DNA of 47,693 bases, taken from NCBI GenBank assembly GCA_947496065.1, contig CANMBF010000021.1, positions 1-47,693 on the forward strand, given 5' to 3'. The DNA comes from Bacteroidota bacterium. Lineage in GTDB: Bacteria > Bacteroidota > Bacteroidia > NS11-12g > UBA955. Made by a program: the position numbers and the translations under genes. Of the stretch, positions 1-47,693 are shown one piece after another. Numbering within the stretch: position 1 is the stretch's first letter; each line of letters starts with the position of its first letter. Below the pieces are notes generated by a model. It saw only the letters and a list, made by a program, of their open reading frames with translations. It was not told the origin of the DNA and made no database searches.

Positions 1-500
1 AAAAATATGGGAAAGGTTAAAGGTGTATGAAAAACGACAGAAACCAAACAGGCAATAATTGCTAAGAAAATGGCAATGCCCGTTTTTTTCATCAGGCCTG
101 TCATTCTTATGGCCGCCATTATTACAAAACCCAAAGCCATAGGCCCTATGTATCGAAAATAATGTGGATTGATATAGTTGGTTGAAATTGCAAAAAAGGT
201 CATTAATAATGTCGCTGGCAATATCCAAATCATTAGCGTAAAAAACGCCAAACGTGGCCCACCCATTTTATAACCTATGGCTGTTAATGTTTGAGTAGTG
301 GAGGGTCCTGGCAAAATTTGGCAGAGACTATTCAATTCCATTAAATCAGTTTGGGTGATGTACTTTTTTTCTTCTACCAACTTTTTCATAAAAATTGGAA
401 TGTGCATTTCTGGTCCGCCAACAGCCGATAACGACAGACCCAGAACATCCTTTAGAAAGACTATTTCGCGTACCCGTTTAAAATCTGCTTTTACTAACAC
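1..500 (-). CDS. chrA: Chromate transporter (ChrA family), N-terminal part, runs off window
   Basis: The reverse strand reads 166 codons from a GTG at 500 and is cut by the window edge. Residues 28-33 (VGGPEM) and 64-71 (PGPSTTQT) match the conserved N-terminal motifs of the CHR family, followed by hydrophobic membrane segments. Known members export chromate or act as proton symporters in the inner membrane; the physiological substrate in a bacterium like this is uncertain. GTG is chosen because an in-frame stop (TAA) lies just upstream and no ATG precedes the conserved region. It is divergent from the lipoprotein at 550, with about 49 bp between starts. Whether the gene is a single long chain or a short half-size CHR cannot be told from the fragment. 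Confidence 0.85.
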   Translation of the reverse strand, partial: MLVKADFKRVREIVFLKDVLGLSLSAVGGPEMHIPIFMKKLVEEKKYITQTDLMELNSLCQILPGPSTTQTLTAIGYKMGGPRLAFFTLMIWILPATLLMTFFAISTNYINPHYFRYIGPMALGFVIMAAIRMTGLMKKTGIAIFLAIIACLVSVVFHTPLTFPIF

Positions 501-549
501 TTCTTAATTTATAGTGGAAAATGTCACGAAATTGCTGAAATTTGTGCAG

Positions 550-1107
550 ATGTTCAAACTTTTCACATTTTTATTTATTTCAGCTAGTATTTTGAGCGCC
601 TGTAATAGCAGTGACATTGACTATGAAAAACAGGTAGAACTTCAATATTTAGACACACTCAACGAACGGCTATTCAATGTAAAAGCACTCCTAGACAAAG
701 TTGAATTAGCAGATATCGAAGAACGAAGCGAAGTCATTGAGCACAATGTGGAATTTTGCAATTTAAAAATGACCGAAAAAGCCATTGAACCCGATGAAGA
801 AATAAAACGCTTGTTCGAGGAGTACAAAGCCTTAGACCGTTTATATTTAAATTCTATTAAACAATATACTACCATTGTAAAACAAACAGAGGAACTCTTT
901 TTACAAGTCAAAACACTAAAAGAATCGGCCAATCAAAAAGATTATGATAGGGCCGTTTTTAAACTCTATTTTAACCAAGCAAAAAAAGAAATTTTAGCCT
1001 TGCATCAACTCGCTCAAAATACTTTGAAATTGGTGGTTGAATCAGAATCTGTTTTTACCCGCAGACAAGAGGAAGTTGAATCGCTTGCAGAAGAGTTGAA
1101 AAAATAA
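550..1107 (+). CDS. Coiled-coil lipoprotein of unknown function
   Basis: A 185-residue protein beginning with a hydrophobic signal sequence and a lipobox (ILSAC, Cys18), so it should be lipid-anchored in the envelope. The mature part is highly charged, rich in Glu, Lys and Leu, and looks almost entirely helical, with likely coiled coils over residues 25-110 and 120-185. No enzymatic motif is visible and I do not recognise the family. A GTG at 514 would add 12 residues in front of the signal peptide; ATG 550 is preferred because it puts the signal at the very N-terminus. uvrC follows after 43 bp but has its own promoter-like box. Confidence 0.75.
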   Translation: MFKLFTFLFISASILSACNSSDIDYEKQVELQYLDTLNERLFNVKALLDKVELADIEERSEVIEHNVEFCNLKMTEKAIEPDEEIKRLFEEYKALDRLYLNSIKQYTTIVKQTEELFLQVKTLKESANQKDYDRAVFKLYFNQAKKEILALHQLAQNTLKLVVESESVFTRRQEEVESLAEELKK

Positions 1108-1131
1108 CTGCCAATAAGTTGCACTTTCCAT

Positions 1132-1139
1132 TAATTTTG
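1132..1139 (+). promoter_or_regulatory. Bacteroidota -7 promoter box for uvrC
   Basis: TAATTTTG matches the TANNTTTG -7 element used by the Bacteroidota housekeeping sigma factor. It ends 11 nt before the uvrC ATG, giving a very short leader. No clear TTG -33 partner is seen at the usual distance. Confidence 0.5.
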
Positions 1140-1150
1140 TCAAGCGAATC

Positions 1151-2947
1151 ATGAGCGACTCGAACGATTTAAAAACACTACTTTCTAATTTACCTGATCA
1201 GCCAGGCGTTTATAAATATTTCGATGAACAAGGCACCATCATTTACATAGGCAAAGCCAAGAGTTTAAAAAAACGTGTGAACTCTTACTTTACAAAGGTG
1301 CACGACAACCGCAAAACAGCCGTATTAGTTTCAAAAATTCGTGACATACAGTACACAGTAGTTGACTCAGAATATGATGCCCTCTTATTAGAGAATAGCT
1401 TAATAAAAGAATTTTTACCTAAATATAATATTAGTTTAAAAGACGATAAGTCATATCCTTTAATTAAAATATCGAAAGAGCGTTTTTCAAAAGTTTATGC
1501 GATGCGCAATCCTGTAAAAGATGGTAGTGAATATTTCGGCCCCTATTCTAGTGGAAAGCTCATGTATTTGGTTTTAGATTTTGCTAAAAAATTGTATCCT
1601 ACGCGCAATTGCAATTACGACTTATCAGAAAAAAACATCAGCCAGAAAAAAGTAAAACTTTGTTTAGAATATCAAATTGGCAATTGTAAAGGTCCTTGCC
1701 AAGGCTTACAATCGCTCGAAAACTACAATGTAACCATTGCAAATATAAAACATATTTTGAGAGGCAATTTATCTGAAGCTAAGAAACATTTTAAACAACA
1801 AATGACAGAAGCTGTTGAACAATTACATTTCGAGGAGGCTCAAATTTACAAAGAAAAATTAGACCTACTCGAAAAGTACCAAGCGAAGTCGACGATCGTA
1901 AACAACAAGATAAGTAATGTCGACGTATACGGCATTGTAAGTACACCAACAGCCGCCTATATTAATTATTTACGCGTTGTAAATGGGATGATTATTCAAA
2001 CCCATAATTTAGAGTATAAAAAGAAAATTGACGAATCGGATGAAGAATTGCTTTTGCAAGCCATTGCTGAAATTCGAAATACACAATTCACAGACACAGA
2101 AGAATTAATTTTGCCCTTCGAACCTAGTACCGAACTTGCGTTTAACATAACAATACCCGTGAATGGCGACAAAAAAAAGCTATTAGATTTAAGCATGAAA
2201 AATGCATTATATCTGAAACATGAAAAACAACAAGCAGCCGATAAATTGGATCCTGGATTGAAAACCGATCGAATTTTAACCACTATGATGACAGATTTAC
2301 GATTAACCACTTTACCAAAACACATTGAATGTTTTGATAATTCTAATATCCAAGGGACCAACCCCGTTTCTGCCTGTGTGGTATTTAAAGATGCCAAACC
2401 TAGCAAAAGTGACTATCGGCATTTTAATGTTAAAACAGTTATAGGTCCTGATGATTTTGCAACCATGACCGAAGTCGTAACACGTCGTTATAGTCGTTTG
2501 ATCAATGAGCAACAAGCACTCCCCGACCTAATAATAGTAGACGGTGGCAAAGGTCAGTTGAGTGCCGCTATCGATGCTTTGAGGAATTTAAAAATTTATG
2601 GTAAAGTCCCCATCATTGGAATAGCCAAGAGGTTGGAAGAACTTTATTACCCTAATGATCCATTGCCATTATACCTTGATAAAAAATCTGAAACGTTGCG
2701 TATCATTCAGCAAATGCGTGATGAGGCCCACCGATTTGGGATTACACACCACAGAAACAGAAGAAGCAAAAATTTCACGGTTACCAGTTTAGAAGAAATA
2801 GATGGTATTGGCTCGGTAACAGCCCGCGCCCTTCTCTCACATTTCAAATCTGTTAAAAAAATAAAAGCTGCCGATAAAGCAACATTAATGAACGTTGTTT
2901 CAGAAAAAACAGCCAATGCCATTCTCGAACACTTTTCAAATGAATAG
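1151..2947 (+). CDS. uvrC: Excinuclease ABC subunit C
   Basis: This is the incision nuclease of nucleotide excision repair (598 aa, normal length); with UvrB it cuts the damaged strand on both sides of a lesion. Visible domains in order: GIY-YIG nuclease (GVY 19-21, YIG 32-34); a four-cysteine set at 154, 171, 179 and 183, matching the Fe-S cysteines of UvrC; the UvrB-binding UVR helix pair near 206-240; the RNase H-like 5' nuclease (CFDNSN near 392, IIVDGGKGQ near 460); and a C-terminal double helix-hairpin-helix (DGIGS near 555). All key residues are present. Its last 8 bases overlap pabB, so the two are probably co-transcribed. Confidence 0.98.
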   Translation: MSDSNDLKTLLSNLPDQPGVYKYFDEQGTIIYIGKAKSLKKRVNSYFTKVHDNRKTAVLVSKIRDIQYTVVDSEYDALLLENSLIKEFLPKYNISLKDDKSYPLIKISKERFSKVYAMRNPVKDGSEYFGPYSSGKLMYLVLDFAKKLYPTRNCNYDLSEKNISQKKVKLCLEYQIGNCKGPCQGLQSLENYNVTIANIKHILRGNLSEAKKHFKQQMTEAVEQLHFEEAQIYKEKLDLLEKYQAKSTIVNNKISNVDVYGIVSTPTAAYINYLRVVNGMIIQTHNLEYKKKIDESDEELLLQAIAEIRNTQFTDTEELILPFEPSTELAFNITIPVNGDKKKLLDLSMKNALYLKHEKQQAADKLDPGLKTDRILTTMMTDLRLTTLPKHIECFDNSNIQGTNPVSACVVFKDAKPSKSDYRHFNVKTVIGPDDFATMTEVVTRRYSRLINEQQALPDLIIVDGGKGQLSAAIDALRNLKIYGKVPIIGIAKRLEELYYPNDPLPLYLDKKSETLRIIQQMRDEAHRFGITHHRNRRSKNFTVTSLEEIDGIGSVTARALLSHFKSVKKIKAADKATLMNVVSEKTANAILEHFSNE

Positions 2948-4205
2948 TCAAATTAATCTACCTATTATTGATTTGGCTTTAACCAAACGTCAATTGCTTG
3001 CATTAACAGAAGCATTTGAAACCTGCAATTATTATGATTCGAATGGCATTAATTCGCCTTTGAATTATGATCGTTTTGAATGTCTTGCAGCTTATGGTTG
3101 TATTGAAAACTTAAAAGGCAATTTCAAACAAGTATGCCATCAAATTGAAAATGAGAAACGCTGGTTAATGGGCTATTGGGGCTATGATGCCCATGAGAAA
3201 TTTAATTCAGATTCTGAATTATTGTTAAACGAAAATGGATGCTATGTTCCGGAAATAATATTTGCAATAAGGCGTCAGAGCAGTACCTTAGAAATTATTA
3301 ATAATGGCATCTCAAATGTTCTATTCGATCAATATATAGAACACTTTAAAAACATTTCAATGGAAACATCGTCCATTCAGGATTTGCCTCTGGTATTCGA
3401 ACCATGCACGCTAAAAAGTAAGTATTTACAAAATGTAGAGGCTATCAAAAAACAGATTATTGAAGGCGATTTTTACGAAGTGAATTATTGTCAAAAATTT
3501 ATTTATCAAGGCACATTATCACATCCATTATCAACTTTTATAGCCCTTAACAAAAAATCGCCCACACCCTTTGCCGCCTATGTAAGAAATGCAGCTTTTA
3601 CTGTGTTGTGTACCAGTCCTGAAAGATTTATTTTTAAAGACAAGCAACATTTGGTTTCTCAACCAATCAAAGGCACAAATAAGCGTTTGCCTGACCAAGC
3701 GAACGCGCAACAAATAGACTTGTTAAAAAACGACACAAAGGAATTAGCAGAGAATGTTATGATTGTTGATTTGGTAAGAAATGACATCGGACATGTTTGT
3801 GTTTCGGGAAGTATAAAAGTTGAAGAATTGTGTATGGTGTATCCATTTGCATTGGTCAATCAAATGATCTCAACGGTGTCTGGTCAACTTGTTGAAAATA
3901 GCACATTCTCGTCAATCATGACGGCAATGTTTCCAATGGGGAGCATGACAGGTGCACCCAAAATAGAAGTGATGAAAAACATCGCAATCTATGAAAATAA
4001 AAAGCGCGGCATCTATAGTGGATGTATAGGATACAAAATGCCCAATGGCGATTTCGATTTTAATGTTGTGATCAGAACAATTATAGAAGATAAATTGAAT
4101 AACGGTATCTCATTTCATGTGGGAGGTGCTATCACATATGATTCTGATCCTGAAAAGGAGTTTGAAGAATGCCTTTTAAAAGCCAATGGTTTTTACAATT
4201 TCTAA
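2940..4205 (+). CDS. pabB: Aminodeoxychorismate synthase component I
   Basis: Chorismate-using enzyme of 421 aa. It converts chorismate plus ammonia to 4-amino-4-deoxychorismate, the precursor of p-aminobenzoate and folate. PIKGT at 241-245 separates it from anthranilate synthase TrpE, which has PIAGT: the lysine is the PabB catalytic nucleophile. Other family motifs are ENVMIVDLVRNDIG near 271, GSMTGAPK near 335 and HVGGAITYDSDPEKEFEE near 393. ATG 2940 overlaps the end of uvrC by 8 bases. An upstream start at 2895 would lie deep inside uvrC and is unlikely. Neither the glutaminase (PabA) nor the lyase (PabC) is in the window. Confidence 0.93.
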   Translation: MNSQINLPIIDLALTKRQLLALTEAFETCNYYDSNGINSPLNYDRFECLAAYGCIENLKGNFKQVCHQIENEKRWLMGYWGYDAHEKFNSDSELLLNENGCYVPEIIFAIRRQSSTLEIINNGISNVLFDQYIEHFKNISMETSSIQDLPLVFEPCTLKSKYLQNVEAIKKQIIEGDFYEVNYCQKFIYQGTLSHPLSTFIALNKKSPTPFAAYVRNAAFTVLCTSPERFIFKDKQHLVSQPIKGTNKRLPDQANAQQIDLLKNDTKELAENVMIVDLVRNDIGHVCVSGSIKVEELCMVYPFALVNQMISTVSGQLVENSTFSSIMTAMFPMGSMTGAPKIEVMKNIAIYENKKRGIYSGCIGYKMPNGDFDFNVVIRTIIEDKLNNGISFHVGGAITYDSDPEKEFEECLLKANGFYNF

Positions 4206-4210
4206 AAAAA

Positions 4211-4240
4211 AGCCCCAGCATTTCTGCCAGGGCTGTTTTA
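4211..4240. terminator. Bidirectional terminator hairpin between pabB and the microprotein
   Basis: AGCCC pairs with GGGCT around a short imperfect inner stem. It is flanked by A-runs on the left and T-runs on the right, so it can stop transcription from both pabB (plus) and the 28-codon reading frame (minus). Confidence 0.7.
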
Positions 4241-4282
4241 TAGTATATAATTTAATCTAATATAAACTTTTTGAAGGGCTTA

Positions 4283-4369
4283 TTAAGCCTGCATACACAT
4301 CAATTGAACCATTGAAATAACCAACAGTATAATAGCAGTGTAATAGTATTTTAGGATTGCGTTTTTCAT
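4283..4369 (-). CDS. Putative 28-aa single-pass membrane microprotein
   Basis: An ATG-to-TAA frame encodes a short basic N-terminus (MKNAILK) followed by a hydrophobic stretch rich in Ile, Leu, Val and Met (about residues 8-26) and the C-terminal tail MCMQA. This is the typical pattern of a bacterial single-span membrane microprotein. It ends about 45 bp before a strong hairpin with a T-tract in its own direction, so a short transcript is plausible. The leader before the ATG is rich in A and C and poor in G. I do not recognise the family; chance occurrence in AT-rich DNA cannot be excluded. Confidence 0.4.
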   Translation of the reverse strand: MKNAILKYYYTAIILLVISMVQLMCMQA

Positions 4370-4778
4370 AATTGTATGTTTGTTGTGGTTTGTTGACTTT
4401 TAGTTTTCGATTGGGAATGATCGAAAACAAAACATGGGGAATAATAATAAATAATGGAAATGTGCTCCATCGTTTTAGTTTAGTTCAAGTTTTAGTTTTT
4501 AGTTTAGTTTTTAAGTTTATATATTATTACTCCCTTGCTTTGCTTTTTATGATATTATCAATACACGATAATAGATGGTGTGGATTCTAAGCTTTTGCAA
4601 CTTGGCAGAAATTTTTCTATTTCTTGTGCTCAAATTGGTCAGCTTGTAGTTCATTCTAGTGTTTTCCATAGTTTTAGTTTTAAAGTTTAGTGTGTTGTTA
4701 TATTAATCCGCTTTTGGTCTAAACATGTATTTATAATATCATTAAATGTCTTTTTTTTGTTTTAAGTGATGATTTTTA

Positions 4779-4811
4779 TGAGTATTTTAACTTACTAAGT
4801 ATATATACTTA
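4779..4811. repeat. Two overlapping copies of the TRAGTA-N4-TACTYA palindrome
   Basis: The first copy (4779-4796) has half-sites TGAGTA and AACTTA. The second (4794-4811) has TAAGTA and TACTTA around TATA and forms a perfect 16-bp palindrome at 4796-4811. They overlap by 3 bp. Related copies lie at 5100, 6623, 6899 and 6925. Confidence 0.6.
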
Positions 4812-5099
4812 TGATTATCAATACCTTATACTCAAACTTAAAGCGAAAAATCGAAATTACAAGGCATGGTACAATAAAATTATTAAAATCTGCTTATCAT
4901 TCTGTATTTCAACACATTAAAATTTGCTTATAGAATCTTATTCACCCTCCTATCAACCATAAATTAACTAAAAAGCAAGCTAAGGATGCTCAGAAAAAAT
5001 ATTGGGAATGCGACCATAATGCCCCATTTATTAGCAAACTAAAATAACATCTAAACCATTGTAAACACTAACTATACTATCTAATAAGACTGCTAATTT

Positions 5100-5117
5100 T
5101 AGGTGTTTTTACTTGAT
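5100..5117. repeat. Copy of the TRAGTA-N4-TACTYA palindrome
   Basis: Half-sites TAGGTG and TACTTG around TTTT. Its reverse complement differs from the copy at 6925-6942 at only 2 of 18 positions. Confidence 0.5.
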
Positions 5118-5383
5118 GATGGTAAAAAGAATAAAAAGCGCAAAAAGTGAATTCAGGGAATTTGACTACATGTCTTCTAAAATATGTATGTCCTTGAAAT
5201 GTAACTTCTACAACTAGGAGAGAAATTAGAATTGCATTGTAAAAATACAACTTACAAAACAAAACAATGTAAAATGCGAAAAGATCACTATTTCTAGTAA
5301 CCTTTTATTTGACTTTAATGAATTAAGCGTCGTCTATTAATCTATTTAGAAATAAATCTGATAGCGAGCTTCAATAACAGTTA

Positions 5384-6415
5384 TTACCAACCAGTAACGA
5401 TTGTTCCGTTAATAAGCCCAGCTTTTATGTTTACCAATTTGATCTTTATGTTATCTGCTATCTGCGTTTCGTAATCGTGAAATGGCGCATACCCTACATC
5501 TTCGGTAGGTAATCCCGTTGTAAAATTACCGCTACCGTTCCAACCATTGTCGCGAAACTTTTTTGTTTCATTGTAGATGGTAACATTTATTTTCTTAAGG
5601 CATGAACTAATCAATATACTTGAGACACTTGGCTCTGAAATATATTGATCTACATCAACTCCAATCGCCCATTTGCCTGCTGTTTTTGTTGCACTCAAAG
5701 CGCCAAGGCCACATTCCCCAGCAAAAGGGAATACAACATCTGCACCTGCATTGATGAGTCCTTTTGCAATGTTTGAACCTGCTGCTGTATCGGAAAATGA
5801 ATTAGTATAATTTCCAGTAGCAATTACATTTTTGCTGTAGGAAGAATTGTAATATGCTATGCCCGAAAGGTAGCCTGTTTTAAATTGCTCAATAACTGGA
5901 ATTTGAACTCCACCAACCCAACTACAAACTGGATTAGCAGGATCTTTTATATCTGCCCAATAGGCGCCAAGGAATCCACAAAGGAAACTTGCCTGATCAA
6001 CTTGGTAAACAAAACACTTCACGTTTGAAGGCGGATTGCTTATTGTATCATCAATCAATATAAATTTCTTCGTAGGGTTTGCTTTTGCAGCCTGCAAAAG
6101 TGAAGATTTTGCTCCGTAACTAAGGCAGAAAATAACGTCGAAATTATTTTGAATAAAATAATTAATACCACTTTTGATGTCGTTGATGTTTGTACAATTA
6201 TATGATTCAGTGGTAACACCTAAATCGGCACCGGCTTGGTTCAAACCTGCAAGGGCGAGGTCATTATATCCTCTGTCTCCGAAACCGTCGTCTGCGCTTA
6301 CTAATCCAATCTTTAATTTAGTTGAAACAACATCCTTTTTACAGGATGCAAGGGCCACAACACCCAGTAAAATGAATGTAAATTTGAAAATGTTTAAACG
6401 ACTTAGGTTGTTCAT
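5384..6415 (-). CDS. BMP family lipoprotein (PnrA-like nucleoside-binding protein)
   Basis: A 343-aa lipoprotein with a signal peptide and lipobox (ALASC, Cys25). The mature part begins KIGLVSADDGFGDRGYND, the characteristic opening of basic membrane protein/PnrA substrate-binding proteins. These have the periplasmic-binding fold and mostly capture purine nucleosides for an ABC importer. Further family-like stretches are GADVVFPFAGECG and AIGVDVDQ. The usual ATPase and permeases are not next to it, so it is an orphan here and may work with a distant transporter or as a surface receptor. It stands alone between two unusually long AT-rich gaps that carry a repeated palindrome. Confidence 0.88.
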   Translation of the reverse strand: MNNLSRLNIFKFTFILLGVVALASCKKDVVSTKLKIGLVSADDGFGDRGYNDLALAGLNQAGADLGVTTESYNCTNINDIKSGINYFIQNNFDVIFCLSYGAKSSLLQAAKANPTKKFILIDDTISNPPSNVKCFVYQVDQASFLCGFLGAYWADIKDPANPVCSWVGGVQIPVIEQFKTGYLSGIAYYNSSYSKNVIATGNYTNSFSDTAAGSNIAKGLINAGADVVFPFAGECGLGALSATKTAGKWAIGVDVDQYISEPSVSSILISSCLKKINVTIYNETKKFRDNGWNGSGNFTTGLPTEDVGYAPFHDYETQIADNIKIKLVNIKAGLINGTIVTGW

Positions 6416-6622
6416 ATTTGAAAATGGATTTTGAAATTAAATAATATAAAGGATTGGATTTTTTTGAATTTAAAGACACTATTTGTGCTCGGTACGAATC
6501 TAGATAATAATATTGCATTTAAAAAGACAATCTTATAATTGAATATTATTTTTACATTAATACCATATCATATTTATATTCTGCTACTTATTATTAAATT
6601 ACATTTTTTATTGACTAAATAA

Positions 6623-6640
6623 TGAGTATTTATACTTAGT
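6623..6640. repeat. Copy of the TRAGTA-N4-TACTYA palindrome
   Basis: Half-sites TGAGTA and TACTTA around TTTA, about 210 bp upstream of the BMP gene start. Confidence 0.6.
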
Positions 6641-6898
6641 TTTTTATTCAAAATTAATTAAAACTATAAATATTAATATTTATCTATTTGTTAAAATATC
6701 TATTTTAGTTTTTGTAACAAATGCTATTTCAATTTAAAATTATTACACGTAGTCGAAATATTCGCAATTTAAAGGCTGTTAGTAGGCTATGTGAATTATT
6801 TTTAATCACTGTATTTCAGTATATTACAAATTTTTTCATCAATTTATTAAATTAAATTTCATTAACATATGTTTAAATTATAGTATTGCGAAACAAAA

Positions 6899-6942
6899 AC
6901 TAAGTATTTTTACTCAATTTTGATACTAAGTAAAAACACCTA
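6899..6942. repeat. Two close copies of the TRAGTA-N4-TACTYA palindrome
   Basis: 6899-6916 has half-sites TAAGTA and TACTCA around TTTT. 6925-6942 has TAAGTA and CACCTA around AAAA. Start-to-start spacing is 26 bp, between two and three helical turns. Confidence 0.6.
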
Positions 6943-7139
6943 GTTTTTTAGATTTTTGAATACACTATTGCCGTAATTTCAGTATTTCAGTCAACCACAA
7001 ATCTGCGATTAAACAAAATAGAATCAACATCAAGGATTTACTAAAAGGTAGTAAATGCTACCACTGAAATTAAATCGATTGTAGGTAAAAAATAAAGCTA
7101 TTATGTAAATAATAGAATAGTCGAACATACAGCAGACGG

Positions 7140-7170
7140 ATGGGCATTGAAAAATGCCCATTTTATTTTT
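7140..7170 (+). terminator. Intrinsic terminator with no annotated upstream gene
   Basis: Perfect 9-bp stem ATGGGCATT/AATGCCCAT with a 4-nt loop, followed by TTTATTTTTT on the plus strand. On the minus strand there is no T-run after the hairpin, so it fits a plus-strand transcript better than the end of recN. Confidence 0.65.
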
Positions 7171-7199
7171 TAAAAAATTTACGAGAAATTAAATGGCAG

Positions 7200-8870
7200 T
7201 TAGGAGCTGATAGTCTTGATTAACTCTAACGCATTTTTACGCGCAATGTCTGTTGGAGAATTGCCACTTAGCATCTTTGCTAGCTCATCAACCCTTTCGG
7301 CTGAGCTTAAGGTTTTAAGATAAGACACTGTTTTGTTTTGCTCCTCACGTTTGCCTATCATAAAATGCGACTGACCGTATCCAGCTACCTGTGGCAAATG
7401 GGTAATGGCTATAATCTGGTATTGATGCGATAGTTGCTCAAAAAGAGATCCAATGGTATCGGCTACTTTGCCAGACACACCTGTGTCAATCTCATCAAAG
7501 ATCAAAGTACTTAAATCAGAATGACCAGCTTGAATGCTTCTAAAACTAAGGGCTAAGCGGCTCAATTCGCCGCCTGAGGCCACCTTATTCAAGGCTTGCA
7601 ACGGCATGCCTAAATTGGCAGTAAAGAGAATAACAACCTCCGTTTTACCATATTCATCAAATTGGGCTTTTTCTGTCAAATCAAACTTAATCTCGGCCTT
7701 TGGCATTTCAAGATTTTTCAGGATTTGTTTAACCTCTGCTTCTATTTTTAGTGCTGCCTTTAAACGATCAACGTGCAATTTAATCGCAACCTTGTCCAGA
7801 TCTTTTTCAGCTACTTCTAATTCCTTTTTAAGTAACTCAATTTCATAGTCAATATTTCCTATTGTCAGTAGTTTATCTGAAATAACTGATTGCTCCTTTA
7901 GTAAATCATTAAATTCAATGACACCATGCTTGCGTTTTAAATTTTGAATGGTTAATAATCTATTGTTAACCTCTTCCAATCGGACGGCATCGGGCATGGC
8001 CGATTGTTTTAAATTATCTGCCTCGCTTGCAATGTCCTTCAGTTCAATAATCGATGATTCAATTCTATTGTATAGTTCCTTTGACAAGCCACTTACATTT
8101 ACAATTGCTTTGAGTTGCGACTTTAGTTGATTCAAAGCATCGACCACAGACATTTCGTTATCTGTAATCAGCTGCACCATGGCCTCGGATACCTGTGCGA
8201 TGGTTTCTGCATTGTTCAACAAGTTTAACTCTGCCTCTAGCAATTGCTCTTCGTTGACTTGCAAGGCTAACTGTTCAAACTCATTGATTAAATAATTTAA
8301 ATAGTCTTTTTCCTTTAACCAAGCTTGTTGTTTTTGTTCGCATTCTCTTAAATGCGCTGCTTTATTTTTAAACGCGTTAAAATTCTTTTTAAACTCAAAT
8401 ACTTGATTCGAAATTCCAGCATAATTATCTAATAAATTAAATTGAAAATCACGGTCGGTGAGTTGGGTATTTTCGTGTTGAGAGTGAATGCTAATAAGGT
8501 TTTGGGTAATGGCCTTTATTTGTTGCAGATTAACAGGGGTGTCATTGATAAAACTACGCGATTTGCCATTGTCGTTGATTTCCCTGCGTATAATGGTTTG
8601 CTCTTCGAAGTCTAACTCTAAGGTATCAAATAACGCCTTAAATTTTGATGCGTTGAGCTGAAAAACCCCTTCAACAATGCATTTTTCTGCATTTCCTTCT
8701 TCACTTTTTGTTTTTATATCCGCACGGTTTCCTAGAATCAGTGAAAGTGCATCCATGACAATTGATTTACCAGCACCTGTTTCACCCGTAATAATATTCA
8801 AGCCTTTACTCGGTTCGAATACCATGTGTTTAATAATTGCGAAATTGGAAATACTTAGTTTTAGTAACAT
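7200..8870 (-). CDS. recN: DNA repair ATPase RecN
   Basis: SMC-like ATPase of 556 aa (normal length) that acts on DNA ends during double-strand-break repair. Walker A GETGAGKS is at 29-36, the signature SGGELSRLALS near 430 and Walker B LIFDEIDTGVSG near 455. Two long Glu/Lys/Leu-rich coiled-coil arms lie between them (about 150-370). It starts on the base directly after the pfkA stop codon, so the two genes form one transcript. No dedicated promoter or SOS box was recognised in front of it. The C-terminal end lies 39 bp from a hairpin that better fits the opposite strand. Confidence 0.97.
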   Translation of the reverse strand: MLLKLSISNFAIIKHMVFEPSKGLNIITGETGAGKSIVMDALSLILGNRADIKTKSEEGNAEKCIVEGVFQLNASKFKALFDTLELDFEEQTIIRREINDNGKSRSFINDTPVNLQQIKAITQNLISIHSQHENTQLTDRDFQFNLLDNYAGISNQVFEFKKNFNAFKNKAAHLRECEQKQQAWLKEKDYLNYLINEFEQLALQVNEEQLLEAELNLLNNAETIAQVSEAMVQLITDNEMSVVDALNQLKSQLKAIVNVSGLSKELYNRIESSIIELKDIASEADNLKQSAMPDAVRLEEVNNRLLTIQNLKRKHGVIEFNDLLKEQSVISDKLLTIGNIDYEIELLKKELEVAEKDLDKVAIKLHVDRLKAALKIEAEVKQILKNLEMPKAEIKFDLTEKAQFDEYGKTEVVILFTANLGMPLQALNKVASGGELSRLALSFRSIQAGHSDLSTLIFDEIDTGVSGKVADTIGSLFEQLSHQYQIIAITHLPQVAGYGQSHFMIGKREEQNKTVSYLKTLSSAERVDELAKMLSGNSPTDIARKNALELIKTISS

Positions 8871-9842
8871 TTAATAACTTAGAACTTTAGATAATTGCCA
8901 TAGCGAGGCATCAATTGTTTTTTTACTGTTGATTGCTTCTTGGAAAGACACCAATGCCAAGGCATGGTTAATAACACCAACACATAGATTTGTTTTGCCA
9001 GCTAATAATTGCTCTACTGCCGCATTACCAAGTAGGCTCGCAAGTATACGATCGTTAGCTGTAGGCCGCCCACCTCGTTGAACATGTCCTAATACAGTTA
9101 CGCGCAAATCACATTCAGGAAAATCCGCTTTAAAGCGTTCGGCCAATTGATAGGTTTTACCTTCTGTTTCGCCTTCTGCAATAATCACAATGCTAAATTC
9201 CTTGGCCCGCCTTTTGTCATTTGCAAAATGGCTCTTAAGGGCTTCGTAATCATTCATTACTTCTGGCAACAATATTCCCTCTGAACCACCAGCGATACCC
9301 GCATTCAGTGCAATAAAGCCGCTATCGCGACCCATTACTTCAATAAAGAAAATACGGTTATGGGCATCCGCTGTATCTCTTATTTTATCGATGGCATCGA
9401 GTGCTGTGTTGACAGCTGTATCAAAACCAATGGTATAATCCGTACCATATAAATCATTATCAATCGTACCCGGTGCACCAATACTAGGAATGCCGAATTC
9501 TTCATAAAATATGCCTGCGCCCGTATAAGTGCCATTGCCACCGATACAAACCAAACCTTCGATGCCATGTTTTTGAATATTTTGAAAGGCTTTTTGACGA
9601 CCTTCGGGGGTCATAAATTCTTTGCTTCTGGCTGTTTTTAAAAACGTGCCCCCATTCTGAATAATGTTAGCGACATCTGCTTTTTGAAGACTCACAAACT
9701 CATCTTCTATCATGCCTTGGAAGCCGCGTTTAATACCCATTACTTCTACATGATGAAATGCTGCAGAACGCACCACTGCTCTTATACACGCATTCATGCC
9801 AGGCGCATCGCCTCCAGAAGTAAAAACACCAATCTTTTTCAT
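8871..9842 (-). CDS. pfkA: 6-phosphofructokinase (ATP-type)
   Basis: Glycolytic enzyme of 323 aa that makes fructose 1,6-bisphosphate. Visible motifs are TSGGDAPGMNACIR at 8-21, PGTIDND at 124-130 (catalytic Asp128), EVMGRDSGF and GHVQRGG. The glycines that mark ATP-dependent rather than pyrophosphate-dependent enzymes are present (GGNG at 101-104 and PG before TIDND). Oddly, the usual GGDG is GGNG here: Asn103 replaces the Asp that binds the Mg-ATP in E. coli PfkA (codon AAT). ATG 9842 is used; a TTG at 9851 would add three residues. CAACTTTG lies 6 nt upstream, one mismatch from a -7 box. It heads the pfkA-recN unit. Confidence 0.95.
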   Translation of the reverse strand: MKKIGVFTSGGDAPGMNACIRAVVRSAAFHHVEVMGIKRGFQGMIEDEFVSLQKADVANIIQNGGTFLKTARSKEFMTPEGRQKAFQNIQKHGIEGLVCIGGNGTYTGAGIFYEEFGIPSIGAPGTIDNDLYGTDYTIGFDTAVNTALDAIDKIRDTADAHNRIFFIEVMGRDSGFIALNAGIAGGSEGILLPEVMNDYEALKSHFANDKRRAKEFSIVIIAEGETEGKTYQLAERFKADFPECDLRVTVLGHVQRGGRPTANDRILASLLGNAAVEQLLAGKTNLCVGVINHALALVSFQEAINSKKTIDASLWQLSKVLSY

Positions 9843-9863
9843 TATTGGCAAAGTTGCATAAAA

Positions 9864-9889
9864 AAAGCCGACTTTTAAGGGTCGGCTTT
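9864..9889 (-). terminator. Terminator of the lipoprotein gene at 9909
   Basis: Perfect 9-bp stem AAAGCCGAC/GTCGGCTTT. On the minus strand it is followed by a run of T, between the lipoprotein stop and pfkA. Confidence 0.85.
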
Positions 9890-9908
9890 AAGATTTTTAT
9901 AAAGATTA

Positions 9909-10772
9909 TTAGAATTTGTAATCAAACAAAACGTAATCGGCATTTGCACCTGCGCCATCAACAACATCTGTAACTCTGATCATAAAGTATCTGGTTGAAG
10001 AAGATCTAGTTACTTTGGCAATAATCAAAGTGCCAGCAACACCATCTAAACCAGTTACGTTAGCAGAAGCTAACGCTGCATTTACATCGAAAGCAGATTT
10101 TAATTTAGCTTCTGTAGTGGTTTGATCCCAAGTAATTGTTGGAGGGTTTTTAATAAAAGTTGTACCATTGCTTGAAGTCCATGACTTTGCAATAACAGAA
10201 CTTGTAGAGTTATCTCTGATATCTCTTCTTGCGACGTTAGAAGCATCTGCATTTGAGACCATTTCACCAGTAATTAAATCATAACCACCGAAACCAGTTC
10301 CAAAGTTATTATAAATTTTTTGGTCAACAATTTCAACCAAAACACCAGTGGCAGTAATTTCAAGGGCAGCAGAATTAGAGGTAGCATCGTTATCTATAGC
10401 CGAGAAAGTGTACACATATTTACCTTTCAATGCACTTGATAAAGTATCTAGAATATCCACTTGGAAATTTTTTGAATTACTAGGCACTGTTTTTGTAAAA
10501 ATTACAACATTACCAGAACCTTCGTAGTTTCTAGAAACAGAAACTGATTTTAAATTAATAGTGCTCGTAACCACCATTCCAAATTTTAATTGGGCAGTTG
10601 TGCCTGTATTCAAAACACTTTGATTGGTAAAATTATAACCTGCAGTATTTAAGAATGTAATCGTTGGTTTTGGAGCTGCTGGAGGAGTAGAAGTTGTGTT
10701 GTCCTTGCAACCGGTTAACATGAATGAAGCTGTTAAGATTAGCCCCAATGTAGAATAAATTAATTTTTTCAT
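9909..10772 (-). CDS. Lipoprotein of unknown function
   Basis: A 287-aa lipoprotein with a clear signal sequence and lipobox (MLTGC, Cys22), followed by a Thr/Pro-rich linker (about residues 25-38). The rest is rich in Ser, Thr, Asn and Val and looks like beta-sandwich repeats. Two halves can be suspected: an Ig- or PKD-like part near 40-135 and a second beta domain near 140-287 ending VLFDYKF. No catalytic motif is visible. ATG 10772 puts the signal peptide at the N-terminus; the longer frame to 10820 would begin inside the promoter. It is a single-gene unit with its own promoter box and terminator. The family is not recognised. Confidence 0.8.
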   Translation of the reverse strand: MKKLIYSTLGLILTASFMLTGCKDNTTSTPPAAPKPTITFLNTAGYNFTNQSVLNTGTTAQLKFGMVVTSTINLKSVSVSRNYEGSGNVVIFTKTVPSNSKNFQVDILDTLSSALKGKYVYTFSAIDNDATSNSAALEITATGVLVEIVDQKIYNNFGTGFGGYDLITGEMVSNADASNVARRDIRDNSTSSVIAKSWTSSNGTTFIKNPPTITWDQTTTEAKLKSAFDVNAALASANVTGLDGVAGTLIIAKVTRSSSTRYFMIRVTDVVDGAGANADYVLFDYKF

Positions 10773-10796
10773 ATAATATCTTATAATTATGTTTGG

Positions 10797-10804
10797 CAAA
10801 TATA
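10797..10804 (-). promoter_or_regulatory. -7 promoter box of the lipoprotein gene
   Basis: TATATTTG on the minus strand, 24 nt before the ATG, matches TANNTTTG. A TTG lies 13 nt further upstream, closer than the usual 19-21. Confidence 0.5.
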
Positions 10805-10968
10805 TCAAATAAAATAGCAATTTTAAAATTTATTTTGTTAAAATTAATACATAAAATTAAAGCTTCAGTGCATTCATTATTAGTGCTTTATAATTTAAAA
10901 ATATGATTTAAAAACCAATTTAAAACCACATCAAATCCAACAATCCAATTTAACTTATTCCAAAATTT

Positions 10969-12705
10969 ATGACCAAAACCAACTATCCCGCCCTCTACAC
11001 CCTTATTACGGTGTTCTTTTTTTGGGGCTTTATTGCAGCAGGTAACAGTATCTTTATTCCATTCTGCAAAACTTACTTTTCACTCGATCAATTCCAATCG
11101 CAGTTAGTCGACTTTGCATTTTATACCGCCTATTACATAGGCGCTCTTCTCTTATTCGCATTTGGAGCTTTAAGTGGTCAAGATTTAGTTGGTAAATGGG
11201 GCTATAAGCGCAGCATTGTTTATGGTTTATTGTTTTCTGCATTGGGCGCTGGCGCCATGATTGTGGCAGTGGAAGCCAATTTATATGCCGGCATGTTAAT
11301 GGGCTTATTCATTGTGGCACTTGGCTTTTCATTGCAACAAACAGCGGCCAATCCATTCGCAATCTTGTTGGGCGACCCAAAGACTGGCGCAAGTCGTGTT
11401 AACCTAGGTGGAGGCATCAATTCATTTGGCACCACCATTGGTCCTTTGGTGGTGGCCTTGGCTTTGTTTGGCACTGCTACTAGTATTTCAGATGAGCAGA
11501 TTAAAGCCCTTGAGCTCAACAAAGTAATTTATTTATATGTGGGCGTGGGTATACTATTTATAGCGGCAGCGGCATTGTTCTTTTTCTCTAAAAAAGTACC
11601 AGCAGGCACCACTACCGAACCAATGGAAAAAGCAAACAAAGCCCTTGTTACCTTATGTGTAATGACTGTTTTGTTAGTGGCCATGTTTATGCCTGTTTTC
11701 AACAGTTATAAAAGTACTGAAGCCATAGAAATGGGACAACTCACTAGCCAATTAGACACTTATCAAAAAGTCGACCCACTGCTTACAAATGAAAATCTGA
11801 TCCATACGACCGAATTACGATTAGAGACTGTAAAAACAGGACTCGAGAACTACCGCATGGGATGGCTATTGGGTGCATTAATAGTTGTGGTTGGTGGATT
11901 AATTATTGCCTATGCTCTATCTCGTAAATCGCACGAAGGATGGGGTGCCATGCAATACCCACAATTAGTATTGGGCATGTTGGCCATCTTTACCTATGTT
12001 GGCGTTGAAGTGGCCATAGGGTCGAACCTAGGTGAACTGCTTAAACTCAAAGAATTTGGCAGCATGCAATCGTCCGATATTTCGCCCTATGTTTCGATGT
12101 ACTGGGGCAGCTTAATGATTGGGCGTTGGGCAGGCGCTATTAGTGCTTTTAATTTAAAAGGACTGATAAAAAAGGTTGCTTTATTTGTAGTGCCAATTAT
12201 TGCCTTCATCATTATTATTGGTGTTAATTCACTTTCAGGAAAAAATATGGGTCCGCTTTATTTTTATATTGTATGTGTGCTCATACAAATTGCCGCTTTC
12301 TATTTGAGTAAAGACAAACCAGCAAGAACCCTCATGATTTTTGGATCATTTGGTATTGTAGCCATGTTGGTAGGTTTAAGCGCGAGCGGAATCGTGGCTA
12401 TCTATGCTTTCTTAGCAGGTGGTTTGGCTTGCAGCATAATGTGGCCAGCTATTTTTAGTTTATCATTGTTGGGCCTAGGAAAATACACTTCGCAAGGTTC
12501 AGCCTTTTTGGTAATGATGATTTTAGGTGGTGGTATTATTCCTCCTATTCAAGGTAAACTTTCCGATCTTATTGGCATTCACCAGTCCTATATTGTAGCA
12601 GTGGTTTGTTTTGTTTACTTAACGCTGTTTGCAGTTATTGTTAAAGGTTTACTCAAGAAACAAAACATCGATGTTGATGCCATTGAAATGGAAGCGAGTC
12701 ATTAA
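10969..12705 (+). CDS. FucP/GluP-like MFS sugar permease with a central insertion
   Basis: A 578-aa inner-membrane transporter of the FHS family (fucose, glucose or galactose with H+). N-terminal [32 protein letters not shown] near 123 and the C-terminal [16 protein letters not shown] match the family. Normal members have 12 membrane spans and 400-450 residues. Here about 100 extra residues (about 222-325) sit between spans 6 and 7. The insert is one hydrophobic segment (222-242), a polar helical loop of about 50 residues, and a second hydrophobic segment (295-316), so 14 spans are predicted. The sugar cannot be named from sequence. Monocistronic, with a strong terminator 3'. Confidence 0.88.
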
Positions 12706-12727
12706 CTATAAAAAAAATATTATAAAA

Positions 12728-12758
12728 AAACCTCTGAAAAAATTCAGAGGTTTTTTTA
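12728..12758. terminator. Bidirectional terminator between permease and dipeptidase
   Basis: Perfect 11-bp stem AAACCTCTGAA/TTCAGAGGTTT with an A-run on the left and a T-run on the right; it serves the two convergent genes. Confidence 0.9.
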
Positions 12759-12770
12759 TGGTTAATTAAT

Positions 12771-14162
12771 TTATGATTTCTTATTCAACTCAGCATAATA
12801 CTCATAGAAATAAGGAATGGTTTCAATGCCTTTGTAGTAATTGAACAAACCATATTTTTCGTTTGGTGAATGCAATGCATCGCTGTCTAAACCAAAGCCC
12901 ATTAATACAGACTTAATACCCAATTCAGCTTCGAACAATGCGATAATAGGAATACTTCCACCGCCTCTTGTAGGGATGGGCTTTTTGCCATATGTTTTTT
13001 CCATGGCCATGGCGGCTGCTTGGAATTCAACACTATCGGTTGGAGTCAATACTGGCTCGCCACCGTGGTTAGCTTTAACAGTAACTTTTACATTGGCAGG
13101 TGCCGCTTTTTCAAAATAAGCTTTGAACAAATCAGATATTTTATGTGAGTTCTGACCAGGTACTAAACGCATGCTGATTTTAGCATTGGCTTTACTTGGT
13201 AGCACAGTTTTAGAACCTTCGCCAATATAACCACCCCAAATACCATTCACCTCTAGGGTCGGACGAATACTTGTTCTTTCAACGGTTGAGTACCCTTTTT
13301 CGCCCCATGTTTCGGCTATATTTAAATCTTTTTTATATGCGTCTTCACTGAATGGTGCTTTGGCCATTTCGGCTCTATCAGCATCACTAACTGTTATAAC
13401 ATCGTCATAAAATTCAGGAATGGTAATATGGTTATTTTCATCGTGCATGGCTGCAATCATTTGGCATAGAATTGTCGCAGGATTGGCAACTGCTCCACCA
13501 TATACACCACTGTGTAAATCTCTGTTAGGACCAACCAATTCGACTTCCATATAGGCCAAGCCACGCAAACCAACATCAATACTTGGTGTATCGTTCGCGA
13601 TTATACTCGTATCACTTACCAAAACAACATCTGATTTTAATTTTTCTTTATTGGCTTTAAGAAAGGTTCCTAAGTTGGCTGAACCAACTTCTTCTTCACC
13701 TTCAATCATGAATTTAACATTGCAGGCTAGAGAACCCGTATTCATCATGCATTCAAATGCTTTAACATGCATGTACATTTGACCTTTATCGTCGCAAGCA
13801 CCACGCGCATATATTGCACCCTCAGGATGTTCTTCGGTTATTTTAATTACCGGTTCGAATGGTGGTGAGTGCCATAATTCAACTGGATCGGCAGGCTGAA
13901 CATCATAGTGACCATAAACCAAAATGGTTGGCAATGCTGCATTTACAAATTTCTCACCATAAACGATTGGATGCCCAGCGGTTGGGCAAATTTCAACATT
14001 ATCGGCACCAGCGGCTTTTAATTTTTCTGCTACAAAAGCAGCAGTGCGTTTTACATCTTCGGCATATTTGCTGTCGGCACTGACAGAAGGAATGCGCAAT
14101 ATTTCCAATAACTCGTTAAGGAAACGGTCTTTGTTTTGCTCTAGGTATTCTGAATGGTTCAT
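12771..14162 (-). CDS. M20 family dipeptidase
   Basis: Zinc peptidase of 463 aa, most like the cytosolic non-specific dipeptidase/carnosinase branch of M20. Metal and catalytic residues are visible: His85 and Asp87 in YGHYDVQP, the bridging Asp near 124 in GACDDKGQ, and the general base Glu with its neighbour ligand in EGEEEVG (154-160). The lid domain sits in the middle (about 210-360) and a late histidine (DALHSPNE near 440) completes the site. No signal peptide, so it is cytoplasmic, probably degrading di- and tripeptides. A complete promoter lies just upstream and the terminator is shared with the sugar permease. Confidence 0.93.
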   Translation of the reverse strand: MNHSEYLEQNKDRFLNELLEILRIPSVSADSKYAEDVKRTAAFVAEKLKAAGADNVEICPTAGHPIVYGEKFVNAALPTILVYGHYDVQPADPVELWHSPPFEPVIKITEEHPEGAIYARGACDDKGQMYMHVKAFECMMNTGSLACNVKFMIEGEEEVGSANLGTFLKANKEKLKSDVVLVSDTSIIANDTPSIDVGLRGLAYMEVELVGPNRDLHSGVYGGAVANPATILCQMIAAMHDENNHITIPEFYDDVITVSDADRAEMAKAPFSEDAYKKDLNIAETWGEKGYSTVERTSIRPTLEVNGIWGGYIGEGSKTVLPSKANAKISMRLVPGQNSHKISDLFKAYFEKAAPANVKVTVKANHGGEPVLTPTDSVEFQAAAMAMEKTYGKKPIPTRGGGSIPIIALFEAELGIKSVLMGFGLDSDALHSPNEKYGLFNYYKGIETIPYFYEYYAELNKKS

Positions 14163-14179
14163 ATAATAATATTAAGTTT

Positions 14180-14211
14180 CAAACCTACAATTTTTTTTGA
14201 TGTTTGACCAA
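14180..14211 (-). promoter_or_regulatory. Full Bacteroidota promoter for the M20 dipeptidase
   Basis: On the minus strand TTG (14209-14211), 21 nt, then TAGGTTTG (14180-14187). Both elements and the spacing fit the consensus; the ATG lies 17 nt downstream. Confidence 0.7.
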
Positions 14212-14303
14212 TATTTATTTATTAACTATTCAAGAGAAGCGCCAGAAAACTGATATTCATACAAATATTTAAAAATATACTTGCGACGCATTAAATTTGA
14301 AGC

Positions 14304-14669
14304 ATGAAAAAATTCATGCTTTGGGTTTCGATTATGCTAGTTGTTTCATTCATGCTGTATTATGCCATTTGCAGCTTTACTTATAGCGAAGGCAGTCGAA
14401 GTGGTGTTCTTTTAAAATTTTCTAAGAAGGGTTATGTTTTTAAAACCTATGAAGGTGATATGAATGCAGGTGTTTTGAACACCAATGTTCTGGGACTTAC
14501 CGCTAACATGTGGCATTTCAGTGTAACCCGCGATTGCAAAGAAGCCATTGATGAATTGCAAAGACTAGAAGGCCATCAGGTTAAATTATATTATAAACAA
14601 AAAATTAAAGCCATGCCATGGCAAGGCGAAACCAACAATTTGGTTTACAAAGTTGAAGAACTCAGATAA
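14304..14669 (+). CDS. Small membrane-anchored protein, conserved type but unknown function
   Basis: A 121-aa protein with one N-terminal membrane anchor (about 5-24, MLWVSIMLVVSFMLYYAI) and a soluble domain of about 95 residues. The domain starts with a segment resembling YSEGSRSGVLLKFSKKGYVFKTYEG and ends with alternating beta-type residues (VKLYYKQKIKAMPW). I have the impression that similar short proteins are widespread in Bacteroidota, but I know no assigned role. TATACTTG, one mismatch from a -7 box, lies about 20 nt before the ATG. miaA starts 11 bp after the stop, so the two are likely co-transcribed. Confidence 0.75.
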   Translation: MKKFMLWVSIMLVVSFMLYYAICSFTYSEGSRSGVLLKFSKKGYVFKTYEGDMNAGVLNTNVLGLTANMWHFSVTRDCKEAIDELQRLEGHQVKLYYKQKIKAMPWQGETNNLVYKVEELR

Positions 14670-14680
14670 TTTCTCATTCA

Positions 14681-15511
14681 TTGAATCAACCTAAAAAATT
14701 AATTATAGTTACAGGTCCTACCGCAGTGGGCAAAACAGCAAGGGCTATTGAATTGGCCTTACAATATGGCAGTCCGGTCATTTCGGCCGACTCGCGCCAA
14801 GTATATATGGAATTGGGAATAGGTGTTGCTAAACCTGATGCCGAACAGTTAGCTGCCGTTCAGCATTATTTTATCGACCATGTCAGCATACACGACAATT
14901 ACAATGCCGGGCGATATGCAAAAGAAGCACGTGAATTGATCAATGAATTGTTCTTATTCCACGATAATCTTATCTTATGCGGCGGCACAGGCTTATACAT
15001 CAATGCATTGTTAAAAGGATTAGACCTATTGCCCGACAGAAACGAGACAATGCGAGCAGAGTTACAAGCCATTTATGACCAAAAAGGCCTAATGGGTTTG
15101 CAGTTTCGCCTCCAGCATTTGAATGCTGCGAAATATGAAAGCATAGATATCAATAATCCACAGCGCCTAATGCGCGCCATAGAAATAGAACAATCGCCAC
15201 GACCAACAGCAGTAAATTTACCAGCCTTTGCGCATGCCTTCGAAACGGAGTACCTCCATTTAGACCTACCACGCGAAGTTTTATATGACCGCATTAACCA
15301 ACGCGTTGATGCAATGGTCACAGGCGGGTTGGAGGTAGAAGCCAAAGCACTCGAAAACTTACAACATTTAAACGCTTTGCAAACCGTTGGCTATTCAGAG
15401 TGGTGGCCTTATTTTAGGGGTGAGGTTAAAAGGGAGGAAGTCATAGAAAAGATTAAGCAACACACCCGAAATTACGCCAAGCGTCAATTGACTTGGTTTA
15501 GGCATCAATGA
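14681..15511 (+). CDS. miaA: tRNA dimethylallyltransferase
   Basis: This enzyme adds a dimethylallyl group to N6 of A37 in tRNAs that read codons starting with U (276 aa). The P-loop GPTAVGKT is at 12-19, followed by SADSRQVY at 35-42 (substrate-binding Asp37), GGTGLYINALLKGLD near 107, QTVGYSEW and the C-terminal QHTRNYAKRQLTWFR. The start is TTG: no ATG or GTG fits before the P-loop in this frame. The protein stops right after TWFRHQ, slightly earlier than most homologues, but no catalytic part is missing. It shares its transcript with the small membrane protein in front; two hairpin repeats follow it. Confidence 0.95.
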   Translation: MNQPKKLIIVTGPTAVGKTARAIELALQYGSPVISADSRQVYMELGIGVAKPDAEQLAAVQHYFIDHVSIHDNYNAGRYAKEARELINELFLFHDNLILCGGTGLYINALLKGLDLLPDRNETMRAELQAIYDQKGLMGLQFRLQHLNAAKYESIDINNPQRLMRAIEIEQSPRPTAVNLPAFAHAFETEYLHLDLPREVLYDRINQRVDAMVTGGLEVEAKALENLQHLNALQTVGYSEWWPYFRGEVKREEVIEKIKQHTRNYAKRQLTWFRHQ

Positions 15512-15544
15512 ATTTAGTCAACTTGGTTGACTAATAAAATATCT

Positions 15545-15659
15545 TATCCCGAGGTTGAGCAATTGATTTCTAACATAATTTTTTGTTACCTTTTAGACTT
15601 AAAGACACGTTGTCAATTGCACACCTCGGGATTAGAAAGACTAAATTTTTTGCTATGCA
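15545..15659 (+). repeat. Hairpin repeat element, copy 1
   Basis: 115 bp, aligned without gaps to copy 2 at 15694-15808 with 6 mismatches. The ends pair: TCCCGAGGT (15547-15555) with ACCTCGGGA (15623-15631), then CAATTGA (15560-15566) with TCAATTG (15613-15619). An internal loop (TGAG opposite CAC) separates the two stems, and the apical loop is 46 nt (15567-15612). A diverged relative lies inverted at 35193-35247. Confidence 0.85.
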
Positions 15660-15693
15660 TTTTCAATAAACTCCTTCAAAATTAGAAACGACC

Positions 15694-15808
15694 TATCCCG
15701 AGGTAGAGCAATTGATTTCTAACATAACTCTTTGTTAACTTTTAGACTTAAAGACACGTTGTCAATTGCACACCTCGGGATTAGAAAGACTAATTTTTTT
15801 GCTACGCA
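15694..15808 (+). repeat. Hairpin repeat element, copy 2
   Basis: Second copy in the same orientation, offset by 149 bp. The stems are identical to copy 1, with AGAG instead of TGAG in the internal loop. Its right end (AGAAAGACT...TTTTTTGC) also pairs with the 3' end of the neighbouring gene. Confidence 0.85.
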
Positions 15809-15824
15809 AAAAATAAGTCTTTCT
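15783..15824. terminator. Long hairpin at the 3' end of the barrel gene
   Basis: AGAAAGACT...TTTTTTGC pairs with GCAAAAAA...AGTCTTTCT around a TAC loop, about 17 pairs with a small mismatch. Its left half belongs to repeat copy 2 and its right half abuts the stop codon at 15824. It may end or stabilise the minus-strand mRNA, although no T-run follows it. Confidence 0.5.
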
Positions 15825-18583
15825 TAATATGTATAATCAAATGCTTCTTCATCTCCACCCATTTTTTTGATTTTGTAAACCAAAGAAAGCATGAAGTATT
15901 GGGTGAGCTGATTGCTTTGGTCAATGTATATGTAATTATCGTTAACATAGCGACTGATAGAAGTATTCTGTTTTAGAATATCATAGGCACTAAGTTTCAC
16001 ATTAAATTTATCTTTTTTACCCAAAGGTTGCTGTAAGTATAAATTCCAAACTGTTACCACCTTACCAATGCCAGGCACTTTGCGTTGGTCGTTGAAATTT
16101 ATATTGGAATTTAATTCCATACCCCATTTGAACAAGGTTCTGATTGAAAAATTATAGCCAACTGTTGTTTGTTGGTAATTTAATTTTTCATTCAAATTGT
16201 TTTTAAAATTTTGGGCAAAGATATTTAAACTTGCGCCCGCTTCGAAACTGTCTTTGACTGTTAAGGTTAAACCAGGGTTGAGACCCCAATTGTTCATATC
16301 TGTAAACGCTTTTTGATTATTAAAAAAACTTGGCGAATGGCTGAATTGATTTGAAAAAGAGGAATTGAAAACCAAGTAATTGCTAATTTTTTTATCAAGG
16401 CCTGCCGATACCGTATAATTGCGCAAGCCTGTTTCATTAATTGGAGTGCTTTCCACAACCCCTTCGTTGTTAATTGAATTGGTATATATTTTTGAATTAT
16501 CTGAAAAACCAATGTCTCCCATTAAGTAGAGCGACTTAAACCATTTACGTTGCCGAATACTCATATAAGTGCTAGCCTTATATGTTTCTTGTGGCTGTAA
16601 ATTTTTATTTCCCGAATACCTTTGATAGTTATTGTTTAAATTTAACAAGGGCATCAAATCATTGCTGGTAGGAAATAGAATTGACTTTTCTAATTGCAAC
16701 GACATGTAGCCAAATTTCATCGCATTGTAACTTAGGGTAAGCGATGGCAATGCTTTCGGATACTGCTTAGGAATACTTATACCAGTGGCTTTGTTCACAT
16801 TGCTCATGTTCACCAACATGAAGGTGGTACCGACATTGAAATAAAATCCTTTTTTGTAATAACTGACATAAGGCCTTGCGGAATATTGTTCAATGCGGTT
16901 GGTGAAATCGATTGACAAGCTATCAATTTTCATTTGATAGGTTTTGTTAAAATTGACCGTTGACAATTGGTTATTGCCTTTGGTGAGTTGATTGTTGGCA
17001 TTGTTTTGCAACCAGCGCTCAGCCGATAAATTAAAACTCCAATGTTTGCTTAACGGCATCTGACCAAAAGCTTTGATCAAAAACTCTTGGCGATTAATGG
17101 CTTGCTGATTAAGGTTATTAAAAGTATCATTGGTATTTCTTAAGTATTGATATAAGAAATTATTATCCGTGTAGTTTCTGAAATTACTAGAAATGGAATA
17201 TCGGTAACGAATATCTTTGCGCCAATATTTTTCTAAAAAAGCAGTGGCTCTGAAATAGGTATTTTTAAAATTGCTTTTGAGTGCGTTGGACCCTCTATTA
17301 ATTTCTAAATTGTTAAAGCGAATGATATTGTCTTTGTTAGTTAAAAGCTCGTTTAAATCTAGAGAAGAGCGCACCCCCGTTTCGAATCTGAGTGTTGAGT
17401 CGCGCCTTTTGGTATAGCTTATTTGAGCCGAAGCAGAATACGCCAAGCCATTAATAAGATTACTATCAACATTGAATCTTCGGATGGAATCATTGAATGG
17501 ATTGCTACTATTAGAAGCCGAAATGGAATTAAATTTATTGCGATCGACTGAAAAGTTGATGGATAATTTGCGTTTGCGAGAAAACTCGTTAAAATAAGAA
17601 ATGCCAAGTCCTGCTTTGTTATTTAAATTGCCTTCATTGTTTGGTTTATCAAAGGTATTGCTCATGTAAAAAAACATATTATCACCAGTACCATTGCGCT
17701 CATCGTTTTGTGCACGGTGCCAATTATCGAAACCAAAGTCGAAGCCCGTTTCGTTGATATTATTGGCATTGCTGATAAATGAAATTTTTCTATCGTTTTT
17801 AAAACTGTTCAACCTTAAACCCGCTTCATATCTGCCTGCATTACCACCGCCCGCTAAAACATCGCCAAAGGTACCATTGCGTTTACCTTTCTTTAATTTG
17901 AGATTAATGATTTTGGTTTGTGTGGCCTTGGGTGAACCATCTTCATTTTTCTCTTCGAATACTTGAACAGTTTCTATCATATCGGCTGTTAAATTTTTTG
18001 AAACCATGCCGGGATTGTTGCCAAAAAAATCGGATCCATCCACCATGATCTTTTCTACTGCTGCACCATCTACTTTTATTTCGCCTTTGACATTCACTTC
18101 GAAGCCCGGTATTTTTTTGAAGAGTTGCGCAACATCACTACCCGGCAATACTTTAAAACGACTGGCATTAATTTCCATAGTATCGCCTTTCATGCGAATG
18201 GCCGCACCTCGCACTGAGTATGATTTAAAAGTATAATTCGCCGTGGCCAATTTAATTTCACCAAAATCATTGAACGACCATTCCCCACTCATCATGGGCA
18301 TACGCTTCACTTTTTCGCTAAAACCCACCATACTAAAAATAAGTACGATGGAATCTTGATTGGTTGTGTTCAATAAGAAATTACCATTGGGGGTGGTAAA
18401 ACCAAAGTTGATTAAACTGGTATCGCTTGATCTGTACAAACAAACCGAAACATCTCTTAGCGGCAATTGTGTAGCTGAATCGACGACACGGCCTTTAAAA
18501 CTGCGCACTATCTTTTGTGCATTGGCCTGATTAAACATGAGAATACAAAGAAAAAGAAATGCAGTTCGGATTAGTTGTTTCAT
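15824..18583 (-). CDS. Large outer-membrane beta-barrel protein (TonB-receptor-like, CarboxypepD-reg N-terminus)
   Basis: A 919-aa outer-membrane protein. It has a signal peptide (residues 1-23, ending ANAQ) and a carboxypeptidase-regulatory-like domain (about 28-110, GRVVDSATQLPLRDVSV). A plug-like domain follows (about 118-225, with LPGSDVAQLFKKIPGFEV and VDGSDFFGNNPG), then a long barrel rich in Asn, Ser, Tyr and Phe to the end (FDYTY). This matches the Bacteroidota outer-membrane barrel family related to TonB-dependent receptors. I see no classical TonB box. ATG 18583 gives the signal peptide; a further ATG five codons upstream is less likely. No SusD-like partner is adjacent, so the ligand cannot be guessed. 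Confidence 0.85.
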   Translation of the reverse strand: MKQLIRTAFLFLCILMFNQANAQKIVRSFKGRVVDSATQLPLRDVSVCLYRSSDTSLINFGFTTPNGNFLLNTTNQDSIVLIFSMVGFSEKVKRMPMMSGEWSFNDFGEIKLATANYTFKSYSVRGAAIRMKGDTMEINASRFKVLPGSDVAQLFKKIPGFEVNVKGEIKVDGAAVEKIMVDGSDFFGNNPGMVSKNLTADMIETVQVFEEKNEDGSPKATQTKIINLKLKKGKRNGTFGDVLAGGGNAGRYEAGLRLNSFKNDRKISFISNANNINETGFDFGFDNWHRAQNDERNGTGDNMFFYMSNTFDKPNNEGNLNNKAGLGISYFNEFSRKRKLSINFSVDRNKFNSISASNSSNPFNDSIRRFNVDSNLINGLAYSASAQISYTKRRDSTLRFETGVRSSLDLNELLTNKDNIIRFNNLEINRGSNALKSNFKNTYFRATAFLEKYWRKDIRYRYSISSNFRNYTDNNFLYQYLRNTNDTFNNLNQQAINRQEFLIKAFGQMPLSKHWSFNLSAERWLQNNANNQLTKGNNQLSTVNFNKTYQMKIDSLSIDFTNRIEQYSARPYVSYYKKGFYFNVGTTFMLVNMSNVNKATGISIPKQYPKALPSLTLSYNAMKFGYMSLQLEKSILFPTSNDLMPLLNLNNNYQRYSGNKNLQPQETYKASTYMSIRQRKWFKSLYLMGDIGFSDNSKIYTNSINNEGVVESTPINETGLRNYTVSAGLDKKISNYLVFNSSFSNQFSHSPSFFNNQKAFTDMNNWGLNPGLTLTVKDSFEAGASLNIFAQNFKNNLNEKLNYQQTTVGYNFSIRTLFKWGMELNSNINFNDQRKVPGIGKVVTVWNLYLQQPLGKKDKFNVKLSAYDILKQNTSISRYVNDNYIYIDQSNQLTQYFMLSLVYKIKKMGGDEEAFDYTY

Positions 18584-18768
18584 AACGAAGGGAAGCAATT
18601 TAAGTCATTAAAAAATTATAAACTTATTGATAGGGCCTTATATTGTAGAATGTGGAAAAATATTCGACGAAAATCAATTGTTCAATTGGTTTCAAATAAC
18701 AAAAATTCAAAGTTTATGCCGCACATTTGTGCCATGCGAATGCTCCTTTTATGATCGCAACTCAATCC

Positions 18769-19266
18769 ATGAACATCCATCTCGAAACCGAACGCTTGCT
18801 GCTTTCTCCTTTAACAGAGGCTGATACTTTATTCATTTATGAACTGCTGAACAGCAAAGCCTGGATTCGTTTTATTGGCGACAGAGATATTAATACATTT
18901 GATGATGCAGATGCTTACATCGATAAAATTTTATCGGGCAGAAATTTACAATATTGGATAGTGCGCGAAAAAGGAAAAGACAAACCGATTGGTTTGATTA
19001 CTTTTATGAAGCGCGCTTATCTCGACCATTGGGACCTTGGTTTTGCATTTTTGGAAAAGCATGGTAAAAAAGGTTACGCATTCGAAGCGACCGATGCTGT
19101 TTTAAAAACGGCTTTGCAATTGAAAGCTCATCCAATAATCGTTGCCACTACCCTACCCGACAATATTAATTCAATAAAGCTTTTAGAAAAATTAGGTTTT
19201 AAGTTCGATAAAAAAATGAAGGTAGAAAAAGACATGTTATCGATTTATACCACACAAAAGGATTAG
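18769..19266 (+). CDS. GNAT acetyltransferase (RimJ/RimL-like)
   Basis: A 165-aa N-acetyltransferase of the RimJ/RimL type. The start HLETERLLLSPLTEAD is the usual opening of the family. The acetyl-CoA loop is HGKKGYAFEATDAVL (near 102-116), and LPDNINSIKLLEKLGFKF (near 130-147) is the characteristic C-terminal motif. The substrate is unknown; relatives modify ribosomal protein N-termini, antibiotics or small molecules. ATG 18769 is chosen because it precedes the conserved opening directly; ATG 18751 and TTG- or GTG-like starts upstream are possible. Convergent with the phosphodiesterase gene, sharing a terminator. Confidence 0.88.
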   Translation: MNIHLETERLLLSPLTEADTLFIYELLNSKAWIRFIGDRDINTFDDADAYIDKILSGRNLQYWIVREKGKDKPIGLITFMKRAYLDHWDLGFAFLEKHGKKGYAFEATDAVLKTALQLKAHPIIVATTLPDNINSIKLLEKLGFKFDKKMKVEKDMLSIYTTQKD

Positions 19267-19274
19267 TGTTTTCT

Positions 19275-19302
19275 AAAAAACATACTAAGTGGTATGTTTT
19301 TT
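19275..19302. terminator. Bidirectional terminator, also related to the palindrome at 20866
   Basis: AAAAAACATAC/GTATGTTTTTT, an 11-bp perfect stem with A- and T-runs, between two convergent genes. Its core ACATAC...GTATGT matches the palindrome at 20871-20888 at 15 of 18 positions. Confidence 0.75.
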
Positions 19303-19305
19303 CTA

Positions 19306-19830
19306 TTACTTCTCAGGCACAATACCCGCGGTGCGTTTGCCCAATTCTATCACTGCTACATTTTTTATCTGACCCTTGTCTAACTCAAATTGCAACATTG
19401 TGCGCATCACATGAAAACCATGTCTGCCAGCCGCTCCAGGATTCATTACCAACATGTTCTTGTGGTTTTTATCGCGCATGACTCTTAAAATATGACTATG
19501 GCCGCAGATGAACACATCGGGGGTATCGCTTTTTAATTCGGGTAATAATTTAGGATTGTAATTGCCGGGGTAACCACCAATATGGGTCATCCATACCCTT
19601 ACCCCTTCGCATTCGAATAGGTTGTGCAAGGGATATCGATCGCGAATATCTTGCCCATCGATATTGCCCCACACACTGCGAATGGGCTTACCTGTTTGCT
19701 CAGCGATATCGCTTAAGGCCACCAAACCCCAGTCGCCCGCATGCCACAACTCGTCGGCAGCAGCAAAGTGTTTAATGATATCGGGCTCGATACAACTATG
19801 TGTATCACTTAACAATAATATTTTTTTCAA
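19306..19830 (-). CDS. Metallophosphoesterase (YfcE/MJ0936 family)
   Basis: Calcineurin-like phosphodiesterase of 174 aa. All metal-binding positions of the family are visible: Asp9 and His11 (SDTH), Asp33 (HAGDWG), Asn56 (WGNID), His83 (THIGG), and His111 with His113 (CGHSH). Relatives hydrolyse phosphodiesters such as 2',3'-cAMP or model compounds; the natural substrate is unknown. The start codon is TTG at 19830: no ATG lies in frame before the conserved KILLLSDTH. It is divergent from the rhomboid gene with 44 bp between starts. Confidence 0.9.
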   Translation of the reverse strand: MKKILLLSDTHSCIEPDIIKHFAAADELWHAGDWGLVALSDIAEQTGKPIRSVWGNIDGQDIRDRYPLHNLFECEGVRVWMTHIGGYPGNYNPKLLPELKSDTPDVFICGHSHILRVMRDKNHKNMLVMNPGAAGRHGFHVMRTMLQFELDKGQIKNVAVIELGKRTAGIVPEK

Positions 19831-19874
19831 AACACCACAAAATAATTCTTAATTTGTAAGATTAAAAAATATAA

Positions 19875-20483
19875 ATGTTAACCATTCTCATAATCGCCCT
19901 TACTGTTGTCATCAGCATGATTGCATTTGCGCAACACAACTTCTTCGACAAAGCGCGCTTTTATCCTTATTACATTCACCATAACAAAGAATACTGGCGT
20001 TGGATGAGTGGCGGATTTATTCATGCCGACTATTTTCACTTGGCCGTAAACATGTTGACACTTTATTTTTTCGGTCCTGTTGTGGAAGCCTATTTCACGC
20101 AATTATTTGGCGCGAATGGCTTATTCCTTTTCGGTGTGATGTATTTGTTAGCCATTCCTGTTAGCAGTATGTATTCCTATTACCGCCATCAAAACGACAT
20201 TGGCTATGCGGCCATTGGTGCATCGGGCGCAGTGTCTGCCATTCTCTTTAGTTCTATTTTGTTTGCCCCGTTAACGACTTTACAATTGTATTTTGCTATC
20301 CCAATTCCCGCTTGGTTGTTCGGCATACTCTATTTGTTTTATTCATGGAGCATGAGCAAAAAGCAGTTGGATAATATTGGTCACGATGCCCACTTCTTCG
20401 GAGCTTTGTTTGGTATCGTATTCACGATTCTCATAAAGCCAGACATTGTCTTGCATTTTATTTCGCAGTTTACTGGGAGATAA
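19875..20483 (+). CDS. Rhomboid family intramembrane serine protease
   Basis: A 202-aa inner-membrane protease with six predicted spans that cleaves within or next to membrane segments of its substrates. The catalytic dyad is visible: Ser117 in GASGAVSA and His173 in GHDAHFFGALFG. The conserved HADYFHLAVNM (His50, His55, Asn59) in the second span is also present. So the protein should be active, unlike inactive pseudoproteases. Its physiological substrates are unknown. It ends only 6 bp before the convergent small gene at 20490, with no terminator between. TTAATTTG, close to a -7 box, lies about 20 nt before the ATG. Confidence 0.93.
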   Translation: MLTILIIALTVVISMIAFAQHNFFDKARFYPYYIHHNKEYWRWMSGGFIHADYFHLAVNMLTLYFFGPVVEAYFTQLFGANGLFLFGVMYLLAIPVSSMYSYYRHQNDIGYAAIGASGAVSAILFSSILFAPLTTLQLYFAIPIPAWLFGILYLFYSWSMSKKQLDNIGHDAHFFGALFGIVFTILIKPDIVLHFISQFTGR

Positions 20484-20489
20484 AAGCCA

Positions 20490-20780
20490 TTAAATATCTA
20501 ATCTGAAAGTGGCCATTACCTTGCCATCTGTCGATTTGATGATTAAATTACCACCGCTTTTTAAACTAAAATTTAATTGAAGATCAGCATCCTTGGTCTT
20601 GTATTTTTCTAGACCCGTCATGCTGCCATTTTCGCTGTCCTTTGATTCGACAATAACGTTGTAGGTAAATCTTGGATAGATATAATTAAACAGGTAAGTA
20701 TTTATTTGATCTTTTGCTTCCCTAATCTCTAACATTTCGCCAGTACTGGTCTCTGTCCATTTCCCCACTAAATTTTTCAT
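20490..20780 (-). CDS. Small beta-rich cytosolic protein, unknown
   Basis: A 96-aa protein without a signal peptide. It starts MKNLVGKWTETSTGEMLEI, reminiscent of the GxW opening of lipocalin-like domains, and alternates short beta-type segments with charged turns (YNVIVESKDSENG, LQLNFSLKSGG, LIIKSTDGK). It is too short for a complete lipocalin barrel. Family not recognised. ATG 20780 is used; a TTG at 20786 would lie inside the promoter box. TATCTTTG ends 3 nt before the ATG, so the mRNA is probably leaderless. It is divergent from the DUF853 ATPase, with a perfect palindrome between them. Confidence 0.7.
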   Translation of the reverse strand: MKNLVGKWTETSTGEMLEIREAKDQINTYLFNYIYPRFTYNVIVESKDSENGSMTGLEKYKTKDADLQLNFSLKSGGNLIIKSTDGKVMATFRLDI

Positions 20781-20783
20781 AGT

Positions 20784-20791
20784 CAAAGATA
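20784..20791 (-). promoter_or_regulatory. -7 promoter box 3 nt before an ATG
   Basis: TATCTTTG on the minus strand, exact match to TANNTTTG, with only ACT between it and the ATG at 20780. Transcription would begin at or next to the start codon. Confidence 0.55.
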
Positions 20792-20865
20792 GGGCTTTTA
20801 AAGGAGGATAGGTTGTTTGATGCTTTTATAAAGCCTTTATAATAAATGAGTCAACTATCACTTAC

Positions 20866-20893
20866 AATAAACATACCAGTTGGTATGTTTATT
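20866..20893. promoter_or_regulatory. Perfect palindrome, TetR-type operator candidate
   Basis: AATAAACATACC, AGTT, then GGTATGTTTATT: 12 bp per arm with no mismatch. It sits between divergent genes (20490-20780 and 21005-22561) with no T-run after it, so it looks more like an operator than a terminator. The core ACATACC-N4-GGTATGT resembles operators of TetR-family repressors. No such regulator is in the window. Confidence 0.45.
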
Positions 20894-21004
20894 AAATAAT
20901 CCTCCAAGCGACCAACTATTTATTCAAAACGGGTGAATATCTCATTCATAAACCATTTGAATATCACCATCAATTCAATTAATTTCGCAAAAATAATTAC
21001 AAAT

Positions 21005-22561
21005 ATGCCGACCAAAAACGATTTAAAAGTACTCGTAGATTCTGCCTTCAATTTTTCAGGGGATAGTGTTGTTTTGGGCACCGCCAAATTAGGTGAAGAA
21101 ATTCTTGAGAACACTTTGGTTAAAATTCCATTGAAAACCTTTAACCGACATGGTTTAATTGCTGGTGCCACTGGTACTGGTAAAACCAAAACCTTACAGA
21201 ACATTGCTGAGAAATTATCTTCACATGGAGTGCCGACTTTGTTGATGGATATCAAAGGTGACTTAAGCGGTATCAGTCAAGCGGGCACTAGCAATCCTAA
21301 AATTGAAGAACGCCATGGCAAAATAGGAATTCAATGGGAAGCCAAAGGATTTCCGACTGAACTACTTTCGATATCGGGCGAAAAAGGTGTGCGTTTGAGG
21401 GCCACTATTTCTGAATTCGGTCCTGTATTGCTCTCTAAAATTTTAGAAATCAACGATACACAAAGTGGTGTATTGAGTTTAATATTTAAATACTGTGATG
21501 ACAATAAAATGCCTTTGTTGGACATTAAAGATTTAAGAAAAATTTGCCAATACATACAAACAGATGAAGGCAAAGACGAGGTTGAAAAAAATTACGGATT
21601 GGTAAGTTCCGCTTCGGTAGGTGCTATCCTCCGCAACTTATTAGAAATAGAACAACAAGGCGCTGATGTATTTTTTGGAGAACGCAGTTTCGATGTAAAT
21701 GATTTATTGCGAAGAGACAGCAATGGCAATGGGTATTGCAATATTTTGCGTTTGGCCGATTTGCAAAGTAAACCCAAATTGTTCTCAACATTTATGTTGT
21801 GCTTGTTAGCAGAGATATACGCTACTTTTAATGAGCGTGGCGATATGGACAAACCACAATTGTGTATCTTTATTGATGAAGCGCATTTGATTTTTAACGA
21901 AGCTTCAAAAGCTTTATTAGATCAAATTACCACCATCGTTAAGCTCATACGTTCAAAAGGTGTGGGCTTATTTTTTATCACCCAAGACCCAACCGATGTA
22001 CCCGAAGATGTTTTAGGACAATTGGGTATGAAAATGCAACATGCATTAAGAGCGTTTACAGAAAAAGACAGGAAAGCCATCAAAACAATTGCAGAAAATT
22101 TTCCGACTTCCGATTTTTATAAAACATCCGATTTATTAACGGCATTGGGCATTGGCGAAGCATTGGTAACTGTACTAAACGAAAAAGGCATTCCTACCCC
22201 ACTCGTGCATACTTATCTTACAGCACCTCAGAGCAGAATGGACATTATCAGTCCTACAGAAATGGATGCATTGGTAAGTCAGTCGCAATTGGTGCGTATC
22301 TACAACGAAGAATTGGATCGTGAATCGGCTTTTGAAATATTAACGAAAAAACTCGAGGCACACGAACAAGCTGCGAAAGAAGAAGCCGAAGCCAAGGCCG
22401 AAGCAAAAGAAGAAAAGAAAGCCAGCCATGAACCATCAACGGTCGAAAAAGTTTTGAATAACAGCGTTACTAAAATTGTGATTCGCGAAGTGGCGCGTGG
22501 TTTATTAGGTGTTCTTGGTATTAAATCAGGCACACGTAAAAAATCCAATTCATGGTTCTAA
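21005..22561 (+). CDS. HerA-like P-loop ATPase, DUF853 (YjgR-like)
   Basis: A 518-aa ATPase of the HerA/FtsK superfamily, most like the DUF853 (YjgR) family. The P-loop GATGTGKT is at 54-61 and Walker B LCIFIDEAHLIF near 286-297. FFITQDPTDVPEDVLGQLG (near 320) is the sensor-like stretch of the family. A Lys/Glu/Ala-rich helical segment lies near 450-475, followed by a basic tail. Homologues are widespread but their role is unproven; DNA translocation is an inference from the fold. ATG 21005 sits just before the conserved LVDSAFNFSGDSVVLG; a GTG at 20933 would add 24 residues. A 152-aa gene starts 10 bp after its stop. Confidence 0.9.
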   Translation: MPTKNDLKVLVDSAFNFSGDSVVLGTAKLGEEILENTLVKIPLKTFNRHGLIAGATGTGKTKTLQNIAEKLSSHGVPTLLMDIKGDLSGISQAGTSNPKIEERHGKIGIQWEAKGFPTELLSISGEKGVRLRATISEFGPVLLSKILEINDTQSGVLSLIFKYCDDNKMPLLDIKDLRKICQYIQTDEGKDEVEKNYGLVSSASVGAILRNLLEIEQQGADVFFGERSFDVNDLLRRDSNGNGYCNILRLADLQSKPKLFSTFMLCLLAEIYATFNERGDMDKPQLCIFIDEAHLIFNEASKALLDQITTIVKLIRSKGVGLFFITQDPTDVPEDVLGQLGMKMQHALRAFTEKDRKAIKTIAENFPTSDFYKTSDLLTALGIGEALVTVLNEKGIPTPLVHTYLTAPQSRMDIISPTEMDALVSQSQLVRIYNEELDRESAFEILTKKLEAHEQAAKEEAEAKAEAKEEKKASHEPSTVEKVLNNSVTKIVIREVARGLLGVLGIKSGTRKKSNSWF

Positions 22562-22571
22562 TAATCAATCA

Positions 22572-23030
22572 ATGAATCAAGCTTTTTTAAATCAAATCAA
22601 CCAATCTTTAATCCAATCGATTAAGGCGAAGTACAACATGGATGATGCCAAGGTATTAGCCGTGAGCGAAGCTGGAAAAGCCTCTATTATCAATAGTTTA
22701 AAAAACTTTGTAATCAAAAATGGCACTACCGAAATTGAAACGGTACTTTTAAATACAACTAGTTTTAATGGCACTTCACTTCAAAAATTTTGCTTTCAAA
22801 ATTTCGAAAAAGATATTGCCGATAAACGCATATTGAGTAGCGAACAAACCAATGAAGTTGCTGAATTTTCTATCAATTATTTAATCGACCAATTTAAAAC
22901 AGGTTTTAATGATTCGGGGAATAGCAGAGACTTAGATGGTATCTGCAAATTTTTAGACATTGACAAGAAACTGTTAAATTTAGTTAATTCTCCTGTAGGT
23001 AAAATGTTGGGTAAGTTTTTAAAAAAATAG
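22572..23030 (+). CDS. Hypothetical helical protein, partner of the DUF853 ATPase gene
   Basis: A 152-aa protein without a signal peptide or membrane span, rich in Asn, Ile, Lys and Phe and mostly helical. A repeated-looking pattern of short helices ends with NLVNSPVGKMLGKFLKK, a basic amphipathic tail. No family recognised. ATG 22572 lies 10 bp after the ATPase stop codon, and an upstream start inside the ATPase gene is unlikely. The tight spacing suggests translation from the same mRNA and perhaps a shared function, but this is inference from position only. Confidence 0.75.
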   Translation: MNQAFLNQINQSLIQSIKAKYNMDDAKVLAVSEAGKASIINSLKNFVIKNGTTEIETVLLNTTSFNGTSLQKFCFQNFEKDIADKRILSSEQTNEVAEFSINYLIDQFKTGFNDSGNSRDLDGICKFLDIDKKLLNLVNSPVGKMLGKFLKK

Positions 23031-23060
23031 ACACTGTAGAACATTTGGAATAAAACAGCA

Positions 23061-23147
23061 GTGGTTGTATATTGCGCCCTATCAATAGGTGCATGTAAAG
23101 GCCCGTTTTTACTTAATCCTACTAAAAAAAATGAAAGACTCTTTTAG
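23061..23147 (+). CDS. Possible 28-codon lipoprotein frame
   Basis: From a GTG at 23061 a short frame reads a hydrophobic stretch and a lipobox-like SIGAC followed by KGPFLLNPTKK, then stops. The pattern fits a tiny bacterial lipoprotein, but there is no ATG and the frame overlaps the 51-aa gene in another frame. It could also be the decayed end of a longer lipoprotein gene. Confidence 0.2.
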   Translation: MVVYCALSIGACKGPFLLNPTKKNERLF

Positions 23148-23286
23148 CAATAATATTTCTGTATCAAGTTTTAAAACCACTTTAATTATTTCTGAAATCG
23201 TTATTACCGCTTTGGTATTGATTGGATTTTACTTAATATTCAATCAATTTTCTAAAAAGGATAAAGCCTTTAAGAACAAACAATAA
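23131..23286 (+). CDS. 51-aa single-pass membrane protein
   Basis: ATG 23131, preceded by a run of A. A polar N-terminus of about 16 residues is followed by one long hydrophobic helix (about 17-39, LIISEIVITALVLIGFYLIF) and a strongly basic C-terminal tail (SKKDKAFKNKQ). The positive tail suggests an N-out, C-in orientation. Family not recognised. It ends on the base next to the stop codon of the convergent TamB-like gene, with no terminator. An upstream start at 23089 would add 14 residues, but nothing supports it. Confidence 0.55.
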   Translation: MKDSFSNNISVSSFKTTLIISEIVITALVLIGFYLIFNQFSKKDKAFKNKQ

Positions 23287-26200
23287 TTATTGTGGTGTAG
23301 TCGTCGAAGTTGGCATTGCTGGAGCTATGGTTGCGACTGTTTTTACTTTTTTCTTCTTTCTAATTCTATTAAATTCTTTGGTATAGATTAAGCCAACACC
23401 TGTTGTATTAATCGGTGTATTAAGTACCGTTGTATTCACAGAATTAATATTCGAACGCGTGTAAGCCTTCACTCTTAAATTCCCTTTTTTGGTTACCTTA
23501 TATTCTATATTGATATTAGGTCGGTTGCTTAGATTACTATAGCTGCCATCAAAGATTAATTTATCGTTGAAGAATTTGCTACTTAAGGCCAAGCCATATT
23601 CGGCCGGCAAGTAGTAGTTACCGTTTTTATAAATGACATTCACTTTCCAATTCGGATCAATCTTATTCAGCCAATTACTTAATTGTGCGGACAACAAATC
23701 GCTACCAGCACTCGATAAAGCTTGACCACCGGCATTGGTTAAACCGGCATTGCTTTGGGCAAAGTTGGGGGTGATAAATTGTTTCATAATTAACAAACTA
23801 AACACCTGTCGACTTACCTCCTCTTTATCGGCTCTGATACGGCCAATGATGGAGGACAATTGAATCATTACATTGCTTGGGACTTCGGATTGTAATTTTG
23901 GAAAATTAATCCCAAAGCTGATATCAGGTGTAAACAAATTGCCTTTGATATACAATTCACTTTCGGCCGTAATATTAGGAACAGTGCTATTGGAATTCAA
24001 GGTTACTGCCGCTAATAATGGTTGTGAGCTAGTTTTTTCTGAATTATAGGCTATTAAATTTAATTGTGCATTTAAAGGATCGCCAAACCAACTAATGGTA
24101 CCTCCCGGTCTTATAAAAAATGGTTTGTTGTATAGGTCGAAAGCGGTAAATAGGTATTTGCCTTTCGAAACAGTATAGGTGCCAAACATATAAAAATCGG
24201 CGCTTTTAGTCATTTCCATTTTTATATTCCCATAGCCATTGCCCGAAATTTTATCCCCTAAACTTTCATCAAATATAATTTCCACATTGGCATCGGTAGT
24301 GGCCTCAATATCCATTACAAGCGAGTGAATGGGGAATTCATCTTCTGTTGTTTTAATCCGTTTTTTTGCAGTTTTAAAATGCACATACGCTGGAAATCCA
24401 CTTGCATCACCATCGCTAATTGGTAAATAAAAATAAGTACCGGGCATTGTTTTCGCATCAATTTTAATATCTAAATTATCAAATGGCCCTTTGAAATAAG
24501 CATTGCCGCTTGCATAAGCTGTGCCATAATACAAACTATTATTAACTGATGTAGTATTCATGGCAAGGAAATTATTGAACTTGGTGATGCTTAAATCTAG
24601 GTTAAAGTTTTTAAAGTCATTGTGGCTTATAATGCCTTGAACTACACCTTTGTTACCACGGCTATCAAGAACGTTAAACTCATTAATAAAAAATGCGTTT
24701 TTTGACGTTGTAATTTTAGCGTCAAATACAATTGGAACATTCAAATAATCAACTAACATTTTGGCGCCTTTAATTTGTATATCTCCCGTTAATAAAGGAT
24801 GATCAAAACTGCCAGTCAAACTCAAATTATTGGTGTAAAATCGACCATTCATATTGCTTACTAAATCAACTAGGAAGGGTTGAAATACTTTGATTTCGGA
24901 AGGCGGTAACGAAATGCTTAAATCCATATTGCTAGATTTGCTTTTAAAATCGACAATACCTTTTACCGATAATGAATCGAGCATACCACCTTTAACGGTA
25001 ATATTGACATCTTGTATAACAGGATTGGCTGTACTTGTGGAGAGAACTGCTAAATCGCCAATGGTATCATTACCAACTACCAAATTAACAACCTTTAGAT
25101 TCGAGGTAAAGACCGGTTTATCATCTATTAATCTATAAACCATTTGCCCTTCTGAAACACCCGCCAATAAAGGCATTTCGGAATTTTTCAAAAGTTTGTT
25201 AACACTGCGCAGCCCAAAATTATTCACATTCATGTCAAATTGATTGGCCGAATTTTTACCATATTCTCCCACGATATAAATAGATTGATTCTCATTCACC
25301 AAGGTGAAATTATTCAATTCAAATTTATTATTGGCAAACAAGAGGGAGGCCATTCGATCCAATTTCCATTCATCATTTTCGAGTTTGATATTCGATTCTG
25401 TTAGTTGTAAATTAATGCTGTCATTTGTAAATACTATTCTTCCACCGGCATTCAACCCTAAGGTATAGCCTGTATCCTGACCGCTCAAATTGAAATTAAT
25501 AATATTGTCGAACACACTCGAATTAACCACTATGTTTTGTGTTTTAATGGTAGTGTTATTGGTGAAATTACTAGCGTTAACATTAATTTTCAACAAAGTA
25601 TTATCGAGTTTATACGCATCAATCACTAAATTATTTATCTCATAATCATCGTATGTAATTTTTTTATTACTTGTATTAAAGGTAATGTATTGGCTAGCCG
25701 ATTGGTAGAATCCATTGGCTTTGCAAGGCGAAAGTGTAAGATAAGGCGCATACAAAGTAGTGAGCTTATCGGGCTCTTTTAGTTTGATAGAAAATTTAAA
25801 ATCCTCATTCGGCAAATCTTCTTTTGGCTTATTAAAATAAGCTGGAATTAATTGATGCAGCATGTGCAATAGGGAAACATCTAACTTGCTTAAAGTGTAT
25901 TTACCTTCAATAATAATATCTGCAAAATCGCTGCTTAATTTTAATTCCTTTTGTTCTTTATTAATATAATTAGAGGACAATAAAATTGATGGTATTTCTA
26001 CCAAGGTTTTGTTTCTATAAATTTCAATATTTGCCCCTGCTACACTGCCTATGGCTTCATCTAAATTTTTACCTTTAAAATTGAGCATAAAATCGCCCTT
26101 AATGTTTTGCTCAGTTGTATCGAATCCGAGGGCTGCTAAATCAGCATTGAAAATTTTTGCATTGAAAAATGCTTCAGGTACAACAAGTGCCGAATTAAAT

Positions 26201-27711
26201 TCACCATCAAAATCGAGGGTTAAATGTGGATCACGAATTTCGGCCAGACCAGAAAATAAATTCTTACTAATTTTACCCTTTGCTTTAATGTTATGATAGG
26301 TGTAGTTATTAAATCCCAATTGATTGATATCTCCTTCCACATCGAGCATATATTTATCGGCATTCATACCCACCCCTTGCAATTTCATATCGAAAGCTGC
26401 ATCATCGAATGGCGATTGTGGTAAAAATGTTTTAAGTTTAAAGTATGCTGTTTTTAATTTCCCTGAATACGTAGCAGTTTCAAGACCATCCTTGTATTTC
26501 AAATTTATGTCGGCCTCAAAATCACCAATACTGGTAGTAATTGAACCGAATGTTACAAAATCATTATAGAACCCAGAGAAATTTCCTTTGTATCCAATCA
26601 AGCCAAGTGAAGCCATGTTATTTGGAACATTGCCCAAACTAATGGCATTTAAATCTTTGTAATTGGTTATAAAATTATTGACATCAAATACCATCAATGT
26701 GTTGTCAATATTTGGCAAACCCGTTAAACTCCAATCACCTTCATAGGTAGTGTTGTCGAATATTTTGATTTTTGCGTTTCGGCCCTTCATTTTTTTGACA
26801 AAGCCTTCAGCATAGCCATTGGCAAAAATAGACGTATGGTAATCTTTTAAATAATGACTGAAAAACGCCAAATCTCTAGCATCTACTTTCGCATTGTTCA
26901 AATTGGCTTTCATCAAGATTTTATTGTTAAAATCATTGTAGTCCCGCCAATCTTTACTTTCCATTATAAACTTATCTCCTAAACTACTGTATGGGGTTTG
27001 GAGAATAAGATTATACAGTTCTATCCCGCCTTCATGGATTTTGGCATCAGCCGAAAGTTCTTTCACCACTAAACCACATTTCTCGCGAAATTCAAGATGC
27101 TCAGATTGAAAATGCATGGAATCATCTACCAAATAAAAATCATTGAACACCCCATTAATATTGCGGTAACTCATTTCATTGTAGTTAAAATCCATGAAAT
27201 CTGGTGCCGCATCATTTCGACTAAAATAATCGAAACGGGTATTGATGAAATTAACGCGTTTACTGTAAAGGGTCCAAATGAGTTTAGGTTTTTGGGGATC
27301 GCGTGGACCAGCATTAAAATAATCAATAAAGAATTCGTAGTTACCCACAGTATCTCCTTTGTGAACACCAAATAATACTTTACCCCCTTCAATGGTCACT
27401 TCGTTTAAGGTGACAATGCGTTTTAGATTATCAAAATCCTTATAATCAGCTTTTATAATTCTAAAATAAAAAAGGGTGTCTTGGTGTTGATCTTCAATGT
27501 AAACATTTTGAAGCACAGCTGTTTTAAAAAAATCTATATCAACAGCTCCCACCTTTATTTTAGTACCCATTTCAGCGCTCAGATAGACCGTGGCTTTTTG
27601 AACAAGCCAGGTTTGAACAGGTTGACTTTTAAACACAATATAGAGCATACCAATGCTAAAAATTAACATTAGTAAAATAAAACGCGCTATTTTAGATATT
27701 TTTGCGAGCAC
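23287..27711 (-). CDS. tamB: TamB-like translocation and assembly module / AsmA-like bridge protein
   Basis: A very large (1474 aa) envelope protein. One N-terminal membrane anchor (about 8-28) is followed by more than 1000 residues of repetitive beta strands, as in TamB/YhdP-type proteins. These span the periplasm as a hydrophobic groove and help place outer-membrane proteins or move phospholipids. The C-terminal 350 residues carry the conserved TamB domain (LYIKGNLFTPDISFGINFP, then RQVFSLLIMKQF). No TamA partner is adjacent. An ATG at 27750 is in frame, but a promoter box (27731-27738) lies between it and GTG 27711, so the GTG is preferred. Confidence 0.88.
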   Translation of the reverse strand: MLAKISKIARFILLMLIFSIGMLYIVFKSQPVQTWLVQKATVYLSAEMGTKIKVGAVDIDFFKTAVLQNVYIEDQHQDTLFYFRIIKADYKDFDNLKRIVTLNEVTIEGGKVLFGVHKGDTVGNYEFFIDYFNAGPRDPQKPKLIWTLYSKRVNFINTRFDYFSRNDAAPDFMDFNYNEMSYRNINGVFNDFYLVDDSMHFQSEHLEFREKCGLVVKELSADAKIHEGGIELYNLILQTPYSSLGDKFIMESKDWRDYNDFNNKILMKANLNNAKVDARDLAFFSHYLKDYHTSIFANGYAEGFVKKMKGRNAKIKIFDNTTYEGDWSLTGLPNIDNTLMVFDVNNFITNYKDLNAISLGNVPNNMASLGLIGYKGNFSGFYNDFVTFGSITTSIGDFEADINLKYKDGLETATYSGKLKTAYFKLKTFLPQSPFDDAAFDMKLQGVGMNADKYMLDVEGDINQLGFNNYTYHNIKAKGKISKNLFSGLAEIRDPHLTLDFDGEFNSALVVPEAFFNAKIFNADLAALGFDTTEQNIKGDFMLNFKGKNLDEAIGSVAGANIEIYRNKTLVEIPSILLSSNYINKEQKELKLSSDFADIIIEGKYTLSKLDVSLLHMLHQLIPAYFNKPKEDLPNEDFKFSIKLKEPDKLTTLYAPYLTLSPCKANGFYQSASQYITFNTSNKKITYDDYEINNLVIDAYKLDNTLLKINVNASNFTNNTTIKTQNIVVNSSVFDNIINFNLSGQDTGYTLGLNAGGRIVFTNDSINLQLTESNIKLENDEWKLDRMASLLFANNKFELNNFTLVNENQSIYIVGEYGKNSANQFDMNVNNFGLRSVNKLLKNSEMPLLAGVSEGQMVYRLIDDKPVFTSNLKVVNLVVGNDTIGDLAVLSTSTANPVIQDVNITVKGGMLDSLSVKGIVDFKSKSSNMDLSISLPPSEIKVFQPFLVDLVSNMNGRFYTNNLSLTGSFDHPLLTGDIQIKGAKMLVDYLNVPIVFDAKITTSKNAFFINEFNVLDSRGNKGVVQGIISHNDFKNFNLDLSITKFNNFLAMNTTSVNNSLYYGTAYASGNAYFKGPFDNLDIKIDAKTMPGTYFYLPISDGDASGFPAYVHFKTAKKRIKTTEDEFPIHSLVMDIEATTDANVEIIFDESLGDKISGNGYGNIKMEMTKSADFYMFGTYTVSKGKYLFTAFDLYNKPFFIRPGGTISWFGDPLNAQLNLIAYNSEKTSSQPLLAAVTLNSNSTVPNITAESELYIKGNLFTPDISFGINFPKLQSEVPSNVMIQLSSIIGRIRADKEEVSRQVFSLLIMKQFITPNFAQSNAGLTNAGGQALSSAGSDLLSAQLSNWLNKIDPNWKVNVIYKNGNYYLPAEYGLALSSKFFNDKLIFDGSYSNLSNRPNINIEYKVTKKGNLRVKAYTRSNINSVNTTVLNTPINTTGVGLIYTKEFNRIRKKKKVKTVATIAPAMPTSTTTPQ

Positions 27712-27730
27712 TATTTGCTTCCGGTTTTTG

Positions 27731-27738
27731 CAAATATA
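27731..27738 (-). promoter_or_regulatory. -7 promoter box for the TamB-like gene
   Basis: TATATTTG on the minus strand, 19 nt before GTG 27711 and inside the longer reading frame, so it helps decide the start. A TTG lies 16 nt upstream. Confidence 0.5.
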
Positions 27739-27770
27739 CCCACAATGCAATTGCCAATATTAACAGTATG

Positions 27771-28784
27771 CCATTAAATTCAGACACCCCCATTATATTG
27801 GCCATCGAAACATCGTGCGATGATACTGCCGCAGCGGTACTCTACAATGGCAAAATGCTTGCCAATATTGTGGCCACGCAAAAAATCCATGAACAATACG
27901 GCGGCGTAATACCCGAGCTTGCAAGCAGAGCGCACCAACAAAATATTGTTCCGGTCGTTCAAGCGGCCTTAGACAAGGCCGGTAAAACAATTTCAGAACT
28001 TTCTGCTATTGCTTATACGCAAGGACCAGGTTTAATTGGTTCATTGTTAGTAGGTGCTCAATTTGCTAAAGGTTTATCACTTGCGCTGAATATCCCAACC
28101 ATTGGTGTTAATCATTTACATGCCCATATTGGCGCCCATTATTTAAATGAGTATCCACCAAAATTTCCCTTTTTATGTCTCTTGGTTTCTGGTGGTCATA
28201 CCCAAATTGTAAAAGTGAATAGTCACTTAGAAATGGAAATTATAGGCTCTACAATTGATGATGCCGCAGGAGAGGCATTCGACAAAGCCGCTAAAATGAT
28301 AGGTTTACCTTATCCAGGTGGTCCATTAATCGATCAATATGCCATGCTGGGCAATCCATTGGCTTATCCTTTCCCAATTGCCAAATTAGCCGGTTACGAC
28401 TATAGTTTTAGTGGATTAAAAACATCCATCTTATATTTTCTACAAAAACGAAGGACTTTAGATGTTCATTTTATTGAAAACAATAGGAATGATATCTGCG
28501 CTAGTATTCGCTATACCATTATTAAAACCTTGTTGCAAACACTCGAACGTGCCGCCGACGATTTGAATATACAAGAGATAGGTATAGCGGGAGGTGTAAG
28601 CGCCAACAGTTTATTGCGTGATGAATTAACAAAACTAGGTATTAAAAAACAATGGAAAACACATATACCAGCCTTTGAATATTGCACAGATAATGCTGGA
28701 ATGATTGGCATTCTAGGGCACTACCAATATCTAAGTGGTGATTTTGCAAATATCAATGCCAAGCCTTTTGCACGTGGACATTAA
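27771..28784 (+). CDS. tsaD: tRNA N6-adenosine threonylcarbamoyltransferase
   Basis: Catalytic subunit of the t6A37 tRNA modification system (337 aa). It transfers threonylcarbamoyl from TC-AMP to A37 of ANN-decoding tRNAs, with TsaB and TsaE. Motifs: ILAIETSCDDTAAAV at 10-24, the metal-binding HLHAH (His116, His120), LLVSGGHTQI near 142, GEAFDKAAKMIGLPYPGGP near 170, and GGVSANSLLRDEL and CTDNAGMIG near the C-terminus. ATG 27771 directly precedes the conserved core; an earlier ATG at 27702 would overlap the start of the divergent TamB-like gene. Confidence 0.97.
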   Translation, partial: PLNSDTPIILAIETSCDDTAAAVLYNGKMLANIVATQKIHEQYGGVIPELASRAHQQNIVPVVQAALDKAGKTISELSAIAYTQGPGLIGSLLVGAQFAKGLSLALNIPTIGVNHLHAHIGAHYLNEYPPKFPFLCLLVSGGHTQIVKVNSHLEMEIIGSTIDDAAGEAFDKAAKMIGLPYPGGPLIDQYAMLGNPLAYPFPIAKLAGYDYSFSGLKTSILYFLQKRRTLDVHFIENNRNDICASIRYTIIKTLLQTLERAADDLNIQEIGIAGGVSANSLLRDELTKLGIKKQWKTHIPAFEYCTDNAGMIGILGHYQYLSGDFANINAKPFARGH

Positions 28785-28923
28785 TTTGTTGTTATCATTC
28801 AACATAGCATTTTTAAGTTACACACTTTCGTATTCGAGAGAAACACTTTTATCGAAGATAAAAATTACTTTGTCATAATTTAAAACAATTCAGCGGTTTA
28901 GTGGTTAAAATTGCAACTCTTTT

Positions 28924-31287
28924 ATGAAAAAGTACTTTTTAATCTCTATCTTCTCCTTACTATTTCTTCAATTATCGGCACAAAACAAAGTTACGCTGAG
29001 TGGTTATGTGAAAGACTCTGCCAATGGTGAGGCGCTTAATTCGTGTAATATTTTTATTGAAGAACCTAAAGTAGGCACCCAATCCAATGCTTACGGATTC
29101 TATTCATTATCGCTTGAACCTGGCACCTATATTTTTAATTTTTCTTTTGTTGGCTACAATACCAAAAGTATTAACGTCAATATTACAAAAAATACAACCC
29201 TTAACATGGAACTTAACAAAGTGCTTGCACAATTTGGCGCTGTTACTTTAAGGGGAAAGAAAAAAGATAACAATGTAGAAAAGGTTGAAATGAGTGTCAA
29301 CAATTTGAACATTGCACAAATCAAAAAAATCCCTGCCTTGCTTGGTGAGGTTGATGTGGTTAAAAGCATTCAATTACTACCGGGTGTCAGCACCGTTGGC
29401 GAGGGTGCTACAGGCTTTAATGTGCGGGGAGGAAGTATTGATCAGAATTTAATCTTATTAGATGAAGCGCCCGTGTTTAACTCTTCTCACTTGTTTGGGT
29501 TCTTCTCTATATTTAACCCCGATGCAGTTAAAGATGTCAAATTAATCAAAGGCGGTATGCCCGCAACTTACGGTGGCCGTTTATCTTCAACCCTCGATGT
29601 GAGGATGAAAGAGGGCAATAGTAAAAGAACCGAAGTCAATGGTGGTATCGGTGTTATCTTTAGTCGCCTTTCGATTGAAGGACCTATTATGCCAAAACGT
29701 TTAAACAATAAGGCCTCATATATTATAGCAGGTAGAAGAAGTTATATTGATGTGTTGGCAAAACCATTTACAAAAAAGAATGAAAGTTTAAAAGACGCCA
29801 TTTTTTATTTCTATGATTTCACAGCAAAAGTTAACTATACTTTTAACGCCAATAATAAGGTATTTGTATCTGGCTATTTAGGACGCGATGCCTTTGGAGT
29901 GCCCAATGCTAAATTTGATTGGGGCAACACCACGGCCACAGTGCGTTGGAATCACTTATTCTCTAAAAAATTATTTACCAATTTCACTACCTATTATAGT
30001 AAATATGATTACAGTCTAGGATTTGGAAGCGACAACAGCTCATTTAGATGGAAATCAGATATTGTAAATTTCAGTGTAAAACCAGACTTCACTTATTATA
30101 TCACCCCTAAGAATACACTTAATTTTGGCGCTATTTCAACCTATTATATATTCAGTCCGGGCAAAGCAACTTCAAAAGATTTAACATCAACTGTAGAATT
30201 CGGTTTACCTAAAAAATATGCTATGGAGAATGCCCTATTTATTGAGAACGAACAGAAGGTTAGCGATAAATTAACCATACGTTATGGCATAAGGGTTTCT
30301 AACTTTAATTATTTAGGCAAAGGCAGTGCATTGCAATTGCAACGTGACATTGCGGGCAAACGCGCTGAAGTATTGGGAATAAAAACCTACGAAGACATGG
30401 ATGTCATCAAATCCTATATTACACCTGAGCCGCGTTTCTCATTGAATTATAAATACAATAAATTAACTGCTTTAAAATTGAGCTACAACCGCATGGCGCA
30501 ATATCTGCATTTAATTTCGAATACAGCAGCTAGTGTTCCATTGGATGTTTGGACACCAAGTACCAATAATATTAAACCTCAAATAGCCGACCAAGTGGCC
30601 ATTGGTTATTTCAAAAACTTTGGCAAGAATATCGATTACGAAATTTCAATCGAATCGTATTACAAAGAAATGCAAAATCAAATCGACTATATTGATGGTG
30701 CAGACTTATTGTTGAACTCGCAATTGGAAGCCGATCTGTTGAATGGAAAAGGACGTGCTTACGGACTAGAAATTTACGCCAAGAAAAATGTCGGAAAATT
30801 AAATGGGTGGGTTTCTTATACCCTTGCTAAATCAGAAAGAAAAGTTGAGGGCATCAGTCACAATGAATGGTATGCCAACCGTTTCGACCGTCGCCATAAT
30901 CTTAATGTAACGGGCAGTTATGACATCAGCAAAAAATGGTCGGCCTCTGCAAGTTTTGTTTTTGGCACAGGTACGCCTACTAACTTACCGAATACTAAAT
31001 ACAGTTTCCAAGGCATACAAGGCATCCCACAAAATGCAAGTGAATTGAGAAATAATGTGCGCATTAAACCATTCCACCGCTTGGATTTATCGGCTACCTA
31101 CATTTATAAAAAAACGGCCAAATGGGAAAGCAGTTGGGTCGTAGGCGTATACAACGTTTACAAACGCAGAAATCCATTCTCCTATTACAGCCAACCCAAT
31201 CCAAACAACAATTTTGAAACCCAATTGATTCGCTATTCTGTTATTGGTTCAATTGTCCCTTCAGTATCTTGGAACTTTAAATTTTAA
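28924..31287 (+). CDS. TonB-dependent receptor with CarboxypepD-reg domain
   Basis: A 787-aa outer-membrane receptor. It has a signal peptide (1-20, ending LSAQ), a carboxypeptidase-regulatory-like domain (about 23-105, LSGYVKDSANGEALNSCNIFI), and a plug domain (about 125-230, with GFNVRGGSIDQNLILLDEAPVFN and GGMPATYGGR). The C-terminal barrel ends NFKF. Such receptors take up large or scarce substrates using TonB energy. It is followed after 5 bp by a DUF4249 lipoprotein, a pairing often seen in Bacteroidota and thought to be a receptor with its surface lipoprotein. The ligand is unknown. Confidence 0.92.
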   Translation: MKKYFLISIFSLLFLQLSAQNKVTLSGYVKDSANGEALNSCNIFIEEPKVGTQSNAYGFYSLSLEPGTYIFNFSFVGYNTKSINVNITKNTTLNMELNKVLAQFGAVTLRGKKKDNNVEKVEMSVNNLNIAQIKKIPALLGEVDVVKSIQLLPGVSTVGEGATGFNVRGGSIDQNLILLDEAPVFNSSHLFGFFSIFNPDAVKDVKLIKGGMPATYGGRLSSTLDVRMKEGNSKRTEVNGGIGVIFSRLSIEGPIMPKRLNNKASYIIAGRRSYIDVLAKPFTKKNESLKDAIFYFYDFTAKVNYTFNANNKVFVSGYLGRDAFGVPNAKFDWGNTTATVRWNHLFSKKLFTNFTTYYSKYDYSLGFGSDNSSFRWKSDIVNFSVKPDFTYYITPKNTLNFGAISTYYIFSPGKATSKDLTSTVEFGLPKKYAMENALFIENEQKVSDKLTIRYGIRVSNFNYLGKGSALQLQRDIAGKRAEVLGIKTYEDMDVIKSYITPEPRFSLNYKYNKLTALKLSYNRMAQYLHLISNTAASVPLDVWTPSTNNIKPQIADQVAIGYFKNFGKNIDYEISIESYYKEMQNQIDYIDGADLLLNSQLEADLLNGKGRAYGLEIYAKKNVGKLNGWVSYTLAKSERKVEGISHNEWYANRFDRRHNLNVTGSYDISKKWSASASFVFGTGTPTNLPNTKYSFQGIQGIPQNASELRNNVRIKPFHRLDLSATYIYKKTAKWESSWVVGVYNVYKRRNPFSYYSQPNPNNNFETQLIRYSVIGSIVPSVSWNFKF

Positions 31288-31292
31288 TCAAC

Positions 31293-32183
31293 ATGCAACT
31301 ATTTAATCAAATCTTTAAAAATACAAAATTCACAATTCTTGCAATTGCCATTTTTGCTGGCTTAACCGCTTGTGAAGATCCTATAGAGCTCGATTTAGGA
31401 AAACCAGTTGAGCAGCTCGTAATCGACGCTGTGATTGATCAAACAACCGACACCCAATACATTTATATTTCTAAATCTGTTGGCTATTTAGATAATGGTG
31501 TCGCCAAAGGCTATCAAATTGATACTGTTGGTATTTTAGATACATCAAGCTTCACCTTTTATCCTTTTAAATATGCTGGCAATGGAAAATATTTCTTTGT
31601 ACCACCGAGTGCCAATACTTTTCAATTCGATAAAGACTATCAATTAATTTGCAAGGATGGGGTTAATACCTTTGTATCGCAAAGTCGTTTGAATTCACCA
31701 ACTACCATAGATTCACTAACCTATAAGTATGAGCCTTTGGGGGCATTCGGCGGTAATAAAGGCAATTACATAACACTATGGTCGAAGGATAAAATAGGCA
31801 AAGGTGATTTTTATTGGTTGCGTTTATACCGCAACGACTCCATTCAATTACAAGCAGGTGATATAAGAGTTGGTATCGATAATTCTGTATCACAAGGTGG
31901 CGAAGGCGATGGCAATTTATTCATTGTGCCATTGCGTGGCAATTTCACCAGTCGCCCTTGGAACATAGGCGAAACCGCAAGAATAGAAGTATTCACCATC
32001 ACACCTGAAATGTATTTTTACTTGAATTTATTAACGACTCAGTTACAGAACACTGGTTTGTTTGCTGTGCCACCAAGCAATGTGCCAAGCAATATAATTT
32101 GCACCAACAATCCAGAGAACAAGGCATTGGGATTCTTTTGCATGGTTGGAAAGGTTGAGAGTCCTACCCTTTTGATTAAATAA
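31293..32183 (+). CDS. DUF4249 domain lipoprotein
   Basis: A 296-aa lipoprotein: signal sequence with lipobox GLTAC (Cys27), then CEDPIELDLG and LVIDAVIDQTTDTQYIYISKS, the typical opening of DUF4249. After the Cys come acidic residues (Glu-Asp), which in Bacteroidota can favour export to the cell surface. The gene starts 5 bp after the TonB receptor and should be co-transcribed with it; family context suggests an accessory surface lipoprotein for that receptor. Biochemical role unknown. Confidence 0.88.
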   Translation: MQLFNQIFKNTKFTILAIAIFAGLTACEDPIELDLGKPVEQLVIDAVIDQTTDTQYIYISKSVGYLDNGVAKGYQIDTVGILDTSSFTFYPFKYAGNGKYFFVPPSANTFQFDKDYQLICKDGVNTFVSQSRLNSPTTIDSLTYKYEPLGAFGGNKGNYITLWSKDKIGKGDFYWLRLYRNDSIQLQAGDIRVGIDNSVSQGGEGDGNLFIVPLRGNFTSRPWNIGETARIEVFTITPEMYFYLNLLTTQLQNTGLFAVPPSNVPSNIICTNNPENKALGFFCMVGKVESPTLLIK

Positions 32184-32222
32184 GGTCAAGATTCTTTTTT
32201 AATAAATTAACTCAAATATTTG

Positions 32223-32230
32223 TAGTTTTG
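32223..32230 (+). promoter_or_regulatory. -7 promoter box before the PagL-like gene
   Basis: TAGTTTTG, an exact TANNTTTG match, ends 7 nt before the GTG start at 32238, which implies a nearly leaderless mRNA. No TTG -33 element at the usual spacing. Confidence 0.45.
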
Positions 32231-32237
32231 TCAATCG

Positions 32238-33335
32238 GTGAGAAAACTAGCCATTGTCCTATATTGTTGTTTCAGTTTGTTTCAAGCAAGCGCTCAATTT
32301 CAACGCGGATTTCAAATTAATTTATTACCAGGGTTTTTAATCGCACACCGCGAATACATGGCCAACATGGAGGCGCATACCATGGGATTCGAGGCCATCT
32401 ACAGCAGTAATTTCACAGCATGGAAACAAGTTGATTCGGCCTATAAAAATTTACGTTGGGGCACTGGTTTTACCTATTTTAATTTAGGCAACAGCGATTT
32501 AAATGGCGATGTATTGGCGTGGCATATGCATATTGAAGCCAATTTAATGAACAGAAATAATTTCCAAAGCACCTTGCGATTCGGATCAGGTGTTGGCTAT
32601 TTAACCAAGCCTTACGACTTGCAAACCAACAGAAAAAACAAAGCGATAGGTTCGCACTTTAATGGCAATATACAATTAATGTACAAGGCCTATTTTAAAG
32701 TATCTGCAAACAATTCTTTGATATTAGGTACTGGTGTAACACATTATAGCAATGGCAATTTTAAACGCCCGAATTTAGGCATCAACATTGCACATTTAAA
32801 TTTAGGATGGTACCATAATTTGTATAGTATTGAACAACCTAAGTTCAAACCATTGCCGCGCTTATTTCCAAAGAATGGATTTGAAATAAATGCGGGTATT
32901 GCGAATAAACAAATTGCTGTTGCTGACACCCGCAGATTCACCATTTTATCTAGCAGTTTACTGTATTATTTCCAACACAACAAAACCCGCAATTGGCGCG
33001 TAGGTACTGAGTTTTTCTTTGATAAAACCTATCCCTATGAATTGTTTCATCCTGAAACTTTAACCCATGTTAAATTAGCGAAAATGACTGAGGTCGCTGT
33101 CAAAGTAGGCCATGAATTTGTATTTGGCAGAATCGCCATTGTCTCCGATTTGGGCACCTATGTTTACCGCCCAAATCAATACAAGAAACGTGTTTATTTT
33201 GCCATAGGCTTTAATTACTTTTTCAACAAAGGCATTGTTGCGCAAACGCGTTTAAAGTCGCACATGGCAGTGGCAGATTTCTTTTATTGGAGCGGTGGCT
33301 ACCGTTTTTCAGATGAATTTTTACGCAAACAATGA
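32238..33335 (+). CDS. Acyloxyacyl hydrolase / PagL-like lipid A deacylase
   Basis: A 365-aa outer-membrane barrel protein with a signal peptide (1-20, LFQASAQ). Residues 164-176 read GTGVTHYSNGNFK, matching the PagL HxSN motif whose His (here 169) and Ser (171) are catalytic. PagL enzymes remove the 3-O-acyl chain of lipid A in the outer leaflet; the acidic third residue was not located with certainty. The protein is roughly twice the length of PagL, with an additional C-terminal half (about 210-365) that also looks like beta barrel. GTG is the only start that places the signal peptide correctly. The next gene overlaps by ATGA. Confidence 0.8.
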   Translation: MRKLAIVLYCCFSLFQASAQFQRGFQINLLPGFLIAHREYMANMEAHTMGFEAIYSSNFTAWKQVDSAYKNLRWGTGFTYFNLGNSDLNGDVLAWHMHIEANLMNRNNFQSTLRFGSGVGYLTKPYDLQTNRKNKAIGSHFNGNIQLMYKAYFKVSANNSLILGTGVTHYSNGNFKRPNLGINIAHLNLGWYHNLYSIEQPKFKPLPRLFPKNGFEINAGIANKQIAVADTRRFTILSSSLLYYFQHNKTRNWRVGTEFFFDKTYPYELFHPETLTHVKLAKMTEVAVKVGHEFVFGRIAIVSDLGTYVYRPNQYKKRVYFAIGFNYFFNKGIVAQTRLKSHMAVADFFYWSGGYRFSDEFLRKQ

Positions 33336-34063
33336 AGCAGATTATTTACATATTGAGCGTGGTGGTTTTATTGGGTGCTTGTAAAAGGGCCGATGATTTG
33401 GTAACAGCTTATGGCAATGATGTTGAGCAAGTACGACAGGTTGGAAATTTCAGAGCCATTTCTGCTGGCGAGAAATTTGACATTGTTTTAGTGCAAGATT
33501 CTGCCTTGGCAGGTACTTTAAAAATGACCGCTGGCAGTCATGTAATTAATGGCTATGTGAGTGAAGTTAGAAATGGTGTTTTGGTTTTAGAAAACATTAA
33601 TAAGTACAATTGGGTACGCAAATTAAAGGTAAGACAGAAAGCCATTGTTTATTTTAAAAACTTAGACAGTTTATCGATACGCGGCTCCGCAAAATTTACT
33701 AGTAAAAATGCCATTGTTCAACACAATGAACTCAAAATCATTCACAATGGATTGGAGGACCTAGAGCTCACCATTTTTACAAATGATGTCAATGTAAGGG
33801 GCGAAAACACGGGCGGTATTATCTTACATGGCAAATGCAATATCTACAGAGGCAATGCCGATGATATTAGTTTTGTTGACAATCGCGATTTAATTACAGA
33901 CGATACTTATTTTAATAGCTTTAGTCAGGAAGACAGTTATGTGAATGCCAAAAATATTTTGGGATTGAAAGTATTTGGAAGCGGCAATATTTATTACTTA
34001 AGTTCGCCTACTAATAAAAGTTCGTTCGAGCGTTTTGGCAAGGGCGATATCATCAAGAAATAA
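33332..34063 (+). CDS. GIN-domain (DUF2807) lipoprotein
   Basis: A 243-aa lipoprotein with lipobox LLGAC (Cys17). The body is a right-handed beta-helix-like GIN (DUF2807) domain: VRQVGNFRAISAGEKFDIVLVQD is its usual opening, and later come LSIRGSAKFTSKN, ELTIFTNDVNVRG and GLKVFGSGNIYYL. Function is unknown; such proteins are common in Bacteroidota envelopes and may bind polysaccharide. It overlaps the PagL-like gene by four bases (ATGA), which signals translational coupling, and ends before a strong terminator. Confidence 0.88.
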   Translation: MKQIIYILSVVVLLGACKRADDLVTAYGNDVEQVRQVGNFRAISAGEKFDIVLVQDSALAGTLKMTAGSHVINGYVSEVRNGVLVLENINKYNWVRKLKVRQKAIVYFKNLDSLSIRGSAKFTSKNAIVQHNELKIIHNGLEDLELTIFTNDVNVRGENTGGIILHGKCNIYRGNADDISFVDNRDLITDDTYFNSFSQEDSYVNAKNILGLKVFGSGNIYYLSSPTNKSSFERFGKGDIIKK

Positions 34064-34085
34064 TTATAAAAAAATTGGACACAAA

Positions 34086-34113
34086 AAAACACGATTCAAA
34101 TGAATCGTGTTTT
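34086..34113. terminator. Bidirectional terminator between GIN and RRM genes
   Basis: 12-bp perfect stem AAAACACGATTC/GAATCGTGTTTT with a 4-nt loop and A/T runs on both sides; the genes converge on it. Confidence 0.9.
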
Positions 34114-34133
34114 ATAATTAAAATTGGTTTTGA

Positions 34134-34469
34134 TTAATATCTTTTGTTGTAACCACCAGAGTTTCCTCCTCCACCGCCGTTACCACCACGGTTAAAACCT
34201 CCACCACCACGGTTTCCACCATTGTCTTCTCTTGGACGTGCTTCGTTTACAACTAGCGCTCTTTCCATAAATTCTTTCTCATGTAAAGCAGCAATGGCAG
34301 CATTTGCAGCTGAATCATCACTCATCTCTACAATCGCAAATCCGCGTGAACGGTTTGTGAATTTGTCTTTAATAATTCTTGCTGAGCTCACTTCACCATA
34401 CTGAGTGAAAAGGTTTTCGACATCTTGCTCGCTCGCTTTGAAGCTAAGATTACCTACGTAAATGTTCAT
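34134..34469 (-). CDS. RRM-type RNA-binding protein with Gly-rich tail
   Basis: A 111-aa protein with a single RNA recognition motif. RNP2 is IYVGNL (3-8) and RNP1 RGFAIVEM (42-49), with Ile where an aromatic residue is most usual in the fifth RNP1 position. The C-terminal 30 residues are almost all Gly, Asn and Arg (about 82-108), the arrangement of bacterial RRM/glycine-rich proteins implicated in RNA chaperoning and cold response. It has a longer leader (about 50 nt) than the other genes in this window, consistent with post-transcriptional control, although no known thermosensor was recognised. Confidence 0.93.
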   Translation of the reverse strand: MNIYVGNLSFKASEQDVENLFTQYGEVSSARIIKDKFTNRSRGFAIVEMSDDSAANAAIAALHEKEFMERALVVNEARPREDNGGNRGGGGFNRGGNGGGGGNSGGYNKRY

Positions 34470-34521
34470 TATATCTAAATTTTTTTAAATCGTAATCCGT
34501 TATAAATAATGGAATACTTAA

Positions 34522-34529
34522 CAAAGATA
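34522..34529 (-). promoter_or_regulatory. -7 promoter box of the RRM gene
   Basis: TATCTTTG on the minus strand, 52 nt before the ATG. An AT-rich stretch including a run of ten T lies at the -33 side. Confidence 0.55.
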
Positions 34530-34603
34530 AACTATTATTATTTAAAAAAAAAATATTTGTCGAAAGCTTTATTTTACTTACTTTTGCAACTCTTTAAAAA
34601 GTA

Positions 34604-34677
34604 GGGCCCGTAGCTTAATTGGATAGAGCACCTGACTACGGATCAGGAGGTTGGGGGTTCGACTCCCTTCGAGCCCA
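34604..34677 (+). tRNA. tRNA-Arg (anticodon ACG)
   Basis: Full cloverleaf: acceptor GGGCCCG/CGAGCCC, D-arm GCTT/GAGC, anticodon arm CCTGA/TCAGG with ACG in the loop, T-arm GGGGG/CCCTT with loop TTCGACT, discriminator A. CCA is not encoded. One acceptor pair (5:68) is C opposite A; the usual sequence in relatives would be CGGGCCC. The anticodon reads CGN arginine codons after A-to-I editing. Confidence 0.93.
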
Positions 34678-34753
34678 CCCCGTGTCAGAAAAACCCTGAA
34701 ATTACACTTCAGGGTTTTTTTATGCACTTTCGGCAGGGTTTTACGACACGGGG
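34678..34753 (+). terminator. tRNA terminator nested in a larger inverted repeat
   Basis: The inner hairpin AAAAACCCTGAA/TTCAGGGTTTTT (34689-34719) followed by T is the tRNA terminator. It is enclosed by CCCCGTGTC (34678-34686) and GACACGGGG (34745-34753), a perfect 9-bp outer stem. A further CACGGG/CCCGTG pair (34748-34764) could compete with the outer stem. Confidence 0.7.
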
Positions 34754-34846
34754 TGTGACCCGTGATGTGACTGGAATGAAATGGAGGTCTCTATCATGGG
34801 TCCACTTTTTTTTTAGTAATTTCAATTATCTTGCTAGTCTAAAACT

Positions 34847-35146
34847 ATGAATCTATTGCCTTTTGCAGTCTATGTTCTTTTTAGCGAGAAAGACCATCAA
34901 TTATATGTTGGATTTACTACAGATATAAATAAGCGAATTGATAACCATAATGATGGTGGAACCACAAGTACAAGGCATCGAAGACCTTTAAAGCTTATTT
35001 TCATTGAATACTACTTATTTAAAGAAGATGCTATATACAGAGAAAAGTATTTTAAATCTTCTAAAGGAAAACGGGCATTAAAATTAATGCTAAATTTCAC
35101 TTTGAACACATTAGGGTATAAAATGCCTGAAGACTTAAATTCTTAA
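34847..35146 (+). CDS. Small GIY-YIG nuclease domain protein
   Basis: A 99-aa protein consisting of a single GIY-YIG domain (UPF0213/YhbQ-like): VYV at 8-10, YVG at 20-22, the conserved Arg30 in NKRI and a Glu near 66 in YREKYF. All positions needed for nuclease chemistry are present. Function of these short orphan proteins is unknown; many copies per genome are typical in Bacteroidota. It lies between tRNA-Arg with its hairpin and a cluster of three hairpins, and has its own terminator. Confidence 0.88.
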   Translation: MNLLPFAVYVLFSEKDHQLYVGFTTDINKRIDNHNDGGTTSTRHRRPLKLIFIEYYLFKEDAIYREKYFKSSKGKRALKLMLNFTLNTLGYKMPEDLNS

Positions 35147-35158
35147 AAAGGGTTCGAC

Positions 35159-35185
35159 AATCCCGCCCTATGGCGGGATTTTTTG
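35159..35185 (+). terminator. Terminator of the GIY-YIG gene
   Basis: AATCCCGCC/GGCGGGATT, a perfect 9-bp stem with a CTAT loop and a T-run. The stretch just before it (GGGTTCGAC at 35150) repeats nine bases of the tRNA-Arg T-arm. Confidence 0.85.
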
Positions 35186-35192
35186 TTTTAGT

Positions 35193-35247
35193 TATCCCGT
35201 ATTGTGTGCAAACCGCCAAAGGCGGAGTTGAACTCTAATACGGGATA
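35193..35247 (-). repeat. Diverged inverted copy of the 15.5-kb hairpin repeat
   Basis: TATCCCGTATT (35193-35203) pairs with AATACGGGATA (35237-35247), enclosing an inner AACCGCC/GGCGG-GTT hairpin. Read on the minus strand it shares TATCCCG, GAG and TTGCACAC...CGGGAT with the elements at 15545 and 15694. The basal stem is TATT/AATA here instead of AGGT/ACCT. Confidence 0.6.
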
Positions 35248-35253
35248 GGGCAG

Positions 35254-35286
35254 AAAAAGCTCGGAACTTAAGTTTCTAGCTTTTTT
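35254..35286. terminator. Terminator of the MacAB-like operon
   Basis: AAAAAGCT/AGCTTTTT enclosing AACTTAAGTT. The stem ends in T on both strands; on the minus strand it lies 22 bp after the ATPase stop codon. Confidence 0.7.
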
Positions 35287-35307
35287 ATTCGTTTTAAATT
35301 ATTTGTT

Positions 35308-35982
35308 TTAAATTATCCTCCCGTCCTCCATCTCTATAATGCGATGCGTGCGAGCGGCAAATTCATTGTCGTGGGTTACAATTAATAAAGATTGATGGTA
35401 CACCTCGGCCAATTCTTTGAAAATATCATACACCACTTCACTGTTCTTCTTGTCTAAGTTACCAGTTGGTTCATCGCCCATAATAATTATGGGATCATTG
35501 ATTAAGGCGCGCGCGATGGCCACCCTTTGTTTCTGTCCGCCCGACAATTGATTGGGTTTCTTCAAAGCCTCATTTTCTATTCCTAAAATTTTTAATTTTT
35601 GATAAGCCCTCTCCTCTACTTCTTTGTCTTTGTATTTCCCCGATTTTAATCCAGGTAACATCACATTTCGCAAAACAGAAAACTCATTTAACAAGTAATG
35701 AAACTGAAACACAAAACCAATTTTCTCGTTTCTAACCTTGGCCAATTCACCCTCCTTTTTATCACGCATTGTAATACCATCAATGATCAAATCGCCTTCA
35801 TAATCGGTGTCCATTGTTGAGAGGATATAAAGCAAAGTAGACTTGCCACAACCCGACTTACCTGTTATTGAGACAAAGTCGCCACGGTTAATCGAAAAAT
35901 TAATATCCTTTAAAACAGGAATGGTAATGGGATCGTGAAACGACTTACAAATACCTTTGGCTTCTAAAATTTTTTGTTCCAT
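35308..35982 (-). CDS. ABC transporter ATPase, MacB/LolD type
   Basis: A 224-aa ATPase of the MacB/LolD/FtsE group, which powers mechanotransmission-type ABC systems. Walker A GKSGCGKST is at 41-49, the Q-loop Gln near 93, signature LSGGQ at 146-150, Walker B IIIMGDE at 165-171, and the H-loop in IVTHD near 202. It is the last gene of a three-gene operon (adaptor, permease, ATPase) and starts one base after the permease stop. The complete set of motifs suggests an active enzyme. Whether the system exports a compound or handles lipoproteins is unclear. Confidence 0.94.
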   Translation of the reverse strand: MEQKILEAKGICKSFHDPITIPVLKDINFSINRGDFVSITGKSGCGKSTLLYILSTMDTDYEGDLIIDGITMRDKKEGELAKVRNEKIGFVFQFHYLLNEFSVLRNVMLPGLKSGKYKDKEVEERAYQKLKILGIENEALKKPNQLSGGQKQRVAIARALINDPIIIMGDEPTGNLDKKNSEVVYDIFKELAEVYHQSLLIVTHDNEFAARTHRIIEMEDGRII

Positions 35983-35983
35983 A

Positions 35984-37243
35984 CTATTTGCCTCTGATAA
36001 TAATGACTGGATCGATTTTACTCGCCTTGCGCGATGGAAAATAACCCGCTAAATAAGTTGTTACAATTGAAAATATGCCACCAATAATATAGAACTTCGG
36101 GTTATAATCGATGGGATAGGTCCTAATGGTTGGCAACGAAGCGGTATTGAAAGGCACCTGATCGATAAGCGCTGACAATCCAAAACCAAATAGCAAACCT
36201 AACAAGCCTCCAAAAATACCGATGCTTAAAGCAATGGCGATGAAAATCTTATTGACATCTGATCCCGAAAAACCGGTTGCTTTTAAAATGGCAATGGAAT
36301 CCATTTTTTCATAAATCATCATGTTTAAAATATTGTAAATACCAAAGCCAGCAACAATCAATAGTGTAATGCCTACTGCATAAGAAATAAGTGTGCGAAT
36401 GGAGCTGCCCGTTTCGAATTGGGAATTGGCCGTTTGAATATCTTCCGCTTCAACATCGAACAATTGACGGTATTCAATCGCAATGCTTGGTGCTAAATTG
36501 ATGTCTTTTAATCTTACTTGCAAATCGGTGATATAGCTATTTGATTCACCCAATAATTTTTGTGTGGTACTAATAGAGGCATAACTCTGCACTTTATCCA
36601 ACTCTTGAAGGCCCGATTGAAAATAGCCTACCACTTTTAAAGGAATGCGCTCGCCTTTGATGGTCGTGACTTGTATAACATCGCCAATATTGGCCATCAT
36701 TTTTTCGGCTGCACCTTTTCCTAAAATAATACTATTCGGTATGTTTTTTAAATCGATGTATTGCCCACCAGTTACATAATCGCTGAATTTGAATAAACGG
36801 TTTTCCTCATCCACATCAATACCATTAATCACACCTGTTAAATCGATGGCTCCAACATTGTAAAACACCTGGGCAACAATTTTAGGGGCAATGCCTACAA
36901 CCCTATCATCTTTTTTTAAGGCATTCAGAATGGCGGCATTGTTATAGATTTCAAAACGTTCATTTTTGGGCTTTATAGAACTGATAAAATTATAGTGATT
37001 TTTATATTCTATGGCTTGCGATATCGGTTGATTGGCACTGGGCTCAATTTCATTGAATAGGCGAATATGGGGTGTTCGATTCAAAATTAAATTATCGAGC
37101 ATGCTGTTCAACCCTGCCATAAAACCTAGCAAAGTAATGAACATGGTAATACTAAAGGTAACCCCCACAGCTGCCACCAAGGTTTGTTTCCATCTCGCAA
37201 GCAGCAGCGATTTGGAGACACTTGCCAATAGATTTAATTTCAT
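35984..37243 (-). CDS. ABC transporter permease, MacB/FtsX type
   Basis: A 419-aa permease with the topology of the FtsX/MacB/LolC family. One N-terminal span (about 20-42) is followed by a large periplasmic domain (about 45-265) and three C-terminal spans (about 283-305, 330-357, 385-405). IYNILNMMIYEKMDSIAILKATGFSGSDV (near 305-333) is the conserved cytoplasmic coupling loop of the family. Its partner ATPase is one base downstream and the adaptor 6 bp upstream. The C-terminal RKASKIDPVIIIRGK is also typical. Confidence 0.93.
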   Translation of the reverse strand: MKLNLLASVSKSLLLARWKQTLVAAVGVTFSITMFITLLGFMAGLNSMLDNLILNRTPHIRLFNEIEPSANQPISQAIEYKNHYNFISSIKPKNERFEIYNNAAILNALKKDDRVVGIAPKIVAQVFYNVGAIDLTGVINGIDVDEENRLFKFSDYVTGGQYIDLKNIPNSIILGKGAAEKMMANIGDVIQVTTIKGERIPLKVVGYFQSGLQELDKVQSYASISTTQKLLGESNSYITDLQVRLKDINLAPSIAIEYRQLFDVEAEDIQTANSQFETGSSIRTLISYAVGITLLIVAGFGIYNILNMMIYEKMDSIAILKATGFSGSDVNKIFIAIALSIGIFGGLLGLLFGFGLSALIDQVPFNTASLPTIRTYPIDYNPKFYIIGGIFSIVTTYLAGYFPSRKASKIDPVIIIRGK

Positions 37244-37249
37244 GTTGAC

Positions 37250-38329
37250 TTATTGAACAGGTTTTACAATTTCATCTTCGGCCTTTAAGCCCGAAATGAT
37301 TTCTATTTTTTGATAATCTTTAAGGCCTGTTTTAACAGGCACTTTTTCACCATCGGCTTTCATGACAAAAGAATCGTTGATAAGAAAATTGCGGGGCAAT
37401 AACATCACATTGTCTTTGGTTTGCAAGACGATATTAGCTTCGAAAGTAATATTTGGGTAAAGCACATCGGGTTGTTGAACAAACGCCGCTTCTATTGTAA
37501 ATGTTTTGCTTCGCTCATTCATAATAGGATTAATTTTAGTAACCAATGCTTCGAAGGTTTTGCCTTTGTAACTGTCTAGTATAACGATTACTTTTAGTCC
37601 TTTTTTTATTTTTAAAATATCAAATTCATCGACTTGCATTTCTAAATAAAATTGTTTGGCATCGCCGATTACAGCTAGCAATGTTTGGGCATTCACCAAT
37701 TCCCCTTTGTTTTTTGGCAATTGGTAAACCATGCCATTGATTTCGCTTTTTAAAATAAAGTCGCTGGCCAGCTTACTGGTGATTAGTAAATTTTTCTTCG
37801 ACTGGGCAGAATTTAAAATTAATTGTCTTTTTAAATCCCCGTATCGCACCTTGGCCGAAAGATAAGCTGTTTTTGAATTTAGAAATGCTAACTCGCGTTG
37901 CTCCAATTCTACCTTCGAACCAATTTGCTGTTGCCAAAGTGATGATTGACGGGCCCACAAACTAGAGTCGTTGCGCATTTTATTATATGCCAAATCGATG
38001 GCTGCTTTGGCCTCTAATAATTTGCCTTGGTTGGCATTGATATCAGAAAAACCAGCAGCCAGTTCAGCATTTTCTTTGTTCAAGCGCTGCGCTTCGTTGG
38101 CAATGATTAAAAGGGGCATACCTTTTAAAATGGTATCGCCTTCATGCACTAATATTTCACTAACAATGCCATTAACTGTGGCAAAAGCTTGGTATTGGTT
38201 TTTACTTTTAATAATGCCCGAGGCATAAACGGATTCGGAGATAGATGCGATGCTAGGTTTAATTTTCTCGACTTTCGCTTTGCAAGCGAATAAGACCATG
38301 CAAAAGGCAACAATCGTTATTTTTTTCAT
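37250..38329 (-). CDS. Periplasmic adaptor (HlyD/MacA-like) lipoprotein
   Basis: A 359-aa membrane fusion protein with a lipobox LFAC (Cys16). The lipoyl/barrel-sandwich half begins at VNGIVSEILVHEGDTILKGMPLLII, then comes a coiled-coil hairpin (about 80-170, rich in Ala, Leu, Glu and Gln) and the second lipoyl half (about 190-230). Beta-barrel and membrane-proximal domains complete it (VKTGLKDYQKIEIISGLKAEDEIVKPVQ). With the permease and ATPase it forms a MacAB-like tripartite exporter; the TolC-type outer-membrane channel is not in the window. Promoter box 7 nt upstream of the ATG. Confidence 0.92.
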   Translation of the reverse strand: MKKITIVAFCMVLFACKAKVEKIKPSIASISESVYASGIIKSKNQYQAFATVNGIVSEILVHEGDTILKGMPLLIIANEAQRLNKENAELAAGFSDINANQGKLLEAKAAIDLAYNKMRNDSSLWARQSSLWQQQIGSKVELEQRELAFLNSKTAYLSAKVRYGDLKRQLILNSAQSKKNLLITSKLASDFILKSEINGMVYQLPKNKGELVNAQTLLAVIGDAKQFYLEMQVDEFDILKIKKGLKVIVILDSYKGKTFEALVTKINPIMNERSKTFTIEAAFVQQPDVLYPNITFEANIVLQTKDNVMLLPRNFLINDSFVMKADGEKVPVKTGLKDYQKIEIISGLKAEDEIVKPVQ

Positions 38330-38336
38330 AGTATAA

Positions 38337-38344
38337 CAAAGATA
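38337..38344 (-). promoter_or_regulatory. -7 promoter box of the MacAB-like operon
   Basis: TATCTTTG on the minus strand, exact TANNTTTG match, ends 7 nt before the adaptor ATG. No TTG at the standard -33 position. Confidence 0.55.
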
Positions 38345-38527
38345 TTACTAGTTTCAGTGTTTTGAATCTTTTAACCACAAAACATGATAAAGATCGCCTT
38401 TTATCTCGCTCCTTAATCAATCAGAGCCTTTTAAAATGCGGGCCTTTCAAACCTACTTTATGATTGAAAATATTTCTATCAATTCCTTTTATACTAAATT
38501 TTTAATTTTTTCATTTAATTTGCAGCC

Positions 38528-39472
38528 ATGAATAGCAGTGAAGAAAATGTTGAGTGCCTGATTATAGGAAGTGGGCCTGCGGGATTTACAGCAGCGATAT
38601 ATGCAGCTAGAGCCGATATGAAACCAGTGATGTACGAAGGCATGCAGCCTGGTGGGCAGTTAACCATTACAACCGATGTAGAGAATTACCCCGGTTATCC
38701 CGATGGCATCATGGGACCCGAAATGATGGACAATTTTAAAAAGCAAGCCGTAAGATTAGGATCCGATATACGCTTTGGTATGATTACCGAGGTTGACTTT
38801 AGCAGTCGCCCATTTAAATGCATAGCAGACGATACGAAAACCATTTATGCGAAAACCGTTATCATTGCCACTGGTGCTAGCGCCAAATGGTTGGGCATAC
38901 CTAGCGAAAAAAGACTTAACGGCAGTGGTGTAAGTGCTTGTGCTGTGTGCGATGGATTCTTTTATCGCGGACAGGATGTGGCCATTGTGGGTGCAGGTGA
39001 TACTGCTTGTGAAGAAGCCAGTTATTTAGCCAAGCTTTGTAACAAAGTGCACATGATTGTTCGCAGAGATACTTTTCGTGCTTCGAAAGCCATGCAACAC
39101 CGAGTTGAAAATACACCGAACATCGAGATACATTTTAACAGCGAAACCGATGAGATATTAGGTGATAATTTAGTAGAAGGTGTGCGCATTAAAAATGTAG
39201 TAGATGGCAGCACCAAAGAAATCAAATTAACAGGATTTTTTGTGGCCATTGGCCATACGCCCAATACAGGCATTTTCAAAAATTGGTTAGACATGGATGA
39301 GCAAGGTTATTTAATTACCAAAGCAGACAGTACTTATACCAATATTGACGGTGTATTTGCTTGTGGCGATGCCCAAGATAAAATCTATAGACAAGCGGTA
39401 ACTGCTGCGGGTAGTGGTTGTATGGCAGCATTAGATGCTGAGCGCTGGTTAGCGGCTAATGGCCACGCTTAA
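38528..39472 (+). CDS. trxB: Thioredoxin reductase
   Basis: FAD/NADPH enzyme of 314 aa that reduces thioredoxin in the cytoplasm. Motifs: FAD-binding GSGPAG at 14-19, redox-active CAVC at 138-141 (CATC in most bacteria, both cysteines intact), NADPH-binding GAGDTACEEA, the second FAD motif GVFACGDAQD, and the C-terminal RQAVTAAGSGCMAALDAERWL. TTAATTTG, resembling a -7 box, ends 6 nt before the ATG. The stop codon is immediately followed by the stop of the convergent gene (TAATTA), with no terminator. Confidence 0.97.
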   Translation: MNSSEENVECLIIGSGPAGFTAAIYAARADMKPVMYEGMQPGGQLTITTDVENYPGYPDGIMGPEMMDNFKKQAVRLGSDIRFGMITEVDFSSRPFKCIADDTKTIYAKTVIIATGASAKWLGIPSEKRLNGSGVSACAVCDGFFYRGQDVAIVGAGDTACEEASYLAKLCNKVHMIVRRDTFRASKAMQHRVENTPNIEIHFNSETDEILGDNLVEGVRIKNVVDGSTKEIKLTGFFVAIGHTPNTGIFKNWLDMDEQGYLITKADSTYTNIDGVFACGDAQDKIYRQAVTAAGSGCMAALDAERWLAANGHA

Positions 39473-40252
39473 TTAGAAGCTGTAGTTTAAGCCGAGGCTA
39501 ATATTCAAGACATTGTTTCTTGTATGGGTCATTTTAGAACTTTCTAAAAAATACTCATCACTATTGAAAACAATTTCTCTATAACCATTTGTAGACAACT
39601 GTTGCGTTGTTTGATTTCCCCAAAAACCGATTGGCAAAGTCATGCTCATTAACCAAGTAAACGAAATATTTTTCGCAATCGGTTTAGTTGAGCCAACGCC
39701 TCCAACAAAATTTACAAAGGTTAACTTGTGCTTCCCAATGTTTGAGAACTTTTCATAGGTTCTGTTTCGATTTGAATTATAATATTCCAATGAATCGTTG
39801 GGATTATTGCTTAAATTATCATAGCCCAATTTCATCTCAACAAAGGTGCCATAGGGCGCTAATGAACCTTTTGACAAAATAAATTTACGCATGCCTAATT
39901 CAAACCCTTTTACGTGATAATAATTCTTACCAGTTAAAACGTGGTAGCCTTCATTAACGGTTGTACGACCAAACTGATCAGTCTTTATGGTTGCTAAGGT
40001 TGGTGCATTCTCATATCCAAAACGGCATTTGGCTTTGGTCATTGAATAATTAAACAATAAAGTGGTACGCGCATTTAAAACCCTTTGAAGGGTAAATGTA
40101 TGTTTATTGTATTTTAAACTCAGAACATCCATGGTATGAAAAACTGTATTTGAATACCCAATGGTATTTTTTTCCATGAAATGATAATATTTTTGAGCAG
40201 AAGCTGTTAAACAAATTGAAAACACAAATAGTGCAATAAGGTATTTTTTCAT
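39473..40252 (-). CDS. Outer-membrane beta-barrel protein, unknown
   Basis: A 259-aa protein with a signal peptide (1-20, LTASAQ) and alternating aromatic/polar strands through to a C-terminal phenylalanine (SLGLNYSF), the signature of a BAM-inserted barrel. Eight to ten strands are likely. No family recognised. The ATG lies 2 bp after the M48 peptidase gene's stop, so the pair is one operon, and the barrel may be its client or partner. Its 3' end directly touches trxB. Confidence 0.75.
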   Translation of the reverse strand: MKKYLIALFVFSICLTASAQKYYHFMEKNTIGYSNTVFHTMDVLSLKYNKHTFTLQRVLNARTTLLFNYSMTKAKCRFGYENAPTLATIKTDQFGRTTVNEGYHVLTGKNYYHVKGFELGMRKFILSKGSLAPYGTFVEMKLGYDNLSNNPNDSLEYYNSNRNRTYEKFSNIGKHKLTFVNFVGGVGSTKPIAKNISFTWLMSMTLPIGFWGNQTTQQLSTNGYREIVFNSDEYFLESSKMTHTRNNVLNISLGLNYSF

Positions 40253-40254
40253 AA

Positions 40255-42600
40255 CTATTTCTTCTTTAACTTTCTTTTAATTTGATACATGGTATACGCC
40301 AAGTGCATGTGTATAATATTTGATTTCGGTCGTCTGCGAATGGTTTGGTAATTGATTAACTTTTGTTCACCCGTTGTTAAATCCATGACGACACTAAAAT
40401 ACAGAAGCTCCTTATCTGAATCAACCGCATAACCAATAATAAGAGGCGCAGCAGGAAATAAAAACAAGCCCGCAACGATCATTCCTGCATTGGTTTCGTG
40501 TTTAACACTCTTATAACTAAACCCAGATAAACAAACATTTCTATACCCATCATTAGTTACTAAGCTATCCATGTATTTTTGGGAAAAAGCAAAATCATGG
40601 CGATCGACATGAGAATACTTTTCGGTTATCCAATTCGACACAATTGCATAGCGATTGAGTTGGTCGGTATTTAAATTAACTCTCTGATTAATATCAATAA
40701 GGTCCGTTTTTAAATCAATTATCTGTGCATAATCTTCAACGAATTTTGAGATTTTAATACTTTTAAATTCATCCTCTACCTTCTCAAATCTAACCTCACT
40801 TTCAAAAGCATCATAGTATGCAGAACTAAAAGATGGCGAAATAAATATAATGGAATCTATACCCAAAGCTTTCCCTTTATTTCTTTGAATTTTCATATCA
40901 TCTCTTAAAGTCTCACGACTGCGACGGTAGGGTTCGCTTCGCAATTGACTTAATCCTAAGTCCGATTCAGCAGCCTTGATTTTGGCAACGACCCTTTCTA
41001 TTGAGTCGAAGAATGCTGTAAACACTAAACTTTTATAGGCAGTAACAAATCCATTTTTGAAATAGTGAGAATTCGAAGAAATTTCACCAAGTCGTTTATT
41101 CCTTTTAATTTTTTTGACCTTGCTGTCCTTAATTGAATTCGATATATTTTTAGCATCCTTTTTCTTGCTACTTATTTTTTTTGCAATTAAAGTATCTTCA
41201 CTATTTAAATTTTCTTCATCAGCTATTCCTTCAGTTACATTAAACTCATTAATATGAAATTTGTGGGCATATAATAAGTCGATAAAAGCATCGCATTTAA
41301 TATTATTGGTATATTTAGTTGGATATTTTTCATTCCATTTAGCAATCATTCTAGCCGTTAAAACATTAAATTCATCTTTCTTCATCACCATAAACAAATG
41401 AAAAGGAATGGAAATTTCGCCTTCGTAACCTTGTTCTTCTGTTTTTAGTTCTGTTTCCTCCATCAAGTCGCTGGAATTAATTTTCCATTTATGAAGTCCA
41501 TACATACTGCCCATCATTAATTCGGTAGTGTATTGGTTCTCCCCATAATGCTGTGCCAACAAATAGGCATGGTAAAAGCTTTTGGTATAACTTCCTCTTA
41601 CAACCAATAAATAGCCTAACTCATAACGACACCTTTTAACGACTTCATCAAAAGATTCAGCACCAAAATACTGAAGCGTTCCTTTTTCTGTTCCTTTAAT
41701 GTATTTGTTTAGATTGTCCTTTCTAAATTCAATATTGGGATGAGAATTTTCTTCATCATCCTCATCTTCTGCTGCAGAAATTGGCGTTGCAGAATCAGGA
41801 AAGTATTGCGCGGGCAGCTTATAGAAAGAATCATTGAAAAAATCTTTTGGAAAAGGAATCTCATCGAAGGGTAAATAACTATACAAAAGAATATCCATCA
41901 TTTTGATGGATTCATTTTTATCATAACCCGCCTTTGCAAACATTTTTAGTCCTTCAACGTCGGCCTCTGATTCATGCTCTTTGCTGTATTTTAAAAGTTT
42001 TATTAATTTTTCATCGGTCCCTAAATCATCATAACGTTTGCTGGTCATGATGTCTTGCGACTTCTTGTACGATTCATAAGAATGTTTTAATTTATAGTGC
42101 GAAATTTCATGCGAAAGCACAAATGCCAATTGTGCTTCATTTTCTAATTGCGCCATCAAGCCAGTTGTTACCATTACAATACCATTATTGGTTGCAAATG
42201 CGTTGGCGTATGGTACGTTCAATAAATAAAAACGCATTTTACTTTTTAGCTCTGGTTCTTTTTCCAACAATTTATTGGCTACTTTATTGATGTATTGGCA
42301 AACTGAATTGCCGTAAATCACTTTACCTGAAAACAATATTTCATCAATTTTATAATGATTGATGAGTGTAAATTCTTTCTGTAATTTTAATTCTTTTTTA
42401 CTTCCTGCTCCACTTCTTGAAAGTCCAGCTGCATCGGTATTGTATTTATTTAAACTTGACAACAAAAATTCACTTGGTGTTTCACCTTCACATTTCATGG
42501 GTGAATAATGATTGTAATCTATAACCTGCGAATAACTTATGTTAGAATAATAGCAAGTAAAGAGTAACCAAGAAAAAAGTAATATCAGACGGTCAAACAT
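40255..42600 (-). CDS. M48 family metalloprotease (BepA-like N-terminus) with long extension
   Basis: A 781-aa protein with a signal sequence (about 1-24) and an M48 zinc-peptidase domain. HEISH at 164-168 supplies two zinc ligands, and EHESEAD (Glu212) the third. The M48 part (about 60-270) resembles the periplasmic BepA/Oma1 group, which degrades misfolded outer-membrane proteins or acts as a chaperone. The following 500 residues are unlike the TPR region of BepA. They hold a charged low-complexity stretch near 460-500 and a helical part, with a hydrophobic segment near 735-755. ATG 42600 is chosen over 42639, which would precede the signal with charged residues. Confidence 0.85.
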   Translation of the reverse strand: MFDRLILLFSWLLFTCYYSNISYSQVIDYNHYSPMKCEGETPSEFLLSSLNKYNTDAAGLSRSGAGSKKELKLQKEFTLINHYKIDEILFSGKVIYGNSVCQYINKVANKLLEKEPELKSKMRFYLLNVPYANAFATNNGIVMVTTGLMAQLENEAQLAFVLSHEISHYKLKHSYESYKKSQDIMTSKRYDDLGTDEKLIKLLKYSKEHESEADVEGLKMFAKAGYDKNESIKMMDILLYSYLPFDEIPFPKDFFNDSFYKLPAQYFPDSATPISAAEDEDDEENSHPNIEFRKDNLNKYIKGTEKGTLQYFGAESFDEVVKRCRYELGYLLVVRGSYTKSFYHAYLLAQHYGENQYTTELMMGSMYGLHKWKINSSDLMEETELKTEEQGYEGEISIPFHLFMVMKKDEFNVLTARMIAKWNEKYPTKYTNNIKCDAFIDLLYAHKFHINEFNVTEGIADEENLNSEDTLIAKKISSKKKDAKNISNSIKDSKVKKIKRNKRLGEISSNSHYFKNGFVTAYKSLVFTAFFDSIERVVAKIKAAESDLGLSQLRSEPYRRSRETLRDDMKIQRNKGKALGIDSIIFISPSFSSAYYDAFESEVRFEKVEDEFKSIKISKFVEDYAQIIDLKTDLIDINQRVNLNTDQLNRYAIVSNWITEKYSHVDRHDFAFSQKYMDSLVTNDGYRNVCLSGFSYKSVKHETNAGMIVAGLFLFPAAPLIIGYAVDSDKELLYFSVVMDLTTGEQKLINYQTIRRRPKSNIIHMHLAYTMYQIKRKLKKK

Positions 42601-42760
42601 AATTGCAATTATATCGCTTTTTGGCCAAAATATCGACAAATATTCAATTCGTTTCAGTGTAACTTCTCCTAATTTTTAGTCATTTATAAAGTAATGACCA
42701 TTTCTCTAAAAGAACTTTCAAATTTAAAACCTTCATTCTCATTAAAATTGAAGTCAATTA

Positions 42761-42792
42761 TTGTTAAAGCTCAAAGAATATAAATACTTTTG
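42761..42792 (+). promoter_or_regulatory. Full Bacteroidota promoter for the hydroxylase gene
   Basis: TTG (42761-42763), 21 nt, then TACTTTTG (42785-42792). Both elements and the spacing match. The ATG at 42803 lies 10 nt further, so the leader is only a few bases long. Confidence 0.7.
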
Positions 42793-42802
42793 CAATAACT
42801 GT

Positions 42803-43690
42803 ATGACAAAAGAAGAATGGTTGTTGGCAATTTCAATACCAGTATACTTGGTGTTTATTATAACCGAAATTTTTATTGGTATTAAGCAACGCAAGGAACT
42901 TTACGATTGGAAAGATAGTATCATCTCCATATGGTTAGGTGTTGCTGGTGCTTTTCTCGATATCTCCATTAAACTTGTCGCCTTTGGTGTTTTAGATTGG
43001 TGTAATCACAATGCCATTTACAAACCCGATTTACTCACCTACTACCCTGTACTTGCTTGGTTCTTGGTTTTTATTGGTCAAGATTTTTGTTTCTATTGGC
43101 TGCACCGCTCAGAACATTATAATCGTCTGCTTTGGGCGGTGCACAGCAATCACCACAGCAGCGAAAAATACAATTTCACAGTTGCGTTGCGCTCTTCGGT
43201 ACTCCAACCTATGTACCGTTTTATATTTTATATTCCCATTGCTTTTTTGGGTTTCGATGGCCTCACCATTATGTTTATGTATGCCCTTAATCAATTTTAT
43301 CAATTCTTTTTGCATACCGAAACCATTCTAAAATTACCCAAATGGTATGAAGCCATTTTTGTAACGCCTTCGCATCATCGTGTTCATCACGCCAGCAATA
43401 TAGCCTACTTAGATAAGAACATGGGGCAAGTTTTAATTATTTGGGACAAACTTTTTGGCACTTTCGAAAAAGAAACGGAAGCCCCAAGGTATGGTCTCAC
43501 CAGTAATATAAAAACGTATCATCCTTTGAAAGTTATTTTTTATGAATGGGTGAAGATTTTTAAAGATTTAGGTAGACCAGGTCCATTTATGCAAAAAATG
43601 AAATACCTATTGATGCCGCCTGGTTGGAGTCATGATGGGAGTACCAAAACCAGTGCGCAATTGCGTTTGTTGGAAAAACAAAATAAATAG
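42803..43690 (+). CDS. Sterol desaturase / fatty acid hydroxylase superfamily protein
   Basis: A 295-aa inner-membrane di-iron enzyme. The three histidine clusters are visible: HRSEH (101-105), HSNHH (114-118) and HHRVHH (191-196). Four or more membrane spans surround them. The arrangement resembles the alkylglycerol monooxygenase branch; relatives hydroxylate or desaturate membrane lipids or carotenoids. The substrate cannot be told. ATG 42803 fits the promoter; ATG 42761 lies inside the -33 element. It converges with the UbiA-like gene with no gap between stop codons. Confidence 0.9.
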   Translation: MTKEEWLLAISIPVYLVFIITEIFIGIKQRKELYDWKDSIISIWLGVAGAFLDISIKLVAFGVLDWCNHNAIYKPDLLTYYPVLAWFLVFIGQDFCFYWLHRSEHYNRLLWAVHSNHHSSEKYNFTVALRSSVLQPMYRFIFYIPIAFLGFDGLTIMFMYALNQFYQFFLHTETILKLPKWYEAIFVTPSHHRVHHASNIAYLDKNMGQVLIIWDKLFGTFEKETEAPRYGLTSNIKTYHPLKVIFYEWVKIFKDLGRPGPFMQKMKYLLMPPGWSHDGSTKTSAQLRLLEKQNK

Positions 43691-44620
43691 TTATCGGCCT
43701 ATTAGGCTGATGACAAGTATCAATAAGCCATGTATCAATAAGAGGCCATCTAAATACAAATCGTAATACTTTTTATGTGATTTTATCGGTTTATAGTTAA
43801 TGATAATTAATAAAATTAACAATGAAACACATGCGCAAAGAATTAAATACCACAATTTAAATTGAAGATAAAGTAAGACAGAAGACAAGAAAAAAATGAA
43901 TCCACAGGCATTCGATAATTTCAATGTTTTACTTTCTCCAATTTTCAAAGGAATGGTTTGCAGACCTTGGCTTGCATCTGCTTGCATATCTCTAATATCA
44001 AACAACAACGCTAAGGCAGTAATAATTGATAATCGCTCGACTAACACCAAAAACACAACCCACCATTGAAATTTTTGATTCAATTGCAGCAGCGGAAGCA
44101 AAGCAGTTGCAAAAGTCCAAACCACCATGATCAAAAATATTTTTAGGAATGGTAGGCGTCTTAAATTTAAATTCAAATGCTTTATTTTCAAAAAAGGCAA
44201 TACATAAAACAATACGATTAAAAATAACGGTATAAGGTAAAAAATGTCAGTAATTCTGATTAAAAAAATAGCGAAAACCAACCCCATGAATGCAATAATG
44301 AAGACGCCATAGAACAAATTATGGTGCTGGTTCGCCCACTGGTCATTCGGATGTTCGAGTGGCATTTTATAAAATTTTAAAACCACCAAACGGGTTAAAT
44401 TATAAACCAGAAAAGTAGCACAGAAAACAATCACCAAATAGGGATTTAAAACCAATCTACAACCTACCTGAGCGGGTAAAATACAGGTTAAAATAAGCGC
44501 TGAGTAGGCGATTAAAAGTTTTGATTGAATCAAGAAAGTGCCCGTTTTTCTCATAAATCTAGTTGGTGAATTTAAAATGGGTATGACAATCCCAATGTTC
44601 ACGAAGAGCTTTATCGCCAT
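43691..44620 (-). CDS. UbiA-like prenyltransferase family membrane protein
   Basis: A 309-aa protein with about nine membrane spans. DIRDMQADASQGLQTIPLKIG (near 207-227) is the second conserved Asp-rich motif of UbiA prenyltransferases. The first motif (NDxxDxxxD) that binds the prenyl diphosphate is not seen: the matching region reads YNLTRLVVLKFYK. So it may not be a normal prenyltransferase, or it may use a changed substrate. ATG 44620 is preferred over ATG 44698 (26 residues longer, charged) and ATG 44554; all are possible. Confidence 0.75.
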   Translation of the reverse strand: MAIKLFVNIGIVIPILNSPTRFMRKTGTFLIQSKLLIAYSALILTCILPAQVGCRLVLNPYLVIVFCATFLVYNLTRLVVLKFYKMPLEHPNDQWANQHHNLFYGVFIIAFMGLVFAIFLIRITDIFYLIPLFLIVLFYVLPFLKIKHLNLNLRRLPFLKIFLIMVVWTFATALLPLLQLNQKFQWWVVFLVLVERLSIITALALLFDIRDMQADASQGLQTIPLKIGESKTLKLSNACGFIFFLSSVLLYLQFKLWYLILCACVSLLILLIIINYKPIKSHKKYYDLYLDGLLLIHGLLILVISLIGR

Positions 44621-44864
44621 GGTGCTATTGGTATTTGAAGTCACCTCGATTGATTTGATATTTCTTTTTTGAAGATTCTTTTTCAGTTCCAAAAGCAATC
44701 AAATCAATATTCGCATCGGAAGCCATATTTTATTGGTAGATTGAATTAAAAACAAATTTGTCAAAACTACGATTTTTCCAAGTCGCATACCATCGCATCA
44801 ATAGCTAAAACATCTTAGGAGCGAACCAATCATAGAGATAAATTCTCAAGTTACATGGTCGATT

Positions 44865-45209
44865 TTATTTTGCAGGTGCTGTGCTCATGGTCACAACGTA
44901 TTGTAAAATAGACGCTTGTTTCGCACTATCTATGGCCATCATCGGCGATTTTTTATTCGCCATTGTAACCATTTTAGGCACCATTATTCTCCATGCTTGT
45001 TCCGTTTTAGCTTTAGGACTAATTAAGCCATGGCAAGTTTGACAATGGGTTTCATAGTTCAATTTACCAGTATTAAGAGAAGAGACTGTAAGGCCTGGGA
45101 ATTTAACAGCACCTCTGTCAGCATCTGCTTGTGAAAAAAGCATCATTTTGGAACCACAGGCAGCCAATAGAAATACAATAGTTGCAATTGTTAACGATTT
45201 TAAATACAT
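44865..45209 (-). CDS. c-type cytochrome lipoprotein
   Basis: A 114-aa lipoprotein with lipobox LLAAC (Cys18) and one heme-binding motif, CQTCH at 56-60 (axial His60). A Met-rich stretch (MVPKMVTMANKKSPMMAID) supplies a likely axial Met. It is a small monoheme protein in the envelope, probably in electron transfer; no oxidase or reductase partner is adjacent. The fold looks like a minimal cytochrome c, with fewer residues than typical (about 75 after the heme motif is included). Monocistronic, no clear promoter box. Confidence 0.85.
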   Translation of the reverse strand: MYLKSLTIATIVFLLAACGSKMMLFSQADADRGAVKFPGLTVSSLNTGKLNYETHCQTCHGLISPKAKTEQAWRIMVPKMVTMANKKSPMMAIDSAKQASILQYVVTMSTAPAK

Positions 45210-45425
45210 ATTATTTTATGTACGAATGTAAATCAAAAAACACAAGTAAATAGCACAAATTATAAACATTTAAACGATCAATATTTATTAATATGTAAGG
45301 TACTTCAAATAAATTTAATTAATGGCCGAGGCAATGGAGAAAATTTTCACTCAAAAAAACAAAAGATATGCTAAGACGCTTAATAATGAGCAATGGATTG
45401 CATAATATTGCTGTGTTAATTGGCG

Positions 45426-45782
45426 ATGAAATCAAAAAAAGTAATTTTTATTCTAGAAATGGCGCATATTCCTTTGTGGCTTATCAAAGATTTATGTTGG
45501 TTAATGACTTGGCGTAGTATTGGACTCATCATAGCAGTTCCAACAGTTCTAGTCGCCATTGTTTTGGCAGTAATTACGAGACATAACCAGTCGAGGTTCT
45601 TGCCCAATTTATCGATTGCCTTTTGGATTTTAGCGAATGCCAATTGGATGCTAGCCGAATTTTTTGATTTACCCATTCGATTTTATAGCATCATTCCTTT
45701 TTTGGGGGGTATTATCGTATTTATCATCTACCTCTACCAACAGCTAATAAATGGATGGGATATGAAAGACAGTTCAAAGTAA
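45426..45782 (+). CDS. Four-span membrane protein, unknown
   Basis: A 118-aa protein, all membrane: spans near 7-28, 32-52, 59-78 and 83-105, with conserved-looking Trp residues (LCWLMTWRSIG, ANANWMLAEFF). It resembles a short conserved membrane protein type I have seen in Bacteroidota, but no function is assigned. ATG 45426 is used; a TTG at 45420 would add two residues. It stands alone. The 278 bp after it hold only a 5-bp CAAGG/CCTTG inverted repeat around 45930-45955 and no gene. Confidence 0.7.
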   Translation: MKSKKVIFILEMAHIPLWLIKDLCWLMTWRSIGLIIAVPTVLVAIVLAVITRHNQSRFLPNLSIAFWILANANWMLAEFFDLPIRFYSIIPFLGGIIVFIIYLYQQLINGWDMKDSSK

Positions 45783-46060
45783 AAACCAGAATGGCTCCAT
45801 TTATAAAATAGATCAAGCCTTTATGCGTTTATCAACTATTCAAAACTTTAGGAATTTTAAATATCTACGCTGCATCAGTTCCCATTCAATTTTGGATCAA
45901 CAAACATTCGATTGATTTTTTCAATGTTGAACAAGGTCATTTTTTAACGTCCTTGAATAGAAGATAATTTTTAAAAGTGTTAACTAATTGCTTAAATCTA
46001 ATTGGTAAGTAAAGTCTAACTCAGTTTTCAATTCCCTATTTTCGCCTGAAATGTTTTAAT

Positions 46061-47693
46061 ATGAAAAAAATATTTCTACCACTCTTTTTATTGCCATTTT
46101 TTGCCATGGCACAAATCTTTAATTACGCAGATTATTGGAAAACAAGAAAACCCAATGAAGCATACTGGCAACAAGATGTACACTATAATATAGATGCTGT
46201 AATCAACGATGAAAAAGATGAAATAAAAGGCGTAGAAACCTTGGAATATTACAACAATAGTCCAGATGTATTGACCACGGTTTATTTCCACTTGTACCAA
46301 AATGCATTTCAACCTGGTAGCTATGCCCACGCTTTAGAAGTAGCCAATGACCAAACAACAGAATTTGGAAAATATGAGGGTCAAAAAATGGGGACGCTCA
46401 TCGATGAATTTAAAATTGGTGGTGAAATTGTGAGTTATAAAATTGACAATACCATTCTCATTGCGCAACTTAAAACGCCATTGAAACCCAATAGTAGCAT
46501 AACATTCAATATTAAATTTAGAACCTTTTGGGACAACGGCAGCATGCGCAGAAGATTTAAAACCTTTAAGTCCGATGGCGTTAATAAACATTTTGATGGT
46601 GTGCATTGGTATCCGCGTATTTGTGTATACGACCGTAAATTTGGATGGGAAACTGACCAACATTTAGGCAAAGAATTTTATGGCGACTATGGTGTGTTTG
46701 ATGTTAAATTAACATTTCCTTCAAACTATATTGTGGAAGCCACAGGTGCAATTCAAAATGAAGAAGAGATGTTACCTTCTGAATTAAGAAAAGCCATTGA
46801 TATTAACAATTACTCCAAAATCGTTAACGATGCCAATGGCAAATCAATAATAAAACCGACTAAATATCAATATACCATTAAACGCGATGGAACCAAAACA
46901 TGGCGTTACCATGCAGAGAATGTGCATGACTTTGCATTTACTGCCGATCCAACTTATCGCATCGGTGAAGTGTTATGGAATGGTATCCGTTGTATTGCTT
47001 TGGCCCAAGAAAAAAATGCACCAGAGTGGCGACCAACAGCGCAATTTGTTGCCAATGTTGTAAGTGTATACAGCAATGATATTGGCATGTATGGCTACCC
47101 TAAAATTGTGGCAGCCGATGCGCGAGATGGCATGGAATACCCAATGCTTACATTGGATGGCGGCAATTGGCCGGGCCATCAATATGTGATAGCGCATGAG
47201 ATAGGACACAACTGGTTTTTTGGAATGATAGGCAATAACGAAACCTACCGCGCCATGCTCGATGAAGGTTTTACACAATTTTTAACATCGTGGAGTATTA
47301 AAAAAATAAATGGCATTCCTATGCATGCCAATACCTATGATGAAGGAAGTGTCTACAATGGCTATTTGAATGATGCTATCAATAAAAACGATGCCTTCTT
47401 GAACACCCATAGCGATGATTTTAATTCTGCATTGGGTCATGGTGGTGGCTATCGCCATGTGTATTACAAAACGGCTACCATGCTCTATAATTTGCAATAT
47501 GTTCTAGGTGATGAATTGTTCCTTAAAGCCATGAAGCATTATTTCAATCAATGGAAATTTGCACACCCTTATCCAGATGATTTTAGACAATCGATTATCA
47601 ATTATACCCATGTTGATTTGAATTGGTTCTTCGACCAATGGATGGAAACTACAAAATCTATTGATTATGAAATTAAAAAAATCAAAACCACAA
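46061..47693 (+). CDS. M1 family metallopeptidase, runs off window
   Basis: 544 codons of an open frame from ATG 46061 to the window edge. A signal peptide (1-18, FFAMAQ) is followed by a beta-rich N-terminal domain and the M1 catalytic core. The HEIGH zinc motif is at 379-383 (HEIGHNWFFGMIGNN), the third ligand Glu in LDEGFTQF near 402, and DGMEYPML near 357 stands where GAMEN-type exopeptidase motifs are found. It should be a secreted or periplasmic zinc aminopeptidase. TATTTTCG, one mismatch from a -7 box, lies about 20 nt upstream. Confidence 0.93.
   Translation, partial: MKKIFLPLFLLPFFAMAQIFNYADYWKTRKPNEAYWQQDVHYNIDAVINDEKDEIKGVETLEYYNNSPDVLTTVYFHLYQNAFQPGSYAHALEVANDQTTEFGKYEGQKMGTLIDEFKIGGEIVSYKIDNTILIAQLKTPLKPNSSITFNIKFRTFWDNGSMRRRFKTFKSDGVNKHFDGVHWYPRICVYDRKFGWETDQHLGKEFYGDYGVFDVKLTFPSNYIVEATGAIQNEEEMLPSELRKAIDINNYSKIVNDANGKSIIKPTKYQYTIKRDGTKTWRYHAENVHDFAFTADPTYRIGEVLWNGIRCIALAQEKNAPEWRPTAQFVANVVSVYSNDIGMYGYPKIVAADARDGMEYPMLTLDGGNWPGHQYVIAHEIGHNWFFGMIGNNETYRAMLDEGFTQFLTSWSIKKINGIPMHANTYDEGSVYNGYLNDAINKNDAFLNTHSDDFNSALGHGGGYRHVYYKTATMLYNLQYVLGDELFLKAMKHYFNQWKFAHPYPDDFRQSIINYTHVDLNWFFDQWMETTKSIDYEIKKIKTT

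Follow-up and report, generated by a model that had tools for sequence, protein, structure and literature searches.

Integrative elements and tycheposons use the 3′ ends of tRNA genes as attachment sites, leaving the tRNA intact and carrying a tRNA-end-like repeat on their far side. Insertion at this position with direct-repeat-like ends is the classical layout of elements moved by tyrosine recombinases. Integron gene cassettes are also small and tandem, with recombination-site-like ends and structured hairpins. Short imperfect hairpins in many copies, with inverted pairs and genus-level families, characterise the REP/REPIN sequences and their RAYT (TnpA-REP) transposases. Palindromic repeats tagged with CGTC have been described from Bacteroidetes as well, without a dedicated transposase (PMC3733652). 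The phage GIY-YIG enzyme SegB cuts in tRNA genes; of 83 sites, 23 have the motif RAWTSGAAC (PMC13096335).

Here we analysed a window of 47,693 nucleotides from a Bacteroidota bacterium (contig CANMBF010000021.1) and relatives of the same genus. We read the hairpins in this DNA as parts of a genus-level family of mobile cassettes that insert behind the 3′ ends of many tRNA genes and of the tmRNA gene, with a GIY-YIG nuclease homing on the T-loop, and give this reading a probability of about 60%. As in integrative elements and tycheposons, insertion is exactly at the tRNA 3′ end, the tRNA is intact and a tRNA-end-like repeat lies on the far side. The cassettes differ in measuring about 150–500 bp, in showing no recombinase in those read, in using one family for many tRNAs plus tmRNA and in forming arrays. 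These tandem arrays of small cassettes, each with a recombination-site-like end and with structured hairpins, recall integrons, but we saw no integrase in the cassettes read and the anchor is a tRNA gene. They share a GIY-YIG nuclease beside tRNA genes with SegB and other free-standing homing endonucleases (PMC13096335). Unlike them, the cassettes lie in bacterial genomes and form a short unit with hairpins, a terminator and a mimic of the tRNA end.

Two covariance models were used. R1 was built from 14 seeds, HP2 and C3/HP3 among them, drawn from GIY-YIG/tRNA loci, and may favour tRNA-linked subtypes; R2 was built from 107 copies including C3 and run on the whole window with filters off. The features of the window are as follows.

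15545–15634, minus strand: C1, a stand-alone hairpin with a long apical part (R2 14.9 bits, E 0.095; R1 15.8 bits; model match 15547–15631).
15694–15783, minus strand: C2, a tandem copy of C1 (R2 25.8 bits, E 1.2e-4; R1 22.7 bits; model match 15696–15780).
34604–34679, plus strand: tRNA-Arg(acg) gene, the target ahead of the window's cassettes (ARAGORN; Rfam RF00005).
34678–34753, minus strand: HP1, a reverse-orientation hairpin abutting the last tRNA base (R1 29.0 bits; R2 30.1 bits, E 8e-6).
34758–34801, plus strand: HP2, a forward-orientation hairpin of the form stem-GTG...CTCT-stem (R1 56.9 bits; R2 53.0 bits, E 6.5e-12).
34847–35146, plus strand: free-standing GIY-YIG nuclease gene, 99 aa (Pfam PF01541, E 3e-14).
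35152–35159, plus strand: remnant of the mimic, GTTCGACA, the rest missing (compared with loci L110, L125 and L202).
35159–35184, plus strand: terminator-like hairpin and T run of the second cassette (from the sequence; the same segment follows tRNA-Met in loci L113 and L186).
35193–35247, plus strand: HP3, identical with C3 (R1 42.4 bits; model match 35195–35245, in the plus orientation of the family).
35251–35286, plus strand: probably what remains of a third cassette, with AGAAAAAGCTCGG... and a terminator, resembling HP1 of locus L018 in its left part (by eye).

An earlier, sequence-only reading had described C1, C2 and C3, and most of that description held. C1 (15545–15659) and C2 (15694–15808) are 115-nt tandem copies with 6 mismatches and no gaps, C3 lies on the opposite strand, and the basal pairs are AGGT/ACCT in C1 and C2 and TATT/AATA in C3. 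Its claim that the internal-loop bases are kept stood only in part. 'GAG' and 'CAC' are conserved and form G-C, A.A and G-C plus one bulged base beside the basal stem, but TTGCACAC is offset by two between C1/C2 and C3, and since the register differs part of its identity is incidental. Two further copies, HP1 and HP2, are placed as a pair (34678–34801) between the tRNA-Arg gene and the GIY-YIG gene; the apical part of HP1 holds a terminator-like hairpin with a T run. Compared with shuffled sequences, C1, C2 and C3 all fold well (z −5.5 to −6.7). C3 scored 34.6 bits forward (E 5e-7) versus 14.4 in reverse with R2, and because of this score and that of C2, the model makes both clear members of the family. 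C1 owes its membership chiefly to being a 95% copy of C2, and a model search with default filters missed both C1 and C2. It is unlikely that C1 and C2 resemble C3 by chance, leaving C3 the sole member. C1 alone reaches only its E of 0.095 in the window, neither copy adjoins a tRNA and the common TTGCACAC is out of register, all of which would fit chance; C2, however, has the complete GTG/CTCT core and an E of 1.2e-4.

The compensatory change first suspected from these three copies was borne out with the covariance model. Among 97 distinct copies, pairing was seen in 96.2% of the pair cells, compared with 37–49% in a slid control, 14 of 16 pairs had changed on both sides, and the covariation score was 0.592 against 0.230 when shuffled. 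Covariation was likewise seen on the 14 seeds, and the apical pairs covary too, though they were unused in seed selection. This excess of compensatory change over both shuffled and slid controls is what marks a structured RNA or single-stranded DNA element, and selection would act on the fold that the GTG...CTCT strand takes when single-stranded. More copies exist in the genome and their basal stems pair, the opposite of what would have spoken against the sequence-only reading.

The covariance-model search found the family in 14 of 17 same-genus genomes, with 1–41 matches each and 137 in total, partly as HP1/HP2 inverted pairs, and in none of 90 other relatives. The genome of the window itself gave 9 copies in the genome search and 13 in laxer searches, which added HP1 behind two tRNAs as well as C1 and C2. 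One distant genome, G217, has hairpins built to this plan, and the stretches examined there contain no tRNAs. Exact-pattern scans for the C1/C3 string were too strict and partly in the wrong structural register, and gave nothing useful. The exact C1–C3 pattern is close to unique to this genome: it had one match among genome contigs, in Sphaerimonospora, which we take as chance (the collection may omit the window's own genome), and among 197 relatives it gave three matches, of which C3 alone looked real. The family is detectable only by structure-aware search. At gathering score the only Rfam family matched anywhere in the window was tRNA (RF00005), and the hairpins matched none. We found no published description of them in a literature search covering titles and the starts of abstracts, with most subscription journals outside its scope.

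The sequence-only reading had likened the hairpins to REP/RAYT systems, in which they would be REPs moved by a Y1 transposase, and this we consider largely refuted and very improbable. The cassettes do share with REPs and REPINs the many short imperfect hairpins with mismatches and bulges, the inverted HP1/HP2 pairs and the confinement to a genus-level family. The wobble cells are strand-asymmetric (70 G.T versus 14 A.C), Y1 matches occur in 12 of 17 genomes, and a RAYT subclass of Bacteroidetes flanked by atypical structures may not need GTAG (PMC6006769). Against this, there is neither a GTAG/GTGG tag nor a linked Y1. Counting the 178 hairpins with full flanks (3 of 181 were dropped for short flanks), GT[AG]G lies within 6 nt upstream of 3 and downstream, on the other strand, of 20. 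The CGTC tag of the palindromic repeats that the hairpins otherwise resemble (PMC3733652) was upstream of none and downstream, on the other strand, of 2. The hairpin-bearing genomes G003, G005 and G010 (82–90% complete) and G007 (98%) had no Y1 match, while the hairpin-free G002 had one. We examined 24 of 25 Y1 matches and found a hairpin in the stretch of only one, which has its own CCCCn2-4GGGG/TTTGTAG repeats on both sides. The gene between the hairpins of the window encodes a GIY-YIG nuclease, not a Y1, and the target is a tRNA or tmRNA 3′ end.

That 3′ end was the commonest target observed. Of 111 hairpin clusters, 39 lay within 100 nt behind a tRNA or tmRNA 3′ end and 45 within 300 nt; the 72 without a tRNA within 100 nt include 31 of 34 in G009, 13 of 15 in G004 and 10 of 10 in G007. 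The targets are of 13 kinds (ARAGORN), and one, in locus L147, is probably a decayed tRNA copy. The 24 same-genus control loci (87.6 kb) contained no tRNAs and no hairpins. Between sister species the loci of tRNA-Phe, tRNA-Arg and tRNA-Met could be aligned over 0.7–1.2 kb; where the cassettes differ, the alignment breaks at most one base from the end of the tRNA. At tRNA-Met of G004 and G014 homology returns at the mimic and the following terminator, making both boundaries visible in one pair. A 107-nt stretch is 99% identical behind tRNA-Arg in G010 and behind tRNA-Ala in G015, genomes that are 74% identical at a matching locus. Comparison of these sequences shows exchange of cassettes between tRNA loci, and together with the covariation the different cassettes at matching loci support the original suggestion of a structured mobile element. 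The miaA locus of G014 lacks C1 and C2; around the window's own tRNA-Arg, where lolD was compared for an empty site, the neighbourhood is not conserved.

We also considered a host function, in which the hairpins act as RNA or as regulatory elements, for instance in processing tRNA 3′ ends or in insulation, and ordinary duplication, not a mobile element, has spread them. The strong covariation and the constant orientation and regular spacing behind tRNAs would suit such a role, which we nevertheless judge improbable. By eye the hairpins usually come after a terminator-like hairpin, and for this reason probably lie outside the tRNA transcript. Matching tRNA loci differ in their hairpins, three genomes of the genus yielded none, and hairpins nest inside one another, six of them at one loop position, all in G009.

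The cassettes have a recurring order. The left boundary is the last base of the tRNA, followed by a terminator inside an inverted repeat, so that the tRNA still ends properly, then the forward hairpin, sometimes a GIY-YIG gene, and a right end of 27 nt. This right end, GTTCGACA-N15-C(C/T)AC, resembles a tRNA from the T-loop to CCA; by standard numbering it exceeds the matching part of a true tRNA by 2 nt. We found the mimic at 31 sites (12 outside the seed sequences) against 1 and 1 in two controls, at regular spacing from the hairpin. Allowing up to 3 mismatches, the window shows no full mimic, its copy being truncated; viral contigs gave none. At up to 2 mismatches, 395 genomes of the class gave 16 matches in 13 genomes, against 8 for a reversed control (counted by eye). 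One of the 16 was the window's own, 7 were scattered at background level and 8 came from genus g33 of family f11, spread over five genomes. There a terminator follows the motif, and the neighbourhood yielded neither tRNA nor hairpin.

A tyrosine recombinase encoded elsewhere could also move the cassettes as non-autonomous satellites, with the tRNA 3′ end as attB, the mimic as a displaced or hybrid right attachment site and the GIY-YIG gene as cargo. The direct-repeat-like ends of the cassettes and their position at the 3′ end of tRNA genes fit this alternative, as do the hairpins in five genomes without a close GIY-YIG homologue. We think it rather doubtful, as a single recombinase would have to recognise tmRNA as well as about 12 kinds of tRNA, a breadth unusual for one enzyme, and the mimic carries a constant, altered T-loop and not the sequence of the local tRNA.

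The GIY-YIG gene of the window belongs to that family by its PF01541 match (53.4 bits, curated cut-off 22.6), and its alignment keeps Y9, Y20, G22, R30, H34 and E66, which we take to be catalytic. Close homologues occur in 9 of the 14 hairpin genomes and in none of the 3 hairpin-free ones, and hairpins adjoin the copy examined in each of the 9. None was found in the hairpin-bearing G003, G005, G007, G009 (41 matches) and G010; interrupted copies occur in G004, G013 and, once, in G014. In viral contigs two stretches fit the GIY-YIG pattern and none was confirmed. By our own comparison, the reverse complement of the SegB motif, GTTCSAWTY, fits the tRNA T-loop. The enzyme would cut tRNA genes at this universal loop, and repair would then copy in the cassette, both flanks of which resemble a tRNA 3′ end. 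Gene-less cassettes would be mobilised in trans; C1, C2 and other single hairpins scattered elsewhere would be derivatives.

Sequence comparison shows the cassette anatomy, the hairpin covariation, the target and the exchange; a GIY-YIG enzyme homing on the tRNA T-loop is our favoured, though unproven, candidate for the moving enzyme, and the gene carried by some cassettes may help them spread. More tentatively, the cassettes might form a self-spreading, tRNA-anchored system. The GIY-YIG enzyme would read the universal T-loop, which would open every tRNA and tmRNA gene to insertion. Each arriving cassette would supply a terminator, a structured hairpin and a decoy tRNA end, and the decoy would offer the next cassette its landing site, building integron-like arrays behind tRNAs without an integrase.

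If the main reading is true, the cassettes would add to RAYT/REP and IS200/IS605 another mobile unit linked to hairpins, this one partnered by a GIY-YIG nuclease, and would explain how one small element can find safe harbour at almost any tRNA or tmRNA gene. This raises the question of whether a small bacterial GIY-YIG protein cuts the T-loop of tRNA genes, as the SegB motif suggests for the phage enzyme. Different cassettes at the same tRNA loci in sister species provide a clean comparative system.

The hairpin copies that the sequence-only reading had described in this contig (C21 of a 2.9 Mb assembly) are real. Six of 115 positions differ between the tandem copies C1 and C2, and a third copy, C3, lies inverted at 35193-35247. 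With HP1 and HP2 the window holds five copies, and its single Rfam match is a tRNA. C3 sits shortly behind a GIY-YIG nuclease gene, which in turn follows the tRNA-Arg(acg) gene.

Features around the tRNA-Arg(acg) gene of the window
34604-34679, tRNA-Arg(acg), upstream of the GIY-YIG gene
34678-34753, minus strand, HP1, hairpin copy
34758-34801, plus strand, HP2, hairpin copy
34847-35146, GIY-YIG nuclease gene, 99 aa (PF01541, 53.4 bits)

The window also contains three palindromic repeats of the ACATACnnnnnnGGTATGTTT type, dispersed at 19269-19302, 20860-20893 and 36716-36749, with 74-79% identity to the reference copy.

The same genome carries a second GIY-YIG gene, 91% identical, behind tRNA-Phe, and in sister species most close homologues lie behind other tRNAs or the tmRNA. 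The hairpins around these genes follow a common plan (stem, GTG, apical hairpin, CTCT, stem), and the GAG motif noted earlier proved to be its opposite-strand reading, stem-(A/T)GAG...CAC-stem. Fourteen hairpins of this plan, two from the window, were used to build an alignment, A2, and a covariance model, R1. The basal pairs of A2 were selected, because the scan for seeds demanded basal pairing; its apical pairs, free of this selection, covary as well. In the window's genome R1 gave 9 matches (E up to 1, such E-values being rough), and laxer searches added HP1 behind two tRNAs and C1/C2, making 13 in total; C1 by itself is a weak match. Searching 107 relatives, many of the genomes being fragmented or incomplete, returned 137 matches (E up to 0.001, stricter filters), spread over 14 of the 17 genomes of the genus, the window's own included, and none in the 90 relatives outside the genus. 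The same-genus genomes G001, G002 and G016 had no match at E up to 0.001. When 395 genomes were sampled from across the class (E up to 1e-4), matches came only from the window's genome and from G217, a member of a different family, which had 9 over two contigs. Taken together, the searches covered 1256 genomes, counting those searched repeatedly each time. The G217 hairpins have the same plan and are mostly GC-rich, seven lying on contig C19 and two on C35 (loci L214 and L215), and tRNAs are absent from these two fetched stretches. Our literature search, confined to openly licensed papers, found no prior description of this family.

The 107 matches of the covariation set represent 97 distinct rows, in which standard pairs fill 96.2% of pair cells, against 37-49% with the partners slid, and both sides have changed in 14 of 16 pairs. 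The covariation score was 0.592, compared with 0.230 when shuffled and at most 0.112 when slid; these figures lean towards the model because the alignment was fitted to it. Wobble pairs were counted over 1044 stem cells from 116 distinct stems, leaving out 8 matches shorter than 40 nt. On the GTG...CTCT strand we observed 70 G.T and 14 A.C cells, where 145 and 100 were expected under independence; the A.C cells, which would be wobble pairs on the opposite strand, are far more depleted than G.T. This asymmetry points to a single-stranded fold of the GTG...CTCT strand, although the model itself tolerates G.U.

We fetched 106 regions, covering the 139 R1 matches that the searches of the window's genome and of the 107 relatives gave outside the window's contig, and added two stretches each from that contig and from G217. 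The fetched regions hold 181 hairpin matches (E up to 0.01), forming 111 clusters without G217. Thirty-nine clusters lie within 100 nt behind the 3' end of a tRNA or tmRNA and 45 within 300 nt, the closest hairpin within 100 nt being forward in 30 cases and a reverse HP1 in 9. The linked share was highest in G011 (5/5), G003 (3/3) and G008 (3/3), and lowest in G009 (3/34), G004 (2/15) and G007 (0/10). ARAGORN identified 13 target kinds among the 39, one of which, the tRNA-Leu at L147, probably represents a degenerate copy of tRNA-Val. Within 24 same-genus control loci chosen for other genes (87.6 kb) there were no tRNAs and no hairpins (E up to 0.01).

Behind these tRNAs the cassettes adopt two layouts. 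In type A, a reverse HP1 containing the terminator lies directly behind the tRNA and a forward HP2 77-82 nt past it, followed in some by the GIY-YIG gene. Type B has the terminator within an inverted repeat, for example ACAAAAAC...GTTTTTGT, directly behind the tRNA, and the forward hairpin 45-50 nt past it (61 in L195). At a few loci the forward hairpin lies at 75-78 nt, after an HP1-like segment unscored by the model. Tandem cassettes occur at L191, L198, L204, L125 and L195. A hairpin subfamily of G004, CCATATAGCGTG...CTCTGCTATGTGG, forms tandems separated by a TTATTGGTTTA spacer at L118 and L129, whereas it occurs as single copies at L119, L128 and L131.

At the right end, behind the hairpin or GIY-YIG gene, is a 27-nt mimic, GTTCGACA-N15-C(C/T)AC, resembling the tRNA from T-loop to CCA; in the window it is reduced to GTTCGACA (35152-35159). 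The strict pattern found 18 sites and none in either the reversed or the complemented control, and a weight matrix from 18 such sequences found 31 in 271 kb against 1 and 1 in the controls, 12 of them outside the seed sequences. The mimic starts 70-86 nt, mostly 74-78, past the start of the preceding hairpin. From its start the next forward hairpin lies at +72 to +74 in type B and +105 to +107 in type A; a scored HP1 begins at +26. In genus g33 of family f11 (L236-L240, L243-L245, L246-L253) a dispersed mimic, mostly GTTCGACATTTGTCCGGTTGGCTCCAC, is followed by a terminator; we looked for a tRNA or hairpin near these sites and found none.

Loci orthologous by their flanks were compared for tRNA-Phe (G000, G010, G015), tRNA-Arg-acg (G003, G012, G015) and tRNA-Met (G011, G004, G014). 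They align over 0.7-1.2 kb. If the cassettes differ, the alignment breaks off no more than one base from the end of the tRNA; if two species share a cassette type, it extends into the cassette. At the tRNA-Met locus, occupied by type B in G004 and by type A with a GIY-YIG gene in G014, homology returns at the mimic and the terminator behind it, which exposes both boundaries of the unit that was exchanged. We regard the anatomy of the cassettes, their covariation, their target and their exchange as units as shown by comparison. Over 107 nt, the sequences behind tRNA-Arg of G010 and tRNA-Ala of G015 share 99% identity, even though the two genomes have 74% identity at the tRNA-Phe locus. In G003 an identical 101-nt stretch follows both tRNA-Val and tRNA-Arg, which could be an assembly effect because one copy lies at a contig end. 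G014 is without C1/C2 between miaA and an outer-membrane gene. In six nested hairpins, all in G009, the inner hairpin occupies one and the same position in the loop and has a left end of CCTG or CATG; this is no independent test of the site, because the pattern was written to fit hairpins first spotted by eye.

Nine of the 14 hairpin genomes have close homologues of the GIY-YIG protein (at least 60% identity), and the three hairpin-free genomes have none. In all nine, hairpins adjoin the copy that was read, with a tRNA or tmRNA upstream in eight and a mimic upstream in G004. The putative catalytic residues are invariant in seven close and two distant proteins. Against the GIY-YIG protein as mover count the five hairpin genomes in which a homologue of this identity is absent, and the interrupted copies in G004, G013 and, for one copy, G014; the G006 copy is cut off at a contig end. 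The main rival explanation is that tyrosine recombinases move the cassettes. The Y1 transposase of the REP/RAYT reading has matches in 12 of the 17 genus genomes and was not found in hairpin-bearing G003, G005, G007 and G010. Of its 25 matches 24 were checked for hairpins, and one was positive, on G009 contig 133, where the gene is flanked on either side by repeats of a different kind. Each flank of this gene (L224, 1270-2140) has three CCCCn2-4GGGG palindromes, and TTTGTAG occurs close by; these repeats seem to form a REP-like family of their own. A second kind of GIY-YIG element was also seen behind tRNA genes, at L009 1345-1860 (Leu), L133 738-1250 (Ala) and L147 1201-1703 (Val); the protein at L009 shares 33% identity with that of the window, and on the far side lies an extended, decayed copy of the 3' half of the tRNA, as if the tRNA end had been displaced.

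According to PMC13096335, phage SegB is a GIY-YIG enzyme that cleaves within tRNA genes, with the motif RAWTSGAAC at 23 of 83 sites. Its reverse complement, GTTCSAWTY, fits the T-loop in our own reading. We propose that the GIY-YIG protein may cut unoccupied tRNA genes at their T-loop, and that the break may be repaired from a cassette with tRNA-end-like sequence on both sides. Insertion in this way would keep the tRNA intact and supply it with a new terminator.
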